DNA from: Salinimicrobium profundisediminis
GTDB taxonomy: Bacteria; Bacteroidota; Bacteroidia; Flavobacteriales; Flavobacteriaceae
Direction: 5' to 3'
NCBI RefSeq assembly: GCF_026241755.1
Contig: NZ_JAPJDA010000012.1
Span: forward strand, 11,695 to 75,694
DNA: 64,000 nt
Shown here: piece after piece, positions 1-64,000 of the stretch
Numbering within the stretch: the stretch's first letter is position 1
Layout of the letters: every line of letters begins with the position of its first letter
Notes under the pieces: generated by a model
What the model was told of the DNA's origin: nothing
The model's database searches: none
The model's input: the letters and a program-made list of their open reading frames with translations, nothing else
Made by a program: the position numbers and the translations under genes

Positions 1-1900
1 GCCTCATCATCTGTAACAGTAATCTCGACAGCTCCTGAAGCCTTTAGTCCTGCTGCATCGGTGACGGTGTAATTAATGGTGGTTTTTCCAATGCTGAAGG
101 TTTTAGTCCCTATCTGACCTGTTCCGTTTCCTGAAGTAACACCGCTCATGGTCCAGCTCAAAATTTCCCCCGAACAGTTATCGCTAAAACTCACATTAGG
201 AATAGCGATAGATGCGGTACACTTTCCTGTATCTGTACTCTCAAAAATGTCATTTCCGAGGGTGATTTTTGGCGCTTCATTATCGGTAACCGTAATGTCG
301 ACAGCTCCTGAAGCCGTTAATCCCGCTGCGTCGGTGACGGTGTAACTAATGGTGGTTTTTCCAATGCTGAAGGTTTTGGTGCCCACCTGACCTGTTCCAT
401 TTCCTGAAGTAACACCGCTCATGGTCCAGCTCAAGGTTTCTCCTGAACAGTTGTCGCTAAAACTCACATTAGGAATAGCAATGGAAGCGGTACACTGGCC
501 TGTGTCTGTACTCTCAAAAATGTCATTTCCAAGGGTTATTTTTGGCGCTTCATTATCAGTAACCGTAATGTCGACAGCTCCTGAAGCCGTTAATCCGGCT
601 GCATCGGTGACGGTGTAATTAATGGTAGTTTTCCCAATACTGAAGGTTTTAGTTCCTACCTGACCTGTTCCATTTCCTGAAGTAACGCCGGTCATGGTCC
701 AGCTCAAGGTTTCCCCTGAACAGTTATCGCTAAAACTCACATTTGGAATAGCGATGGAAGCCGTACACTGCCCTGAATCTGTACTCTCAAAAATGTCATT
801 TCCGAGGGTTATTTCTGGAGACTCATCATCTGTAACAGTAATCTCGACAGCTCCTGAAGCGGTTAATCCTGCTGTATCAGTGACGGTGTAATTAATGGTA
901 GTTTTTCCAATGTTGAAGGTTTTGGTGCCTACCTGACCTGTTCCATTTCCTGAAGTCACTCCGGTCATGGTCCAGCTCAAGGTTTCCCCTGAACAGTTGT
1001 CGCTAAAACTCACATTTGGAATAGCGATGGATGCAGTACATTTTTCTGTATCTGTACTCTCAAAAATGTCATTTCCAAGGGTGATTTTTGGAGCTTCATT
1101 ATCTGTAATCGTAATGTCGACAGATCCTGAAGCCTTTAATCCTGCTGCATCGGTGACGGTGTAATTAATGGTAGTTTTTCCAATATTGAAGGTTTTGGTA
1201 CCCACCTGACCCGTTCCGTTTCCTGAAGTAACACCGCTCATGGTCCAGCTCAAGTTTTCCCCCGAACAGTTGTCGCTAAAACTTACATTCGGAATAGGGA
1301 TAGATGCGGTACACTTTCCTGTATCTGTACTCTCAAAAATGTCATTTCCGAGGGTTATTTTTGGCGCCTCATCATCTGTAACCGTAATGTCGACAGATCC
1401 TGAAGCCTTTAATCCTGCTGCATCGGTGACGGTGTAATTAATGGTAGTTTTTCCAATGCTGAAAGTTTTAGTGCCTACCTGACCTGTTCCGTTTCCTGAA
1501 GTCACTCCGGTCATTGTCCAGCTCAAGGTTTCCCCCGAACAGTTGTCGCTAAAACTCACATTCGGAATAGCGATGGAAGCGGTACACTTTCCGTTGTCTG
1601 TGTTCTTGGAAATATTGCTTCCCACATTTATTTCTGGCGCTTCTTCGTCCTTAATGGTAACCGTCATAGAATCCTGATCTGTAGAAGAATTATCGCCGAT
1701 AGAAGTGAAAACAATAGTAGTTACCCCTTTTTCAAAAGTATGTGTGCCTACCTGTCCTGTACCGGAATCGCTTGTTGCACCACTCATGGACCAGGTAAGA
1801 CTGTTCCCGGTAAAAGATGCTTCCGGAATATTTATGGATGCTGAACATTTGCCGGAATCGGTCCTCTTTTGAACATCAGCTGGAGCTGTGACCGTGGCAT
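1..1900. repeat. Tandem 273-bp repeats inside the HYR-type gene
   Basis: The anchor ATGGTCCAGCTCAA recurs at 148, 421, 694, 967 and 1240. It recurs slightly changed at 1513 and as a diverged form at 1786. The spacing is 273 bases (91 codons) every time, with no indels. Neighbouring units differ by only a few substitutions; the unit nearest the N-terminus is the most diverged. The array continues past the left edge. Confidence 0.95.
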
Positions 1901-2093
1901 TTTCAGTATTATCATTGAAGCCAAGGGCAAAAATTCCTTTAGGCGATTCATACCAGGGAGCGGTATAATTTTCAGATGGTTGAGGGTAACTAAAGGATTT
2001 AAGATCTGGGCTCGACCAGAAGGCACCCAATACAGGGGAGCCGACTAGTAAAAATAGTATCCATATCTTAACAGGAGTAAAATATTTCTCCAT
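1..2093 (-). CDS. Secreted HYR-repeat protein, 3' end outside the window
   Basis: The frame is open from an ATG at 2093 down to base 1, so about 697 residues are visible and the C-terminus is missing. Residues 1-23 (MEKYFTPVKIWILFLLVGSP...) form a likely signal peptide. After a short unique segment come repeats of about 91 residues with features such as DDEAP, GKCTASI, SDNCSG, TGQVGTKTFSIG and TDAAG, which resemble HYR (hyalin-repeat, Ig-like) domains. Such proteins are usually long extracellular adhesins, and in this phylum they often end in a T9SS or gliding-type sorting domain. That end cannot be seen here. It lies just downstream of, and in the same direction as, the giant gene at 2239-12915, so a shared role at the cell surface is inferred. 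Confidence 0.85.
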   Translation of the reverse strand, partial: MEKYFTPVKIWILFLLVGSPVLGAFWSSPDLKSFSYPQPSENYTAPWYESPKGIFALGFNDNTENATVTAPADVQKRTDSGKCSASINIPEASFTGNSLTWSMSGATSDSGTGQVGTHTFEKGVTTIVFTSIGDNSSTDQDSMTVTIKDEEAPEINVGSNISKNTDNGKCTASIAIPNVSFSDNCSGETLSWTMTGVTSGNGTGQVGTKTFSIGKTTINYTVTDAAGLKASGSVDITVTDDEAPKITLGNDIFESTDTGKCTASIPIPNVSFSDNCSGENLSWTMSGVTSGNGTGQVGTKTFNIGKTTINYTVTDAAGLKASGSVDITITDNEAPKITLGNDIFESTDTEKCTASIAIPNVSFSDNCSGETLSWTMTGVTSGNGTGQVGTKTFNIGKTTINYTVTDTAGLTASGAVEITVTDDESPEITLGNDIFESTDSGQCTASIAIPNVSFSDNCSGETLSWTMTGVTSGNGTGQVGTKTFSIGKTTINYTVTDAAGLTASGAVDITVTDNEAPKITLGNDIFESTDTGQCTASIAIPNVSFSDNCSGETLSWTMSGVTSGNGTGQVGTKTFSIGKTTISYTVTDAAGLTASGAVDITVTDNEAPKITLGNDIFESTDTGKCTASIAIPNVSFSDNCSGEILSWTMSGVTSGNGTGQIGTKTFSIGKTTINYTVTDAAGLKASGAVEITVTDDE

Positions 2094-2238
2094 ACCAAAC
2101 CATTAGAAATCAGGTGGTAAAAGTAGGAAAAAAAACAAAGCCTTAAATTTTTACTTTATTTTAATAGATTAAAGGCTCCAAACTTGGCTAAAGTGCATAA
2201 AGCTAAGAAAATTTTAGTAAGTATTCTTTAAAGTCGAT

Positions 2239-5200
2239 TTACTCCAGAATTACTTTTTTGGTAATGATTCCCTGTGCTGTATGCAGCTTCAGAATATATA
2301 CTCCAGCACTAAAGCGTTCTACAGGTAGCTCTTCTTTTATTGTTAACGGGATATTGTAATAGACGTGAACCTGCTGTCCTGTAAGGTTGTTCAGATAGAT
2401 TCTATTGACCTTTATCAGTTCGGGATTTTTAATTAAAATGATTCTGTCTTCATTCAGGTACTGGACTTTGAAAGGCCCATCGTCTACAACAACCGGATCT
2501 TCGGGTTCTACTACAGGTGTTTCATCATCTTTAAAGACCAGTTTAAAACGATCTGTAAAGACACCTTCTTCAACTTCTATAGTATATGGTTCGTTTTTTA
2601 AATTATGAATTGTGCCTGTGATGCTGTCTTTCAGGAATATTTCCTGATCTTCTGCAATGTTACCCAATCTATCTATGCTAATCTTTACAACTCCTTGTTC
2701 TTTTATCTTCACCCCCAGCTGAAGTTCCCGCTCCACATTAAAATCTTCTACTCCCTGTATCACAAATTCGTTATTGTTAAAGTACCAGTACATATCTTCA
2801 ACATTATTTTCAATAAGAGGGGCGTCATAACCCAAATCGAAGTTATCGGTAGCATTGGGATCGGCAGTGACTAAAATTTGTCGGTGATATCCTTTTGGAG
2901 ATTTAAATTTCAGCCAAATACGCTGTTGTTCTGCCTTTGAGGTATTTGTACCCTCAATTCCAGAAATTTCTTTCTTTTCCTGGGAGTGAAAAACTGATTT
3001 TTTAGCATCATTTTCAGTAATAAATAGTCTTTGATTATTCCTGAAAGTAACCTGTCCGCCATGGATAGTTATATTTGAAATATTTACAATTTCAGGATCT
3101 AAGCGGGTATTGACAAAAAAGCCCTGGCCTACCGGAATGAACTGCTGCGGAATGCGCCCGCCTTCATCTTCAGTAGCATTAATCCGGTCATCTATAGCCA
3201 CAGCAATTACACCGCCTGAGAGATTATAGGTAGCATAGCCGCCAATATATTCTTCGAGATAATGAGTTTTATTGGCAAAATGGGACCAGAAATATATGGT
3301 TCCGTTAAAGACGTTGGAAGTATTTCGGCCATTGATGACGTCTCGCATATTGTCTAGAATAAATTCATCGGCATCAATAGCAGAGGGATATGGATTCCCT
3401 AAAAGATAATTTTCTCCTGTGCCCGTGGCATTCATAGTTTCCATTAAAATGGTACCGTTGTTTGGGAGCCCTCTAAAGGTATAGTTTTGTGGGTCGAGTA
3501 TAGCTGCACTACCAGAGGTACCTTTCATACTGTAGCCTTCCCCCACTTGCAAAGCTCCTGTACTTCCAATATGTTCCCACCTAAAGTAATTATTTGCCGT
3601 ACCATGAAACTTGTGAAGCCAGTAAGCACTCACTTTGCGCGGGTTTGTAAAACCTGCATCGGCGTGATTGTAGGCGTTGCCAAAATTGATCTTAGCGGGG
3701 GTGGGGGTTGTGCCATCCATCATAACTGTTCCTACAGAATAATCGGCGTTAAGGCTTCTGGGACTTACAGGGGAAGACCAGTAATTGTAATTATAGCTGC
3801 TGGCAGTTCCTTGTTGGTCTCTATCCAGGAAACCTGTTATTTCCCGGTTTATACCCGAAGTCTGATCTACGATACTTCCATCAGGTTGAATAAGTTGTGA
3901 TTCTCCATTGAGGTCAATAATACCATCAAGCAGGAGGTAATGGGAGATAAAAAGTCTATTTCCACTTCCACCGCTCGTCCATCCTGTGGGATTCGCTCCT
4001 TCCATATCAAGTACATTACTTTCAGATAATAAGCCCAGGACTGTAATATTCCGATTACCGGAAGTGATATGATGAGAAGTTTTTACTATGTTCCAATCAA
4101 TAGTACCTGTATGCGGAGGGTCCCAAACTTCAGGGCGCAACCAGGTATCATCTGTTCCCCAAATTCCATCTTTACCAGAATAATAGGGAAGGGGTGCAGT
4201 ATTCTCCTGATTCGTTTCCATATTGACTAACCTTCCCGGAGATGCTGTTGCAGCACGATCTGGGGTTAACCCATCAAGAGGCATATCTTCTGGTAAGAAA
4301 ATAACTGGACTAGTGGGTAAAGGTTCGGGTGTTGCTGAGATCAGCCTGTAGTATCCTGCCAGGTCTGAATAATTCAGTCCGCCGGGTACATTCATAGGAA
4401 TTTGTTCTCCCATTTGAGTGCCATTCGCAATAAGACGCTGATTCATCATAAATCTAATCTGTTCAACTGTCAGCGCTTTTTTCCATAATCTAACTTCCTC
4501 TATCCAGCCCGAGAAAAAATTGGTAGCCTGGCCATTAATCAAATCGGCGCCTATTATAGTTTGAGAACCATTTCCATTGCCTAGACTGAGGTTTGTTTTT
4601 TCAATTCCGTCTATATATAATTTTCCATTGGAAACTGCGATATGATACCATCTTGAATTTGGGGTGACAATGCCTGGAGTAGTGATGTGCATATTAGGAC
4701 CTGAGATAATAGTTCCTCCGGCGATTTTCGGCCTTATCCAGGCTTCAAAACTTACAACTTCATTGTAGGGATCATCAATGAGTATGTGGTCGTCTTCCCC
4801 ATCAAAGTCTAAAGCAATACAGCCCTTAATAATTACCTCTACTGAATTGACTTGAGGAGCACAGGTTTCCGGATTTTCATAAAGGTTTCCATTTTCATCC
4901 TTTTCTGTAGGTTCAAGGATCCAGGAAACATTATAAGTACCCGTAGTTGTGGTATGAAGAAGTGCATTGGGATCATTTTCGGCAGCAATATTATCATTTG
5001 GATTGGAGTCTACTAAAGTAGCACCTACCGCATCAATTGACCACTTGCCTATATAACCATCGGGTGTCGGGTAAGTTATTACAGGTTCATTTTTCCCATT
5101 TAGTACGGAAGCAGAAAGTTGGGCTTCAAAATTTCCGCAGCTACCATATTCCGCTGAGACAGAAGTAGTGTATTTGTCAAAAACAAACACCTCTATGGTT

Positions 5201-8200
5201 TCGGAATTTTCGGCTACTTCACAGGCATTACCGGTAGAATCAAAAACTAATTTTGTCTTTACTTCAAAAACATTAAGACCAATTTGTTTTGGGGCATATT
5301 GAACAGAATTTGTGGTTCCAATGGTGATAACCTGTTGAGGATCTGTATAGTCGTTCCATTCAATAGTAACATTTCGAGGGCCTTCAGGTAATTTTATACC
5401 ATCTACAGCCCAAAGATCTCCGTTCCTCGCTCCATCAAACGCGAACTTTAGTCTCAGATTATTTTTACCTAGATAGTTCCCAAGGTCTAACAACATTTTG
5501 TTCTTAGGGCGGGATTGGGGAGTGCCGGTTCCAAAGCTGCTGTAATTACCACTGGAGGCACTACCACTCATGGTAAATAGAACTGCCTGATATGTATTTC
5601 CTCCATCTTCGGAAATTTCTACAGTTATTGTGGCTCCGGGTGTTAGGTTGTAGGCCTGATCGAAAGTTACAATCGCTTGATCCATTGAGCCTATACTGAA
5701 AATGTTCGTTTCCATGGTAGCATTATGAGCCCCTGAGACCAGTGCAAAACCTTTATTTCCATCTTCAATTCCCGAATCCCACCTCATAGGACTCATTGAG
5801 TATGGACTCGTATTATAATTTGCTGTGTTAAAATTATGTGGAGTAGCTCTTGACCAAAAATCCTGGTTGGTATTGTTGGCGTTGGTTTCGAAGTTCATAT
5901 CTTTTCCGTCGAGTCTAAAACGCCATCCTTTATTTTTAAGTCCTGCATTATCAAAATTCCCGTTTTCAACTGTGGGAACGGTGTTGGTATAACCCGTTTC
6001 TGAACTTAAGGTTACCGTATCTCCCAAACAGACAACACTTTCACTTACTGTTACGGGGCTGGGAGTTATATCTGTCGGAATAACACTCAGAATTGCAGTT
6101 TGGGAGAAAACATTAGGGCTACAGGCCCCACTACCTATTTCTACCCTAAACACTGTTGTTTCAGGTAGGTTTAAACCCTGTATTGTAGAGGCAGATAACA
6201 CATTGCCGGTAAAATTTCCTTCTTCTCCCGGAATTGTAATCCAGGAAGCACCGTTAATACTATATTTCCATGCCAGGATGTTTCCTGTATGACCTGATAG
6301 GGTAATGGGTAAATATCCAGAAGTCGCCCCCTGGCATATCATGAAGATCCTGCCGTTGTTATTAGTATTAACAAGATCTTCAAAAGCTAATTTCCCGCCA
6401 ACTGGTAATGGATCAATATTTATTTCCACAGTACTGCTTACGTCTTCGCAAACTCCTTTCCCTTCAATAATATAAGTAATTTCGTGCGTACCGGTAATGT
6501 TATCTGTATCAGTCCAGGTAATTGCACCAGTAGTAGCGTTAATGCGACTTCCCAAAGTGGGGCTGGAAAAAGTTCCCCCGGTTTCAAAACCATTCACTAC
6601 CGAGGCGCTTTTTGTGGAGATGCAAAAGGAAGTACTGCTGTATTCAAACCAGGCATCGGATTTTTTTTCGATATTAATTGAAAAAGAACCTTCTACCACA
6701 TCACACCCATCGGCGTCAACATTCACCGTGTTCGTAATGACGTAACTTCCGGCATCACTGTTCATTATATCAATATTTCCCGTTGTTGTGTCCAGAGCAA
6801 GGATAGCTCCTTCGGGAGTTGCTGTATAAGTAAAACTACCCGTAACTGCACCATCTTCCAGAATTGGGGCAATTGTTTGTTCCACTTCAGAAGCTGAGCA
6901 AAATTCTGTTGTAGAGTAGGAGAAATTGGGATTTGGTTTTTGATTAATTGTAATAGATGCAGCATGAGTTACTATAGCACAACCCTGGGTAGAATAATCT
7001 ACAGTATTAATAATTTCATAGGTGCCGGGTGCACTGGCGGCCACATCAATTTCTCCCGTAGCTGCATTTGCAAATACAAGGTCTTCAGTAGAAGAGCTAA
7101 AAGTGCCGGCCACTCCTTCATTTAGAAAACTGGGAGTAATATTTTCTGAATCACTACAAAATGGATTCTCCCCATAAGTAAAATCGGCTACAGGTTTTTC
7201 TCCTATGGTTACTTTGAAGATCTTTTCGGCAACTGTACAACCTGCTTCCTGGGAAGTTATAGTGTAGGTATAAGTTATTGTAAACTCTCCCGGGCTAGTG
7301 CCATTTGGAGTTATGTCTCCGGTAGTAGGGCCGATCGCTAAAGCAGTGTTATCTACTGAAAATATTCCGGTACCGTTAGTAAGGTTGTTTCCGGCAATAT
7401 GTGGGGTATAGGTGGCAATGTCTGTTTCACAAAATTCGGTGGAAACAGCACTGTTGTCGCTGGGATGATAGCTGAATTCAGTTATGACTGGTTGAGGTAT
7501 TATTGTTAGACTTCTAATATCTACAGCATCTTCACATACCTGAACACCTCCAACTTCGAATTTAGCAGTTAAAGTAAATATAAGGGTATTACCAAAGTCT
7601 GCTGCCACAGGAGCATAAGTTGCTCCATTTAAATCTGTTGCATTTAAGATTTGTCCTGCTCCATTAGTGGTCCAGGCGAGAGAGCTGTAATTTGCGGCAG
7701 TAGTTCCTGTACCAATGTCAATACTCGTTGAAGTGCTACAAACTTCTATATCTTCTCCCGCTTCAACTTCAGGAGGTGAATAAACAGTTACTGTGGCCGG
7801 ATTAGAAATAATTTGCGAACAACTTCCTTCAGGACTGCTAATTATTACATCATAAATATCAGAATCTTCCAGAGCTAAATTTTTAATGATCAAATTTGCG
7901 GTTGTTGTGCCCGAGTATTTTGAACCATCGAAGATTGGTATCCCATTTTTTCTCCAAACATAGTCATAGATGTTTCCGGTAGCGACAACACCAATTTCAA
8001 CAGCATTTTCTCCCAGGCAGACAGGAAGGGTAGGTTCAGGTTGACTGGTGATAGTGATAGTTTGATTTACTCTGAGTTCGACTTGTTTCGTGGACTGCAC
8101 ATTGGAGCAGGGAGCTGTCCCTTTTACCAGAACAGTATAAAATCCGGCATCAGAAGCATCGGCCTGGGCGATATTTAAGGTGGGGGAATTGGTTCCAACA

Positions 8201-11200
8201 GGATTTCCATCTTTTGTCCATTCATAAGTCAGACCGGTTCCTGTTGCTTCTATGGAAAATTCAACCGGGAAACCTGCACAAGCTTCTATTGGTGTCGAAT
8301 CGTCAAGATCTGTTATGATCTCTACCGGTTCATTTACGGTTACCGCACCTGAAACATCACTGGTCACTTCAGGTGTACATGCTCCACCTACAATTACGTA
8401 ATAGTATATAGTTCCCGGAGTACTGGTTTCAGGAAGGAAAGTGGCGGCAGTAGCTCCATTTATTGCAGTACCTCCGGTATTTAAATTCGTTGAATTACTG
8501 TACCATTGGTAAGTCAGATCTTCTCCTGTAGCTGTAATCGACAATTCTGCGGCAGGATCCTCAAGGCATAAGATTTGCTCAGTGGCAGAAGGCTGAGCAG
8601 TGATATTGGGTGGAGAGTTTACAGTTACCGCTCCTGAAACACTACTTGTCACTTCAGGAGTACAGGTTCCGCTAACGATAGTATAGTAATATAAAGTTCC
8701 TGGAGTACTGGTTTCGGGAAGGAAAGTGGCGGCAGTAGCTCCATTTATTGCATTACCTCCGGTATTTGAATTCGTTGAATTACTGTACCATTGGTAAGTT
8801 AGTTCTTCTCCGGTAGTAGTTACAGACAATTCTGTAGCAGTATCGTTCAAGCATAAAGTTTGTTCAGTTGTAGAAGGCTGAGTAGTGATAGTGGGTGGAG
8901 AGTTTACAGTTACCTCTCCAGAAATATCACTGGTCACTGCAGGAGTGCATGCTCCCCCAACAATTACATAATAATACAATGTGCCTGGAGTACTGGTTTC
9001 CGGAGAAAAAGTAGCGGCAGTAGCTCCATTTATTGCATTACCTCCGGTATTTGAATTAGTTGAATTACTGTACCATTGATAGGTTAGATCTTCTCCGGTA
9101 GCTGTTACCGATAATTCAGTGGCAGTATCGTTCACACATAAAATCTGTTCATTGGTTGAAGGTTGAGCAGTAATATTGGGTGAGGAGTTAACAGTTACTG
9201 CTCCAGAAAAATTACTTGTCACTTCAGGAGTACAGGATCCACCGATAATTACATAATAATATAAAGTCCCTGGAGTACTGGTTACCGGAGTATAAGTAGC
9301 GGCATTAGCCCCACTTATTGCAGTACCTCCGGCATTTGAATTAGTTGAATTGTTGTACCATTGATAGGTTAGGTCTTCTCCGGTAGCTGTGACAGATAAT
9401 TCTGTGGCAGTATCATTCAGACACAAAGCTTGATCAGTTGTAGAAGGCTGTGCAGTGATTGCGGGAGATGTATGAACATTTACCGCGCCGGATACTCCGC
9501 TGGCCACCGGGGGAGTACATGTTCCACTGACGATTACATAATAATACCGAATTCCTGCTGTTGTTGCTACTGGTGTATAAGTAGCAGAAGTAGCTCCATT
9601 AATTGCAGTACCTCCGGTATTGGCATTAGTTGTATTGCTGTACCACTGATATGTCAATCCGGCGCCGGTAGCCGTAACTGATAATGGGGTTGCAGTACCA
9701 TTAAGACATACGACTTGTTCACTGGTTGACGGCTGAGCTGTAATTGCAGGTGGAGCGTTCACGGTTATCGGCCCTGACACGTTGCTGGTCACTGGCGGAG
9801 TACATGTTCCGCTGACAACTACATAATAATATGTGGTTCCCTGAGCAGTAGTTAACGGAGTATAAGTAGCAGATGTAGCTCCATTGATTGCAGTACCTCC
9901 GGTAATAGAATTGGTGGTATTGGTATACCATTGATATGTTAACCCGGCTCCACTAGCTGTAACTGATAAGGGAGAAGCAGCAGCATTAAGACATAGGACT
10001 TGTGGAGTCGTCGAAAGTTGAGTAGTGATTGCAGGTGGTGCGTTCACAGTTAGAATCATTTTGTCAGATAGTTGAGCGCAATTAAAATTCCCTGTCGTTT
10101 TTGTACTTGTGAGAGTTAGGGTAATAGAGCCTGTAAAATCCTTTGAAGGAGAAAAAGTAGGATTTTTGGCTTTTATGTTGCTAAAAGAACCACTTCCAGC
10201 AGGACTTACAGTCCAGGTTGGGGCATTTTGACCACCACTATTTATATAGCCACTATAATCTGAATCAGTTATACTATAACTTCCATTCATACAAATGGAA
10301 GTATCCGCGCCTGCATAGACGGAGGCAGCCTTTTCAATAGTGACCGGCAAAGTTTTAGAACTACTTCCACAAGCATTTCGCGCAGTTGCAATTAAATTAT
10401 ATATTCCTGCATTTAAATTACTGTTGTTTATGGTAATAGAGTTTGTTCCGGCTCCAGCAGTAATCGTCCAACCCGTTGGTAATGTCCAGTTATAGCTGGT
10501 GACATTTGGATCTGAGGCCACGGTATAAACCAGACCTGTATTTGGAGGACAAAGTAGAGTAGTATTAACAGGGCCACCTTGTGTTGGAGCAGGACTAAAC
10601 ACGGGAGCCGCAGGAGGTGTAAAACCTTTCATACTAATAACATTACTAGTAGTGGTCACAGGTGATCCACAGATAGCATTTGAAGTCATTACCACTGAGA
10701 TTTGAGAACCAGCAGCTAAGGAATTTGCTGTAAATGTAGGACTGTTAGGACCTACATTGGTTGTGCCGTTTTTCCATTGGTAGGATGGGTTTGTTCCCGG
10801 GTTAATCGGGGTGGCGGTAAAGGTTACCGGAGTTGAGCCCGAGGCTGTTGTAGTACAAATATCATTTGAAGTTGATGAGATGGTGACAGAAGGTACGAGA
10901 GTCGGGTTTACCGTCACAGTAATTGTGTAAGGTTCTCCAGCACAACTTCCTGTAGTAGCCGTAGGGATAACCATATACTCTACTGTACCTGCTGTTGTAC
11001 TGCTGGGATTGCTTAAAGGTTGATTTATTGTGGTTCCATTTCCCGCACCTGCACCTGTAATACCTCCTGTAATGGTTCCGACGGTCCATGAAAATGAACT
11101 TGCGGTAGAAGCAGCCAATGAAATATTAGGTCCGTAGCCACTGCATACTGTTGTCTTGTTTGCAGTAGTTACTAAAGGTTTCGGGTTTACTGTTACTTTA

Positions 11201-12915
11201 ATTGAGTAAGCCTCACCTGCACAATTTCCTGTAATTGCAGTAGGAGTTACAATATACTCAACTGTCCCCGCTGCCGAGGTGCTGGGGTTAGTTAGTGTCT
11301 GATTAAGGGTAGTTCCCGATCCTGCACTTGCACCAGAAATATTTCCTGTAATGGATCCTAAGGTCCAGGAAAAAGAACTCGGTGTAGATGCAATCAGTGC
11401 AATATTAGGACTTGCACCACTACAAACTGTTGCTGTATTTGCAGTAGTTACAGATGGTTCCGGATTTACTGTTACCGTAATCTTATAAGGTTCCCCTGCA
11501 CAACTTCCTGTAGTCGCTGTTGGTGTTACAATATATTCAACTGTTCCTGCTGCTGAGTTGCTGGGATTGGTTAGGGTCTGGTTTATTGTGGATCCCGATC
11601 CTGCACTTGCACCTGAAATATTTCCAGTATTGGATCCTAGGGTCCAGGAGAAAGTACTGGGTGTAGATGCAGTCAATGGAATATTAGGACTTGCACCACT
11701 ACATATTGTTGCAGAATTTGCTGTTGTTACAGATGGTTTTGGATTTACTGTTACTGTAATGGTATAAGCTTCCCCTGCACAACTTCCTGTAGTAGCGGTG
11801 GGTGTTACGATATATTGGACTGTCCCTGCTGTTGCGCTGCCTGGGTTATTAAGAACCTGATTAATTGTAGTTCCCGATCCTGCACTTGCACCCGTGATGC
11901 CTCCTGTGACGGTTCCTACAGTCCAGGAAAACGAACTGGGGGTAGAAGCTGTCAATGGGATATTGGGACTTGCACCACTGCATACGGTTGCAGTGTTTGC
12001 AGTAGTTACTAAAGATTTCGGATTAACTGTTACTGTGATTGTATATGATGCACCTGTACAACTTCCTGCATTAGCGGTTGGAGTTACGACATATTGAACT
12101 GTCCCGGGTGTACTGCCTGGGTTCGTGAGTGTTTGATTGATCGTTGATCCCGAACCAGCACTTGCCCCTGTTATTCCTCCTGTGATAGTACCTGCTATCC
12201 AGGAAAAGGAACTGGGTGTTGAGGCGCTTAAGGAGATATTCGGACTTGTTCCACTGCATACCTCGATTGAATTTGTGGTTGTTACCGACGGTTTTGGATT
12301 TACTGTTACCGTAATTGTGTAAGGGTTGCCTTCACAATTTCCTGTTGTAGCAGTAGGTGTGATGATATACTGAACCGTTCCTGCTGCTGCATTGCTGGGA
12401 TTGGTTAAAACTTGATTTATTGTAGATCCCGATCCTGCACTTGCACCTGTAATGCCTCCTGTAACGGTTCCTAATGTCCAGGAATACGAGCTGGGTGTAG
12501 AAGCAGTCAATGCGATATTGGGACTTGCACCACTGCATATTGTTGCTGTATTTGCAGTAGTTACTGTGGGAATTGGGTTCACAGTTACTGCAAGAGAATT
12601 ACTCGTCAAAGGTGTAGCTAAGCAATCGGCTGTAACAACCACTCTAACAGTATGTCCATCCTGAAGAGTATTACTGGTAAAAGTATTGGAAGAAGTTTTT
12701 GAGCCCTGGTTTAGACCGTTAACCTGCCACTGGTAAAGAATATTTGTTCCGGTTCCATCCAGGGCGGCGGTAAATTGCACAGATTCTCCTGCACATATAG
12801 TAGTTCCTGATGATGCAGTGATATTTACAGACGTAGGACATTGCCCCCACCCCAAAATCGAGGTAAGAATAAGAGCCCAAAAAGTGAAAACTTTAAAGAA
12901 TAGTTTTTTAACCAT
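2239..12915 (-). CDS. Giant secreted Ig/PKD-repeat protein with LamG-like domain and T9SS sorting domain
   Basis: This 3558-residue protein starts at ATG 12915; a GTG two codons upstream is also open. Residues 1-25 are a signal peptide ending at GWGQ. An Ig-like segment (about 30-115) is followed by six PKD-like repeats of ~93 residues (about 116-675; VTTANTATVCSG / ITVTVNPKPS). Mixed Ig-like modules come next, then six ~95-residue repeats (about 955-1530; QWYSNSTNSNTGGTAINGAT). Diverse domains follow, including a concanavalin/LamG-like domain near 2695-2830 (LDFDGEDDHILID, SFEAWIRP). The last ~75 residues (RIYLNNLTGQQV...FSAGVYILKL...KKVILE) match a type A T9SS sorting domain. It is probably a surface adhesin or matrix protein; its ligand is unknown. 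Confidence 0.9.
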   Translation of the reverse strand: MVKKLFFKVFTFWALILTSILGWGQCPTSVNITASSGTTICAGESVQFTAALDGTGTNILYQWQVNGLNQGSKTSSNTFTSNTLQDGHTVRVVVTADCLATPLTSNSLAVTVNPIPTVTTANTATICSGASPNIALTASTPSSYSWTLGTVTGGITGASAGSGSTINQVLTNPSNAAAGTVQYIITPTATTGNCEGNPYTITVTVNPKPSVTTTNSIEVCSGTSPNISLSASTPSSFSWIAGTITGGITGASAGSGSTINQTLTNPGSTPGTVQYVVTPTANAGSCTGASYTITVTVNPKSLVTTANTATVCSGASPNIPLTASTPSSFSWTVGTVTGGITGASAGSGTTINQVLNNPGSATAGTVQYIVTPTATTGSCAGEAYTITVTVNPKPSVTTANSATICSGASPNIPLTASTPSTFSWTLGSNTGNISGASAGSGSTINQTLTNPSNSAAGTVEYIVTPTATTGSCAGEPYKITVTVNPEPSVTTANTATVCSGASPNIALIASTPSSFSWTLGSITGNISGASAGSGTTLNQTLTNPSTSAAGTVEYIVTPTAITGNCAGEAYSIKVTVNPKPLVTTANKTTVCSGYGPNISLAASTASSFSWTVGTITGGITGAGAGNGTTINQPLSNPSSTTAGTVEYMVIPTATTGSCAGEPYTITVTVNPTLVPSVTISSTSNDICTTTASGSTPVTFTATPINPGTNPSYQWKNGTTNVGPNSPTFTANSLAAGSQISVVMTSNAICGSPVTTTSNVISMKGFTPPAAPVFSPAPTQGGPVNTTLLCPPNTGLVYTVASDPNVTSYNWTLPTGWTITAGAGTNSITINNSNLNAGIYNLIATARNACGSSSKTLPVTIEKAASVYAGADTSICMNGSYSITDSDYSGYINSGGQNAPTWTVSPAGSGSFSNIKAKNPTFSPSKDFTGSITLTLTSTKTTGNFNCAQLSDKMILTVNAPPAITTQLSTTPQVLCLNAAASPLSVTASGAGLTYQWYTNTTNSITGGTAINGATSATYTPLTTAQGTTYYYVVVSGTCTPPVTSNVSGPITVNAPPAITAQPSTSEQVVCLNGTATPLSVTATGAGLTYQWYSNTTNANTGGTAINGATSATYTPVATTAGIRYYYVIVSGTCTPPVASGVSGAVNVHTSPAITAQPSTTDQALCLNDTATELSVTATGEDLTYQWYNNSTNSNAGGTAISGANAATYTPVTSTPGTLYYYVIIGGSCTPEVTSNFSGAVTVNSSPNITAQPSTNEQILCVNDTATELSVTATGEDLTYQWYSNSTNSNTGGNAINGATAATFSPETSTPGTLYYYVIVGGACTPAVTSDISGEVTVNSPPTITTQPSTTEQTLCLNDTATELSVTTTGEELTYQWYSNSTNSNTGGNAINGATAATFLPETSTPGTLYYYTIVSGTCTPEVTSSVSGAVTVNSPPNITAQPSATEQILCLEDPAAELSITATGEDLTYQWYSNSTNLNTGGTAINGATAATFLPETSTPGTIYYYVIVGGACTPEVTSDVSGAVTVNEPVEIITDLDDSTPIEACAGFPVEFSIEATGTGLTYEWTKDGNPVGTNSPTLNIAQADASDAGFYTVLVKGTAPCSNVQSTKQVELRVNQTITITSQPEPTLPVCLGENAVEIGVVATGNIYDYVWRKNGIPIFDGSKYSGTTTANLIIKNLALEDSDIYDVIISSPEGSCSQIISNPATVTVYSPPEVEAGEDIEVCSTSTSIDIGTGTTAANYSSLAWTTNGAGQILNATDLNGATYAPVAADFGNTLIFTLTAKFEVGGVQVCEDAVDIRSLTIIPQPVITEFSYHPSDNSAVSTEFCETDIATYTPHIAGNNLTNGTGIFSVDNTALAIGPTTGDITPNGTSPGEFTITYTYTITSQEAGCTVAEKIFKVTIGEKPVADFTYGENPFCSDSENITPSFLNEGVAGTFSSSTEDLVFANAATGEIDVAASAPGTYEIINTVDYSTQGCAIVTHAASITINQKPNPNFSYSTTEFCSASEVEQTIAPILEDGAVTGSFTYTATPEGAILALDTTTGNIDIMNSDAGSYVITNTVNVDADGCDVVEGSFSINIEKKSDAWFEYSSTSFCISTKSASVVNGFETGGTFSSPTLGSRINATTGAITWTDTDNITGTHEITYIIEGKGVCEDVSSTVEINIDPLPVGGKLAFEDLVNTNNNGRIFMICQGATSGYLPITLSGHTGNILAWKYSINGASWITIPGEEGNFTGNVLSASTIQGLNLPETTVFRVEIGSGACSPNVFSQTAILSVIPTDITPSPVTVSESVVCLGDTVTLSSETGYTNTVPTVENGNFDNAGLKNKGWRFRLDGKDMNFETNANNTNQDFWSRATPHNFNTANYNTSPYSMSPMRWDSGIEDGNKGFALVSGAHNATMETNIFSIGSMDQAIVTFDQAYNLTPGATITVEISEDGGNTYQAVLFTMSGSASSGNYSSFGTGTPQSRPKNKMLLDLGNYLGKNNLRLKFAFDGARNGDLWAVDGIKLPEGPRNVTIEWNDYTDPQQVITIGTTNSVQYAPKQIGLNVFEVKTKLVFDSTGNACEVAENSETIEVFVFDKYTTSVSAEYGSCGNFEAQLSASVLNGKNEPVITYPTPDGYIGKWSIDAVGATLVDSNPNDNIAAENDPNALLHTTTTGTYNVSWILEPTEKDENGNLYENPETCAPQVNSVEVIIKGCIALDFDGEDDHILIDDPYNEVVSFEAWIRPKIAGGTIISGPNMHITTPGIVTPNSRWYHIAVSNGKLYIDGIEKTNLSLGNGNGSQTIIGADLINGQATNFFSGWIEEVRLWKKALTVEQIRFMMNQRLIANGTQMGEQIPMNVPGGLNYSDLAGYYRLISATPEPLPTSPVIFLPEDMPLDGLTPDRAATASPGRLVNMETNQENTAPLPYYSGKDGIWGTDDTWLRPEVWDPPHTGTIDWNIVKTSHHITSGNRNITVLGLLSESNVLDMEGANPTGWTSGGSGNRLFISHYLLLDGIIDLNGESQLIQPDGSIVDQTSGINREITGFLDRDQQGTASSYNYNYWSSPVSPRSLNADYSVGTVMMDGTTPTPAKINFGNAYNHADAGFTNPRKVSAYWLHKFHGTANNYFRWEHIGSTGALQVGEGYSMKGTSGSAAILDPQNYTFRGLPNNGTILMETMNATGTGENYLLGNPYPSAIDADEFILDNMRDVINGRNTSNVFNGTIYFWSHFANKTHYLEEYIGGYATYNLSGGVIAVAIDDRINATEDEGGRIPQQFIPVGQGFFVNTRLDPEIVNISNITIHGGQVTFRNNQRLFITENDAKKSVFHSQEKKEISGIEGTNTSKAEQQRIWLKFKSPKGYHRQILVTADPNATDNFDLGYDAPLIENNVEDMYWYFNNNEFVIQGVEDFNVERELQLGVKIKEQGVVKISIDRLGNIAEDQEIFLKDSITGTIHNLKNEPYTIEVEEGVFTDRFKLVFKDDETPVVEPEDPVVVDDGPFKVQYLNEDRIILIKNPELIKVNRIYLNNLTGQQVHVYYNIPLTIKEELPVERFSAGVYILKLHTAQGIITKKVILE
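8335..10045. repeat. Six ~285-bp Ig-like repeats within the giant adhesin
   Basis: Each unit encodes an ITAQPST-x-CLN start, a TYQWYSNSTN centre, a YYYVIVSGTCTP strand and a V(S)GAVTVN end, about 95 residues. Six copies are seen, with the greatest similarity among the inner ones. The family differs from the PKD-like array upstream in the protein. Confidence 0.9.
10895..12568. repeat. Six ~279-bp PKD-like repeats within the giant adhesin
   Basis: Each unit encodes VTTAN-x-CSG at its start and an ITVTVNP-like end, about 93 residues long. Six units are countable. Period length varies by a codon or two, unlike the rigid 273-bp array at the left edge. Confidence 0.9.
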
Positions 12916-13133
12916 ATTCACAGCATATTGGGGAAGGGGGAGTTAAGACCGAGGGATGACTTAACAGTCTAAGGTACTGCGAATTAACTTAAATTATCAG
13001 GGCTTTCGGCTAAAGGCCGCAAAAAACGTTCAGAGGTGAGGATTTAACTTATTCTATTTTAATTTAACTTTCTGTATGTAAGAATTTTATGATAAAAACC
13101 CTTGCCTTGGCAAAGGTTTAAAAGAGTCAAAAA

Positions 13134-13168
13134 AAAAGCCGCCAGGAAAACATTTTCCAGCGGCTTTT
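13134..13168 (-). terminator. Intrinsic terminator downstream of pruA
   Basis: An AAAAGCCGC arm and its GCGGCTTTT complement enclose an inner GGAAAA/TTTTCC pair with a 2-nt loop. The hairpin sits 20 nt past the pruA stop and has A/T runs on both sides, so it could act in both directions. The rest of 12922-13187 shows no gene and no convincing promoter. Confidence 0.8.
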
Positions 13169-13187
13169 AATAAAAAGGTTGTTTTTA

Positions 13188-14813
13188 CTATTCTCCCAGG
13201 AAGGGATATCTATAATCTGTAGGAGTAACAAATGTTTCCTTAATAGTTCGTGGAGAGATCCAGCGGTACAGGTTCAAAATAGATCCTGCCTTGTCATTGG
13301 TACCACTTCCTCTGGCTCCGCCAAACGGCTGCTGTCCAACAACTGCACCCGTGGGCTTATCGTTGATGTAGAAGTTTCCGGCTGCATTCTGTAAAGCTTT
13401 TGTGGCCTCGGCAGCGGCGTAACGATCCTGTGAAAGGATGGCTCCGGTTAAAGCGTATTCAGAATCATCAACAAGTTTCAGGGTTTCATTCCATTGATCA
13501 TCTTCGTAAACAAATACAGTTACCACAGGTCCAAATAGCTCTGTACACATCGTACTGTATTTTGGGTTCTCTGTAAGTATAACTGTAGGTTCTATGAACC
13601 AGCCCTTAGATTTATCGTAATTTCCACCAACTACTATTTCTGCATCACTGTCATTTTTTGCAGCATCAATGAATTTCGCCAGCTTGTCGAACGAAGCCTC
13701 ATGAATTACCGCAGTGATGAAATTGCTCATATCTTCGGGTGATCCCATCTTGAAAGACTTCACATCTTCTACAAGGTAATTTTTAACTTCTGCCCACATA
13801 CTTTTAGGGATGTAAACTCTTGATGCAGCACTACATTTTTGTCCCTGGAATTCAAATGCTCCTCTCGAAATAGCCGTTGCAACCTGCTTTGGTTTTGCAC
13901 TTGGGTGGGCGATAATGAAATCCTTACCCCCTGTTTCTCCCACAATACGTGGGTACGACCTGTAGTTGTGAATATTCTCACCAATCTGCTTCCAAAGGTT
14001 CTTAAATACCGTTGTACTTCCGGTGAAATGAAGTCCGGCAAAATCCCTGTTCTCAAGAATAGTGTCTGAGATCATTTTTGGATCTCCCATCACCATATTA
14101 ATTACCCCATCTGGCAATCCGGCTTCCTTAAATACTTCCATAATTACCTGGGCCGAATATACCTGCGAGTCGCTTGGTTTCCAAACTGCAACATTCCCCA
14201 TTAATGCAGGGGCCGAGGGTAAATTACCGGCAATAGCCGTAAAATTAAATGGAGTTACTGCATATACAAAACCTTCAAGAGGGCGGTATTCGAGCCTGTT
14301 CCATGCTTCCGAAGAAGATTCAGGTTGTTCCTCATAAATGCGTGTCATGTATTCTACATTGAAACGAAGGAAGTCTATCAATTCACAAGCTGAGTCAATT
14401 TCAGCCTGAAATATATTCTTAGACTGCCCAATCATGGTAGCAGCATTGATCTTATAACGGTAAGGACCGGCAATAAGTTCGGCGGCTTTCAGGAAAACAG
14501 CTGCACGTTGTTCCCATTCAAGATTTGCCCATTTTTCGCGGGCATCAAGCGCAGATTGTATCGCCTTTTCCACATGCTCTTTTGAAGCTTTATGATAGTC
14601 ACCAAGGTGATGCTGATGATCGTGCGGCGGATTCATAGGTGCTGTATCACCAGTTTTGATCTCTTCGCCACCAATATAAAGTGGTACCTCTACCTTGCTG
14701 TTGTACAATTCTTTATAAGCCTTTAAAACGGCTTCTCTTTCGGGTGTTCCCGGGGCATATGACTTTACGGGTTCATTTACTGCCTGCGGAACCTGGAATA
14801 CACCTTTTCCCAT
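13188..14813 (-). CDS. pruA: L-glutamate gamma-semialdehyde (1-pyrroline-5-carboxylate) dehydrogenase
   Basis: This enzyme oxidises glutamate-5-semialdehyde, formed from pyrroline-5-carboxylate, to glutamate with NAD+; it is the second step of proline catabolism in the cytoplasm. The 541-residue protein is an aldehyde dehydrogenase of the eukaryotic-type P5CDH family, with its usual length. Visible motifs are the NAD-site stretch VTPFNFTAIAGN, HFTGSTTVF, the general-base region VGETGGKDF and the catalytic cysteine in FQGQKCSAASR (near residue 324). The C-terminal QQPFGGARGSGTNDKAG is also typical. The start is an ATG at 14813 with an A/T-rich leader. It stands alone, with a terminator after it and the divergent NRDE gene upstream. 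No proline dehydrogenase gene is in the window. Confidence 0.95.
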   Translation of the reverse strand: MGKGVFQVPQAVNEPVKSYAPGTPEREAVLKAYKELYNSKVEVPLYIGGEEIKTGDTAPMNPPHDHQHHLGDYHKASKEHVEKAIQSALDAREKWANLEWEQRAAVFLKAAELIAGPYRYKINAATMIGQSKNIFQAEIDSACELIDFLRFNVEYMTRIYEEQPESSSEAWNRLEYRPLEGFVYAVTPFNFTAIAGNLPSAPALMGNVAVWKPSDSQVYSAQVIMEVFKEAGLPDGVINMVMGDPKMISDTILENRDFAGLHFTGSTTVFKNLWKQIGENIHNYRSYPRIVGETGGKDFIIAHPSAKPKQVATAISRGAFEFQGQKCSAASRVYIPKSMWAEVKNYLVEDVKSFKMGSPEDMSNFITAVIHEASFDKLAKFIDAAKNDSDAEIVVGGNYDKSKGWFIEPTVILTENPKYSTMCTELFGPVVTVFVYEDDQWNETLKLVDDSEYALTGAILSQDRYAAAEATKALQNAAGNFYINDKPTGAVVGQQPFGGARGSGTNDKAGSILNLYRWISPRTIKETFVTPTDYRYPFLGE

Positions 14814-14952
14814 ACTGTTGTAATTTTTTTTTTGATTTCTAAATGTATGGTCGTAAAGGTAAAAAAATTAAAATAGTTTTACTTACTCAATTTTTTACTG
14901 AACTTTACTCAAAATCAGCACCTAAAAGGTAAAAAATCTTAATTTTTTCATA

Positions 14953-15666
14953 ATGTGTACGGTTACTATCCTGCCTTTAAAAGGCCATAATTCGTTTGTT
15001 CTTACTTCCAGTCGTGATGAGGCTCCGGGGAGGCAAACACTACCGCCAAAAACTTACGAGGTTGCAGGCTCAAAAATGGCATTTCCGAAAGATGTTTTGG
15101 CCGGGGGCACCTGGCTGGGAGTGAGTGATCGCAAACGTGCTAATTGTCTGCTGAATGGTGCCTTTAAAAAGCATGAAAGAAAACTGCCTTACGGCAAAAG
15201 CAGGGGATTAGTGGTAAAAGATCTTCTGGCTGCTGAAGATTTTACTGAAGCTGCGGAAGAATATGAGCTTTTTGAAGTCGAACCTTTCACCATTGTAGCA
15301 GCCGACTGGCAAAAAGCGCTCTTTTTTGCTGAATTTGTTTGGGATGGCACTAAAAAACACTATAAAAAGTTACCCCTGAAGCCTCACATCTGGTCCTCAA
15401 GTCCGCTTTATTCTGAAGAAATGAAGCAGCTGCGGGAAGAGTGGTTTTTAGAACTTCAACTTCAGCAGCAAGAGAATATTAATCCCGAAGCATTACTCAA
15501 TTTCCACTTTTCAGCAGGGAAGGGAGATAAGGAACAGGGCGTGATCATGGACCGGGGTTTTGTAAAGACCGTGAGCGTTTCTCAGATTATTGTTTCCGAA
15601 GGGCAAAAAAGTTTTTTCTATAAAGATCTCGCCACAGATGAGGTTTCAAAAATGCCATTTTTATAA
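14953..15666 (+). CDS. NRDE (TANGO2-like) family protein
   Basis: This is a 237-residue cytoplasmic protein beginning MCTVTILPL, with the conserved cysteine at position 2. The family-defining motif appears as TSSRDEAPGR around residues 19-28. The following GGTWLGVSD and NCLLNG segments are also typical of NRDE proteins. The family is linked to eukaryotic TANGO2, whose biochemical role is unsettled; heme or lipid handling has been proposed. I do not assign a substrate. The gene is divergent from pruA with a ~140-bp gap. Its last codons (VSKMPFL, stop) lie inside and beside a copy of the AAAAATGNCATTTTT palindrome, so the protein's C-terminus may have been rewritten by that element. Confidence 0.85.
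   Translation: MCTVTILPLKGHNSFVLTSSRDEAPGRQTLPPKTYEVAGSKMAFPKDVLAGGTWLGVSDRKRANCLLNGAFKKHERKLPYGKSRGLVVKDLLAAEDFTEAAEEYELFEVEPFTIVAADWQKALFFAEFVWDGTKKHYKKLPLKPHIWSSSPLYSEEMKQLREEWFLELQLQQQENINPEALLNFHFSAGKGDKEQGVIMDRGFVKTVSVSQIIVSEGQKSFFYKDLATDEVSKMPFL
15648..15662. repeat. Palindrome copy AAAAATGNCATTTTT (exact)
   Basis: Exact copy with N = C. It encodes the last residues of the NRDE protein and ends 1 nt before its stop codon. Confidence 0.9.
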
Positions 15667-15833
15667 GGTAATTTAAGTATGTGATAATTTGATAATTTGA
15701 AAATTTGAAAATTCCCCAGATACCCGGGAAGTAAATGTTGCTCTAAGCCGAGGAACTGGTAACAGCTAGCAAATTAACTGCGAAAGATATTATGGGTTCT
15801 AAAACTTTGAATCTTGAACCTTAGATGAGGTTT

Positions 15834-15958
15834 CAAAAATGCCATTTCAGAGAGGTAAGGTGTGGAAATTCCAATAATACAAGCACCAAATTCCAACAAT
15901 ATTTCATTAGTCTGCTTTTTGGATGGGGAAAAGATGAGGTTTCAAAAATGCCATTTTT
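15834..15958. repeat. Direct repeat B, copy 1 (palindrome-bounded)
   Basis: It contains AGAGGTAAGGTGTGGAAATT, CCAATAATACAAGCACCAAA and a TCTGCTTTTTGGAT segment. Copy 2 at 16725-16850 aligns along its whole length with scattered substitutions. Both ends carry the AAAAATGNCATTTTT motif. Confidence 0.85.
15944..15958. repeat. Palindrome copy AAAAATGNCATTTTT (exact)
   Basis: Exact copy with N = C and the extra flanking C...G pair. It forms the right edge of direct repeat B copy 1. Confidence 0.9.
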
Positions 15959-16028
15959 GGCTACCTTTAAATAACTATGACTTATTTGCAAATTCTGCAG
16001 CCTTTGAATCAGTCTTAAAAGTTGAAAA

Positions 16029-16697
16029 ATGAGAAAAATTTTCATTATTGTTTTAGCCGGTATTTTATGGAGTTGCGATGGTGACCCTATAGAAGCAGGC
16101 GTGGTAACCACTATAGAGGGAAGGATCTATGACCGGCAGAATGAACTTCCCTTTGAAAACCTCAAGATCAAAGTCGCTGAGTACAAAACGCATCAAAAAA
16201 GCATCTACATGCATACCGAATTTATCCAATGGATCGATTCTACCTATACAGACCAAAATGGCGACTATCTCTTAGAATTTGAAACTTCAGGCCGGGGGGA
16301 CCTTTACCAATTTCACGTTGAAAGCAGGCCCAATATGTGGGATTACAACAATGGCACCTTTGACATCCCTTATATTGGGAAAAACTCGAACATAGACCTG
16401 GGTCTTTTACATCTTTTTCCCGTAAAACTGGTGATTGAAATGAATGACATCGGGCATCTTCCAGTAACAGTAAATCCGCGGTTTTATCAGGACGTGGAGG
16501 ATATCAATACCGGCAGCGGAACGGTTGAAAGGACCATATTTGCTGATAAGAACAGCGACAATACCGTTTATTTCAGCAGGAGACTCACCCCCAATGATTA
16601 TGAAGGCTACACCGCCGTCATTCCGGCAACTCACACTACGGAATTGGCAAACTATAATCTCACTCTCAATAACTCAGATTTCGTTAAAAGAGAATAA
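16029..16697 (+). CDS. Small lipoprotein with carboxypeptidase-regulatory-like domain
   Basis: The 222-residue product starts MRKIFIIVLAGILWSCDGD, a signal peptide with a lipobox and cysteine at residue 16. Residues about 27-95 (TIEGRIYDRQNELPFENLKIKV ... TDQNGDYLLEFET) look like a transthyretin-like or CarboxypepD_reg beta-sandwich. The rest has no family I recognise. It is likely anchored in the outer membrane. It is single, on the plus strand, and flanked on both sides by copies of a ~125-bp direct repeat, which is unusual for a chromosomal gene in this phylum. Function is unknown. Confidence 0.75.
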   Translation: MRKIFIIVLAGILWSCDGDPIEAGVVTTIEGRIYDRQNELPFENLKIKVAEYKTHQKSIYMHTEFIQWIDSTYTDQNGDYLLEFETSGRGDLYQFHVESRPNMWDYNNGTFDIPYIGKNSNIDLGLLHLFPVKLVIEMNDIGHLPVTVNPRFYQDVEDINTGSGTVERTIFADKNSDNTVYFSRRLTPNDYEGYTAVIPATHTTELANYNLTLNNSDFVKRE

Positions 16698-16724
16698 TGA
16701 ATAACTAACCAAAGAAATACCTTC

Positions 16725-16850
16725 CAAAAATGCCATTTTAGAGAGGTAAGGCGTGGAAATTCCAATAATATAAGCACCAAATTTCAATAATATTACAGTG
16801 GTCTGCTTTTTGGATTGAGGAAAAGATGAGGTTTCAAAAATGATATTTTT
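16725..16850. repeat. Direct repeat B, copy 2 (palindrome-bounded)
   Basis: This is the second copy of the 125-bp unit at 15834-15958, 891 bp downstream and in the same orientation. Its left palindrome (16726) ends CATTTTA and its right one (16836) is AAAAATGATATTTTT, a single-base decay. It is followed by a TAAGGTGATTT...GTGATAATTTGA block that matches the block after the NRDE stop, then a TTTGAACGTTAAACCTTGAA stretch up to apaG. Confidence 0.85.
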
Positions 16851-16967
16851 ATAAGGTGATTTGAGGATGTGATAATTTGAAGATTTGAAAAAGTTCCAGA
16901 TACGCTAAAATAATGTAACTCCGAACGGAGTCGACGTAACCACAAACTTTGAACGTTAAACCTTGAA

Positions 16968-17354
16968 CTAGTTTAGCGCAAAAGGGGCACTGAGTTTAAA
17001 AGAGGGGATGGTGACCCTGAATTTCCTGGTGGAAGTAAAATTGATCATGCTGTAAAAACCGCTCATAGATCCAAATGGTGAGGTGAGCAGACATCCGCTT
17101 TTGTAGGTGTGGGATTCTCCGGGTTTTAGAACCGGTTTCTTTCCTATCACTCCTTCACCTTCCACAATTTCTGTGCGGTTAAGCGCATCTTTTATCTTCC
17201 AGAACCTGGAACTGAGTTGCACAGAATCTTTGCTTTGATTCTCAATAGTGATTTGATAGCCAAAGGCGAAGTGGACTCTATAGTTTTTATAGAAAGTCCC
17301 TTCAAAATTTGTTTCTATAGAGATTTTTATGCCTCTGGTAATTTGTTGAATCAT
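16968..17354 (-). CDS. apaG: ApaG/DUF525 family protein
   Basis: The 128-residue protein (start ATG 17354; an in-frame TTG at 17369 would overlap the upstream gene) is a small Ig-fold protein of the ApaG family. Its length is close to the ~125 residues of the Escherichia coli homologue. Family features visible are FAFGYQITIENQS, LSSRFWKI, GEGVIGKKPVLKPGESHTYKSG and GSMSGFYSM. ApaG is linked to Co2+/Mg2+ handling in Salmonella by genetics, but its direct activity is not known. It starts 1 nt after the stop of the DUF3667 gene, so the two are probably translated from one message together with the T9SS plug-like gene. Confidence 0.9.
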   Translation of the reverse strand: MIQQITRGIKISIETNFEGTFYKNYRVHFAFGYQITIENQSKDSVQLSSRFWKIKDALNRTEIVEGEGVIGKKPVLKPGESHTYKSGCLLTSPFGSMSGFYSMINFTSTRKFRVTIPSFKLSAPFALN

Positions 17355-17355
17355 G

Positions 17356-18438
17356 CTAGTAGATCGCAAATGAAGCCAGCACCGAAAATATGAATGCTAA
17401 TAAAGCTAAAGTAAAGAATATAATATTTATTATAATAAACTTTATCAACGTTTTAACTCTTCCCTGTCCGTAGAATTTTCTAAAAGCTTTATAGAGGTAA
17501 AAAGCGAAGATGAACATGGCAAGCGCGGTGGCAAAATTGCTGTTGAAGAGCGTATTAATGCCCACTGCTATTCCAAAAAGCACAAACCAGGTGGTTTGAT
17601 TGTGGAAGGTAAAGATGAGATGTTCCATGTATGTGAAAGGCCTCCTCAAATAAAGCAGCCAGATGAACAGCGCAAAAACCGGAAGGTAAAAGAAGATGAT
17701 GAACGGCAGCTTGCTGTAAAAATAACTCCAGAAAAGATTAGCATCTGAACCGAATATTTTTGAGTTCACGGTTTTCCTGTAAAACCATTGATTAAAGCGG
17801 GAATTTGAATAATTGAGGCTGTCTAAAGCAACTTTGGAATTTCTCATCCCGGTAGCTTCATAATGATCTGAAAATACCTGCCATTGCTTTATTCGGGCAT
17901 TTAAAAAGCTCATGGTGTCCAGGTCTTTTTCCGCAATATACTCTGGGGTTGAGATGCTGTCGTTGGCAGGAAGAAATACTTCTAAAGGCGGGTTTTCTAT
18001 ACCCTGGGCGGTTAAAATGGAATCAACTTCCTTTTGTTCTTCAGCACTGCCTTCCAGGTCGAAGTTAATGGGTGATTCAACTTCGTGAGTGACACTCCAA
18101 AGCAGGAAAAAAATAATGGAAGCGCTTAGGTAAAACCGGTAAGGATTGGCATAGCGCACCCTCTTTCCCTGAATGTAATCTTTTGAGATTTTTCCGGGTT
18201 TAAAAAGCAGGGCTCCCAGCGTTCTGTAGAATCGGGAATCGTAAGCAAAAATTCCGGCGAAAAATTCGTTGAAAAAATCGTTAAAAGCCAGCTTTTTGGT
18301 GCTGTTAAGCTGACTACAGTTTGGGCAAAACTCATCACTGATATCAAGAGGATGATGGCAGTTTAGGCATTCTGTGCTGCGGTACTTCAGTCTATGCCGC
18401 TCCTTGTATATCTTCGGTAAATTATGACCCTCGTTCAT
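17356..18438 (-). CDS. DUF3667 zinc-ribbon membrane protein
   Basis: The 360-residue protein has an N-terminal zinc ribbon (CLNCHHPLD...CPNCSQ, four cysteines in two CxxC pairs, residues about 24-41). It continues with FNDFFNEFFAGIFAYDSRFYRTLGALLFKPGKI and YIQGKRVRYANPYRFYLSASII, the signature of DUF3667. Around four hydrophobic segments follow, one near 105-115 and three in the last 130 residues. A soluble loop lies at about 120-225. The biochemical function of the family is unknown; it is common in Bacteroidota. It sits between the T9SS plug-like gene (19-nt gap) and apaG (1-nt gap) in a likely operon. Confidence 0.85.
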   Translation of the reverse strand: MNEGHNLPKIYKERHRLKYRSTECLNCHHPLDISDEFCPNCSQLNSTKKLAFNDFFNEFFAGIFAYDSRFYRTLGALLFKPGKISKDYIQGKRVRYANPYRFYLSASIIFFLLWSVTHEVESPINFDLEGSAEEQKEVDSILTAQGIENPPLEVFLPANDSISTPEYIAEKDLDTMSFLNARIKQWQVFSDHYEATGMRNSKVALDSLNYSNSRFNQWFYRKTVNSKIFGSDANLFWSYFYSKLPFIIFFYLPVFALFIWLLYLRRPFTYMEHLIFTFHNQTTWFVLFGIAVGINTLFNSNFATALAMFIFAFYLYKAFRKFYGQGRVKTLIKFIIINIIFFTLALLAFIFSVLASFAIY

Positions 18439-18457
18439 GAGAAACTATGCAGATAAC

Positions 18458-19708
18458 TTAATTGCTGATGTTTAATGAAGTAGCTGAGCCCATTCCAATA
18501 ACCCTGGTAAACCTTCCGCCGGGAGGCAGGTAATAGATAAGCACGGTATAATCGTTTTCGGTACTAACAAAATTTCCGCTTATAAAACCTTCATCAAGAA
18601 TGCCATCCTTCCGAAGAAATACATATTTGTAATCGTAGTATCCCTGTTTGAAGAGGCGTGCCGTTTCATAAGCGCCGGAGTTAGGGTTGTATTCGAGTTT
18701 TGTGCTTTCATCAAGCACGAAATTATTAAACTCGCCGTAAAGATGTACTTCACCTCCTTCAAAAGGCTCTGGGGCAGCGAGGGCAAAATGGGTCCACACG
18801 TAGCCAGCCTCAATGTCGTCTTCAAGCGCTTGAAATTTTCTCACCAAAAATTTTCCGTTGATATCGGGGTTATAGGTGTAGGGTTCAAATGCCCTTATTG
18901 CGTCTGGGAAGAGGTAATGATGATATAGATCCTGGAGGTCAATGTACTGTATTTTTACGGTTGCCGCCCGCAGATCTTTGCTGTCAAAACTAAGGAATTC
19001 GTTACCGGCCCAGAAGGAAGTGAGGTCGTTGTATTTATAAATAAGGCTGGTGCCAATGTGGTACTGTGGGCGTATGTTGTAGATCGCGGTTTTTAAATTG
19101 TTGTTTTGAAGGATAACCGCCCAGGTTGATTGTTCCGGGTTGCGAATAATGAATTCGGGCGAGTCTACTTCAAAATTCACCACGTGTTTTGTTTGAATAT
19201 TTCTCACTTCCGAAGATTTTCGCACGGCTACCTGCACACGGGTAAGAGGTTCGTAAACAATGAATTTTCGGGAGAATACCAGTTCTTTATTATCGTTAAA
19301 GATCTTTATTAAATAATTACCACTAACTTTAAGCGAACGGGTATTGTCATTGGGGATGCGCAGCTCGTAGTGAGAGTAAAGCTGAAGCGTATTGAAAGAA
19401 TTCTCGTAGTTAGTAATGCGAACGTTATCAAAGCCTTCTAAATACTCATTTTTAAGTAATTCTGAAGGTGTCCAGTCGTAATTAAAATGCTCAATAGTAT
19501 AATAGTAATTGGCCTCATCGCCTACCAGGTCATCAAAAGTGAGCAACAGAGGTTCTCCCAGTTTAATGACAGGCACTCCGCTATACTCGTTAGAGCCAGT
19601 AAAGATTACGGTTCTTATAAAATTTGGAGGAGGATTTTCTACCGTCTGTGCGGCAGCAGAAAAAATTCCCAGGAATAAAAAGAAAAAGAAGGATAAGTTT
19701 AACTTCAT
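18458..19708 (-). CDS. DUF5103 protein, type IX secretion system plug-like
   Basis: The 416-residue protein has a signal peptide (MKLNLSFFFFLFLGIFSAAAQ) and no lipobox. The body (FIRTVIFTGSNEYSGVPVIKLGEPLLLTFDDL, YYYTIEHFNYDWTPSELLKNEYLEGF) belongs to the DUF5103 family. A DUF5103 protein was seen as the Plug that closes the periplasmic side of the SprA translocon in Flavobacterium johnsoniae. A role in gating T9SS is therefore likely and fits the T9SS cargo in this window. The C-terminal part (APEPFEGGEVHLYGEFNNF ... NDYTVLIYYLPPGGR) looks like an added beta-domain. It is the first gene of a run with the DUF3667 and apaG genes and is divergent from nqrA. Confidence 0.85.
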   Translation of the reverse strand: MKLNLSFFFFLFLGIFSAAAQTVENPPPNFIRTVIFTGSNEYSGVPVIKLGEPLLLTFDDLVGDEANYYYTIEHFNYDWTPSELLKNEYLEGFDNVRITNYENSFNTLQLYSHYELRIPNDNTRSLKVSGNYLIKIFNDNKELVFSRKFIVYEPLTRVQVAVRKSSEVRNIQTKHVVNFEVDSPEFIIRNPEQSTWAVILQNNNLKTAIYNIRPQYHIGTSLIYKYNDLTSFWAGNEFLSFDSKDLRAATVKIQYIDLQDLYHHYLFPDAIRAFEPYTYNPDINGKFLVRKFQALEDDIEAGYVWTHFALAAPEPFEGGEVHLYGEFNNFVLDESTKLEYNPNSGAYETARLFKQGYYDYKYVFLRKDGILDEGFISGNFVSTENDYTVLIYYLPPGGRFTRVIGMGSATSLNISN

Positions 19709-19826
19709 GCACCAAAAATAAATTTAAATATACTCAAAAACTGATTAGCATCATTATTTGTTCACTTTAACAAAATCTAAGGGGAATTTATTCATTTTAA
19801 ATTGGGATTTGTGGGTCGGAAATGAG

Positions 19827-19834
19827 TAAATTTG
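19827..19834 (+). promoter_or_regulatory. Candidate -7 box for the nqr operon
   Basis: TAAATTTG matches the Bacteroidota -7 consensus TAnnTTTG and lies 34 nt before the nqrA ATG. The best upstream TTG (19802-19804) is 22 nt away, slightly longer than usual. Confidence 0.45.
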
Positions 19835-19867
19835 CCCGATTTTAAATGAAATTTAACACTTCGTCCT

Positions 19868-21214
19868 ATGTCCAACGACATTAGAATTAAAAGAGGGATT
19901 ACGCTTCGCCTGAAGGGTGAAGCCGACAAGACCCTTGTTGACGCACCCCGCTCCAAAACCTATGCTGTAAAACCGCCCGATTTCCATTCGGTCATACCAA
20001 AGATGGTGGTAAAAGAGGGTGCAAAAGTAAAGGTGGGTGATGAGCTTTTCTTTTCTAAATACACCGATAAGATTCGTTTCACTTCTCCTGTTAGTGGTAC
20101 TTTAAAGGAAATTGTGAGAGGAGAGAAACGCCGCATTCTTGAGGTGGTAATCGAGGCTGATGCTTCAGATGACTACCGGGAATTTGGTACTCTTGATCCT
20201 TTAAACGCTGAAGCCGATGCTGTGAAAAGCCGCATCCTCGAAAGTGGAAGCTGGGCTTTCCTGAATCAGCGTCCTTACGATATTCCGGCAGATCCTAAAG
20301 ATACCCCAAAAGCTATTTTTGTTTCGGCAATGAACACTGCGCCGCTTTCTGCAGATGTAGAGTTTATTCTGAAAGACCGCATGGAGGCTTTTCAGGCCGG
20401 GCTTAATGCGCTTACCAGGTTAACCCCGGGGAAGGTGCATGTTTCTGTAAACGGACAGGGTAGTGGGGTCTTTAAAGGTCTTAAAAATGTGGAAATTCAC
20501 AACGTTTTTGGTCCGCATCCTGCTGCCAACGTGGGAGTACAGATCCATAAGATCGATCCAATCAATATGGGAGATCGGGTTTGGACTGTAAAGCCTGAAG
20601 ATGTTGCTAACATTGGAGATCTTTTCCTTAGCGGTAAGTTCACGCCAGTACGTACAGTAGCTGTGTGTGGAAGTGAGGCCAAGGAAAGGAAGTACTTTAG
20701 AACCCGAATTGGAGCTCCGGTAATTGATCTTTCGGGCGCTGTAGACACAAAAAATGTAAGGGTGATTTCCGGAGATGTTCTCACAGGAGAGCAGGTGAAT
20801 ACCGGGCAGTATATCGGCTTTTTCCCAAATGAGCTTACTTTAATACCCGAGGGTAATAAGTATCGTGCATTTGGATGGTTGCCGTTTACCTACAATAACA
20901 TTCCTTCTAACTCACGTACTTCCTTAAGCTGGATGTTCCCAAATAAGAAATTTGAGGTGAACACTAACCTACACGGTGAAGAAAGAGCATTGGTGGTGAC
21001 AGGGGAAATGGAAGAGGTGATGCCAATGGATATTTTCCCTATGCAGCTGTTAAAAGCCTGCATGGCGGCAGATATTGAAAAAATGGAAAATCTTGGGATC
21101 TATGAAGTGGCTCCCGAAGATTTTGCACTTGTAGATTATGTGAACACTTCAAAAATAGAGGCGCAAGAAATAATACGCTTAGGGCTGGATCTCATGATCA
21201 CCGAAGTTGGATAA
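19868..21214 (+). CDS. nqrA: Na+-translocating NADH:quinone reductase subunit A
   Basis: The 448-residue NqrA is the peripheral subunit of the sodium pump that passes electrons from NADH to quinone while exporting Na+. The N-terminus (IRIKRGITLRLKGEAD, KPPDFHSVIPKMVVKEGAKVKVGDELFFSKY) is the biotinyl/lipoyl-like fold typical of NqrA. GSWAFLNQRPYDIPAD and ISGDVLTGEQVNTGQYIGFF further support the call. It opens an operon whose order nqrABCDEF is the standard one. Its stop lies 10 nt before the ATG chosen for nqrB. Confidence 0.97.
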   Translation: MSNDIRIKRGITLRLKGEADKTLVDAPRSKTYAVKPPDFHSVIPKMVVKEGAKVKVGDELFFSKYTDKIRFTSPVSGTLKEIVRGEKRRILEVVIEADASDDYREFGTLDPLNAEADAVKSRILESGSWAFLNQRPYDIPADPKDTPKAIFVSAMNTAPLSADVEFILKDRMEAFQAGLNALTRLTPGKVHVSVNGQGSGVFKGLKNVEIHNVFGPHPAANVGVQIHKIDPINMGDRVWTVKPEDVANIGDLFLSGKFTPVRTVAVCGSEAKERKYFRTRIGAPVIDLSGAVDTKNVRVISGDVLTGEQVNTGQYIGFFPNELTLIPEGNKYRAFGWLPFTYNNIPSNSRTSLSWMFPNKKFEVNTNLHGEERALVVTGEMEEVMPMDIFPMQLLKACMAADIEKMENLGIYEVAPEDFALVDYVNTSKIEAQEIIRLGLDLMITEVG

Positions 21215-21224
21215 ACTGTTTACT

Positions 21225-22409
21225 ATGGAATGGATTAGACAAAAATTAGATAAATTTAAGGAGCCCTTTGCTAAGGGTAAGAAACTTGAAAAGTATTCTC
21301 CGGCAATTAATGCGCTTGATACTTTTCTTTTTACTCCAAATCACACTACTAGAAAAGGTGCCCATGTGAGGGACGCGGTAGACTTAAAGAGGGTGATGAT
21401 CACTGTGGTGATCGCCCTGCTGCCGGTGCTGCTCTTTAGTATGTGGAATGTGGGATACCAGTACCTCAAACAAATTCAGCCTGAAGTTGATTTCTGGGAT
21501 GCATTTGGTCACGGCGCACTTGAGATCCTGCCAATGATCGTAGTTTCCTATGCGGTAGGTTTGGGAATTGAATTCGCTTTTGCCATTTTTAGAGGGCATG
21601 AAGTGAACGAAGGTTACCTGGTAACCGGACTTTTAATTCCGATGATCATGCCTGTAGGCTTGCCTTTATGGATGCTTGCAATTTCGGTTGTATTTGCTGT
21701 TATTATTGGAAAAGAAGCCTTTGGTGGAACGGGAATGAATATCTTAAACCCTGCTTTAACAGCCAGAGCCTTTGCTTTCTTTGCTTATCCTACTTATATG
21801 TCGGGTAACCAGGTGTGGGTAATGAACGCTTCCCAGGTAGACGGTGTTTCGGGAGAAACGATTTTAGGAACCCTTGCGGCCGGACAGCCGGTTGAATACA
21901 CTACCATGGATATGTTCTGGGGAATGATTCCCGGATCAGTTTCAGAAACTTCAGCAGCATTGTGTCTGCTGGGAGCACTCTTCCTCATCTTTACAAAAGT
22001 AGGTAGCTGGAGAATCATGTTGAGCGCAGTAGTGGGAGCTTCTGTAATGGGCTTGATCTTTAACGCGCTTCCTGCAATGGGAGTGGAAGGTAACTCACTT
22101 ACAAATTTCCCCTGGTACAATCATCTTTTAGCCGGAGGTTTGGCTTTTGGTATTGTTTACATGGCAACAGATCCTGTTTCGGCGGCACAAACCTATAAAG
22201 GGAAGTGGGTCTATGGATTCCTGATTGGTTTCTTGTCGGTAATGATCAGGGTATTTAACCCTGCATATCCTGAAGGGGTGATGCTGGCAATTCTTTTAAT
22301 GAACGTATTTGCTCCAACTATAGATCACTACGTGATTCAGGGCAATATTAAACGCCGTGTAAAAAGAAAGGCAGCAGGTATTAACAAACAAGTTGAAACT
22401 GTAGTATAG
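21225..22409 (+). CDS. nqrB: Na+-translocating NADH:quinone reductase subunit B
   Basis: I start at ATG 21225 (MEWIRQKLDKF, 394 residues) because the upstream TTG at 21207 would overlap nqrA. NqrB is a polytopic membrane subunit that carries a covalently bound FMN and is part of the Na+ path. Around ten hydrophobic segments are visible, as are TGLLIPMIMPVGLPLW, GKEAFGGTGMNILNPALTAR and MATDPVSAAQT. The FMN attachment region reads DGVSGET, with the acceptor Thr at residue 212. The usual flavinylation motif is SGAT, so the Ala-to-Glu change is notable. It may simply be the form usual in this phylum. Confidence 0.97.
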   Translation: MEWIRQKLDKFKEPFAKGKKLEKYSPAINALDTFLFTPNHTTRKGAHVRDAVDLKRVMITVVIALLPVLLFSMWNVGYQYLKQIQPEVDFWDAFGHGALEILPMIVVSYAVGLGIEFAFAIFRGHEVNEGYLVTGLLIPMIMPVGLPLWMLAISVVFAVIIGKEAFGGTGMNILNPALTARAFAFFAYPTYMSGNQVWVMNASQVDGVSGETILGTLAAGQPVEYTTMDMFWGMIPGSVSETSAALCLLGALFLIFTKVGSWRIMLSAVVGASVMGLIFNALPAMGVEGNSLTNFPWYNHLLAGGLAFGIVYMATDPVSAAQTYKGKWVYGFLIGFLSVMIRVFNPAYPEGVMLAILLMNVFAPTIDHYVIQGNIKRRVKRKAAGINKQVETVV

Positions 22410-22411
22410 TT

Positions 22412-23155
22412 ATGGAAGAGAAAACAGTAAATAAGACGAACACCAACTCGTATACTTTCATTTTTGCCATCATTATGGTTGTGGTAGTAGGGGTGGTTCT
22501 TGCTTTTGCGGCTACCTCGTTGCAGCCAAGGCAATATGAAAACATGCGCCAGGAAAAGATGCAAAACATCCTTGCGACAGTAGGTGTTGAAACCGACAGG
22601 GCCGGAGCCGAAGCTTTATTTGAGCAGTACATTAAAGAACAACTTGTTCTAAATAATGAGGGGCAGGAGAAAGAAGGAGTGAATGCCTTTGATGTTGACC
22701 TTGCCAAAGAGCTTAAAAAGGTTGATACCGAACAAAACTTTCCGCTTTATATAGCCGAAGTTGACGGGGAAACCTATTACATCATTCCGCTTAGAGGAGC
22801 GGGGCTTTGGAATGCCATTTTTGGATACATTGCTCTACAGGATGATGTAAATACCATCAAAGGTGCCGTATTTGATCACCTTGGGGAAACTCCGGGACTT
22901 GGTGCCGAGATTACGCAGGAGTGGTTTAGAGAGCGCTTTACCGATGAGAAGATCTTTGATGAGAATGGAGAACTTATAGGGGTATCTGTTGTTAAAGGAA
23001 ACAGCAGTACTTCTAAGGATGATAATAAGGTTGATGCAATTTCGGGTGCAACTATTACCGGAGATGGGGTTTCAGATATGATTTCTGAAAGACTTCAGCA
23101 TTACCTGCCTTATTTCAAGAGCAAAACAGAATTAAACGTTGCAAGTAATTTATAG
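22412..23155 (+). CDS. nqrC: Na+-translocating NADH:quinone reductase subunit C
   Basis: The 247-residue NqrC has one N-terminal membrane helix (about 12-34, [21 protein letters not shown]) and a periplasmic FMN-binding domain. The covalent FMN motif is complete: [15 protein letters not shown], with the acceptor Thr at residue 214. [15 protein letters not shown] is another family hallmark. The flavin is attached outside the membrane by ApbE, and an apbE gene follows in this locus. It is 2 nt from both nqrB and nqrD. Confidence 0.97.
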
Positions 23156-23157
23156 TT

Positions 23158-23916
23158 ATGGCACAGGAGACAAAAAATAGACCTGAGCAAATTGCTGAGG
23201 TAGACAAGGAAAGTAAGAAAGATGCAATGATCCTTTTTCTTTCTGATTCAGAAGAGAAAGAGCACTTTTTATCAAGGGCCAACAGGAAATTGCTTTCAGA
23301 TCCTCTTAACGATGATAACCCTATTACCGTTCAGGTTCTGGGGATATGTTCTGCACTTGCGATTACGGTGCAATTAGAGCCTGCTATTGTAATGGCAATT
23401 GCGGTAACTGCGGTTATGGCTTTTAGTAACATGATCATTTCAGCACTCAGAAACCTAATTCCAAACAGGATTAGGATTATCGTTCAGCTTGTGGTAGTAG
23501 CCTCTTTGGTGGCATTGGTAGACCAGGTGCTTAGGGCTTATGCTTATGATGTAAGTAAACAACTGTCGGTATTCATTGGGCTTATCATTACCAACTGTAT
23601 TGTAATGGGACGTCTTGAAGCTTTTGCTTTAGGTAACGGTGTCTACAAGTCTTTTCTTGATGGAATTGGAAATGCTGCAGGATATGGTTTGATCCTTATT
23701 ATCGTAGCATTCTTTCGTGAGCTTCTTGGAGCTGGTAAGCTTTTTGGCTACGAGATCCTTGGGCACAAAGGAGCTACACTGGCAGAATCTACAGGGCTTT
23801 ACGCTCTTGGATATGAGAACAACGGTTTAATGCTCCTTTCTCCTATGGCACTTATAGTGGTAGGGATCATTATTTGGGTACAGCGCTCAAGAAACCGTAA
23901 ATTAATTGAAGCCTAA
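23158..23916 (+). CDS. nqrD: Na+-translocating NADH:quinone reductase subunit D
   Basis: The 252-residue product is slightly longer than typical NqrD because of a charged N-terminal extension (about 1-40). The membrane body has six hydrophobic segments. The two cysteines that, together with two in NqrE, hold the intramembrane iron centre are visible in [11 protein letters not shown] and [27 protein letters not shown] is also typical. The extension carries no recognisable domain. Confidence 0.97.
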
Positions 23917-23940
23917 TCTATAACTTCAAAAAAACCGACT

Positions 23941-24555
23941 ATGGATTATATAAATTTATTCGTACGAAGCATCTTCATTGAGAACATGATCTTTGCATAT
24001 TTCCTGGGAATGTGTTCGTACCTCGCAGTATCCAAGACCGTTAAAACAGGGGTTGGATTAGGTGCAGCGGTGATCTTTGTATTGACAATGACCGTGCCCA
24101 TCAACTTTTTACTTGATAAATATCTTTTAAGGCCGGGTGCACTTTCCTGGTTGAATGAAGAATATGCAACCATCGACCTTAGTTTTCTAAGTTTCATCAT
24201 GTTCATCGCCGTAATTGCAGCTATGGTACAGCTTGTAGAAATGGTAGTTGAAAAGTTTGCTCCCGCACTTTATGGTGCCCTGGGGATCTTCCTTCCGCTT
24301 ATCGCAGTAAACTGTGCTATTCTTGGAGGTGCGCTGTTCATGCAGCAAAAAGATTTCTCGGGTATTGGGGAAGCAGTAACTTATGGTTTGGGAAGTGGAA
24401 TTGGCTGGTTCCTGGCTATTCTTGGAATTGCAGCTATTCGTGAAAAAATCGCTTATTCAAACGTTCCTGCGCCGCTCAAAGGTTTGGGGATCACTTTTAT
24501 AATCACCGGACTTATGGCTCTTGGATTCATGAGTTTCATGGGAATCAAAATATAG
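23941..24555 (+). CDS. nqrE: Na+-translocating NADH:quinone reductase subunit E
   Basis: The 204-residue protein with six membrane segments is homologous to NqrD and inserted in the opposite topology, as is known for the family. The iron-ligand cysteines are seen in [15 protein letters not shown] and [14 protein letters not shown]. Length and content match standard NqrE. It lies 24 nt after nqrD and 10 nt before nqrF. Confidence 0.97.
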
Positions 24556-24565
24556 AGAGAAAGCA

Positions 24566-25855
24566 ATGGAAGTAATTATAGCAAGTGTTATTGTATTCTT
24601 AGTCCTAATCTTAATCCTGGTTGCTGTTCTTTTGGGAGCAAAAGCCAAGTTAATACCATCGGGACCTGTAAAGATCAATATTAACAACGAAAAAGATATC
24701 GAAGTAGGTTCGGGAGGTACGCTTCTGTCTACTTTAGGTGAGAACAAACTGTTCCTTCCTTCTGCCTGTGGTGGAGGTGGTACCTGTATACAGTGTAAAT
24801 GTATTGTTGCTGAAGGTGGTGGGACTATCCTGCCAACAGAAGAACCACACTTTACCCGTAAAGAAATTGCCGATGGATGGCGTCTTGGTTGCCAGGTAAA
24901 AGTGAAGCAGGATATGAAGATTACCATTCCTGAAGAAGTTTTTGGTATCAAGAAATGGGAAGCTACTGTAGTTAGTAACTACAACGTAGCATCATTTATC
25001 AAGGAATTTGTTGTAGAAATTCCTGAAGATATGGATTATAAGGCTGGAGGATATATACAGATTGAAATCCCGAAGTGTGAGGTGAAATATCAAGATATGG
25101 ATATCACCGCTCACCCTGAAGAACACCCGGGAGAACCTGATAAATTTAAACTGGAGTGGGACAAATTTAACTTGTGGCCACTTGTAATGAAGAATCCTGA
25201 AGTAGTGGAGAGAGCTTATTCTATGGCTTCTTACCCTGCCGAAGGAAGAAGGGTTATGCTTAACGTTCGTGTGGCGACTCCGCCATGGGATCGTGCTAAG
25301 AACGACTGGATGACAGTAAATCCGGGGATAGCTTCTTCTTACATCTTCAATCAGAAAAAAGGAGACAAGGTTACTATTTCAGGACCTTATGGTGAATTCT
25401 TTATCAACCACAGCGATGCCGAAATGCTTTACGTTGGTGGGGGAGCCGGGATGGCGCCAATGCGTTCACACTTATATCACCTTTTCAGAACTCTTAAAAC
25501 CGGAAGAAAAGTAACTTACTGGTACGGTGGGCGTTCTAAACGTGAGTTGTTCTATACTGAACATTTTAGAGCTTTGGAAAGAGATTTCCCGAACTTCAAG
25601 TTCTATATTGCCCTTTCTGAACCTCTTGAAGAAGATAACTGGAAAGTGAAAGATGGAATTGAAGGAGAAGGAGACGGTTTCGTAGGATTCATTCACCAGG
25701 TGGTTATCGATAACTACCTTAGCCTGCACGATGAGCCGGAAGAAATTGAATTCTATTTCTGTGGGCCTCCATTAATGAACAAGGCCGTAGAGAAAATGGC
25801 CGAAGATTTTGGAGTGCCACCAGAGAACGTAAGATTTGATGACTTTGGAGGGTAA
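24566..25855 (+). CDS. nqrF: Na+-translocating NADH:quinone reductase subunit F
   Basis: The 429-residue NqrF is the NADH-oxidising entry subunit. It has an N-terminal membrane helix (about 3-23), then a 2Fe-2S ferredoxin domain with Cys68, Cys74, Cys77 and Cys109 ([22 protein letters not shown]). The FAD/NADH reductase domain follows, with [42 protein letters not shown] and [13 protein letters not shown]. All motifs needed for FAD, NADH and iron-sulfur binding are present. It closes the nqrABCDEF block and is followed by a clear terminator. Confidence 0.97.
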
Positions 25856-25876
25856 CCTGAAGAAGTTAAAATATTT

Positions 25877-25906
25877 AAAAACAGCTGCCTTTTGGTGGCT
25901 GTTTTT
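25877..25906 (+). terminator. Intrinsic terminator after nqrF
   Basis: AAAAACAGCTGCC pairs with GGTGGCTGTTTTT across a TTTT loop, with two G-T wobbles. It lies 22 nt past the nqrF stop. The two genes behind it (118-residue protein, apbE) therefore need read-through or their own promoter. Confidence 0.8.
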
Positions 25907-25950
25907 GATTTGGGCACATTATATTAAGCTGAATTGACTAATTTTGAGCT

Positions 25951-26307
25951 ATGTCACAATTAACCGATCAGGAACTGCATAATCTTGCAATGAACATTGT
26001 AGGTAAAGATCTGGAAGAACAGGGATATGAATTTCTAGGGGTCAATAGTGATTTTAAAAAAGACCCTCAGTTCGTGGCTTTAAGGGATAAAAAGTTGCAC
26101 TTTGTTGTAGTGCGGGCAATAGAATATCCACACGATCCGCGAGATATTGATATGATTTTTTTGGAAACTGTAAAAGAGCAGGCTTTAAAATTTGATGCCC
26201 GTACTTTTTATGCCGGCGTGGGGCTCGCAAATTCCAAAGACTATGAATTGCCCGTAATGAGTTCAGAAGATTACGTAGTTAATTACCCCGGATTAAAAGA
26301 AATCTAA
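25951..26307 (+). CDS. 118-residue conserved protein between nqrF and apbE, unknown function
   Basis: This is a small soluble protein with no signal peptide, membrane helix or cofactor motif. Features are an acidic N-terminus (LTDQELHNLAMNIVGKDLEEQGYEFLGVNSDFKKDPQFVA), an alpha/beta pattern (KLHFVVVRAIEYPHDPRDID) and a FYAGVGLANSKDYELPV segment. Similar genes in related genomes have, to my memory, sometimes been labelled as an Nqr subunit. Nothing in the sequence supports an electron-transfer role. Its stop codon lies at the edge of a palindrome that also holds the apbE start codon 2 nt downstream. A role in Nqr maturation is possible from position alone. Confidence 0.75.
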   Translation: MSQLTDQELHNLAMNIVGKDLEEQGYEFLGVNSDFKKDPQFVALRDKKLHFVVVRAIEYPHDPRDIDMIFLETVKEQALKFDARTFYAGVGLANSKDYELPVMSSEDYVVNYPGLKEI

Positions 26308-26320
26308 AAATGACATTTTT
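26306..26320. repeat. Palindrome copy AAAAATGNCATTTTT (exact) spanning a stop and a start codon
   Basis: Exact copy with N = A. Its left end overlaps the TAA (26305-26307) of the 118-residue gene and its ATG (26310-26312) is the apbE start codon. Confidence 0.9.
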
Positions 26321-27326
26321 GAGACCTGCTGTTAGATTGCTGCTGTTATGTGCCCTGATTGTTTCATGTTCGCAGGCAGATAAGGAAAGAAGCGCTTTTG
26401 GAGAAGCCCTTGGCACTACCTACTCCATAAGCTACTATTCCGAAGAAGACATTCCCCTTGAGAAAGCTCTCGACTCTATTTTTGAACGGGTAAATCAGTC
26501 TATGAGCACCTACAGGGAATCTTCAGATATTTCAAGGATAAATAGGGGAGACAGCCTGGTAGTGGTAGACACTCTTTTTCAGAATGTATTTAAACTCTCT
26601 AAAAAAGTGTGGCGCAAAAGTAACGGCTACTTTGATCCTACTGTGGGAGATCTCGTAAATCAATATGGTTTTGGCCCTGAAAATGGCCCTAAAGAAATAG
26701 ATTCAATGACTATAGATTCTCTTATGCAGTTTGTTGGCTTTGATAAACTTCAATTAAAAGGGGACCGACTTATAAAAGAAACTCCCCAAATTTATCTCGA
26801 TTTTAATGCTATTGCTAAAGGTTATACCATTGATCTTATAGGTCATTTCCTCAATTCTAAAGGTGTTGATGATTATTTGATTGAATTGGGCGGTGAGCTT
26901 TTGGCAAAAGGGGTAAACCGAGAGAGAGAATCCTATTGGACTGTGGGAATAGATGACCCCACCCAGGAGGAGGGGCAAAGGGAATTAACTGCTACCATAG
27001 GCTTGCAGAACAAGGCCATGGCAACTTCGGGGAATTACCGCAAACACCGTACAGATCCTGAGACTGGTGCACAATATGTGCATACCATTAATCCGCTCAC
27101 CGGTTTTGCCCAAAAAAGTGATTTGCTTAGCGTAACTGTTCTTGCTGAAAATTGCGCTTTGGCCGATGCCTATGCCACTGCTTTTATGGCTATGGGATTT
27201 GACCTCTCAAAAATGGTACTTTCGCAGGAAGATAATTTGGACGCTTTCCTTATTTATTCTACGCTTGGAGGTGAAATGAAGGAATATGCCACCCCGGGTT
27301 TTGACGAACTTATGAAAGACTTATAG
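26310..27326 (+). CDS. apbE: FAD:protein FMN transferase (ApbE)
   Basis: The 338-residue lipoprotein (LLLLCALIVSCSQ, cysteine near residue 20) attaches FMN from FAD to a Thr in target proteins in the periplasm. Its targets here are almost certainly NqrC and NqrB, encoded just upstream. Family motifs include LGTTYSISYY near the N-terminus, MSTYRESSDISRIN, YLDFNAIAKGYTIDLI, ATSGNYRKHR and YVHTINPLTGFAQ, as well as the C-terminal ALADAYATAFMAMG with its metal-site Asp. Length is typical. Its start codon is embedded in a dispersed palindrome. Confidence 0.95.
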   Translation: MTFLRPAVRLLLLCALIVSCSQADKERSAFGEALGTTYSISYYSEEDIPLEKALDSIFERVNQSMSTYRESSDISRINRGDSLVVVDTLFQNVFKLSKKVWRKSNGYFDPTVGDLVNQYGFGPENGPKEIDSMTIDSLMQFVGFDKLQLKGDRLIKETPQIYLDFNAIAKGYTIDLIGHFLNSKGVDDYLIELGGELLAKGVNRERESYWTVGIDDPTQEEGQRELTATIGLQNKAMATSGNYRKHRTDPETGAQYVHTINPLTGFAQKSDLLSVTVLAENCALADAYATAFMAMGFDLSKMVLSQEDNLDAFLIYSTLGGEMKEYATPGFDELMKDL

Positions 27327-27500
27327 TCTAGTAGTGAGTATAGAGTATTGAGAACATTAGGTTGGTATCTTCTGATATGGTTCTCCAGGTAATTCCCAGC
27401 AAAATTCTCTGGCTATTTACCTTCTGATTCACTTTATCTCCCATGAGAAATTTCTAATCCCTAATCCCCAATTCCCAATCCCCAATTAACCAATAACCAA

Positions 27501-28268
27501 CTACTTCCTTGCCACCGGAATAATTTCTCCCTTTGCGAGCCGGTATTTATCTACCAGTTGTAAATCCATTTGAGAGGTAAGGTCTACTTCTTCTACCCTA
27601 AAGCCAACTTCTCTTAGTTTGTCGAAGTAATCTCGTCCATACACCCTTACATGGTCGTATTGGCCAAAGATATTTGCGCGTTCGGCAGGATCTGTAATGG
27701 AATCGTCTTCAAATGTTTTTTCACGGTTTAAATCCTGCGGAATTTGCAGAATGGCAGTGCCACCAGGAGTAAGGATCCTGTATATTTCCTGCATTGCTTT
27801 AGTGTCATCGGGAATGTGTTCGAGGACGTGGTTACACAAGATGAAGTCAAAGCTGTTATCTTCAAACGGAAGGTCGCAAATATCGGCTTTTACGTCGGCT
27901 AAAGGTGAGTTGAGATCTGTGGTAGTATAATCAAGGTTATTCAATTTCCTGAAACGTTTGTAAAAAGCCTGTTCAGGGGCAAAATGCAGTACTTTATGCG
28001 GGGCTGTGAAGAAAGTGGTGTGGTCTTTCAGGTAAAGCCATAATAGCCGGTGCCGCTCCAGGGAAAGGGTAGAGGGCGAAAGCACGTTTTCTCGTTGCTG
28101 CCCGTACCCATAGGGCAAAAACTTTGAAAAACTTCGGCCGTCAATGGGATCTGTGTATTTACTTCCGCGGAGGCTAAGTACAAAAAGGGGTTTTACCGCA
28201 TAGCTAAGGCGAATAAGTACAGGCCGGGGAATCCTGTTCAGAAAAAACTTGAAAGCTTTTCCAATCAT
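27501..28268 (-). CDS. Class I SAM-dependent methyltransferase
   Basis: The 255-residue cytoplasmic protein has a methyltransferase type 11 core. The SAM-binding region begins at VLHFAPEQAFYKRFRKL, a variant of the usual glycine-rich motif I. TTTDLNSPLADVKADICDLPFEDNSFDFILCNHVLEHIPDDTKAMQEIYRILTPGG provides motifs II to IV. The substrate cannot be told; a hydrophobic, basic N-terminus (residues 1-35) might bring it to the membrane. Its ATG overlaps the stop of the NUMOD4 gene by 4 nt, so it is the last gene of a run that begins at gpmI or within it. The 174-nt gap after it (27327-27500) holds only CCCTAATCCCCAATTCCCAA-type low-complexity DNA. Confidence 0.85.
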   Translation of the reverse strand: MIGKAFKFFLNRIPRPVLIRLSYAVKPLFVLSLRGSKYTDPIDGRSFSKFLPYGYGQQRENVLSPSTLSLERHRLLWLYLKDHTTFFTAPHKVLHFAPEQAFYKRFRKLNNLDYTTTDLNSPLADVKADICDLPFEDNSFDFILCNHVLEHIPDDTKAMQEIYRILTPGGTAILQIPQDLNREKTFEDDSITDPAERANIFGQYDHVRVYGRDYFDKLREVGFRVEEVDLTSQMDLQLVDKYRLAKGEIIPVARK

Positions 28269-28828
28269 ACCTTGATATCTCCCCAGTTTTCTCCCGATTT
28301 GATGCGGTAGAGCTGCATTTCTGAAACCCCAAATTGCTTTGCCAGCACCCTTATGCGGGTTTTTCGGTTGGGGTCGAGTAGTTTTTTCTTAAGTACTGTG
28401 GCCTGGGCATAACTTAGCTTGGAGTAGCATTTTATGGTGCCCAGCTTTCGCTTCAGCTTATTTTCCTTTACCTGCGGATTGTTCTGCTGATGCGCAACCC
28501 ACTCCTTTTTTGTCACCCAGGCAAGGTTGCTCACCTTATTTTCTGTCTTGTTGTAGTTCTTGTGAATAACATATTCGTCTCCTTCTTTCTTCGGAAGAAA
28601 AAGTTCGGCAACCACCCGGTGAATATAACAGGCTTGTTTTTTGCCATTTTTGAGGGTCGCGACAAAGGTGAGGAAGCCCTGCGACTTGCCTCCTTTTAAT
28701 AGGTCTCCGTCAGGATTTTTCACATAGCTCACCACTCTCCCGTAATTAGAAACAGCATACCTGAAGCGGTCTTGCCATTTCTCTCTGGAGTAGGGGAGCC
28801 ATTTTTCCTGGCGAAAATTTTTAATCAT
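28265..28828 (-). CDS. NUMOD4 / HNH-type endonuclease-like protein
   Basis: Starting at ATG 28828 (187 residues; another ATG at 28867 would extend further into map), the protein begins with a NUMOD4-like segment (EKWLPYSREKWQDRFRYAVSNYGRVVSY). An HNH_3-like core follows: CYIHRVVAELFLP, VIHKNYNKTENKVSNLAWVT, with His and Asn of the motif visible. The C-terminus (RIRVLAKQFGVSEMQLYRIKSGENW) looks like a helix-turn-helix. NUMOD4 and HNH_3 are typical of homing endonucleases and their domesticated relatives. Here it is free-standing, overlapping map by 8 nt and the methyltransferase gene by 4 nt. A nuclease or a DNA-binding regulator are both possible. Confidence 0.75.
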   Translation of the reverse strand: MIKNFRQEKWLPYSREKWQDRFRYAVSNYGRVVSYVKNPDGDLLKGGKSQGFLTFVATLKNGKKQACYIHRVVAELFLPKKEGDEYVIHKNYNKTENKVSNLAWVTKKEWVAHQQNNPQVKENKLKRKLGTIKCYSKLSYAQATVLKKKLLDPNRKTRIRVLAKQFGVSEMQLYRIKSGENWGDIKV

Positions 28829-29645
28829 GGAAGTTGATTGTTTGTGCCCTAAATTCTTCTTCTTCATTGCTTTCTATTCCCAGCGCCTCATAAATGTAAT
28901 GAAAAGTTGATAATAGTTCTGGCTTTCCATCAATTAAAGCTACATCATGTTCAAAGTGGGCACTTGGTTTATTATCTGCAGTGAGAATGGTCCAGCCGTC
29001 GCGTAATTGTTTAATTCGGTGTGTACCGGCATTGATCATAGGCTCAATGGCTACTACCATACCTTCAATGAATTTCTTTCCGCGGCCGCGTTTTCCGTAG
29101 TTCGGCATTTCGGGATCTTCGTGCATTTTTTCTCCCAGGCCATGGCCCACCAGTTCCCTTACCACGCCAAAACCGTTCTTTTCGGCATGTTGCTGAATGG
29201 CAAAACCTACATCTCCCACACGGTTCCCCAGTTTAAATTCTCTTATCCCTATGTAGAGGGATTCTTTGGTAACATCCAGTAATTTTTGTGTTTCAGGGGC
29301 AATTTCTCCTACCCCAAAGGTGTAGGCATGATCTCCGTAAAATCCATTTTTAAAGGCTCCGCAATCAATAGAAATCACATCTCCTTCCTTGAGAGGCTCG
29401 TTATTAGGAATACCATGTACCACCTGGGCATTGGGGCTCATACATAAAGAATTGGGGAAATCGTACATTCCAAGAAAACCCGGCTCGGCACCGTGGTCAC
29501 GAATAAACTCTTCGGCCATTTTATCGAGCTGCAGGGTGGTAACCCCCGGCTTAACTTCAGAAGCCAGCATTCCAAGTGTTTTCGACACGATTAGGGCGCT
29601 GTGGCGAATAAGTTCAATTTCTTCTCTGGTTCTTTGTATGATCAT
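28821..29645 (-). CDS. map: Methionine aminopeptidase, type I
   Basis: The 274-residue enzyme removes the initiator methionine from new proteins. The metal ligands of the family can be seen: the two Asp in IDCGAFKNGFYGDHAYTF, His in ELVGHGLGEKMHEDP, Glu in VAIEPMIN and Glu in HFEHDVAL. The substrate His lies in VVHGIPNN. Length fits a type I enzyme with a short C-terminal tail. Start and stop overlap the neighbouring HAD-like and NUMOD4 genes by 4 and 8 nt, which shows tight co-transcription. Confidence 0.96.
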   Translation of the reverse strand: MIIQRTREEIELIRHSALIVSKTLGMLASEVKPGVTTLQLDKMAEEFIRDHGAEPGFLGMYDFPNSLCMSPNAQVVHGIPNNEPLKEGDVISIDCGAFKNGFYGDHAYTFGVGEIAPETQKLLDVTKESLYIGIREFKLGNRVGDVGFAIQQHAEKNGFGVVRELVGHGLGEKMHEDPEMPNYGKRGRGKKFIEGMVVAIEPMINAGTHRIKQLRDGWTILTADNKPSAHFEHDVALIDGKPELLSTFHYIYEALGIESNEEEEFRAQTINFHD

Positions 29646-30058
29646 AACTTTTTAAAAATACTTAGCAATTTATTCTTTTTTTTGGGCAGCACGGGATCAA
29701 CTTTAGAAGTCTCTATAAGTTGATGATAGATCTCCCCCCAGGGGGGGAGACCATTAATATTGCGGTCGTCTATAAAAAGATCGGCCAGGATCTTACGACT
29801 CATGGCCTTCTCTTCAAATTCCTCTTCCGGATAACTTTTATTGACTGCATAAAAGCTGATGCCTTTGCTCTCGCAAAAGTCTACAGCTTCCTGTAATTTA
29901 ACTCCGCTTCTATAAGTCCAGAGTATGATTTGATGTCCTTCCTGTTGAAGTTTCTGTAAAGCTTCAAAAGCAAACAAAATGGGTTTGCCTATTTCGGGAT
30001 AGCGGTTTTCCACCAATGTTCCGTCAAAATCTACAGCTATTGTCAACAATTTGGGCAT
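29642..30058 (-). CDS. BT0820-like HAD-type phosphohydrolase
   Basis: I choose ATG 30058 (MPKLLTIAVDFDGTLVENRYPEIGKP, 138 residues) over an in-frame TTG five codons upstream. The HAD motif I is DFDGT with the nucleophile Asp. Motif II is the Thr in ILWTYRSG, and DLFIDDRNI supplies the metal-binding acidic pair. There is no large cap domain, so a small phosphorylated compound or a macromolecule end is possible. The substrate is unknown. The C-terminus is basic (PKKKNKLLSIFKKL). It overlaps map by 4 nt. Confidence 0.85.
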   Translation of the reverse strand: MPKLLTIAVDFDGTLVENRYPEIGKPILFAFEALQKLQQEGHQIILWTYRSGVKLQEAVDFCESKGISFYAVNKSYPEEEFEEKAMSRKILADLFIDDRNINGLPPWGEIYHQLIETSKVDPVLPKKKNKLLSIFKKL

Positions 30059-30091
30059 ATGCAAAAATAACAATTTAAATGGCAGCGAAAA

Positions 30092-30640
30092 CTACTCGTA
30101 AGAGTGCTTGTATTCCTGCCCCGAAACTATTTTTGCAATATCATCTTCCAGCTCTTCCTGCGGGTATTCTACAAACCTGCCTACTTCTTCACCATCTTTA
30201 AAAAAGATAATAGTGGGAACGTAAATAACATCATACTCCTGTTCCATTTCATTAGGGAGGGTTTTGTCTTCCCTTACCGCCATTACCTGCAGCCTGTCTA
30301 AATCATAATCGCTAAGCTCCAGTAACTTATAAAATTTCGGAACTTCCCGTTGGCTATCGGCACACCAGGTTCCCATGAACATCATGATATCGTACTCATT
30401 AATATTCTCTTTAATTGTGCTGAGTGCTTCCTCTCCCGGTTTATAGGATTGGTACATTGGGTCAAACCAGGCAGAATAGGGCGCTTGTTGTAAATCTTCA
30501 AAATTAATCTCTCCAATTAAGTTCCCTGCTTCTTCCTCCTGTGAAACCGGTTCTGTCGTCTTCTGTTCATTCTCTGTATTTCCGGTATTTCCGCAATTGG
30601 ACGCCGTGATCAACAGCAATAAATAAAGGAATATCTTCAT
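30092..30640 (-). CDS. Thioredoxin-family lipoprotein with a CxxS active site
   Basis: The 182-residue protein has a lipoprotein signal (MKIFLYLLLLITASNCGN, cysteine at residue 16) and an acidic linker. The thioredoxin fold follows: MMFMGTWCADSQREVPKFYKLL and the cis-Pro loop VIYVPTIIFFKDG. The active site reads WCADS, so the second cysteine is replaced by Ser. CxxS proteins usually act in mixed-disulfide or isomerase-type reactions, not as dithiol oxidoreductases. It probably works in the periplasm or at the outer membrane. It starts 2 nt after gpmI and precedes the HAD-like gene by 33 nt. Confidence 0.85.
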   Translation of the reverse strand: MKIFLYLLLLITASNCGNTGNTENEQKTTEPVSQEEEAGNLIGEINFEDLQQAPYSAWFDPMYQSYKPGEEALSTIKENINEYDIMMFMGTWCADSQREVPKFYKLLELSDYDLDRLQVMAVREDKTLPNEMEQEYDVIYVPTIIFFKDGEEVGRFVEYPQEELEDDIAKIVSGQEYKHSYE

Positions 30641-30642
30641 CT

Positions 30643-32160
30643 TTAAAAGAGTGGTTTTTGTGTCATTAGTTCAGGTTGTTCAACGCCCATCAACTTTAAA
30701 ATTGTAGGTGCAATGTCTCCAAGAATACCATCCTTAACCGCTTTTATATCGTTGTCTATAAGAACAAACGGTACCGGGTTGGTAGTATGTGCTGTATTTG
30801 GACTGCCATCTTCATTGATCATGAACTCACTGTTTCCATGATCGGCAATTACAAGTACAGAGTAGTCATTAGCTACGGCAGCATCCACAACTTTTTTGGC
30901 ACATTCATCAACTGTTTCGCAGGCTTTAACCGCGGCTTCAAAAACTCCTGTATGCCCAACCATATCTGGATTGGCAAAGTTAAGGCAAATGAAGTCGGCC
31001 GATTTCTGATTGATTTCAGGCACAATAGCGTCAGTCAGTTCATAAGCGCTCATTTCAGGTTGCAGGTCATAAGTTGCCACCTTGGGAGAGTTGATCATAA
31101 TGCGGCGTTCTTTGTGAAAAGGGTTTTCCCTTCCGCCAGAAAAGAAGAAAGTAACATGTGGGTACTTTTCTGTCTCGGCAATTCTTATCTGTGACTTTCC
31201 GGCGTGTTCAAGAACTTCACCAAGCGTAGCTTTGATATCTTCTTTGCTGAAAACAACATGAACATTTTTAAATGTTTCATCGTAACGGGTGATAGTTACA
31301 AAATACAGTGGTAAAGCCTTCATTTCCTGCTCCGGGAAATCCTGTTGCGTAAGAGCTGCTGTAAGTTGTCTTCCGCGGTCGGTTCTAAAGTTGAAGAAGA
31401 TCACCACATCTTCTTCTGAAACCTTAGCCACAGGATTGCCTTGGCTATCGGTCATCACAATTGGCTTAATGAATTCGTCGGTAACGCCTTCATCATAGCT
31501 TTTCTGAATAGCTTCCACAGCGTTTTGACAGGGTTCTCCTTTGCCATTCACTATAAGATCATAGGCCAATTTTGTGCGCTCCCAGCGTTTATCGCGGTCC
31601 ATGGCATAATATCTACCAATAACCGAAGCCAGTTTACCATTGGTTTTATTTAAATGATCTTCCAGGTCTTCAATAAAACCTTTTCCCGAATTGGGATCTA
31701 CATCACGACCATCAGTAAAAGCGTGCACATATTTTTGGGAGATGCCAAATTCTTCAGCAGCGGTGAGTAGTCCTTTAAGGTGATTAATGTGAGAATGCAC
31801 TCCGCCATCACTTACAAGGCCCATAAAATGTATGGCTTTATTATGCGTTTTGGCGTAGTTGAAAGCCTGTTCCAAAACCGGCTCTTTTCCAAGCGAATTA
31901 TTCTGTACCGCCAGGTTGATCTTTGCCAGGTCCTGGTAAACTATTCGTCCGGCACCAAGGTTCATATGGCCAACCTCGCTGTTGCCCATTTGTCCTTCAG
32001 GTAAGCCAACGTTCATTCCGTCGGTGCGTAACTTGCTGTGAGGGTATTTGTTATAAAGGGAATCAATAAAAGGTGTATTTGCCTTATCAACGGCCGAAGT
32101 GTTGGGGTCATTGCTGATCCCCCAGCCGTCCAGGATCATCAATATTACTTTTTTATTCAT
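30643..32160 (-). CDS. gpmI: 2,3-bisphosphoglycerate-independent phosphoglycerate mutase
   Basis: The 505-residue Mn2+-dependent enzyme interconverts 3- and 2-phosphoglycerate in glycolysis. Motifs: MILDGWG with the metal Asp, the catalytic Ser in GQMGNSEVGHMNLGAGRIV, HAFTDGRDVDPNSG, GRYYAMDRDKRWERT, FFNFRTDRGRQLT, FANPDMVGHTG and VIADHGNSEFM. Length is standard. It heads the run gpmI-thioredoxin-HAD-map-NUMOD4-methyltransferase. A candidate promoter box lies about 20 nt upstream of the start. Confidence 0.97.
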   Translation of the reverse strand: MNKKVILMILDGWGISNDPNTSAVDKANTPFIDSLYNKYPHSKLRTDGMNVGLPEGQMGNSEVGHMNLGAGRIVYQDLAKINLAVQNNSLGKEPVLEQAFNYAKTHNKAIHFMGLVSDGGVHSHINHLKGLLTAAEEFGISQKYVHAFTDGRDVDPNSGKGFIEDLEDHLNKTNGKLASVIGRYYAMDRDKRWERTKLAYDLIVNGKGEPCQNAVEAIQKSYDEGVTDEFIKPIVMTDSQGNPVAKVSEEDVVIFFNFRTDRGRQLTAALTQQDFPEQEMKALPLYFVTITRYDETFKNVHVVFSKEDIKATLGEVLEHAGKSQIRIAETEKYPHVTFFFSGGRENPFHKERRIMINSPKVATYDLQPEMSAYELTDAIVPEINQKSADFICLNFANPDMVGHTGVFEAAVKACETVDECAKKVVDAAVANDYSVLVIADHGNSEFMINEDGSPNTAHTTNPVPFVLIDNDIKAVKDGILGDIAPTILKLMGVEQPELMTQKPLF

Positions 32161-32178
32161 TGAATTAGGGTATTTTCA

Positions 32179-32186
32179 CAAAGATA
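32179..32186 (-). promoter_or_regulatory. Candidate -7 box for gpmI
   Basis: Read on the minus strand this is TATCTTTG, matching TAnnTTTG, 19-26 nt before the gpmI ATG. No clear -33 TTG is seen at the usual distance, so support is partial. Confidence 0.4.
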
Positions 32187-32431
32187 CGAAATATGCATAG
32201 TAAGGAAAGCTTGTAAGGCCGTTATAATTAGGCTGAAAAGCAGAAATAGCTCAAAAGATATTTTTTAACACTTAAAGGTTTAAATTATACAATATTTTTA
32301 AGATTTTGCAGTTCTTATAAGAGGTGGAGGTGAATGTTAAAATACTCATTATTACTGAATTAATTGATCATCTTCCCTTTTTGGTATGACCTTTGAAACA
32401 TTATAGGCAACTAACTATTTAACAAAAAGAT

Positions 32432-33187
32432 ATGATAAACAACACAACTGTATTTGCTCTTCTTCTTACAATAAGTGCCTCCTTTGCCTTTACCACCAAT
32501 TCCTTAAATTCTGAAAAAGTCTTTGCTAAAAAAACTTCTGAAAAAGAAGTGATCGAGGTAAAAACCGAATTAACTGCCGAAGAGAAGATTAATCTTCTTT
32601 ACGAGGAATTCGCTGCTGTAAATGCACAAATGCCTTCAAAGGTTTCTTTTACCTATGCAATTACCGGGTATAACAAACTTGAAAATGAAGAAAAGATTGA
32701 AAACAGACTGTTGAGTATCGTAGACTTCAGCCTTCCTTCCACCGAAAAAAGATTGTGGATCCTTGATATGGAAACCAACGAGATCATTTACCATACTTAT
32801 GTTTCTCATGGAAAGAACACCGGAGGAAATATGGCAACTAAATTCTCAAACACACCAAATTCGCTGCAGAGTTCCCTCGGATTCTATGTTACTGCGGAAA
32901 CTTACTACGGAAAAAACGGACTTTCACTTTTCATCGATGGCATGGAAGAGGAATTTAACTCAAATGCCCGTGACCGATATGTAGTGATCCACGGTGCAGA
33001 TTATGCACAGGAATCGTCTATCAAAAGGCTTGGCAGGTTAGGCCGTAGCTACGGATGCCCTGCCGTACCGACAGAAGTTTCCAAAGAGATCATCAATAAG
33101 ATCAAGGGAGGGTCGGCCTTATTCATTTACCACACGAATAAGGATTATATCTCTAACTCCACTTATTTGAATTCTCAATCGGTTTAA
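32432..33187 (+). CDS. Murein L,D-transpeptidase catalytic-domain protein (YkuD_2 type)
   Basis: The 251-residue exported protein (hydrophobic N-terminus about 6-22) carries a YkuD_2-like catalytic region: RLWILDMETNEIIYHTYVSHGKNTGG, SLGFYVTAETYYGKNG, YVVIHGADYA and the Cys motif LGRSYGCPAVP. His and Cys for catalysis are present. These enzymes cross-link or modify peptidoglycan from the periplasm. An acidic/Lys-rich linker lies between residues about 24 and 60. It is convergent with the YcbB-type transpeptidase gene with only 4 nt between the stops. The 270-bp region upstream (32161-32431) is AT-rich with no other gene. Confidence 0.9.
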   Translation: MINNTTVFALLLTISASFAFTTNSLNSEKVFAKKTSEKEVIEVKTELTAEEKINLLYEEFAAVNAQMPSKVSFTYAITGYNKLENEEKIENRLLSIVDFSLPSTEKRLWILDMETNEIIYHTYVSHGKNTGGNMATKFSNTPNSLQSSLGFYVTAETYYGKNGLSLFIDGMEEEFNSNARDRYVVIHGADYAQESSIKRLGRLGRSYGCPAVPTEVSKEIINKIKGGSALFIYHTNKDYISNSTYLNSQSV

Positions 33188-33191
33188 AAAG

Positions 33192-34805
33192 CTATTCAGT
33201 TAATTTCGTGTAGATCTGTTCATCGAGATCGTACACGTCATTTAAAATAACAGTTTCATTCCCGGCCCGCCAGGCAGTCCAGTAAAAATGATGGACCTGG
33301 ATGGGCCGGTTCACTTTTACAGTAGTTGTTTCCCCGGTTTCAATGATTTCATGGATCCTTTCCTTTTGCCAGTCATCCTGGTTCTCTACCACGTAAGCAG
33401 CCAAATCAACAGCATCTTCTACCCTCACACAGCCCGAACTTTCTGCGCGCTGGGTTTGGCTAAACAGGCTTTTTGCAGGGGTATCGTGTAAATAAATAAG
33501 ATATTTATTCGGGTACATGATCTTTACCCGCCCCAGCGGATTCGCAGGTCCGGCCCTTTGAGTGATGTTGTAGTTTAGCGCTTCATCGCTGCTCCAGTCC
33601 ACGCTTGATGGGTCTACACGTTCACCACTACGGGTGGTAATGGTCATGTTGTTATTGCTTAAATAAGAGCGGTTTGCTGCCATTTTTGGAAGTACATCCT
33701 GCGACTTGATCGTTGGCGGAACCGTCCAGGTAGGATTGATCACCAGGTGATCTATAGTATCCGAAAAAATAGGGGTGGGGCGTTCTTTAGCTCCGGCGAT
33801 CACGTTATGTTTCCTTATGGTGTCGCCATCTTTGATTACTGCCAGTTTAAAATTGGGAATATTGATCAAAATGTAATGCTCACCCAAATCTCTCGGGTAC
33901 CAGCGCCATCTTTCTAGATTTGCCAGTATTTGATTGTAAACTTCTTGTGGTCCTTTATTAAGTTCATCAATGGTGGCATCTCCTATAATTCCGTCAGTTT
34001 GAATACTTTTCTTCTGCTGAAATTTTCTCACTGCATCTACCAAAGCTTCAGAATAGGTTTGCCCAATGCCTGAAGTATCAGCTTTAAAGACCCCAAGCTC
34101 CTGAAGCCTTTGTATAATAGCAGGAATTCGGGGATCTGTCTGCCCCGGTTCAATAATTTCTCCTCGTGAGATCTTGTTTATTGCAGTTTCCTGAGTCTTT
34201 TGTTCCTTATAATCAGCAAGGCTTTTTTTGAGCCCCTGGTAAACCTGGTGAGAAGGCTTCAGGTCTTCCAGGATTGCGCTTACTTCCTTCTGTTCAACAG
34301 CATCTTTCAAAAGCTTTCCGAAGTCTTTTTCTTTCCGGCTAATTCCCCAGAACTCGTGCAGCTTTTCAGGATCAAGTTTTCCGTAGTATAAGTGGCGGGC
34401 ATAGGTGAGAAAAGCATCCGAAAGCAGCAGGTCAAGGCGTGCGGCCTGTTGTGAACTCAGGTCGGCAGTTGATAAAAGTGAATCAATCTCTTTTCCGTGG
34501 TAATCTTTAAAATTGAGGCCTTCTTCATCGGCTTCCTGCAGGCTGTTATACAGGGAATGAATGGTTTCTCCATCGCGCCAAAGAGATTTGTAATCCCTCC
34601 CGCTGTATACCTCTTCTAAAAGTCCCCCCTCAAAAATGTCATTTTTGGAAGAAATTTCTGTCTTGATGCCATCGGGTGAGGCTTCTGCAATTTTTTCTGA
34701 AGCTTTATCAGATGAAGCCCTGTCTGCCGGATTGTTTTTGTCGCCGGTACAGGCACCAAGGCTTAAAAATAAGATCGATAAGGGTAGTAAAAAGCTCTTT
34801 TTCAT
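33192..34805 (-). CDS. YcbB/LdtD-like L,D-transpeptidase lipoprotein
   Basis: The 537-residue lipoprotein (LLPLSILFLSLGACTG, cysteine at residue 19) has an N-terminal helical scaffold (about 60-215), a peptidoglycan-binding domain near 225-285 (VRKFQQKKSIQTDGIIGDATIDELN) and a YkuD catalytic domain near 305-495. HYILINIPNFKLAVI, NPTWTVPPTI, IYLHDTPAKSLF and SSGCVRVEDAVDLA, with the nucleophile Cys, are all present. It forms 3-3 cross-links in peptidoglycan in the family. It is the last gene after clpP and two GNAT genes, with a 4-nt overlap to the second. An exact AAAAATGNCATTTTT palindrome lies inside its coding sequence, near residue 55. Confidence 0.92.
   Translation of the reverse strand: MKKSFLLPLSILFLSLGACTGDKNNPADRASSDKASEKIAEASPDGIKTEISSKNDIFEGGLLEEVYSGRDYKSLWRDGETIHSLYNSLQEADEEGLNFKDYHGKEIDSLLSTADLSSQQAARLDLLLSDAFLTYARHLYYGKLDPEKLHEFWGISRKEKDFGKLLKDAVEQKEVSAILEDLKPSHQVYQGLKKSLADYKEQKTQETAINKISRGEIIEPGQTDPRIPAIIQRLQELGVFKADTSGIGQTYSEALVDAVRKFQQKKSIQTDGIIGDATIDELNKGPQEVYNQILANLERWRWYPRDLGEHYILINIPNFKLAVIKDGDTIRKHNVIAGAKERPTPIFSDTIDHLVINPTWTVPPTIKSQDVLPKMAANRSYLSNNNMTITTRSGERVDPSSVDWSSDEALNYNITQRAGPANPLGRVKIMYPNKYLIYLHDTPAKSLFSQTQRAESSGCVRVEDAVDLAAYVVENQDDWQKERIHEIIETGETTTVKVNRPIQVHHFYWTAWRAGNETVILNDVYDLDEQIYTKLTE
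34632..34646. repeat. Palindrome copy AAAAATGNCATTTTT (exact) inside a coding region
   Basis: Exact copy with N = T and the extra C...G pair, in the non-conserved N-terminal linker of the L,D-transpeptidase, where it encodes KNDIFE. Confidence 0.9.
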
Positions 34806-35245
34806 AATTCAGTAGGTGTTTTGTACATCACAATATGCATGCACACGTTTGGGATCATAAAGGCAGGGCCTGTAGTTGAATATCCATACTTTTTATAGAA
34901 TTCCACGGCAGTTTCGCGCGCATTGAACCACAGTAAAGTATTCGGATTTCTACTTTTCAAGATTTCTTCCCCCTTATGAAGCAATTTTTCTCCCAGTTTC
35001 TGGTTGCGGTGAGAAGGCAGTACGGCCATTCCTCTAAGCTGGTACTGTATTGGGGTTTCAAAAATGGCATTTTTACGGGCTACAAAAGTGGCAACCGCCA
35101 CTACTTGTTCTTCCTCAAAAAACCCCAGGTGAATGGTGTCTTCTTCGAGATCGCCCTCAAAAAAGCACTCTTTTAAAGGTCGGCCGGGGCGTAGTACTTC
35201 CTGGCGGACCTTATAAGTTTCTTCGGCTGATATTTGGCGGATCAT
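34802..35245 (-). CDS. GNAT family N-acetyltransferase
   Basis: The 147-residue protein has a GNAT fold with the acetyl-CoA pyrophosphate loop in LRGMAVLPSHRNQKLGEKLLHKG and a C-terminal EFYKKYGYSTTG. The substrate is unknown. It overlaps the L,D-transpeptidase gene by 4 nt and directly abuts the short GNAT gene upstream. A palindrome copy lies in its middle and encodes KNAIFE, between two core strands. Confidence 0.88.
   Translation of the reverse strand: MIRQISAEETYKVRQEVLRPGRPLKECFFEGDLEEDTIHLGFFEEEQVVAVATFVARKNAIFETPIQYQLRGMAVLPSHRNQKLGEKLLHKGEEILKSRNPNTLLWFNARETAVEFYKKYGYSTTGPAFMIPNVCMHIVMYKTPTEL
35060..35074. repeat. Palindrome copy AAAAATGNCATTTTT (exact) inside a coding region
   Basis: Exact copy with N = G, inside the GNAT gene at 34802-35245. 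Confidence 0.9.
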
Positions 35246-35542
35246 TTATCCTTCGGTGGCCTGCACCTCCCGGTACTCCTCATGCCTTTCAAATTGTTTT
35301 GCGGCATAAGCGCAAAGAGGATCTATCTTGATCTCTTTTTCTTTGGCGAAGTCAACACTGTGTTTTACGAGGCTACTGGCCAGGCCTTCGCCGCTATATT
35401 TTGGATCGGTTTCGGTATGATCAATGGTCATGATCTGGTTGTCTTTCAGAGTATAGGTGAGTTCAGCCACAATTTCGCCGTCATCTTCAATGTAGAACAT
35501 CCCTTTTCCGTCTGTTTCTTTATGCTGAATATCTTTGTTCAT
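35246..35542 (-). CDS. Short GNAT-related N-acetyltransferase (NATD1/YidJ-like)
   Basis: The 98-residue protein belongs to the small GNAT subgroup with a C-terminal catalytic-type cysteine (DPLCAYAAKQFERHEEY). The core is MFYIEDDGEIVAELTYTL, IDHTETDPKYSGEGLASSLVKHSVDFA, containing the acyl-CoA loop. The acceptor is unknown. It abuts the next GNAT gene with no gap and starts 1 nt after clpP. Confidence 0.88.
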   Translation of the reverse strand: MNKDIQHKETDGKGMFYIEDDGEIVAELTYTLKDNQIMTIDHTETDPKYSGEGLASSLVKHSVDFAKEKEIKIDPLCAYAAKQFERHEEYREVQATEG

Positions 35543-35543
35543 T

Positions 35544-36104
35544 TTATCCTTTTTGAATTATTTCGTCTACAATTCCGTAGTCTACAGATTCTGATGCATT
35601 CATCCAGTAGTCACGGTTGAAGTCTTTATAAATGCGTTCATAAGGCTGGCCGCAATTGTCGGCAAGAATTTGAGCGCTTTGTTCTTTGATCTTTAATATT
35701 TCGGCAGCCTGAATTTCAATATTGGAAGCCTGCCCCTGCGCACCTCCGCTTGGCTGGTGGATCATCACCTTGGCGTGCGGCTGAATGAATCTTCGTCCTT
35801 TAGCCCCGGCCGAAAGTAGGATTGATGCCATAGATGCGGCCAGGCCTGTACAAATGGTAGAAACCGGGCTGTTGAGGCTCAGCATCGTATCATAGATTGC
35901 AAAGCCCGATGTTACGTATCCTCCCGGACTGCTTATATAGAATTGTATTTCATCATCTCCCGTGGCATCCAGGTACATCATTCTTTCAATAACATGTTTT
36001 GCAGTTTTCTCGTTCACTGTGCCCCAAAGAAAAATTTTGCGTTCGTTGAGTAGGGACTGTTCTATGCGGTCCTGAATTTTTCCGGGTTTATCTGTGTCTT
36101 TCAT
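35544..36104 (-). CDS. clpP: ATP-dependent Clp protease proteolytic subunit
   Basis: With the start at ATG 36104 (MKDTDKPGKIQDRIEQ, 186 residues) the protein is a little shorter than standard ClpP. The upstream open frame would run into the divergent GNAT promoter. Catalytic residues are present: Ser in CTGLAASMASILL, His in VMIHQPSGGAQGQASNIEI and Asp in DFNRDYWM. The serine loop has AASMAS, a small variation from AASMG. It makes the barrel-shaped peptidase that works with ClpX or ClpA-type ATPases. No ATPase gene is nearby, so this may be a secondary clpP. It heads a run with two GNAT genes and an L,D-transpeptidase. Confidence 0.92.
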   Translation of the reverse strand: MKDTDKPGKIQDRIEQSLLNERKIFLWGTVNEKTAKHVIERMMYLDATGDDEIQFYISSPGGYVTSGFAIYDTMLSLNSPVSTICTGLAASMASILLSAGAKGRRFIQPHAKVMIHQPSGGAQGQASNIEIQAAEILKIKEQSAQILADNCGQPYERIYKDFNRDYWMNASESVDYGIVDEIIQKG

Positions 36105-36120
36105 TGTGTTTTTTAAATGA

Positions 36121-36148
36121 TTGGTAGCTAAAAATATGACTATTTTTG
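36121..36148 (+). promoter_or_regulatory. Bacteroidota-type promoter for the GNAT gene
   Basis: TTG (36121-36123), 17 nt, then TATTTTTG (36141-36148, consensus TAnnTTTG). The predicted start of transcription falls at about 36153-36156. That excludes the upstream in-frame start codons and leaves almost no leader. Confidence 0.6.
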
Positions 36149-36162
36149 CAGAAAAGATGGGG

Positions 36163-36588
36163 ATGAACCTTGCATTTAACAAGATTTTAAAGGAAGAAAT
36201 TCCGCATATCCTGCCTATGGTACAGGAGTTAATGGGGCAGCAATTTTCAAACGAGATCCTTACCCAAAGGTTTTCTGAAATGTTTGATCAAAATTACGAA
36301 TGCTTTAAGATCACACATGATGAGCAAACGGTGGGTGTATTTGGGTTGTGGTTTATGACGCGGCATTATGCGGGGCGTTCTTGTGAACCCGATCATATTT
36401 TTATTAAGGAAGAATACCGAAGCAAAGGCGTAGGAAAAAGTTTATTTGAATTTATCTATAAATACGCGACCGAAAAAGGCTGTGAAACTTCAGAATTAAA
36501 CAGTTACGTTCAAAACTACCGAAGTCATAAGTTTTACCTCAATGAAGGTTATGAAATCAAAGGGTATCACTTTTTAAAAAAGCTGTAA
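36163..36588 (+). CDS. GNAT family N-acetyltransferase
   Basis: The protein has 141 residues from ATG 36163 (MNLAFNKILKEEIPHILPM). ATGs at 36136 and 36157 are also in frame, but the first lies in the promoter. The acetyl-CoA loop is in DHIFIKEEYRSKGVGKSLFEFIYKYA and the C-terminus has NSYVQNYRSHKFYLNEGYEI, typical of the family. Its acceptor is not known. It is divergent from clpP and is followed by the tRNA-Gly promoter. Confidence 0.85.
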   Translation: MNLAFNKILKEEIPHILPMVQELMGQQFSNEILTQRFSEMFDQNYECFKITHDEQTVGVFGLWFMTRHYAGRSCEPDHIFIKEEYRSKGVGKSLFEFIYKYATEKGCETSELNSYVQNYRSHKFYLNEGYEIKGYHFLKKL

Positions 36589-36595
36589 ATTTTTC

Positions 36596-36626
36596 TTGAG
36601 CAATAAAAACTTTCGATATATATTTG
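36596..36626 (+). promoter_or_regulatory. Promoter of tRNA-Gly
   Basis: TTG (36596-36598), 20 nt, then TATATTTG (36619-36626), an exact TAnnTTTG match. The tRNA begins 16 nt further on. Confidence 0.6.
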
Positions 36627-36641
36627 CAGAGCAATATCAAC

Positions 36642-36714
36642 GCGGGAGTAGCTCAGTTGGTAGAGCGTCAGCCTTCCAAGCTGAATGTCGCCGGTTCGAA
36701 CCCGGTCTCCCGCT
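36642..36714 (+). tRNA. tRNA-Gly (anticodon UCC)
   Basis: The 73-nt gene folds as a standard cloverleaf: acceptor GCGGGAG/CTCCCGC, D-arm with AGCTCAGTTGGTAGAGC, anticodon loop CTTCCAA with TCC at 36675-36677, and T-arm CCGGTTCGAACCCGG. CCA is not encoded. It reads GGA codons. A terminator follows at once, and the 3' half plus this terminator is duplicated 116 bp downstream. Confidence 0.98.
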
Positions 36715-36716
36715 CA

Positions 36717-36747
36717 AAGCCTCGACGACAGTCGGGGCTTTTTTTTT
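36717..36747 (+). terminator. Intrinsic terminator after tRNA-Gly
   Basis: AAAGCCTCGAC and GTCGGGGCTTT form a stem around GACA, followed by a run of T. Confidence 0.75.
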
Positions 36748-36861
36748 GCGGGAGATTGGGTGAGAAGCCTATCCCGAGCCCCTCGTCAGGCTCGGGATAA
36801 ACTCCGTCGAGGGGAACCCGGTCTCCCGCTCAAAGCCTCGACGAAAGTCGGGGGTTTTTTT
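36748..36861 (+). pseudogene. Chimeric tRNA-Gly remnant with inserted hairpin and duplicated terminator
   Basis: GCGGGAG (36748-36754) and CTCCCGC further right could form the same acceptor stem as the intact tRNA. From 36814 the sequence GAACCCGGTCTCCCGCTCAA and the following terminator repeat 36698-36747 with two mismatches. The D and anticodon arms are missing; in their place is a hairpin with the 10-bp arms ATCCCGAGCC and GGCTCGGGAT (36771-36798). It is either a decayed tRNA copy or a scar left by an element that used the tRNA 3' end. The rest of the gap to 37056 holds a perfect 16-bp palindrome TTCCGAAGCTTCGGAA (36893-36908) and no gene. Confidence 0.75.
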
Positions 36862-37056
36862 GCTGCTGCACGGATTACAAATCCGCGCCAACTTCCGAAG
36901 CTTCGGAAATTCCCTCGTTAGGTTACGAATGAACGCCATCTCATCTAAAGGGTTTAGTATAATTCTTCAACAGACTTCCCTTTTTACGAATCCCGGAAAT
37001 GATAGATTGATTAAATAATGGATTCGTTTAATTTTAAACCTTTTTTAGAATGATCC

Positions 37057-37878
37057 ATGAAGATAAAAAATCTAGCCGGCGTTCCCTTTGAAAATGTGCT
37101 TTCCTGCTTTCTTTCTGCTTTTGAAGGTTATTTTATAAAACTGCCCGAAGATCCTAACTACTGGTGGGAGCGATTCACCATTGCCCGTGTAAACTGGGAG
37201 CTCTCCTTTGGAATGTTTGATGAAGATGAGCTGGTGGGCTATATTATAAATTGTGTGGATCAACACCGGGAGTCACTTACAGCATATAACACCGGCACAG
37301 GAGTGCTAGCTAATTACCGCGGAAGGGCAATCGTAGATCAACTTTATGAACACGCTATTCCTGTTTTAAAGGTTCACGGAGTTGAAAAATGTCTGCTGGA
37401 AGTGATCTGTGAGAATGAAAGGGCTTTAAAAGTGTATAACCGCATAGGCTTCGAGATTACCCGACAACTCCGCAGCTTTACCGGATCTCTTCCTGAAACT
37501 TCTTCGGAAATTACCCTTCAAAAATGTCATTTTTCGCAGGTAATTCAGAGTGGGCTTTATGAGGAAGCGCTTTATTCCTGGGACCATACGGCCAAAGCTG
37601 TAGCATTGATGCAAAACCGGGTTCAAACCTGGTGTTTAGGAGATCCCGACTCTCCTGAAGCTTACCTGGTGATCGATAATGGCGGGAATATCATTCAATT
37701 GTTTTCAAAAAGAGATAATTACCCCGAGCTTCTGACTGCTGCAGGCTGGTTAGCAAAAGAAGTTAAGCTGAAAAATGTAAGTGCCGCAAGAGAGAGCCTG
37801 ATAAATACCCTTCAAAAATGGCATTTTTCGAATCCCGTAAACCAGTACGAGATGGAGATGGAAATCTCTTCCTTCTGA
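37057..37878 (+). CDS. GNAT family N-acetyltransferase, two-domain
   Basis: The 273-residue protein has a GNAT domain at about 1-145 (NTGTGVLANYRGRAIVDQLYEHAIPVLK as the acetyl-CoA loop; ICENERALKVYNRIGFEI). A second GNAT-like half follows (LVIDNGGNIIQLFSKRDNYPELLTAAGWLAK). Its substrate is unknown. Two exact palindrome copies (37520, 37814) lie in this one gene, 294 bp apart, and both encode LQK(C/W)HFS. They are therefore in the same reading frame at similar distances from the ends of the second half. Confidence 0.85.
   Translation: MKIKNLAGVPFENVLSCFLSAFEGYFIKLPEDPNYWWERFTIARVNWELSFGMFDEDELVGYIINCVDQHRESLTAYNTGTGVLANYRGRAIVDQLYEHAIPVLKVHGVEKCLLEVICENERALKVYNRIGFEITRQLRSFTGSLPETSSEITLQKCHFSQVIQSGLYEEALYSWDHTAKAVALMQNRVQTWCLGDPDSPEAYLVIDNGGNIIQLFSKRDNYPELLTAAGWLAKEVKLKNVSAARESLINTLQKWHFSNPVNQYEMEMEISSF
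37520..37534. repeat. Palindrome copy AAAAATGNCATTTTT (exact) inside a coding region
   Basis: Exact copy with N = T, coding for LQKCHFS in the GNAT gene at 37057-37878. Confidence 0.9.
37814..37828. repeat. Palindrome copy AAAAATGNCATTTTT (exact) inside a coding region
   Basis: Exact copy with N = G, coding for LQKWHFS near the C-terminus of the same GNAT protein. Confidence 0.9.
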
Positions 37879-37949
37879 GCTAATATTGGGACTTCAGGAA
37901 TTTTTTTTAACTTCAGCAGTAACACCTTTTAATTATAAACTTAAAAGTG

Positions 37950-38555
37950 ATGCAGACTGCTTATCCTCCAAATATATTACCCAGTGATGGGAAAAGTTAC
38001 TACTTCGGAAAAATACTTAACGAAAGTGAAGAGCAGCGTTTTTTCAATAATTTGCTGGATGAGGTGGCGTGGCAGCATGATGAGGTTATGATCTTTGGGA
38101 AGAAAATTGTTACCGCCCGAAAGACTGCCTGGTATGGCGACCGCGAATTTGAGTACACCTATTCAAAAATGACAAAAAAAGCAAAGCTCTGGATCCCGGA
38201 GTTATTAGAATTGCGAAAAAGGGTAGAGGAGGTGACGGGCCTGGAGTTCAATTCGTGCCTGCTCAATCTCTACCACAGCGGGGAAGAGGGAATGTCATGG
38301 CACAGTGATGCAGAAGCAGAGTTGGGAAAGCAGCCGGCAATAGCTTCTGTAAGCCTGGGTGTTGAACGTAGATTTGTTTTTAAGCACAAAACTTCAGCCG
38401 AAAAAATAGAACTTCAGCTTGAACCGGGCAGCCTTCTGCTTATGACCGGAGATACTCAGAAAAACTGGTTGCACAGCCTTCCGAAGTCAAAAAGAATTAA
38501 GGAGCCAAGGATCAATCTGACTTTCAGAAATATCAAAAGATTGAAAATCCGGTGA
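37950..38555 (+). CDS. alkB: AlkB-like 2-oxoglutarate/Fe(II) dioxygenase
   Basis: The 201-residue protein (ATG 37950; a GTG sits just before it) is an AlkB-type enzyme that removes alkyl groups from DNA or RNA bases using Fe(II) and 2-oxoglutarate. The iron ligands are in MSWHSDAEAELG (HxD) and WLHSLPKSKR (distal His). The 2-oxoglutarate Arg is in RINLTFRNIK. The substrate-side segment KIVTARKTAWYGDREFEYTYS is typical of the short bacterial AlkB/ALKBH2-like group. Its end overlaps the convergent glsA end by 23 nt. Confidence 0.93.
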   Translation: MQTAYPPNILPSDGKSYYFGKILNESEEQRFFNNLLDEVAWQHDEVMIFGKKIVTARKTAWYGDREFEYTYSKMTKKAKLWIPELLELRKRVEEVTGLEFNSCLLNLYHSGEEGMSWHSDAEAELGKQPAIASVSLGVERRFVFKHKTSAEKIELQLEPGSLLLMTGDTQKNWLHSLPKSKRIKEPRINLTFRNIKRLKIR

Positions 38556-39462
38556 GGGTAGTGAGGCGTTCGAGGGAAGCCATTCCCAACGCTGAATTTC
38601 CTTTGGGGTTCAACGGCGGACTCCATACTGCCACTGCAAACCTGTCGGGGTGAACAGCAACTATGCCGCCGCCCACGCCACTTTTTCCCGGCAGGCCCAC
38701 TTCAAAACTAAATTCCCCGGCTTCATCGTAAAATCCGCAGGTTTGCATGAGCGCATTAACCCTTTTTACCTGTCGGCCGGTGAGAAACTCTCTTTCAGAG
38801 CCTATGGTTGTACCGTTATTTGCGAAAATAATAAAAGCATTAGCCAGTTCCTGGCAAGACATGGCGATAGAGCACTGGTGAAAATAGAAATCGAGCACAT
38901 CTTCTACATCGTTCTCAATATTTCCGAAAGATTTTAGGTAGTTAACCATGGCGTAGTTACGGTAACCTTTAGACTGCTCGGAGGCGGCCACCACGGGATC
39001 AAAATCAATTTGGGGGTTTCCGGTTATTTCATGAAGAAAGGTGAGGAGTGCAGCCTTGGCATTACTAAAGGAAGATACCAGTACATCGGCTACTACAAGC
39101 GCTCCCGCGTTTATAAAAGGATTCCGGGGAATACCCGAATCGTTCTCGAGCTGCGAAAGAGAGTTAAAAGGGTCTCCCGAAGGTTCAACGCCCACCCGGT
39201 TCCACAGCTTATCTCCCATGACTTTCATGGCAAGGGAGAGGGTGAAAACCTTGGAAATTGACTGGATAGAAAAGCGTTCCTGGCTGTCGCCAAAGCAATA
39301 GTTACTTCCGTCAAGATCATAGAGGTGCATGCCAAATTTGTTCGATGGCACCTTGGCCAGTTCGGGGATGTAAGATGCCACTTTGCCCGACCGTGGCTGG
39401 TCTATAAATTCCTGGTTGATCTGGTTGAGGATCTTTTGGTAATCTACGCTAGTTGAGGTCAT
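38533..39462 (-). CDS. glsA: Glutaminase (beta-lactamase fold)
   Basis: The 309-residue enzyme hydrolyses glutamine to glutamate and ammonia. It has the serine motif SIQSISKVFTLSLA, NPFINAGALVVAD and SKGYRNYAMVNYLKSFGNI. The C-terminal GLPGKSGVGGGIVAV is also typical. It is a cytosolic enzyme of standard length. The 5' end overlaps the 3' end of pepE by 14 nt, so pepE and glsA are likely co-transcribed. Its 3' end runs into alkB from the other direction. Confidence 0.96.
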   Translation of the reverse strand: MTSTSVDYQKILNQINQEFIDQPRSGKVASYIPELAKVPSNKFGMHLYDLDGSNYCFGDSQERFSIQSISKVFTLSLAMKVMGDKLWNRVGVEPSGDPFNSLSQLENDSGIPRNPFINAGALVVADVLVSSFSNAKAALLTFLHEITGNPQIDFDPVVAASEQSKGYRNYAMVNYLKSFGNIENDVEDVLDFYFHQCSIAMSCQELANAFIIFANNGTTIGSEREFLTGRQVKRVNALMQTCGFYDEAGEFSFEVGLPGKSGVGGGIVAVHPDRFAVAVWSPPLNPKGNSALGMASLERLTTLTGFSIF

Positions 39463-40156
39463 TCAGCACTGTTTCCGGTTCTACTTCAAAGGGCTCTTTA
39501 TCGGCTTCAAAAATTCGGGCGGTAAGTGTTCCTTTAAGCTTAATGTCTTTTCCTTTTACTTCCAGCCAGCTCCCTTCGCGAAGGCCTATTACCGGTGGTG
39601 TATTGTGACGGTGAAATTCCATGATACGTGTTTCGCGGGTTTCCCCTTTGTGGGTTGATTTAGGATCGGGATCCAGGTAGTGCGGATTGATATTGAAAGG
39701 CACGAGCCCAAGGGTATTAAAGGATGGCGGGTACACAATAGGCATATCATTGGTAGTTTTCATTGTGAGCCCGGCAATATTAGTCCCGGCACTGGTACCC
39801 AGGTAAGGTTTTCCGTGGTTTACAGCCTCTTTAAGTACAGCAAGCAAATCGTGCCTGTAGAGCTGTTGTACAAGGAGAAAGGTATTGCCTCCACCGGTAA
39901 AAAATCCGTCAGCCTGTTTCACAGCCTCATGCGGAGAATCAAATTCGTGGATGCCTTTAATCTTAAGGCCTGCTTTTTCAAAAGCTTTTTGTGCAGTTGC
40001 AGTGTAATCTTCATGAGAGATTCCGCCGGGGCGGGCATAGGGAATAAACAGAATGTTGCTGCAGTCTCTAAAATGGCTTTTTAGGAGGGGCAGTAAATAT
40101 TCAAGATATTCCTGGTTGTGCAGGGTAGAAGTACTGGCAAGAATAAGATTTTTCAT
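39449..40156 (-). CDS. pepE: Peptidase E (S51 dipeptidase)
   Basis: The 235-residue S51 family peptidase cleaves Asp-X dipeptides. The catalytic Ser is in GTSAGTNIAGLT, and GFFTGGGNTFLLVQQL and NPHYLDPDPKSTHKGETRETRIMEFH carry other family residues, including the His. Length is typical of PepE. It is the first gene of the pepE-glsA pair. The ~230 bp upstream (40157-40385) hold no clear promoter box. Confidence 0.93.
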   Translation of the reverse strand: MKNLILASTSTLHNQEYLEYLLPLLKSHFRDCSNILFIPYARPGGISHEDYTATAQKAFEKAGLKIKGIHEFDSPHEAVKQADGFFTGGGNTFLLVQQLYRHDLLAVLKEAVNHGKPYLGTSAGTNIAGLTMKTTNDMPIVYPPSFNTLGLVPFNINPHYLDPDPKSTHKGETRETRIMEFHRHNTPPVIGLREGSWLEVKGKDIKLKGTLTARIFEADKEPFEVEPETVLNDLN

Positions 40157-40385
40157 GCGGCTTGTTTAGTAATTGATGTAAAATTAAAAAATATGACACA
40201 GGGAGATTCTAAAATTTGGCCAATTCTGAAGAGAAAGCAGGTTAAGATGGTAAATAAAATGGCTTGAACAAGGCTTCAGAGGCTAATGAATATATATTTT
40301 GGGTTGAAGGATATTTAACGAAAGTTTAGTCGGGAATTAAATTTTTATAAAGAATAGATTTTGTTCCTTTAAGAAAATCAGCATT

Positions 40386-41180
40386 ATGAAATCTTTATTA
40401 TCCTGTATTGTTTTCTTTATTTCCTTCACAGTTTTGTCTCAGGACAGAGTGCAGATCAATGGTAGTGTAACCCCGCCGGTAGGGGAGACGCCCCAGGGTA
40501 TTACCGTAGTGAACCGCACGGCCAAAAGTGCCACGGTGGTAAATGATCGGGGGAATTTTACCATAAGAGTGGTGGCCGGAGATACCTTACAGTTCTCGGC
40601 ACTTCAATTTCAGGATTTTTCAGTAGTGGTAGATGAAGGCGTTGTAGAGAACCGGCAGCTCAACGTTTTTATTTCTGAAGCAGTAACCGAACTACCGGAA
40701 GTTGTAGTGAGCCCGTATGATCTTTCAGGAAATGTAGAGGTAGATGTAAAGATTATTCCTGTGGTATCGACCGATCTCCCTACAAAATCTGCTGCAGAAA
40801 TTAATCCGTATAATCACACTTTTCGACCCGATTCACTGGTTTCTCCTCCCAATGCAGCTATGCGTAGTGGGATGATTTACAGCGGAATGAATTTTGCCAA
40901 CATCTTTAGGAATATTTTCACCTCTCGTGATGTCACGACAACGGTGGGCGGTGATGACGACCTTGATGAGCAAATTCTTCAACTTCATGATGATGAATTT
41001 TTCCAGGATCAGCTTAATATCCCGGAAGAGGATATATCAGATTTCATTTATTTTGCTGCAGATAATGGCATTACGGAAGAAATGCTGAAACCAAAGAATG
41101 AGATGTTGCTAATAGAGTTTCTAGTAGCGCAAAGCCAGAAATACAAACAGCAGAAGGCGAATTCTCCTTCTGAAGATTAA
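40386..41180 (+). CDS. Secreted CarboxypepD_reg-like protein, paralog 1
   Basis: The 264-residue protein has a signal peptide (MKSLLSCIVFFISFTVLSQ). A carboxypeptidase-regulatory-like beta-sandwich at about 22-110 (INGSVTPP...GITVVNRTAKSATVVNDRGNFTIRVVAGDTLQFSAL) follows. It continues with ELPEVVVSPYDLSGN, reminiscent of the region before a TonB plug, but no barrel follows. The C-terminal third ends in an acidic helical stretch (DDEFFQDQLNIPEEDISDFIYFAADNGI...LLIEFLVAQSQKY). The next gene is a paralog with the same layout. Function is unknown; the location is probably the periplasm. Confidence 0.8.
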   Translation: MKSLLSCIVFFISFTVLSQDRVQINGSVTPPVGETPQGITVVNRTAKSATVVNDRGNFTIRVVAGDTLQFSALQFQDFSVVVDEGVVENRQLNVFISEAVTELPEVVVSPYDLSGNVEVDVKIIPVVSTDLPTKSAAEINPYNHTFRPDSLVSPPNAAMRSGMIYSGMNFANIFRNIFTSRDVTTTVGGDDDLDEQILQLHDDEFFQDQLNIPEEDISDFIYFAADNGITEEMLKPKNEMLLIEFLVAQSQKYKQQKANSPSED

Positions 41181-41296
41181 GAGTTAAGAAAAAACACCCA
41201 GTAAAATTGACATTTTTGAGAGGTGAGTTTTAATATTTTTCTTTAATTATTACGCATTTGATGTAATTATGCCTGAATTTGGTCGTTATTTATAAT

Positions 41297-42097
41297 ATGA
41301 AGCATATCTACATTTTTATTTTGCTTTTCACCTCGTTTACGGCTGCTGCTCAATCTATAGGGGAAGTCGAAATTAAGGGAAGCATAAAAGTACCTGCGGA
41401 AGCTGACGCGCAGGGAATTTCGATCTACAACAAAACCACCGGGAAAGGTAGTGTTTCTAACAGGAATGGAGATTTTACGATTAGTGCGGGCTTAAATGAT
41501 TCTCTTTACATTTCGGCTGTACAATATAGAGATCTTCTGGTGGTAGTTGATAAGAATATGGTAAGTACGCAAATTTTGCAGGTAGAGATTACCGAAGATA
41601 TTAATGAACTTGCAGAAGTAGTAATAAAGCCTCATAACCTCACCGGAAACCTTGCAGCAGATCTTAAAAACATTCCCGTTTTAGAGCTAGACCTTCCCAC
41701 CTGGTCTGCCGCGGAAATCATGGGTATGGATTACACCTTTTCACCCGATGCCCAGACAGGTGTTACAAATCCGGGAATGTCGGCAAATATGGAATATGGT
41801 TTTCAGCCAATAAAGATCATTGGCGGCCTTGTAGATCTTGTAGCTCCGGCTCCAAAAGACAGGTCTCAGGAAATACGAAGAGCAAGGGCAGGTTATGACC
41901 TGCTTGAGCGGGAGTTGCTGAACCGGTATGACCACGAATTTTTTCAGGAGGTCTTAAAGATCGATAAGGAAGAGATCCTGGCTTTTATTGCCTATCTGCA
42001 CAAAAAAGGGGTATCTCACGCACTATTAGAAAAAGAAAACGAGCTACAGCTTTTAGACCTTATGGTGCTGCAAAGCACAGAATTTATGAAGCGGTAA
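41297..42097 (+). CDS. Secreted CarboxypepD_reg-like protein, paralog 2
   Basis: The start is set at ATG 41297 (MKHIYIFILLFTSFTAAAQ, 266 residues); a TTG six codons earlier is also open. It repeats the plan of the preceding gene: a beta-sandwich (IKGSIKVPAEADAQGISIYNKTTGKGSVSNRNGDFTIS), ELAEVVIKPHNLTGN, a variable middle, and the C-terminal DHEFFQEVLKIDKEEILAFIAYLHKKG...LLDLMVLQSTEF. The pair arose by gene duplication. Their shared C-terminal segment has no family I recognise. A decayed palindrome (41203-41217) lies between the two genes. Confidence 0.8.
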   Translation: MKHIYIFILLFTSFTAAAQSIGEVEIKGSIKVPAEADAQGISIYNKTTGKGSVSNRNGDFTISAGLNDSLYISAVQYRDLLVVVDKNMVSTQILQVEITEDINELAEVVIKPHNLTGNLAADLKNIPVLELDLPTWSAAEIMGMDYTFSPDAQTGVTNPGMSANMEYGFQPIKIIGGLVDLVAPAPKDRSQEIRRARAGYDLLERELLNRYDHEFFQEVLKIDKEEILAFIAYLHKKGVSHALLEKENELQLLDLMVLQSTEFMKR

Positions 42098-42467
42098 GGA
42101 AGGTTATTTCTAAAAAAGAATGAAGTTCTGTCTTATCATCAAAAATAACAGTTTCTAAAGTTCCATTGAGCTTCCTTAAAAGACGAAAAGCTCTTCCTGA
42201 AGTTGAGACGATCGGAGTTAGAAAAGGTCTTAAAAGCTTTCTGATTTAAAAATTTTCCACACTAGTGCAACTTATAGCAGTAGTATATCTGGAAGACCTT
42301 CAGCAGGTGCTCAAAAATGACTTTTTTGAGAGCCTGTTCCTTGATATAATTGCTGAAGTATAATTTTAATTCCCTGCACTTTCTTTAATAGTGAATGATG
42401 AGGCACCGACCTGTCATATGAATGTTTTTACATTTTATTTCTCGCACTTTCCCTCATTTTATTTAAG

Positions 42468-42479
42468 GCAATCGATTGC
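42468..42479. promoter_or_regulatory. Operator-like palindrome 1
   Basis: GCAATCGATTGC is a perfect 12-bp palindrome. It shares its AATCGATT core with the site at 42647, 180 bp downstream centre to centre. This layout fits a LacI-type repressor, but the protein is not encoded here. Confidence 0.5.
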
Positions 42480-42615
42480 ATAAAAGTATTTCCTCTTTAT
42501 CGATTTGTGGTATTGTTCCCTGACTTAAAATCGCTCTAAGTCGATTAATCCCCACATTTTTTAACACTGGTTTTACATCTGTATTAAATTTCTATTAATT
42601 TTATTTATGTAAAAA

Positions 42616-42646
42616 TTGCTTTTATTGATTCTTTTCTCTAGGTTTG
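42616..42646 (+). promoter_or_regulatory. Promoter of the susC-susD pectin locus
   Basis: TTG (42616-42618), 20 nt, then TAGGTTTG (42639-42646), a full match to TAnnTTTG. Its spacing equals that of the tRNA-Gly promoter in this window. Confidence 0.6.
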
Positions 42647-42660
42647 TGTAATCGATTACA
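42647..42660. promoter_or_regulatory. Operator-like palindrome 2, on the transcription start
   Basis: TGTAATCGATTACA, a perfect 14-bp palindrome, begins on the base after the -7 box and so covers the expected start of transcription. That is a repressor position. Confidence 0.6.
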
Positions 42661-42883
42661 TTGTGGAAAAGAGCTTATAAATCTGTTTTAATTATCAAAT
42701 ATTAAAATAATAAGGAAGCTCATTAACTAAATGATAAGAACTCCAGTTTTTTGATGTTGTTTTTTCTCAAATGGCTGGGAATATTCAATAGAAATAACGA
42801 AAACGATTTAGTTGCAATTTCCTTTGAATGACGGATAGCTTAACCAGAACTATTAAATGATTAACCAATTTTAGTCCAGAATT

Positions 42884-45800
42884 ATGAGTATGAAATTATT
42901 TAGTCTTTTCTCTAAGGAGTTTCTTTTGGTTTGCGGGTTTCTCCTGCTGCTAGGAGTTGATGCGCAGTCTCAGAATACAACTACTGTGAATGGAACTGTA
43001 GTTGATGCAGCAACTCAGGAACCTCTTCCTGGTGTCAATATTCTTGAAAAAGGAACTTCTAACGGAACTATGACAAATTTTGACGGTGAGTTTTCTATTA
43101 CAGTTTCGAGTCCTAATGCTGTTTTAATATTCAGTTACGTGGGGTTTGCCCCTCTCGAAGTTAAAGTAGACAGTAGAACTACCATTGATGCGGCACTTGA
43201 GTTGGATCAAAATGCTTTAGATGAAGTTGTAGTAGTAGGTTATGGTACTACCAGAAGATCAGATTTAACAGGGTCAGTGGCTTCCATCTCCGGAGAAAAA
43301 CTAGATGAACAGGCCAGGGCTAGTGTGGCTGAAACCCTTACAGGGAGACTTCCCGGGGTACAGGTGCTCGCTACCGAAGGTTCACCAGATGCCGAAATTA
43401 ATATTCGAATACGAGGTAATGGTTCATTAACACAGGATAGTTCTCCTTTAATTATTGTAGATGGATTTCCTGTGGCCAGTATGTCTGATATCAGCCCGAC
43501 CGATATTTCCAGTATTTCGGTCTTAAAAGATGCATCATCTACAGCTATTTATGGGTCCAGAGGGGCTAACGGGGTTATTATCATAACTACCAAAGATGGG
43601 GTTAATGGGAAGATCAATGTGAGTGTAAATGCTTTTCATGGTTTTCAAAAAATTGCTAATACCATTGATGTTTTGAGTCCGGAAGATTTCGTTAAGTGGC
43701 AATATGAATATGCTTTACTAGATGATCCAGAGAACCTTGACTCCTATGAGCAGCTTTTTGGTCTTTGGCAGGATTACGACCTATATGTGGGCCAGGAAGG
43801 AAATAACTGGCAAAAACAAGTCTATGGAAACATGGGTGAAGTTCAAAGTCATGATATCTCTATTAGAGGTGGGTCTGAGAAAGCCAACTACAGCTTTAAT
43901 TATGCCCATTATGATGTAAATACTATAATGTTGGGTTCAGCTTATACAAGAGATAACCTGTCACTGGCACTTAAGAGCCAGGCAGGTGAAAAGGTAGACT
44001 TGTCTTTTACAGTAAGATATTCAGATACTGAGATTGATGGTGGAGGAACCAATGAGCAAAATGAAGTGTCCTCTGCAGATTCAAGACTTAAGTATAGTGT
44101 TCAATATTCTCCAATACCTATTTCTGGTCTTACTACAACTAACACCGATGAGGCCCTGACAGGGTATTTGGTTAATCCTTTTGTAGCTACTGCCGATAAC
44201 CAAAGACAGCAACTAAGAAGGAGTTATAATATGCTTGGAAGTTTTGGATGGGATATTATGGATAATCTAAGATTTCAATCTGACTTTGGTCTTGATTATC
44301 GTATTGAGCAAGACTACCGCTATTATGGTAGGTCTACTTATTACGCAAGAAATAGACCATCTGCCGACAACCAGGGATTGCCATCGTTGGTCTATAGCGA
44401 TCGAAAGCGTGAAAGCTTTAGGAATGCCAACACCATTAACTATGACTTTAACAAACATCTTGGAGAAGATCATAATCTCAAATTATTGGTAGGGCAGGAA
44501 ATGATTCTAACCAAGGATAATGAAGAAACGGCTGAAATTCAGGGATTCCCTAAAGATTTTGATTTTGAGACAACAAGAAAATTAACTACCCAGGGTATTC
44601 CACAAAGCGTGGACAATTTCTACCGACCTGATGACAAGCTTTTGTCCTTCTTTGGTCGTGTAAATTATGATTTCAGAAGTAAATATTTACTTACTGCAAC
44701 TTTCCGGGCTGATGGATCAAGTAAATTTTTGGGCGATAACCGATGGGGGTATTTTCCATCTGCCGCAGTAGCCTGGAAAATAAATGAAGAAGACTTCCTG
44801 CAAGACGTAGAATGGCTGGATGCTCTAAAATTAAGATTAAGTTATGGTGAGGCAGGAAATAATAATATTCCCGCTGGTCAAACGGTACAGAGCTTCCAGT
44901 CAAAAACCACCACTTATATTAATGGCATCCCCACATACTGGGCGGCTTCCAACGCTTTGGCTAATCCTGATTTGAAATGGGAGACTACTGTGACACAGAA
45001 TGCAGGTATTGATTTCGAAATTATGAAGGGGCTACTACAAGGTAGTGTGGAGACCTATAAAAATGTGACCACAGATCTATTACTTGCTTTTAGAACACCG
45101 GGTTCAGGATATGAATTTCAATACCGAAACCTTGGGGAGATTCAGAACACCGGGGTCGAGGGGTCTTTAAATTTTTATCCGCTAGCAGAGGAGAATTATG
45201 GATTGAGTTTTGGCTTGAATATGTCGGCCAATAAGAACAAGATTAACTCCTTGGGTACTTTAGAAGATTACCAGGATTATTCTGGTTGGGCTTCTTCAGA
45301 GATTTCTAATGGGGATTATGCTGTTTGGGTAGGACATCCGGTTGGAGCCATGTATGGTTTTAAGAATGATGGTCGCTATGAAGTGTCAGATTTTAATTAT
45401 GACCCTGAACTTAATTCTTACACTCTTAAATCTGATGTAGTAGATGCTACAGATATTGTAGGGGAGTTAATGCCGGGATCCTTAAAACTAAAAGATATAA
45501 ATGGAGATGGCGTAGTGAATATTGAAGATAATTCTATTATAGGTGATGCAAATCCCGATTTCACAGGAGGGTTTGTCATAGATGCTTATGCTTACGGATT
45601 TGATTTTTCTGCAGCCTTCAACTTTAGCGTAGGGAATGATGTATATAATGCTAATAAAATTCAGTTTACAACTGCTAGTGAAAGTGGTCAATACAGAAAT
45701 CTAAGTACTGTAATGGCAGATGGTAACAGGTGGACGAATCTTAATCCTGAAACCGGCCAGCTTATAAGCGACCCTGAAGAACTGGCAGCTGCCAATGCTA

Positions 45801-46108
45801 ACACAACTATGTGGTCGCCTTACATGCGTAATTATGTATTTAGTGATTGGGCAGTGGAAGATGGTTCATTCCTGAGATTGAATACACTTACATTAGGTTA
45901 CACCTTGCCTGAGTCTCTTGTAGCAAAAGCTAATTTGACCAAATTAAGAGTGTATGCAACTGCAAATAATGTGTTTGTTCTTACCAACTATTCTGGTCTT
46001 GATCCTGAGGTTTCTACCAGAAGAAAAACGCCACTTACACCAGGAGTAGATTATTCTCCATTTCCAAGAAGTAGGCAAGTGGTATTTGGTTTAAACCTTA
46101 ATTTTTAA
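42884..46108 (+). CDS. SusC/RagA-type TonB-linked outer membrane transporter
   Basis: The 1074-residue protein imports oligosaccharides, with SusD as its lid and energy from TonB. It has a signal peptide (about 1-30), a CarboxypepD_reg domain (about 32-115, VNGTVVDAATQEPLPGVNILEKGTSNGTMTNFDGEFSI), a DEVVVVGYGTTRRSDLTGSV TonB-box region and a plug domain (GRLPGVQVLATEG, PLIIVDGFPV, SISVLKDASSTAIYGSRGANGVIIITTK). A 22-strand-type barrel ends in NLNF with a terminal aromatic residue. The neighbouring pectin enzymes suggest a homogalacturonan or rhamnogalacturonan fragment as cargo. Confidence 0.96.
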   Translation: MSMKLFSLFSKEFLLVCGFLLLLGVDAQSQNTTTVNGTVVDAATQEPLPGVNILEKGTSNGTMTNFDGEFSITVSSPNAVLIFSYVGFAPLEVKVDSRTTIDAALELDQNALDEVVVVGYGTTRRSDLTGSVASISGEKLDEQARASVAETLTGRLPGVQVLATEGSPDAEINIRIRGNGSLTQDSSPLIIVDGFPVASMSDISPTDISSISVLKDASSTAIYGSRGANGVIIITTKDGVNGKINVSVNAFHGFQKIANTIDVLSPEDFVKWQYEYALLDDPENLDSYEQLFGLWQDYDLYVGQEGNNWQKQVYGNMGEVQSHDISIRGGSEKANYSFNYAHYDVNTIMLGSAYTRDNLSLALKSQAGEKVDLSFTVRYSDTEIDGGGTNEQNEVSSADSRLKYSVQYSPIPISGLTTTNTDEALTGYLVNPFVATADNQRQQLRRSYNMLGSFGWDIMDNLRFQSDFGLDYRIEQDYRYYGRSTYYARNRPSADNQGLPSLVYSDRKRESFRNANTINYDFNKHLGEDHNLKLLVGQEMILTKDNEETAEIQGFPKDFDFETTRKLTTQGIPQSVDNFYRPDDKLLSFFGRVNYDFRSKYLLTATFRADGSSKFLGDNRWGYFPSAAVAWKINEEDFLQDVEWLDALKLRLSYGEAGNNNIPAGQTVQSFQSKTTTYINGIPTYWAASNALANPDLKWETTVTQNAGIDFEIMKGLLQGSVETYKNVTTDLLLAFRTPGSGYEFQYRNLGEIQNTGVEGSLNFYPLAEENYGLSFGLNMSANKNKINSLGTLEDYQDYSGWASSEISNGDYAVWVGHPVGAMYGFKNDGRYEVSDFNYDPELNSYTLKSDVVDATDIVGELMPGSLKLKDINGDGVVNIEDNSIIGDANPDFTGGFVIDAYAYGFDFSAAFNFSVGNDVYNANKIQFTTASESGQYRNLSTVMADGNRWTNLNPETGQLISDPEELAAANANTTMWSPYMRNYVFSDWAVEDGSFLRLNTLTLGYTLPESLVAKANLTKLRVYATANNVFVLTNYSGLDPEVSTRRKTPLTPGVDYSPFPRSRQVVFGLNLNF

Positions 46109-46125
46109 AAAAAAATTACTTGAAA

Positions 46126-47919
46126 ATGAAAAACTTATTTAAAATCTTTTCGGTATTGCTTCTAATATTCGTGGTGGTTTCTTGCGAGGATGATTTTCTG
46201 GATGAAGACTTCCTGGAAGCACCTGCAAATTCAACACTCGATAAATCGACTATTTTTTCTACGCTTGATTTAGCGAAGGGAGCTGTGGATGGCATTCTTG
46301 AACCCATGGGACAGACTAACTCCTATAGGGGAAGATGGATTCCTTACTACGGGTTTAATACTGATGTTGAGTACAACTACAGTTCTGGAAGTGAAGGTTC
46401 GGATGCCGACTTGTTGTATTATGATGCCAAGCCCAGCAATTCCAGGATGAATACAGATAATAATGCCTGGGCTATGATGTACCAGGGGATTGAGAGAGCA
46501 AACATAGCTATAGAAAATCTTCGTCTCTTTGGAAATCCTGAACCCGGGAATGCTTTTGGTCAACTTTTAGGAGCGGCACTAACATATAGAGCAATTTATT
46601 ATGCAGATCTTATGAAAACCTGGGGAGATGTTCCTGCTCGTTTTGAGCCAATTTCTTCAGAGACACTATACTTACCAAAAACCAGTCGCGATACCATATA
46701 CAAGAAACTTATTGCAGATCTTGGAGAAGCAGCAACTTTAGTTGCATGGCCAAATGAAAATGCTACAACCTCTTCCGTAGAACGTATAAATAAGGCTTTT
46801 GTAAAAGGATTCAGGGCTCGTCTTGCTTTGGTAGCTGCCGGATATCAACAATATCCTGATGGGGTGAGAAGAAGCAATGATCCAGATCTCTCTGTTGAGA
46901 AAATGTATCGTCTGGCTCTTGAAGAAGCCCGTGCTGTTATAAACAGTGGAAGGGCACATCTTGAACCATCTTTTGAAGGCTTCTGGAGGAAGTACAATAG
47001 TGAAGACACCAATGCGGGTGGAGAATCTCTTTGGGAAATACCTTTCGCCGATGGTCGTGGCAGGGTGTTATTTTCATTTGCTGTGCCTCATAACACTGTA
47101 GACCAGTTTACAGAGCAACCGCGAGGTGGTAATGCCGGGCCTACGCCAACAATATATTATGATTTTGATGAAGGCGATACTCGTAGAGATGTTTCGGCTG
47201 TACCCTTTGAGTGGGGTGCTGCAGTAGATGGTATTGCTAAACAAGAACTCACGGGTATAAACAGGTGGTACTTCGGAAAGTATCGATATGAATGGATGGA
47301 TCGTAAAGTAACTTCTACAAATGATGATGGAGTAAACTTTATTTATATGCGATATGCTGAAGTTCTTCTAACTGCAGCCGAAGCAGCAAATGAACTGGAA
47401 GGCCCGGGAGCCGCAGCGCCATATCTTAAAGAGATTCGACGCAGGGCATTTCCTTCCGAAGTACATGCAGAAAAAGTAGATGCCTATGTCGATGGCCTTG
47501 GTTCTAAAGAAGCAATGTTCAATGCTATTGTTGAAGAATACAAGTATGAATTTACAGGGGAAATGGATCGTAAAATGGACCTTATCCGTTGGAACCTTTT
47601 AGGTGAAAAGCTTGATGAAGAAAGACAGGAGTTAGAAAATCTTGCCAACAGGACTGGTGATTACGTAAATGTACCAACCACCCTGTATTTCAAATACAAA
47701 GAAGACGGTATAACTCTGGATGTTTATGGGTTAAACAGAGGTGAGACGGGTAACCCGGGGCCAGAATATACTTCCTATTCATGGAACCAGCCCCTGGATG
47801 AAATAATTAACTCGTTGTACAAGCCGGGAGTTGATCCAGATAACAGACAATTTTGGCCCATATGGCAGGTTTTCATTGATGCGAGTAATGGTCAATTGGT
47901 GAACGATTACGGGTACTAG
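46126..47919 (+). CDS. SusD/RagB-type glycan-binding lipoprotein
   Basis: I use ATG 46126 (597 residues). The signal is MKNLFKIFSVLLLIFVVVSCEDDFLDEDFLE with cysteine at residue 20. The acidic residues after the cysteine are like a lipoprotein surface-export signal of Bacteroidota. The body has the helical SusD fold: AWAMMYQGIERANIAIENL, TYRAIYYADLMKTWGDVPARF, RYAEVLLTAAEAANEL, IRRRAFP and TGEMDRKMDLIRWNLLGEKL. It is the outer-face lid and glycan binder of the SusC transporter, 17 nt upstream. Confidence 0.95.
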   Translation: MKNLFKIFSVLLLIFVVVSCEDDFLDEDFLEAPANSTLDKSTIFSTLDLAKGAVDGILEPMGQTNSYRGRWIPYYGFNTDVEYNYSSGSEGSDADLLYYDAKPSNSRMNTDNNAWAMMYQGIERANIAIENLRLFGNPEPGNAFGQLLGAALTYRAIYYADLMKTWGDVPARFEPISSETLYLPKTSRDTIYKKLIADLGEAATLVAWPNENATTSSVERINKAFVKGFRARLALVAAGYQQYPDGVRRSNDPDLSVEKMYRLALEEARAVINSGRAHLEPSFEGFWRKYNSEDTNAGGESLWEIPFADGRGRVLFSFAVPHNTVDQFTEQPRGGNAGPTPTIYYDFDEGDTRRDVSAVPFEWGAAVDGIAKQELTGINRWYFGKYRYEWMDRKVTSTNDDGVNFIYMRYAEVLLTAAEAANELEGPGAAAPYLKEIRRRAFPSEVHAEKVDAYVDGLGSKEAMFNAIVEEYKYEFTGEMDRKMDLIRWNLLGEKLDEERQELENLANRTGDYVNVPTTLYFKYKEDGITLDVYGLNRGETGNPGPEYTSYSWNQPLDEIINSLYKPGVDPDNRQFWPIWQVFIDASNGQLVNDYGY

Positions 47920-47949
47920 AACCCAAGAAACAGAATCAATTTATAAATT

Positions 47950-49503
47950 ATGAAAGTAAAAGATATCTTTAAAAGTCTACTAATAGCTCTCCTGGTTGCA
48001 GTTACTATTACGGCCTGTGATTATGATAAAGAGCTAATCGAAGAGCTTCCGGTAAGCCGGGAATTTGCTCCAGTAAATTTAAAGGCGTTCGTAAGGAATC
48101 AGGTAAATGTAGAGTTGAACTGGACCCTAAACGGAGATGCAAATAGTTATATAGTGGAGTTTTCTAATGATTCATTACAATTCAACAATATTGTCAAAAC
48201 AGTTGAGGTGAATGCAGATGAATTACCGTTCCTGGTGCCTTTAGAAAGTGAAACTTTATATTCTGTTAGAGTAAAAGCAATAAGTGAGAGAGGACTTGAT
48301 GATTCCTCCTGGGCAGTAACTACGGTACGAACTTTAACCGAACAAATCTTTATTGAAGAACAACCCGGTGATTTTCTGGCAAAAGAAGCAACATTTAGAT
48401 GGGCTCCCGGAAGTGAGATTACCGAAATTAAACTCAGTCCCGGGGATATTACCTATACCATTACAGCAGAGGAAATGGCTAACGGAGTGGCTATAGTGAC
48501 TGGTCTTACCTCAGAAACTGAGTATACTGCTGTTTTACTTAACGGAAGCCAAATAAGGGGAGTAAAAGAATTTACCACCGGGATTGACATAGGTGATGGC
48601 ATATTAGTTACTCCAGAAGATGATTTACTGCAAATGATAGCTGATGCAGAAGAAGGTGCCATTCTTGTTCTGGAACCGGGAGATTATACCGAGCAAACAG
48701 GTACCATAACTTTGGATAAATCTCTTACCATAAGAGGCTTGAGAAGCTTCGATAAGCCTTTGTTGACTTTGAATTTTGAAATCGTGGGAGGTGCTACAGA
48801 TGTTGCCTTAATAGATCTTGATTTAAATGGTGGTGAAGGTGCAGCATTACTATCAGATGCAATAAGATATACAGGTGCCGGAAATTTCAATTCCTTATTT
48901 ATTAGTGGAAGTAATATACATGATTATGGCCGCTCGTTTATTGCTGGAAATGAAACTGGTGCGATTTTACAAACACTTACTGTGGAAAACAGTATTATTT
49001 ACAACATTTTAACTGCAGGTGGGGATTTTATAGATTTTAGAAGTTCAGATGTTCTGAATGTCCACATTGATGCAAGTACTTTTTATAACGTTGCCCCAGA
49101 CCGTGATTTTATTAGGATGGATGCCAGTGGAACGTCTAATGAAACTGGTTTAACTGCCAATATCCTTATTGAAAACACCACCATTTACGCCAGTTCTAAT
49201 AAAGATAGTAGCAGGTTGTTATATGTCCGGTTTGTATCGAATGACGTAACCGTAAGAAATACGTTAATCGTAAATACTGCATCCGAAGGTTATGCCGATA
49301 GATCTGGTATTGACGAGTCTCCAAGCTTTAGTAACAATAATTACTTCAATGCTCCAGGATTTTATGATACCTCGCAATATATTTTCGATGATAGTAACTA
49401 TATGACACTTGATCCAGGTTTTGTTGATCCGTCAACAGGAGATTTTACTGTCACAAATCAAACATTAATAGATAATAACGTGGGTGACCCCCGTTGGAGA
49501 TAA
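47950..49503 (+). CDS. Surface lipoprotein with FN3 and DUF4957/DUF5123-like beta-helix
   Basis: The 517-residue lipoprotein (LLVAVTITACDYDKE, cysteine near residue 24) has a fibronectin type III-like domain at about 40-130 (VNLKAFVRNQVNVELNWTLNGDANSYIVEFSND). A second beta domain follows to about 215. A right-handed beta-helix region begins at LQMIADAEEGAILVLEPGDYTEQTGTITLDKSLTIRG and runs to the end. This plan is that of DUF4957/DUF5123 proteins found in pectin loci. A known catalytic set is not visible, so a role in binding pectin at the cell surface is more likely than lyase activity. It follows SusD by 30 nt and is followed by a terminator. Confidence 0.8.
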   Translation: MKVKDIFKSLLIALLVAVTITACDYDKELIEELPVSREFAPVNLKAFVRNQVNVELNWTLNGDANSYIVEFSNDSLQFNNIVKTVEVNADELPFLVPLESETLYSVRVKAISERGLDDSSWAVTTVRTLTEQIFIEEQPGDFLAKEATFRWAPGSEITEIKLSPGDITYTITAEEMANGVAIVTGLTSETEYTAVLLNGSQIRGVKEFTTGIDIGDGILVTPEDDLLQMIADAEEGAILVLEPGDYTEQTGTITLDKSLTIRGLRSFDKPLLTLNFEIVGGATDVALIDLDLNGGEGAALLSDAIRYTGAGNFNSLFISGSNIHDYGRSFIAGNETGAILQTLTVENSIIYNILTAGGDFIDFRSSDVLNVHIDASTFYNVAPDRDFIRMDASGTSNETGLTANILIENTTIYASSNKDSSRLLYVRFVSNDVTVRNTLIVNTASEGYADRSGIDESPSFSNNNYFNAPGFYDTSQYIFDDSNYMTLDPGFVDPSTGDFTVTNQTLIDNNVGDPRWR

Positions 49504-49526
49504 GATGGTAGGTTAGTTTAGATGCG

Positions 49527-49564
49527 AAAAAGGGGGTGCGTTGTAATGACGCAAACCCTTTTTT
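49527..49564 (+). terminator. Intrinsic terminator after the susCD-SGBP block
   Basis: AAAAAGGG...TGCGT and ACGCA...CCCTTTTTT pair around TGTAATG, with a run of T at the 3' side. It divides the transport genes from the enzyme genes. The remainder of 49504-49701 shows no gene. Confidence 0.75.
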
Positions 49565-49701
49565 ACACTTTACTGAGATAAGAGTATTCAAAAGGATAAT
49601 CCTTAAACATAAAAAGAAGAGCTACGCGCTTTTAAATTTAAAAGCAGTTAAGAATCCTGACATAGGATAGGATGTATTTTTAATTTTAAATCTTGTAAAG
49701 A

Positions 49702-52700
49702 ATGATTAAACAATTACACTTCATATCCCTCTTTCTCTTAATAGGGATTTTTACTGGGTACTCCCAGGAGCAAAATATAGTCACCTATGATTTTACCGAT
49801 GGGACTATAATAAGTGCTAAACAAAGCCCTGATGGTAAACTAACCCTGGGAGGAGATTACACATTTCACTCAGAGACCTATGGGCTCAATCTCAAAATTG
49901 ATCAGGAAATAAATGTTTCTGTAGAGGGGAGCGCTACCATACGCTTCATAGGTTCTAAACATTCGGGTCTTAACATGATAGGTACAGATGTGTCTACAGG
50001 AGCATCTTTGGGCGAAGTACCAACAAAGGTAGTCAATGACCTTGAGGATACCTATGAATTTACCTATACTGGGCCTGCTACAACTTTAAATTTTAAGACT
50101 GTTGCCGGAACAGGTAATGATACCTACCTTCCCGGGTTAGAGGTGGTTACTGAGCAGGCTGTATCAATCCCCTCTGAGGGCCTTACCCAGGTTTGGGATT
50201 TTGGTGCATCACAACTTGATGAGTCTCAATATTCAAATATGTTAACTGAAGAGATCATCAATTCATGGTACGATGAATCCATTACGCCAGGAAGCTCAGA
50301 TAATAAATTACCAGATTTTACTGTTGGTGATCTAAGCTTTACCGGAGGCGGTAGTGACCGATTACGAACTTCTAATACAAATCTGACCCGTTACGATGAA
50401 AATATTTCAGATTACGACGAATTTAAGGGAAGGATCTATATAAATTCATCAGGAGCCACAAACCGGTATTTCAGTATAGATCTTAATGAGGATGATGTTG
50501 TAACTATATGGACGCTTACTCAAGAAGGTAACGGAAATATCCATTTTGAATATATTTCAGATCCAACCTTGCAAAACGATATCGTAGCTGTTGGAGATGA
50601 ACTTACTGAATTAAGCTTTACTGCAAAAGCTGCAGGGACCTACCGTATCTATGATGATACAGATAAGCCTAGCTACTTTAGAATAGCGCGTAAAATTGTT
50701 ACCTATGCTGCACTTAGTGGGAATGTAGATCTAACTGATGCTGCAGGAATTCCCAATAACTACATCATAAATTTCACTAACGAGTCAGGAAAAACCTGGA
50801 GTGCTGAAGTTGATGGGGGATCTTATCAGGTAGATTTACCTGTAGGTTTTGAATATAGCATTTCCCTGGAAGGAGCAGAAGGATATGAAATTACTAACGG
50901 TACAACTTTAAGTGTCGATGAAAGTACTTCCACTTACAACATTACTGTAGAGGAAATTGGCAGTGGTACATCCAATGGTCTACCAGATGTTTGGGATTTT
51001 GGGGCAGCACAACTTGACGAGTCTCAGTACAATAATAAATTAACTGAAGATATTATCAATTCGTGGTATGATGAGTCCATTCCTCCGGGAACTGCAGGCA
51101 ATGTCTTCCCGGATTTTACTGAAGGTGATTTGAGCTGGGTAGGCGGCGGAAACGACAGGTTACGTACTTCTAATACCAACCTTACCCGATATGATGAAAA
51201 TGTTTCATCTGAGGAATTTACGGGAAGAGTTTATATTAATTCGAGAGGAGCGCGCGACAGGTACATGAGCCTTGAGCTTAGTGAAGATGATGAAGTGACA
51301 CTTTGGGTTCTTGGTCAGGATGGAGTTGGTCAACTTCATTTTGAATATGTTGCAGATCCAGACCTACAGGACGATGTTGTAAGTGTGGGCGGTGAACCCA
51401 TGGAGGTAAACTTTGTTGCAAAAGCCAGCGGAACCTACAATATCTATGACGCGGCCGATAAACCAAGCTATTTTAGAATTATAAGAACTCCGGCTATTTA
51501 CGCCAGCCTCAATGGGAATGTAGATCTTTCATCCGCATCAGGGATTCCTGTTGATTATTCTATAACTTTTACAAATAGCGCTGGAAAAAAATGGAATGTC
51601 ATACCAACAGATGGAACTTACCAAGTAAAATTACCGGTAGGTTATGAATATAATCTATCTCTCGAAGGAGCCAATGGTTATATTATTTCCAATGGTAGCA
51701 GCCTGGAGGTAACTGAAAGCACTACATCTTACGACATAACTATCCAAAAAGTAGAGCTTTTTACTGTTTCTGGATCGGTGATTGGTCTGGGAGAAAATAT
51801 CTCAGATCTGGCTCTTACTTTTACTCCAGATCCAGATGCCAATAGTATTTATGTTCCTCAGCCTATGCTTGATGTTGATGCTGAAGCCTATTCTGTACAG
51901 TTGCAACCAAATATTGAATATACTATAGAGGCAGATGGAGTGAACGATTTTCACATCCCCGATAATACCGTTCAAATTACTGGAGCAACAACTACAGATG
52001 TTGTTTTTAAACCAAAACCATTACAGAATGTAACAATCGAAACTAATGGATTAACTGAGGCTCAAAAAGGGGATTTAACGTTAACCTTTACAAATATTAA
52101 TGAACCAGATTACTTATATACTTTCTCAGATATAAATTCTGTAGCTCTAAGAGACGGGGTTTATGAGGTAAATGTATCTGGTTTGGAAGCATATCCACTA
52201 GAACTTTCCCTTACTTCTTATTTGACTGTGGATGGAGAAGCAGTAACCAAAACGCTTGACTTTGAAAGTGTTTCAAATTGGACTTTTGACGATACAAATA
52301 TTACTGTTGAAACAGAATATTATAAGGGTCTAATTTTTACAGGAAATATTAAAAATGAGCAGGCCAAAGGCCATTTGTCTGCAGGAAGCGAAGGCACAAT
52401 TTCGGTTCCCATGCAGCCCGGACAGAAAATGGTGGTTACTTTTTATTATGCTGCCGACTTTACCATTGACGGCGGTGATGCAATAACCACCAGCAGTGGC
52501 AGTACTTCACAAATGGAGTATGTTACCTATACTTATCCGGGTACCGAAGCAGGAATGGCTGAGATCACATTTAATGCTACTTCCTATATTACCAATATTG
52601 AGGTAATAGATGTGGTGGCTTATTCTGAAGTAATTACAGTAGGAAAAGATAAAGATTATCAAACCATAAATGCTGCTCTCGTTGCAATTTCAAGGATGGC

Positions 52701-54774
52701 CAGGCCTAATGATGAACGTGTAACGGTTCTTATAGATTCAGGAAATTACGAGGAAATGGTAGTAATTAAGGAAGATAATATTACTCTAAAGAACGCCGCA
52801 TCCATTCCAAGTATTGAATTGACAAATGAAGGTGTAGGTATTGCAGATAACGCCGTTCGTATCACCTCCTATTATGGTTATGGTTACAACTATTATAGCC
52901 AGGGAACTGATAATAAATGGAGCGAAGATGCGCTGGAGGTTAATAAAGCCAATGGAAGTCAACCATACAATAACGTTTCAGGAACTACTAATGGTTCTTA
53001 CTGGAATGCTACTTTAGTGGTTGCAGCAGACGGTTTTATTGCTGAAGATCTAATTATCGAAAATTCCTTCAACCAGTATATCTCTCAAAAAGAATCTGAA
53101 GACGTAGTGGTAATGGTTAGCGGTAACAGAGGTGAACGTCCTACCGATTATGGCAATACCAGCGTGCAGGATCGAAGCTTTGTTGAACGTGCCGCGGCAA
53201 TAGGGATTGCGAGTGGCTCAGACAAGATCATTCTTGACAAATGTCGAATCGTGGGAAGACAGGATTCCTTCTACGGAGGGTCTGATTCCAGGGTGGTGAT
53301 CTATAAAGGAGCTATGATGGGTGCTGTAGATTACATTTTTGGCGGAATGACCGCTGTTTTCTACAAATCTGACCTGGTTCTTAATACAAGTGATGTAAGT
53401 AGTGATGCTGCTTATATTACTGCTGCGCAACAAGACGGAGGAAGAGGGTTCCTTATGTACGAAACTAATATTATTTCAACAATACCAGGTGTAAATACAG
53501 CTTCAAATCAGGGTTCCAAACCTGGCTTTTTTGGAAGGCCATGGCAGGCACACACCAGCGAAGTTGTTTTCTATAATACCAATATTGCCGTTTCTACTTA
53601 TCCAGGTTTTGAAGGAAAGTCTTTGATCGAACCAGAAGGCTGGAAAAGCTCCCTTGGAGGTGAATCTGAAAAAATGTACGAATACGGAACAGTCGAAGCT
53701 TCCGGAGAAAATCACATGGACGATCGTGTGTCGTGGTCTACAGTACTCGATTCCCCAGTGCTTAATGATGACACCGAGATCAAACCTTTTAATTTCACTA
53801 AAGGGAATGATGGCTGGGACCCGTTACCAAACCTAATAGCGACTGATGATTCTGATAATGATGGGATACTTGATGTGGATGACAATTGCGTATTCACACC
53901 AAATGCCGACCAGGCCGATTCTGATGGTGACGGGATTGGAGATGTATGTGATGATAGTGACGGCGACGGACTTGTAGATAGTGAGGATAGCTGTCCTAAT
54001 TCTACTGAAGGAGCGATCGTTGATGTTTTTGGATGTGAAGTCTTCAATTTGCCATCAGATAATTTCAACATAGCTGTGCATGATGTGAGCTGTAATGGAA
54101 ACGGAGACGGGTTTGTATCCATCACTGCCAAAGATCGAAATTATACCTATAATGTTTCATTATCTGGTGCAGGTACAGGTTCTGCTACACTTTCATCTTC
54201 TAACAACTTTTCAGCAAAGATTGAAAATTTAGCTGCGGGTAGTTATGATATCTGTATGACTGTTGATGGACAGGATGGGTATGAGCAGTGTTTTAAAATA
54301 ACAGTAGAAGGACCAACTCCTTTAGAAGCTTATTCTTCGGTAGATTATGCGGCTAATACCGTGACCTTATCATTAGATGGGGCCAATCTTTACACAATTG
54401 AACATAACGGGAATATCACGACCACATCACAATCTCAAGTAACCTTAGATCTTAAGCCAGGCACGAATAAACTTGCTGTCTACACAGATTCTGGCTGTCA
54501 GGGAATATTTTATGATGAGGTATTAATGTCTGAAGAGGTTGTACTGTTTCCAAACCCAACCCGGGGAGATCTTAAGGTCTATATCAATGGGTTAGATCCC
54601 AATATACATGTTTCCCTGCTTGACCTTAATGGAAAGGAATACTTCTCAGGAAGAATGGGAATTCCTGTAGATAGATTGCTTCCACTCAACCTTACCAACT
54701 ACAGGGAAGGTGTGTATTTCCTTCAATTGAAATCCGCCACGGTAAGTCAAACTATTAAAGTGATTAAATTATGA
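49702..54774 (+). CDS. Giant T9SS-exported pectinesterase (CE8) with duplicated N-terminal modules
   Basis: The 1690-residue protein has a signal peptide (MIKQLHFISLFLLIGIFTGYSQ). A beta module follows at about 25-150. Two tandem 266-residue modules start at residues 164 and 430 (VWDFGA[SA]QLDESQY, DRLRTSNTNLTRYDEN, PSYFRI). More beta modules lie at about 690-975. The CE8 pectin methylesterase domain spans about 977-1378, with the catalytic Asp in GRQDSFYGGSD and GAVDYIFGG and the Arg in GRPWQAH. A thrombospondin type 3-like Ca2+ segment (about 1380-1447, DSDNDGILDVDDNC) comes next, and a type A T9SS sorting domain covers the last ~80 residues (VVLFPNPTRGDLKVYI...KVIKL). It should remove methyl esters from pectin outside the cell. 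The stop overlaps the PL9 gene's ATG by 4 nt. Confidence 0.9.
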   Translation: MIKQLHFISLFLLIGIFTGYSQEQNIVTYDFTDGTIISAKQSPDGKLTLGGDYTFHSETYGLNLKIDQEINVSVEGSATIRFIGSKHSGLNMIGTDVSTGASLGEVPTKVVNDLEDTYEFTYTGPATTLNFKTVAGTGNDTYLPGLEVVTEQAVSIPSEGLTQVWDFGASQLDESQYSNMLTEEIINSWYDESITPGSSDNKLPDFTVGDLSFTGGGSDRLRTSNTNLTRYDENISDYDEFKGRIYINSSGATNRYFSIDLNEDDVVTIWTLTQEGNGNIHFEYISDPTLQNDIVAVGDELTELSFTAKAAGTYRIYDDTDKPSYFRIARKIVTYAALSGNVDLTDAAGIPNNYIINFTNESGKTWSAEVDGGSYQVDLPVGFEYSISLEGAEGYEITNGTTLSVDESTSTYNITVEEIGSGTSNGLPDVWDFGAAQLDESQYNNKLTEDIINSWYDESIPPGTAGNVFPDFTEGDLSWVGGGNDRLRTSNTNLTRYDENVSSEEFTGRVYINSRGARDRYMSLELSEDDEVTLWVLGQDGVGQLHFEYVADPDLQDDVVSVGGEPMEVNFVAKASGTYNIYDAADKPSYFRIIRTPAIYASLNGNVDLSSASGIPVDYSITFTNSAGKKWNVIPTDGTYQVKLPVGYEYNLSLEGANGYIISNGSSLEVTESTTSYDITIQKVELFTVSGSVIGLGENISDLALTFTPDPDANSIYVPQPMLDVDAEAYSVQLQPNIEYTIEADGVNDFHIPDNTVQITGATTTDVVFKPKPLQNVTIETNGLTEAQKGDLTLTFTNINEPDYLYTFSDINSVALRDGVYEVNVSGLEAYPLELSLTSYLTVDGEAVTKTLDFESVSNWTFDDTNITVETEYYKGLIFTGNIKNEQAKGHLSAGSEGTISVPMQPGQKMVVTFYYAADFTIDGGDAITTSSGSTSQMEYVTYTYPGTEAGMAEITFNATSYITNIEVIDVVAYSEVITVGKDKDYQTINAALVAISRMARPNDERVTVLIDSGNYEEMVVIKEDNITLKNAASIPSIELTNEGVGIADNAVRITSYYGYGYNYYSQGTDNKWSEDALEVNKANGSQPYNNVSGTTNGSYWNATLVVAADGFIAEDLIIENSFNQYISQKESEDVVVMVSGNRGERPTDYGNTSVQDRSFVERAAAIGIASGSDKIILDKCRIVGRQDSFYGGSDSRVVIYKGAMMGAVDYIFGGMTAVFYKSDLVLNTSDVSSDAAYITAAQQDGGRGFLMYETNIISTIPGVNTASNQGSKPGFFGRPWQAHTSEVVFYNTNIAVSTYPGFEGKSLIEPEGWKSSLGGESEKMYEYGTVEASGENHMDDRVSWSTVLDSPVLNDDTEIKPFNFTKGNDGWDPLPNLIATDDSDNDGILDVDDNCVFTPNADQADSDGDGIGDVCDDSDGDGLVDSEDSCPNSTEGAIVDVFGCEVFNLPSDNFNIAVHDVSCNGNGDGFVSITAKDRNYTYNVSLSGAGTGSATLSSSNNFSAKIENLAAGSYDICMTVDGQDGYEQCFKITVEGPTPLEAYSSVDYAANTVTLSLDGANLYTIEHNGNITTTSQSQVTLDLKPGTNKLAVYTDSGCQGIFYDEVLMSEEVVLFPNPTRGDLKVYINGLDPNIHVSLLDLNGKEYFSGRMGIPVDRLLPLNLTNYREGVYFLQLKSATVSQTIKVIKL

Positions 54775-56621
54775 AAAACATAAAAAATATATCCTGTATA
54801 AAAATGTTCTTCATTATTCTGCTGGGCACTATAACAGTTTCCTGTTCAGAAGATGATGATGCCGAAATAATTTCTGCTACACCTCCCGGAAAGGCCGAAC
54901 TGGTTATGCCGCAAAATAATACAGAATGTGAAGTAGGAGACGTTATTGCGAATATGGCCGAAGTAGCTTTTGAATGGAATGAAGCTATTGATGCAGAAAG
55001 GTATGATCTTTTAATTACCAATCTGGTAACGCAGGAAGTAACACAGCGACCTAACCTTACCTCGACCTCACTTGTAGTTAGACTCGAAAGAGGTTATCCA
55101 TATTCATGGAGTGTGGTGGCAAAAAATGCGGGAGAAGAGACTACCAGTTCAGATCCTCATAAATTTTATGTTGCGGGTGAGGCAGGATCTAATAATGCAC
55201 CTTTTCCGGCTACATTAGTTTCACCTGCTTCCGGGGTAACGGTATCTCCTGTTGATGGTAAGGTTACTTTAACCTGGGAAGCTGCTTCCGCAGATATTGA
55301 TGGAGATCCTCTTACCTATACATTATTTGCTGATGAGGTTGATGGCAACCAGGAACCATCTGAAGAATGGAAAGGACTTACAGTTTCTACCATAGATGTT
55401 GAAGTAGAACCCAATACTGTCTACTACTGGCGTATTGAAACCAGAGATGGAAAGAATAGCGCTTTAAGTAACACCTACTCATTCCGTACCGGAGATAATA
55501 CTTCCTCAATAGACGGTAAAGTGGTTTCTACATCACAGGAAATTCTGGATGCAATTTCAGTGGCCATTCCCGGTGAAAATATATACATCCGTGGAGGTGA
55601 TTATACCTTCGATGCTACCATAGAAATAAACACGAGTGGTAGTGCGGGTAATATGATCTCATTGTTGGCTCATCCCGGTGATGACACCAGGCCAAAATTC
55701 GATTTTTCTTCAATGGCTGAAAATTCTTCCAATAGAGGTATAGAGTTGAAGGCAAATTACTGGCACATCAAAGGCATTGATGTTACTAAGGCAGGAGACA
55801 ATGGAATGCAGATAACAGGAAGCAACAACCTTGTTGAGTTCTGTACTTTTTCTGAATGTGCAGATACAGGGCTTCAGTTGAACAGTGGTGCTGCGAACAA
55901 TACTATACTTAATTGTGACTCTTTCTTCAATGCAGATTCTACACTAGAAAATGCGGACGGATTTGCCAGCAAATTAGATGTAGGTACCGGTAATAAATTC
56001 GTGGGATGTAGGGCGTGGCAAAACCTTGATGATGGTTGGGACGGTTATTTAAGAAATGCAGATAATGTCACTACTATTCATGAAGATTGCTGGTCAATCC
56101 AAAATGGATATCTCAAAGATGGTTCTGTAAGCGGTGGTGACGGAAACGGCTTTAAAACGGGTGGTAGTGATAACAAAGATTTGAAGCATAATGCGATTTA
56201 CATAAGGTCTATTGCTGTAGGAAATAGGTATGATGGCTTTGACCACAACAGTAATAGAGGAGAGGTGACACTTTACAATTGCTCTGCTTATGATAACGGA
56301 ACCAATTATGGTTTTGGCAGTACAAATCCACTTGAAAAGTTAACAATTAAGAATAGTAATGTTCTTGGGGAAGTCGGCAGCATCAATGCGACTACTCTTG
56401 ATGTGACCAATAACAGTTGGATGGAGGGAGTTGAATCTTCTGTAAATGATTTTGTGAGTATAGATTATTCTGAATTAACAGGTCCCAGGAAGCCTGACGG
56501 TAGCCTCCCCGACGTTAGTTTTTTCCATTTAGAATCAGACAGTGATTTGATTGACGCAGGAGTGGATGTAGGCTTACCTTACAATGGTGCTGCACCAGAT
56601 CTTGGAGCTTTTGAATTCTAA
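54771..56621 (+). CDS. PL9 family pectate lyase lipoprotein
   Basis: The 616-residue lipoprotein has the signal IKMFFIILLGTITVSCSEDDDAE. The SEDDD run after the cysteine resembles the surface-export signal of Bacteroidota lipoproteins. Two FN3-like domains (about 45-130 and 140-245; VEPNTVYYWRIETRDGKNSALSNTYSFRTG) precede a right-handed beta-helix at about 250-616. PL9 hallmarks are NADGFASKLDVGTGNKFVGCRAWQNLDDGWDGYL, GNGFKTGG and NRYDGFDHNSNRG. PL9 enzymes cut polygalacturonate or rhamnogalacturonan by Ca2+-dependent beta-elimination. It overlaps the CE8 gene by 4 nt, so demethylation and cleavage outside the cell are translationally linked. Confidence 0.88.
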   Translation: MKNIKNISCIKMFFIILLGTITVSCSEDDDAEIISATPPGKAELVMPQNNTECEVGDVIANMAEVAFEWNEAIDAERYDLLITNLVTQEVTQRPNLTSTSLVVRLERGYPYSWSVVAKNAGEETTSSDPHKFYVAGEAGSNNAPFPATLVSPASGVTVSPVDGKVTLTWEAASADIDGDPLTYTLFADEVDGNQEPSEEWKGLTVSTIDVEVEPNTVYYWRIETRDGKNSALSNTYSFRTGDNTSSIDGKVVSTSQEILDAISVAIPGENIYIRGGDYTFDATIEINTSGSAGNMISLLAHPGDDTRPKFDFSSMAENSSNRGIELKANYWHIKGIDVTKAGDNGMQITGSNNLVEFCTFSECADTGLQLNSGAANNTILNCDSFFNADSTLENADGFASKLDVGTGNKFVGCRAWQNLDDGWDGYLRNADNVTTIHEDCWSIQNGYLKDGSVSGGDGNGFKTGGSDNKDLKHNAIYIRSIAVGNRYDGFDHNSNRGEVTLYNCSAYDNGTNYGFGSTNPLEKLTIKNSNVLGEVGSINATTLDVTNNSWMEGVESSVNDFVSIDYSELTGPRKPDGSLPDVSFFHLESDSDLIDAGVDVGLPYNGAAPDLGAFEF

Positions 56622-56684
56622 ATAATTCTAATGATTAGAAAAAGAATATTTATTTAAAAACATAAGTTTAGAAATCTACTCTAC

Positions 56685-56729
56685 TAGGCACTATTAACCG
56701 GGTTTTTATAATCCGGTTGATTTTGCCTA
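56685..56729 (+). other. Two-tier hairpin in the gap between PL9 and PL1-CE8
   Basis: An outer pair TAGGCA (56685-56690) and TGCCTA (56724-56729) encloses an inner pair AACCGG (56696-56701) and CCGGTT (56713-56718). There is no T run directly after it, so it may protect or process the message instead of ending it. The rest of this 203-bp gap shows no gene. Confidence 0.5.
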
Positions 56730-56824
56730 ATTAAATTTATGGTAGAAGGAGTCTTGAAGACGGAACGAAAGCCTTTAAGATCCAATATTATTAGAAAACT
56801 TTTAAAGAGAAAAAAATAAAAAAT

Positions 56825-59080
56825 ATGCGCAATTGCCTGGAGAAAATAAAATTTTTAATTGCAGCTATACTGGTAGGCTTGCCCTTACAGGCACAGCAAC
56901 TGGCTTTTCCTTCAGCAGAGGGCTTTGGAAGGTATGCAACCGGTGGCCGGGGCGGCATTGTTTACACCGTTACAAACCTAAATGATGATGGAGAAGGAAG
57001 TCTTAGAAAAGGCATTTTAAAGGATGGTCCTCGTACTATTGTTTTCGCAGTTTCAGGCACTATAGAACTCGAAAGGCCATTAGATATCAACAAAGGCAAT
57101 CTTACCATTGCCGGGCAGACTGCGCCGGGAGATGGCATTACCATTAAGGGCTATCCTGTGGCAGTAAAAGATGATAATGTCATCATTAGATACATGCGCT
57201 TTAGGATGGGCGACAAACAAGGCATTGCCGATGATTCCTTTAAAGGACGGGGTGTCAAAAATGTCATTTTAGACCACTGTTCTGTAAGCTGGGCCACAGA
57301 TGAAAATGCCTCTTTCTACCAGAATAAGGACTTTACGATGCAGTGGTGTATCATTTCTGAAGCGCTTAACAGTTCTGTGCATTCCAAAGGAGATCACGGT
57401 TACGGCGGAATCTGGGGTGGCGAAAATGTCTCTTTTCATCATAATTTAATTGCCAGCAACCACAGCAGAAACCCTCGTTTCAGTGGCTCAAAAACTACTG
57501 AAAATCTTGATGGGGAATTTGTGGACTTCAGAAATAATGTGATCTACAACTGGGAAGATAACAGCATTTACGGCGGTGAAAACGGCCGTTATAATATTGT
57601 AAATAACTATTTCAAACCGGGTCCGGCTACCGAAGATGAGGAGAGGATCGTAGAGCCGTATGATCCCTACGGAAAGTTCTATGTAAATGGAAATTATGTT
57701 GAAGGTTCAGAAAAGGTGACAGAGAACAACTGGAATGGCGGAGTGCAGGGAGATGATCCTGAAGCAGCACGTGTCAATGATCCTTTTGATTATAATAATA
57801 ATGTTGACACCCAAAACGCACGTACAGCCTTTGACCTGGTGATGAAAAAGGCAGGTGCCAGTTTAAAAAGAGATGCGGTTGATATCAGGATTATCAACGA
57901 AACCAGAAGCGGAAAAGCCACCTACGGCAACGGAATCATTGACTCACAGGAACAGGTGGGCGGCTGGCCAAAATTAAGAAGTGGAACAGCACCCAAAGAT
58001 ACAGATGAAGATGGAATGCCCGATGCCTGGGAAAAAGCCAAGGGTATTGACGCTACTAAAGAAAATGCCAATGGGCATGATCTCGATAACGGCTATACAA
58101 ACCTCGAAGTTTATTTAAATGAACTTGTTGATAAAGAAACCGAAACTGCAGCCGTTAATTCCGCTACTTATGATTTTATAGTTTCAGCCGATGATTCCGG
58201 GGATTTTAAGACTGTGCAGCAAGCAATAAATGCGGTGCCCGATTTTAGAAAAGCACGGACAAGAATTTTTATTAAATCAGGGGTTTATAAAGAGAAGTTA
58301 GTACTTCCTGCTTCAAAAACTAACGTCACTTTTATAGGAGAAGACAAAGTTTCCACCATACTTACTTACGATGATTTTGCGCAAAAGCTTAATGTTTTTG
58401 GAGAGGAAGTAGGAACTACCGGTTCCACTTCCTTCTTTGTCTTTGGAGATGGTTTTCACGCTACCAATATCACCTTTAAAAACAGCGCCGGACCTAAAGG
58501 ACAGGCTGTGGTAGTAAGAGTGGATGCTGATAAAGCCATTTTTGACAACTGTAAATTTTTAGGTTTCCAGGATACACTTTATCCGCACGGCAGGAACAGT
58601 AGGCAATACTACCGCGACTGCTATATTGAAGGTACGACAGATTTCATTTTTGGGTGGTCTACCGCAGTGTTTGAGAATTGCGAGATCTACTCCAAAGAAG
58701 GCGGCCATTACATCACTGCGGCTTCAACTGAAAAGGGTGCGAAGTATGGTTTTGTTTTTCTGAATTGCACGCTCACCGGTGATGCACCAAAAGGAACTGT
58801 TTACCTGGGACGGCCCTGGAGACCTTTTGCTCAGACAGTTTTTATAAACACAAAGATGGGTGAGCATATTAAAAAAGAAGGCTGGCATAACTGGAATAAG
58901 CCACATGCCGAAGAAACGGTTCTTTATGCAGAATACAACAATTCAGGTCCGGGATGGGCACCTTCAGAAAGAGTTGAATGGGCGGTACTACTTACCTCAG
59001 AATTATCAAAAAAATACACTGTAGAACACATTTTTGGAGGGACAGACGCCTGGAACCCTTCAGAAGTTTTAAACTTTTAA
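56825..59080 (+). CDS. Bifunctional PL1 pectate lyase - CE8 pectinesterase
   Basis: The 751-residue protein has a signal peptide (FLIAAILVGLPLQAQQ) and no lipobox or T9SS domain, which points to the periplasm. The PL1 domain covers about 24-330: AFPSAEGFGRYATGGRGG, GSLRKGILKDGPRTIVF, ILDHCSVSWATDENAS and HHNLIASNHSRNPRFSG with its catalytic-type Arg. A linker with an EF-hand-like DTDEDGMPDAWE (about 392) follows. The CE8 domain is about 448-751, with GFQDTLYPHG, GTTDFIFGWSTAVF and YLGRPWRPFA. Removal of methyl groups and beta-elimination would happen in one polypeptide. An AAAAATGTCATTTT palindrome (57257-57270) lies in the PL1 part. Confidence 0.92.
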   Translation: MRNCLEKIKFLIAAILVGLPLQAQQLAFPSAEGFGRYATGGRGGIVYTVTNLNDDGEGSLRKGILKDGPRTIVFAVSGTIELERPLDINKGNLTIAGQTAPGDGITIKGYPVAVKDDNVIIRYMRFRMGDKQGIADDSFKGRGVKNVILDHCSVSWATDENASFYQNKDFTMQWCIISEALNSSVHSKGDHGYGGIWGGENVSFHHNLIASNHSRNPRFSGSKTTENLDGEFVDFRNNVIYNWEDNSIYGGENGRYNIVNNYFKPGPATEDEERIVEPYDPYGKFYVNGNYVEGSEKVTENNWNGGVQGDDPEAARVNDPFDYNNNVDTQNARTAFDLVMKKAGASLKRDAVDIRIINETRSGKATYGNGIIDSQEQVGGWPKLRSGTAPKDTDEDGMPDAWEKAKGIDATKENANGHDLDNGYTNLEVYLNELVDKETETAAVNSATYDFIVSADDSGDFKTVQQAINAVPDFRKARTRIFIKSGVYKEKLVLPASKTNVTFIGEDKVSTILTYDDFAQKLNVFGEEVGTTGSTSFFVFGDGFHATNITFKNSAGPKGQAVVVRVDADKAIFDNCKFLGFQDTLYPHGRNSRQYYRDCYIEGTTDFIFGWSTAVFENCEIYSKEGGHYITAASTEKGAKYGFVFLNCTLTGDAPKGTVYLGRPWRPFAQTVFINTKMGEHIKKEGWHNWNKPHAEETVLYAEYNNSGPGWAPSERVEWAVLLTSELSKKYTVEHIFGGTDAWNPSEVLNF

Positions 59081-59093
59081 ATTCCATAGAAAA

Positions 59094-60317
59094 ATGATCA
59101 AATCCCTAAAATCGAGCATTTATTTACTCCTTCTGTTTATTGCATTCACCTCTTGTAAGGGAACTGAAGAAGAAACTGCCGCTACAGAAGCAACCCCAGT
59201 AAAAGAGGAACATAAATATTCCACCTGGATGGCCGATTCAGAAATTAAGAGAAATCCTGAAGGCTGGACACTTGATTTCAATGAAAAGCCAAAATGGGAA
59301 TACACTCACGGGCTTATCATGACTTCAATGGAAAAGCTTTATAAGGTTACTGGCGACGAAAAGTATCTCAATTATATCAAGAATTTTGCTGAATTTATGG
59401 TGAATGAGGAGGGCGAGATCAAAACCTACAAACAGTCAGATTATAATATTGACCGGGTACAGGGAGGCAGGTTCCTTATTGGTCTTTATAAAGAAACAGG
59501 TGACGAGAAATATCACAAAGCTGTGGAAATGTTGAGGGAGCAGATGAGAGAACACCCACGTACTTCTGAAGGTGGCTTCTGGCACAAAAAGATCTATCCT
59601 TATCAAATGTGGCTGGATGGCCTTTACATGGGTTCTCCATTTCTTGTCCGCTACGCTGCGGAGTTTAATGAGCCGGAATTATTTGATGATGTCGCCAACC
59701 AGTTTGCACTGGTAAACAAATACCATTACAGTGAAGATTCTGGACTTTTCCACCATGCCTGGGATGAAAGTAAAGAACAACGCTGGGCAGATCCTGAAAC
59801 CGGGCTTTCCTCAAATTACTGGGGAAGAAGTATAGGCTGGTTTGCTATGGCTGTAGTTGATGTACTTGATTTTCTTCCGCAGGACCATCCCAAAAGAGAT
59901 GAAATTGTGGATATCGCTCAAAAACTGGCCGAAGGTATCGTTCGTTATCAGGATGAAACCGGGGTTTGGTATCAGGTAGTAGATCAGGGGGAAAGGGAAG
60001 GAAATTACCTGGAAGCTTCAGCATCCAGTATGTTCGCCTATTTCCTGCTTAAAGGAGTGGACGAGGGATATCTTGACCCCAAGTTCCGTGAAGCAGGAGT
60101 TAAAGCCTATGAAGGAATTCTGGAGCAGTTCATTGAAGAAAATGAAGACGGTACCATCAGCCTTACAGATGTCAACGGGGTTGCAGGTCTCGGGGGCGAT
60201 CCCTACCGCGATGGTTCTTACGAATACTACATCAATGAAATCATTAGAGACAACGATCCAAAAGGAGTGGGGCCATTTATTCTTGCCTCACTTCAATATG
60301 AAGACCTTGAACAATAA
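59094..60317 (+). CDS. GH105 unsaturated (rhamno)galacturonyl hydrolase lipoprotein
   Basis: The 407-residue lipoprotein (LLLLFIAFTSCKGTEEE) has the (alpha/alpha)6-barrel of GH105/GH88. The catalytic Asp is in YQMWLDGLYMGSPFLVRYA. Other typical parts are WEYTHGLIMTSMEKLY, FHHAWDESKEQRWADPETGLSSNYWGRSIGWFAMAVVDVL and EASASSMFAYFLLKGV. These enzymes remove the 4,5-unsaturated uronic acid left by PL1 and PL9 type lyases. It lies 13 nt after the PL1-CE8 gene and 2 nt before the next gene, so it belongs to the same transcript. Confidence 0.93.
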   Translation: MIKSLKSSIYLLLLFIAFTSCKGTEEETAATEATPVKEEHKYSTWMADSEIKRNPEGWTLDFNEKPKWEYTHGLIMTSMEKLYKVTGDEKYLNYIKNFAEFMVNEEGEIKTYKQSDYNIDRVQGGRFLIGLYKETGDEKYHKAVEMLREQMREHPRTSEGGFWHKKIYPYQMWLDGLYMGSPFLVRYAAEFNEPELFDDVANQFALVNKYHYSEDSGLFHHAWDESKEQRWADPETGLSSNYWGRSIGWFAMAVVDVLDFLPQDHPKRDEIVDIAQKLAEGIVRYQDETGVWYQVVDQGEREGNYLEASASSMFAYFLLKGVDEGYLDPKFREAGVKAYEGILEQFIEENEDGTISLTDVNGVAGLGGDPYRDGSYEYYINEIIRDNDPKGVGPFILASLQYEDLEQ

Positions 60318-60319
60318 TC

Positions 60320-61339
60320 ATGAAGAATACTAATATGAAGTCACTAACAAAATATTTAATCCTTTCACTCATTATTGCAGCAACAGCCTGCAAAAACAAG
60401 GATGACAAGAAGCAGCGTTTAATCCCTGAAGACACCAAAACTTCTCAGCCTCAAACTTATGCCGAGATCTCGGTGAAAAAGGACGGACAATGGGAAGGTC
60501 GAGAATACAGGGGCGGCACTTTCGAAAATGTGCAGGAACTTACCCTTCCCCCGGAACATACAGATCACTCTTACTACATTAGGTATGAAGGTCCGGGCTG
60601 GGAGAATGCACAAGTGGGATATAGATTATATCTGGACTGGAGAAACGCTATAGATATCTTCGGAAAGAAAACTGACACTATGGTGCTGCCACAAGTGGGT
60701 CAGGACGGTTTCGATTCTTACCACGAAGAAGCTGCCTGGGGGATGGATATCCTAAAAGCCGGGAAATCTCTGGGAATTGGGAGCTACGGCCGCTTTATGA
60801 ATGATACTGTAGCACACTTCAGAAACGTAGGTAACACTCATGCGCAGGTTTCTAATACTGAAGGTTCTTCAGAAGTTAAGATCGAATATTCAGATTGGGC
60901 AACCGGAACAGATACGGTGGATCTTACTACCACCCTCACTATTTTTCCTGAAGGAAGATATACAAAAGCAACTTTAGATCTTTCTGAACCTCTGGAAGGC
61001 TTAACTACAGGAATCGTAAAATTTGAAAATATTGAACTGCTTCAGAAGCAAGGTGAAGGAGGAGAGTGGACATACATCGCTACCTATGGAAACCAGACGC
61101 TTGTGAATGATCAGGATAAACTGGGGATGGCGCTATTCTATAAGAAAGCTGATGTAAAAGAAGTCAAAGAAGGTCCGCATGATCACCTCGTAATCTTCAA
61201 TGAAACCGCAGAACCTGTAACTTATTATTTCCTTGCAGCCTGGGAGCAGGAACCGAATGGAATCACCACAAAAGAAGGATTTTTAGCTGAAATTGATGAG
61301 CATTTAAACAATCTTGAGGAATCCGGACAATTAGAATAA
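60320..61339 (+). CDS. DUF4861 lipoprotein
   Basis: The 339-residue lipoprotein (LILSLIIAATACKNKDD) has the DUF4861 plan: WEGREYRGGTFENVQELTLPPEHTDHSYYIRYEGPGWENAQVGYRLYLDWRNAIDIFGK, then AWGMDILKAGKSLGIGSYG, and beta-rich repeats to the end. DUF4861 genes are common in pectin and other uronate loci, but I cannot state an established activity. The many conserved aromatic, His and Asp residues suggest an active or sugar-binding cleft. It starts 2 nt after GH105 and ends 1 nt before GH43, so it is fully embedded among pectin enzymes. Confidence 0.8.
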   Translation: MKNTNMKSLTKYLILSLIIAATACKNKDDKKQRLIPEDTKTSQPQTYAEISVKKDGQWEGREYRGGTFENVQELTLPPEHTDHSYYIRYEGPGWENAQVGYRLYLDWRNAIDIFGKKTDTMVLPQVGQDGFDSYHEEAAWGMDILKAGKSLGIGSYGRFMNDTVAHFRNVGNTHAQVSNTEGSSEVKIEYSDWATGTDTVDLTTTLTIFPEGRYTKATLDLSEPLEGLTTGIVKFENIELLQKQGEGGEWTYIATYGNQTLVNDQDKLGMALFYKKADVKEVKEGPHDHLVIFNETAEPVTYYFLAAWEQEPNGITTKEGFLAEIDEHLNNLEESGQLE

Positions 61340-61340
61340 C

Positions 61341-62981
61341 ATGAAAAGACTTAAAAATTTAGCAGCAGTTTTGGTTCTTTTAGTTTTTGGAGGGATAACT
61401 ATGAATGCTCAAAACAGCGAAAATTTTAAGTCAGATGTATGGGTAGCCGATCAGGGAGATGGTACTTATAAAAATCCCATTCTGCATGCAGATTATTCCG
61501 ATCCCGATGTAGTGAGAGTGGGCAGCGATTTTTATATGACATCCTCGTCTTTCAATTCGGCACCGGCCTTGCCAATTCTACATTCTAAAGATCTGGTGAA
61601 CTGGAAACTTATTGGCCATGCTTTGGATCGCCAGGTGCCCGACGAACATTTTAGCAAGCCCCAGCATGGAAATGGTGTGTGGGCGCCGGCTTTTCGATAT
61701 CATGAAGGGGAATATTACATCTACTGGGGAGATCCCGACTTCGGCATTTACATGGTTAAAACCAAAGATCCTGCGGGGGAATGGGAAGAACCTGTTCTTG
61801 TGGAAGCAGGTAAAGGGCTTATTGATCCTGCACCACTTTGGGACGAAGATGGAAAAGCCTATTTATCGCATGCCTTTGCGGGCAGCCGTGCCGGAATAAA
61901 GAGTATTCTCGTGGTCAAACCACTGAATTGGGAAGGAACAAAAACTACCGGCGCCGGAAAGATCGTTTTTGATGGGCATGAAGATCATCCTACAGTCGAA
62001 GGAACCAAGTTTTACAAAAAGGACGGCTATTACTACATTTTTGCACCTGCCGGAGGAGTTTCTACAGGATGGCAGTTGATTCTGCGGTCTAAAAACCCTT
62101 ACGGTCCTTACGAGGAGCATGTTTCTTTGGCTCAGGGAAATACCGATATCAACGGGCCTCACCAGGGAGCATGGGTCGAGCTGGAGAACGGCGAGGACTG
62201 GTTTATCCATTTTCAGGATAAAGAAGCCTACGGTCGTATAGTCCACCTACAGCCTATGACCTGGAAGAATGGCTGGCCTACAATGGGAGAGGATAAAGAC
62301 GGAGACGGTACAGGAGAACCTGTAATGTCTTTCAGGAAACCCAATGTGGGTAAGATTTATCCTATTCAAACTCCCAAAGATTCAGATGAATTTAGTGGAA
62401 ATGATATAGGTCTTCAATGGCAGTGGCAGGCAAATCCTAACGCGACCTGGGCCTTTGCCAATCCTGCAAAAGATCAGTTACGCTTTTATACGCAATTACT
62501 TCCTGAGGCTGCAAAAAACCTGTGGGATTCCCCGGGCCTGTTGTTGCAAAAATTTCCGGCTGAAGAATTTACTTCCACTACCAAACTAACCTTTAATCCA
62601 AATAAGAACCTTGAAAATGAAAAAGCAGGGCTAATCGTGATGGGAAGATCTTATGCCTATGTGGCTTTGGAAAGTAGAAAAGACGGAATCTATGTTGTTT
62701 ATGCTGAAGCTGAAAAGGCCGATGAAGGTAATCTAGAGCAAAAGGAACAGCTAAAAAAGCTTTCTGCCAACACGGCCTTTCTGAGAGTTGAAGTGGATAA
62801 AAAGGCGCAGTGTACTTTCAGTTATAGTGAAGACGGAAAAAAATACATTGAGATAGATGAAGATTTCTCCGCAAGAGAAGGAAAATGGGTAGGTGCGAAA
62901 ATCGGCATTTTTGCCACCAAAGAGCAGAAAACCAATGATTCCGGTTATGCCGATTTCGATTGGTTCAGGTTTTCAAAATAA
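61341..62981 (+). CDS. GH43 family glycoside hydrolase with C-terminal beta-sandwich
   Basis: The 546-residue exported protein (AVLVLLVFGGITMNAQ) has a five-bladed GH43 propeller. The three acidic residues are in HADYSDPDVVRVGSDFYM (base), GLIDPAPLWDEDGKAYL (pKa Asp) and HPTVEGTKFYKKDGYYYIFA (acid Glu). A second beta-sandwich (about 345-546, DEFSGNDIGLQWQWQANPN...YADFDWFRF) is the usual C-terminal domain of this type. Expected activity is alpha-L-arabinofuranosidase or beta-xylosidase, which would trim pectin side chains in the periplasm. The subfamily is not certain. Confidence 0.92.
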   Translation: MKRLKNLAAVLVLLVFGGITMNAQNSENFKSDVWVADQGDGTYKNPILHADYSDPDVVRVGSDFYMTSSSFNSAPALPILHSKDLVNWKLIGHALDRQVPDEHFSKPQHGNGVWAPAFRYHEGEYYIYWGDPDFGIYMVKTKDPAGEWEEPVLVEAGKGLIDPAPLWDEDGKAYLSHAFAGSRAGIKSILVVKPLNWEGTKTTGAGKIVFDGHEDHPTVEGTKFYKKDGYYYIFAPAGGVSTGWQLILRSKNPYGPYEEHVSLAQGNTDINGPHQGAWVELENGEDWFIHFQDKEAYGRIVHLQPMTWKNGWPTMGEDKDGDGTGEPVMSFRKPNVGKIYPIQTPKDSDEFSGNDIGLQWQWQANPNATWAFANPAKDQLRFYTQLLPEAAKNLWDSPGLLLQKFPAEEFTSTTKLTFNPNKNLENEKAGLIVMGRSYAYVALESRKDGIYVVYAEAEKADEGNLEQKEQLKKLSANTAFLRVEVDKKAQCTFSYSEDGKKYIEIDEDFSAREGKWVGAKIGIFATKEQKTNDSGYADFDWFRFSK

Positions 62982-63066
62982 GCTTCAGTATAAACCCCAA
63001 AAAGGGTATTTTGACAATGAATTGTTTTTCAGAAAAAATAATGCAACGATTAGTGTCCCCTGATAA

Positions 63067-63095
63067 ACCTCTTAAAAATGGCATTTTTGAGAGGT
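63067..63095. repeat. Extended palindrome copy with ACCTCT/AGAGGT arms
   Basis: An exact AAAAATGNCATTTTT core (63074-63088, N = G) is lengthened by ACCTCT (63067-63072) on the left and AGAGGT (63090-63095) on the right. One T/G mismatch lies between arms and core. It sits in the 196-bp gap between GH43 and the CE12 gene, which holds no gene. Confidence 0.9.
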
Positions 63096-63177
63096 ATGAT
63101 TTCAGTTAGGGGCAACTAAGATCCGGAAGCAAAAATTGTTTCCGGAAATTTCGGCAACCGTTCAATAATTAGATAGA

Positions 63178-63993
63178 ATGATCATAAAACCTTATTATTT
63201 AATACTCTTACTGCTTTTTCTGCTGCCCGGCCAACAGGAAGAGATGGTGAAAATTTACCTCATCGGCGACTCCACCATGGCCGACTATAGCAACAACTAT
63301 GATCCCGGTAAAGATTATATGAAAACCAGGTATCCTCTTACGGGCTGGGGGCAGGTGTTTCAGGAAAAAATGACTCCTGAGCACTTGCAGGATTTAAATC
63401 ACATCCTAAAAACAGATACTGTAGTGGTTGATGACCGTGCTCGTGGAGGTCGCAGTACCCGTACATTCTTTGAAGAAGGCAGATGGGCTTCGGTTTATGA
63501 GGATCTTAAAAAAGGCGATTTAGTATTGATGCAATTCGGGCACAATGATGCCGCTGAAAATAAGCCGAAGCGTTACGTAACTGTTGAAGGCTATAAGGAG
63601 TACCTGCGCCTGTTTGTTCACCAGACCCGTCAAAAAGGGGGAATTCCCGTGATTCTGACTCCCGTAAACCGCAATTACCCGTGGGAAGACGGCAAGCTCC
63701 AAAATGTACATGGGGAGTATTACTCGGCAGCTGTTGAAGTGGCAGAAGAGCTCAAGGTCTATCTTATCGATCTCACTCAAAGGTCTATGGATCATTTTAC
63801 TGAAAAAGGTAAAGATTACGTCACGGCTAAATATTTTATGAACTTTGGTCCAGGCTTATACGAAGCTTATCCTGAAGGCAGCAGTGACAATACGCATTTT
63901 CAACCCGAAGGAGCCAGGGCTGTGGCACAGTTGGTCTACGAGGGGATGGTAGACTTTCAGAAACAAAAGCAAATAAAAGAGTCTCAAAAATGA
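63178..63993 (+). CDS. CE12 rhamnogalacturonan acetylesterase (SGNH hydrolase)
   Basis: The 271-residue protein has a short hydrophobic N-terminus (about 5-18) and an SGNH fold. The nucleophile Ser is in IYLIGDSTMADYS. Oxyanion residues are in DRARGGRSTRTF (Gly) and LMQFGHNDAAE (Asn), and the Asp/His pair is in SDNTHFQPEGA. Such enzymes remove acetyl groups from galacturonate in rhamnogalacturonan. It lacks a clear cleavage site after the hydrophobic segment, so it may stay anchored. Its stop codon lies inside a palindrome copy that reaches the right edge of the window. Confidence 0.9.
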   Translation: MIIKPYYLILLLLFLLPGQQEEMVKIYLIGDSTMADYSNNYDPGKDYMKTRYPLTGWGQVFQEKMTPEHLQDLNHILKTDTVVVDDRARGGRSTRTFFEEGRWASVYEDLKKGDLVLMQFGHNDAAENKPKRYVTVEGYKEYLRLFVHQTRQKGGIPVILTPVNRNYPWEDGKLQNVHGEYYSAAVEVAEELKVYLIDLTQRSMDHFTEKGKDYVTAKYFMNFGPGLYEAYPEGSSDNTHFQPEGARAVAQLVYEGMVDFQKQKQIKESQK

Positions 63994-64000
63994 CATTTTT
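63986..64000. repeat. Palindrome copy AAAAATGNCATTTTT (exact) at the right edge
   Basis: Exact copy with N = A, ending on the last base. The TGA at 63991-63993 inside it is the stop of the CE12 gene. A longer arm (CTC before the core) suggests it continues as GAG beyond the window. Confidence 0.9.

Follow-up and report, generated by a model that had tools for sequence, protein, structure and literature searches.

DNA-uptake signals have been described from the Pasteurellaceae and Neisseriaceae (PMC12616744). Riemerella columbina shows a preference for its own DNA, and when Riemerella and F. johnsoniae were examined for uptake words, only A-rich words were listed, the function of which was left open (PMC7965970). 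Competence in the Flavobacteriaceae relies on proteins without known relatives (PMC8459023). Among the open-licence papers searched, as judged by titles and the beginnings of abstracts, none describes an uptake word of the present kind in Bacteroidetes/Bacteroidota or the palindrome of Salinimicrobium reported here. To our knowledge, competence has not been reported in Salinimicrobium.

The window analysed here, that is, the whole stretch of 64,000 nt from the Salinimicrobium genome G000, contains nine exact copies of AAAAATGNCATTTTT, a palindrome with a variable centre base. All nine lie at the coordinates listed in the initial annotation. The mean in 100 shuffles of the window sequence was 0.02 and none of them reached nine, which bears out the annotation's view that such copies should almost never arise by chance. 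The near copies it had named are real as well, five of them with one mismatch (16726, 16836, 41203, 42313, 57257) and one with two (15835), and seven further two-mismatch copies are present in the window (243, 516, 789, 1062, 1335, 15072, 62898). The individual features, with the strand where one applies, are the following:

243..257, plus strand: directional near copy in repeat 1 of a set of five, each 273 bp long; the copies of the other repeats lie at 516, 789, 1062 and 1335
15072..15086, plus strand: directional near copy (TCAAAAATGGCATTTCC and second T-tract) in the TANGO2-family gene; two mismatches
15648..15662: exact palindromic copy at the extreme 3' end of the TANGO2-family gene (14953-15666); exact match
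15835..15849, plus strand: near copy with two mismatches (TCAAAAATGCCATTTCA); mismatch search
15944..15958: exact copy, intergenic; exact match
16726..16740: near copy, intergenic, one mismatch; mismatch search
16836..16850: near copy, intergenic, one mismatch; mismatch search
26306..26320: exact copy spanning the boundary between two ORFs, of which the second is an ApbE-family gene; no change in G009
34632..34646: exact copy within a YkuD L,D-transpeptidase gene; G009, G006 and G011 also have it exactly, others have partial, gap-free matches
35060..35074: exact copy within a GNAT-family gene; unchanged in G009
37520..37534: exact copy within a second GNAT-family gene; in G009 the 14 fixed bases are unchanged and the centre base differs
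37814..37828: exact copy in the same second GNAT-family gene; G006 has an exact match, G009 and G011 each have one mismatch
41203..41217, minus strand: near copy, the higher-scoring unit lying on this strand with a downstream T-tract; mismatch search and profile
42313..42327: near copy, one mismatch; mismatch search
57257..57271: near copy, one mismatch; mismatch search
63074..63088: exact copy, intergenic, stem 7 bp longer; exact match
63986..64000: exact copy spanning the stop codon of a GDSL-lipase-family gene; exact match

A local duplication near 15.6-16.9 kb bears several copies.

The whole-genome count that had been proposed as a check confirmed the excess, with 296 copies of AAAAATGNCATTTTT in 4.04 Mb, far more than the reversed pattern (one) and a composition model. 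The 9-mer TCAAAAATG ranks first for over-representation in the samples of G000 and G005 and fourth in that of G009, and is absent among the listed top over-represented 9-mers of G002 and of G006. Copies in coding regions use all three reading frames and have unrelated neighbouring residues, which supports the earlier proposal that the dispersed word is a DNA-level signal and not a protein motif. The occurrence of copies on both strands, which had been brought forward as a further argument, adds no support since the word is palindromic.

TCAAAAATG itself is not a palindrome, and 156 of its 334 occurrences lie in near-perfect palindromes. Among the 178 occurrences without a near-perfect second arm, a T-tract is found at +25 to +28 in 86 (background 9.1%, p ~1e-41) and a mirrored A-tract in only 16-18. 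The unit hidden in the palindrome is directional and has two T-tracts: the core TCAAAAATG is followed by N-C and a first T-tract (ATTTTT) and then, after about 8 bases, by a second one (TTTTT) at +25 to +29. This core-plus-two-tracts profile was seen in G000 and G009, and the gapped word was tested across the genus. Recognition by a protein, as suggested in the initial annotation, remains likely, while the directional unit with its two T-tracts had been overlooked there.

The palindrome is probably the strongest form of a dispersed, directional candidate DNA-uptake signal of Salinimicrobium. Competent cells would bind double-stranded self-DNA at this word and import it via a ComEC-dependent route. 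Fragments bearing the word would be preferentially taken up and recombined, and the word would thereby accumulate by point substitution over generations (molecular drive), inside and between genes. The A-tract of the core is almost the reverse complement of the first T-tract, so that the best copies are palindromes and can be read both ways. We infer competence of these species, a receptor, an uptake bias and the drive.

Between G000 and G009, species that are about 81-88% identical, 19 of 28 alignable G000 copies are unchanged, as compared to 20% of control windows; 17 of 45 G000 copies had no alignment to the G009 stretches compared, and in the reverse comparison only 20 of 55 G009 copies lie well inside an alignment. 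The centre base differs in 5 of the 19 unchanged pairs, 11 of 15 non-palindromic units are unchanged (control 29%), and in these alignments the flanks diverge while the core is kept. At four coding sites, the relatives' rows in the genus alignments show no gap of the word's length, and one of the 28 G000-G009 comparisons is gapped. We were able to show in this way that the word changes in place by substitution and is conserved, also in coding DNA. A short palindrome spreading as a mobile or selfish element, either RPE or a REP moved by a RAYT transposase, had been considered in the initial annotation and would account for the many palindromic copies and for the local duplication mentioned above. 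This explanation is extremely improbable and was rejected, since the four coding sites show no word-length insert in relatives and 19 of the 28 copies are unchanged in G009; moreover, the flanks diverge around a kept core, and a profile search of G004, which has 108 copies, gave no match to a Y1/RAYT transposase (PF01797/Y1_Tnp).

With genes called by a longest-ORF rule, 54 of 100 copies pooled from G000 and G009, which include orthologous pairs and are therefore not independent, are intergenic, in the 11% of the sequence called intergenic. A regulatory or terminator element, that is, a transcription-factor site or an intrinsic terminator word, would fit this distribution, as well as the long terminator-like stems in 6 of 12 convergent intergenic copies vs 3 of 39 other intergenic copies (nine copies that include two orthologous pairs). 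It is highly improbable, given that 46 of the 100 copies are coding, that divergent genes have few copies between them (4 of 51 intergenic copies; expected 22%, p 0.011) and that stems with at least 6 extra pairs are missing from 42 of the 51 intergenic copies. Some copies between convergent genes look like bidirectional terminators. The hairpin that had been proposed earlier is ruled out as the general signal, because the flanks of coding copies do not covary; they read as independent half-sites.

Such half-sites, together with the N-centred palindrome and the conservation of the word in genes, would also be expected if a dimeric chromosome-organising protein specific to the genus bound the word, much as Noc, SlmA or MatP bind their sites, the T-tracts serving as outer contacts. 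We consider this unlikely. Mapping of the copies along the chromosome of G009 revealed no regional bias (83 A/T-centred copies of 246, chi-square p 0.54), and half-sites that stand alone, with a T-tract on one side, are over-represented. Gene matches to HU (2-3 per genome) and ParB (one per genome, none found in G001) do not track copy number, and the association with comEC described below would be left unexplained. DNA uptake fits better than the nucleoid or segregation-protein site of the initial annotation.

The word is restricted to Salinimicrobium: AAAAATGNCATTTTT occurs 0-4 times per genome in other genera of the family (393 sampled genomes), and no comparable palindrome was seen in 200 kb of G024, a genome of another genus. 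G000 and G004-G011 each contain 33-177 occurrences of the gapped word TCAAAAATG-N16-TTTT, as compared to 21 in G002, 9 in G003, 3 in G001 and 0-7 in each of the 28 genomes of other genera searched. The genus tree is based on a single 1.3-kb stretch and is midpoint-rooted. Viral contigs contain 21 stretches with one copy of the word each.

ComEC is intact in 10 genus members with the motif (195-211 bits, open frames of 648-690 aa). In G003 (4 copies, 99% complete), comEC is a remnant, broken into five fragments that occupy three frames of a 988-bp stretch containing no N, and its neighbours give matches in unbroken stretches. G001, the genome of which is 74% complete, has no exact copy and a ComEC match below the cut-off. 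G002 has an intact ComEC, yet only 14 exact copies, of which two integron-like contigs account for 8 and another 2 share the flanks of these. Motif abundance is associated with intact comEC, and this link rests on one clear loss, that in G003. By position weight matrix, which scores both directions of each palindrome, weaker matches are enriched in G002 (158/Mb with a score >16 vs 7 expected). The weak-match excess of G003 (score >8, 500/Mb vs 228 expected) is larger than that of G024 (406/Mb vs 313 expected), the two genomes showing no difference at the highest scores (>16, >20; 22/Mb each), and fits what decay would leave. Re-training of the profile on G002, G006, G005/G007 and G003 ended in generic A/T tracts and thus defined no dialect.

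A highly iterated palindrome of the HIP1 type, made and kept by DNA modification or repair, would likewise be dispersed within and between genes and change by substitution, and single deviations from the word are commonest at its outermost base, as reported for HIP1 (PMC4390886). This origin is very unlikely, since the Salinimicrobium word is longer than HIP1 and directional with a distant T-tract, and since, unlike CTTCNGAAG, the genus's second dispersed palindrome, it is rare in the genome with the broken comEC.

Returning to DNA uptake, we propose more tentatively, from sequence, that a self-DNA uptake signal might have evolved independently in this genus, its USS-like tripartite layout folded into a two-way palindrome that would be kept by transformation drive and decay after comEC loss. 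Integron-like cassettes of one species might carry the word in recombination-site-like repeats and possibly be flagged for uptake; no Salinimicrobium genome scored above the cut-off for the integron integrase TIGR02249. A defined signal would offer a handle on the receptor, which would be useful because the competence proteins of Flavobacteriaceae are without known relatives (PMC8459023). The genus would also constitute a natural test of the drive model, as it includes a species with broken comEC and nearly no signal.

The sites known as matS and those of Noc and SlmA are palindromic chromosomal protein sites that are concentrated in, or excluded from, regions of the chromosome, whereas the Salinimicrobium word is evenly spread in G009. 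Cyanobacterial HIP1 (GCGATCGC) is also a highly repeated, dispersed palindrome (PMC4390886), but is 8 bp long, symmetric and tied to methyltransferases. The DUS of Neisseriaceae is similarly lineage-specific, dispersed and used in terminators (PMC12616744), but is continuous and up to about 13 nt long, whereas the Salinimicrobium word is discontinuous. The USS of Pasteurellaceae shares with it a total length of about 30 nt, made up of a 9-nt core with two discontinuous AT-rich tracts downstream of it, as well as many dispersed copies, and inverted pairs of USS are used as terminators (PMC12616744, PMC7811141). The cores differ, being AAGTGCGGT or ACAAGCGGT in USS and TCAAAAATG in Salinimicrobium, which belongs to a different phylum; the USS presented in these papers is non-palindromic, whereas many strong Salinimicrobium copies are palindromic. 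If the uptake signal is real, it would represent an unrelated case of the core-plus-two-tracts layout in another phylum, which would suggest that the layout follows from how stiff DNA is pulled across the outer membrane rather than from ancestry.

The nine exact copies of AAAAATGNCATTTTT, a palindrome with 14 fixed bases and a free centre base, that the initial annotation had located in the window were confirmed at their places, against 0.02 in dinucleotide shuffles of the window. Counted over the whole source genome (G000; 4.04 Mb, 101 contigs), as had been proposed, the word has 296 copies versus 1 for the reversed pattern. A 442-kb sample of this genome contains the word 45 times exactly and 47 times with one mismatch, against a mean of 0.65 one-mismatch matches and no exact match for 20 scrambled palindromes of the same letters. 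The original observation stands, and the phenomenon is bigger than first described. The proposal of a DNA-level signal with differing encoded peptides was borne out as well: coding copies occur in all three frames, next to unrelated residues, with 25 of 37 in frame 0. One coding copy, at C3 45893, lies inside a stretch which we take to be the N-box of a histidine kinase. Two local repeats in the window also carry the word:

1-1600: 273-bp repeats with a directional near copy in each (243, 516, 789, 1062, 1335); one putative minus-strand frame would read GNDIFES
15820-15965 and 16710-16850: local duplication, 129 bp, 90% identical, each unit with a pair of exact or near copies spaced by 109-110 bp

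For 28 of the 45 exact copies, an alignment was possible with the relative G009 (single contig, 3.51 Mb): 19 are the same at all 14 fixed bases, six differ by one change, two by two, and one is gapped. Of 79,524 control windows at most 1.5 kb away, 19.7% were identical (AT-rich controls, 18.4% of 5,463); the excess of unchanged copies has a binomial p of 4e-8. The free centre base has changed in 5 of the 19 pairs with identical fixed bases. In the reverse comparison, 19 of 20 G009 copies well inside the alignment were identical in G000 and one had a single change. A word-length gap was sought at four coding sites of the window and found in none of the relatives, whose rows there are 61-88% identical, the lowest being poorly aligned. 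Mostly kept between the two genomes and, at these four sites, lacking such gaps, the copies are not insertions, which speaks against the tiny mobile palindrome suggested initially.

The unit behind the palindrome has a direction. Across 1.24 Mb of G000 and G009, with both strands searched and each palindrome counting twice, there are 334 occurrences of the half-word TCAAAAATG; 60 scrambles averaged 15 and reached at most 43. Ranked by z-score among 9-mers, it comes first in samples of G000 and G005 and takes fourth place in G009, for which words of the TTCCGAAG type head the list; it is not among the top 9-mers listed for G006 (120 kb) or G002 (480 kb). A near-perfect second arm is missing from 178 of the 334 occurrences. 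In these, T has a frequency of 0.44-0.63 at +25 to +29, and 86 have at least three T in +25 to +28 (background, 9.1%), while a mirrored upstream A-tract is found in 16-18, the background level. The profile trained on both genomes, TCAAAAATG-N-CATTTTT-GA-N6-TTTTT, gave 1069 matches above 13 bits versus 42 in Markov-2 sequence of equal length. Non-palindromic units were unchanged in G009 in 11 of 15 cases (control, 29%; p 0.0005). Counts of the gapped word follow the genus, with 0-7 in 28 genomes of other genera.

Exact copies of the word, and counts of the gapped word TCAAAAATG-N16-TTTT, in the source genome (G000) and its Salinimicrobium relatives (G001-G011)
G000: gapped 177
G001: exact 0; gapped 3
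G002: exact 14; gapped 21
G003: exact 4; gapped 9
G004, G005, G006, G007, G008, G010, G011: exact 108, 104, 49, 108, 93, 113, 60; gapped 33-96 each
G009: exact 246; gapped 146

Salinimicrobium is the host genus of the word; 393 genomes of other genera, among 397 family genomes sampled, hold 0-4 copies each. In a midpoint-rooted tree of one locus, G001 and G003 fall outside the remaining members, and G000 and G009, the richest in the word, are sisters. G000, G002 and G004-G011 have an intact DNA-import protein ComEC (PF03772), scoring 195-211 bits with frames 648-690 aa long. All that is left of it in G003, whose assembly is 99% complete and which has four exact copies of the word, is a stretch of 31.8 bits interrupted by four stops. 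In the stretches compared, the genes around comEC keep the same order. The two G003 genes adjoining it each align in one unbroken tblastn stretch spanning most of the gene (49% and 64% identical), those farther away are mostly 68-89% identical, and comEC itself is broken into five pieces, spread over three frames and 988 bp free of N, where the G000 gene measures 2.0 kb. The 19-bit, sub-cut-off match in G001 carries little weight, since that assembly is 74% complete. Weak profile matches are in excess in G003 (score above 10, 306/Mb versus 117 expected; 167 versus 131 in G024, of another genus), as a decaying signal would leave; above 16 bits both genomes have 22/Mb. G003 has 799 copies of another dispersed palindrome, CTTCNGAAG, a number in line with the rest of the genus, and therefore no general loss of dispersed words has occurred there. 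The link between comEC and the word comprises one clear loss event.

Copies of CTTCNGAAG (weakly TNCTTCNGAAGNA) number 377-906 in 11 of the 12 genomes of the genus (906 in G000). The exception is G001, with 77 against 70 for the control; G022, which belongs to another genus, has 848. GACCCC-NNN-GGGGTC, with 11 occurrences in 442 kb of G000 (expected 0.00), is probably another repeat or terminator family. The G000 comEC gene (C4:52385-54400) itself has an exact copy of the word near its 5' end (C4:52462), with two mismatches at this position in G009.

G002 ComEC is intact but divergent (52.6% identical to that of G000). Eight of the 14 exact copies lie on two integron-like contigs and two more share the same flanks; weaker matches are enriched (score above 16, 158/Mb versus 7 expected). 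This pattern may mean that in G002 the drive is weaker or the word has shifted; re-training of the profile yielded no usable dialect. The two contigs (C15 and C8; L199, L200) carry a small-ORF array with a HigB-family gene, HTH genes, an IS110-family transposase and, between the ORFs, attC-like repeats of two types containing AAAAATGNC[AT]TTTTT.

If the word acted as a folded strand, its left and right flanks would be expected to covary. A flank consensus is common to coding and intergenic copies. Flanks of 46 coding copies paired no oftener (0.463) than shuffled halves (0.498), so that the hairpin, offered initially as an option, was rejected as the general signal. The higher pairing of 54 intergenic copies (0.648 versus 0.560) arises from a few with long stems, which make up 6 of the 12 copies lying between convergent genes, 3 of the 35 between co-directional genes and none of the 4 between divergent ones (Fisher p 0.003). 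Eight of these nine lie 17-63 bases past a stop codon and the ninth at 99; judged from their sequence and placement, they resemble terminators that incorporate the word.

Protein binding had also been proposed. A site for a chromosome-organising protein of the nucleoid or segregation type is a less likely alternative, since the even map of 83 copies, the one-sided units and the association with comEC all speak against it. The best explanation, which we hold with moderate confidence, is a DNA-uptake signal with the layout of the Pasteurellaceae uptake signal sequence (USS) in a Bacteroidota genus.

Our search of the literature for an uptake word in this phylum found no description of the Salinimicrobium word. 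Riemerella columbina, which PMC7965970 places in Flavobacteriaceae, favours its own DNA; the authors of that paper applied plain k-mer counts, reported words rich in A and did not decide what role these play. Transformation of R. anatipestifer requires ComEC, DprA, ComF and RecA as well as four further proteins with no counterpart known from transformation (PMC8459023). The USS combines a 9-nt core with two less conserved, discontinuous AT-rich downstream regions within at most 32 nt, often forms inverted repeats used as terminators, and has dialects that track phylogeny (PMC12616744); its AT tracts are thought to aid DNA kinking at entry (PMC7811141). Many strong Salinimicrobium copies, however, are palindromic, and the relevant sections of the USS papers describe none such. 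The Salinimicrobium word would rather probably be a variant of the known kind of uptake signal, in a phylum for which our literature search showed no description of it.
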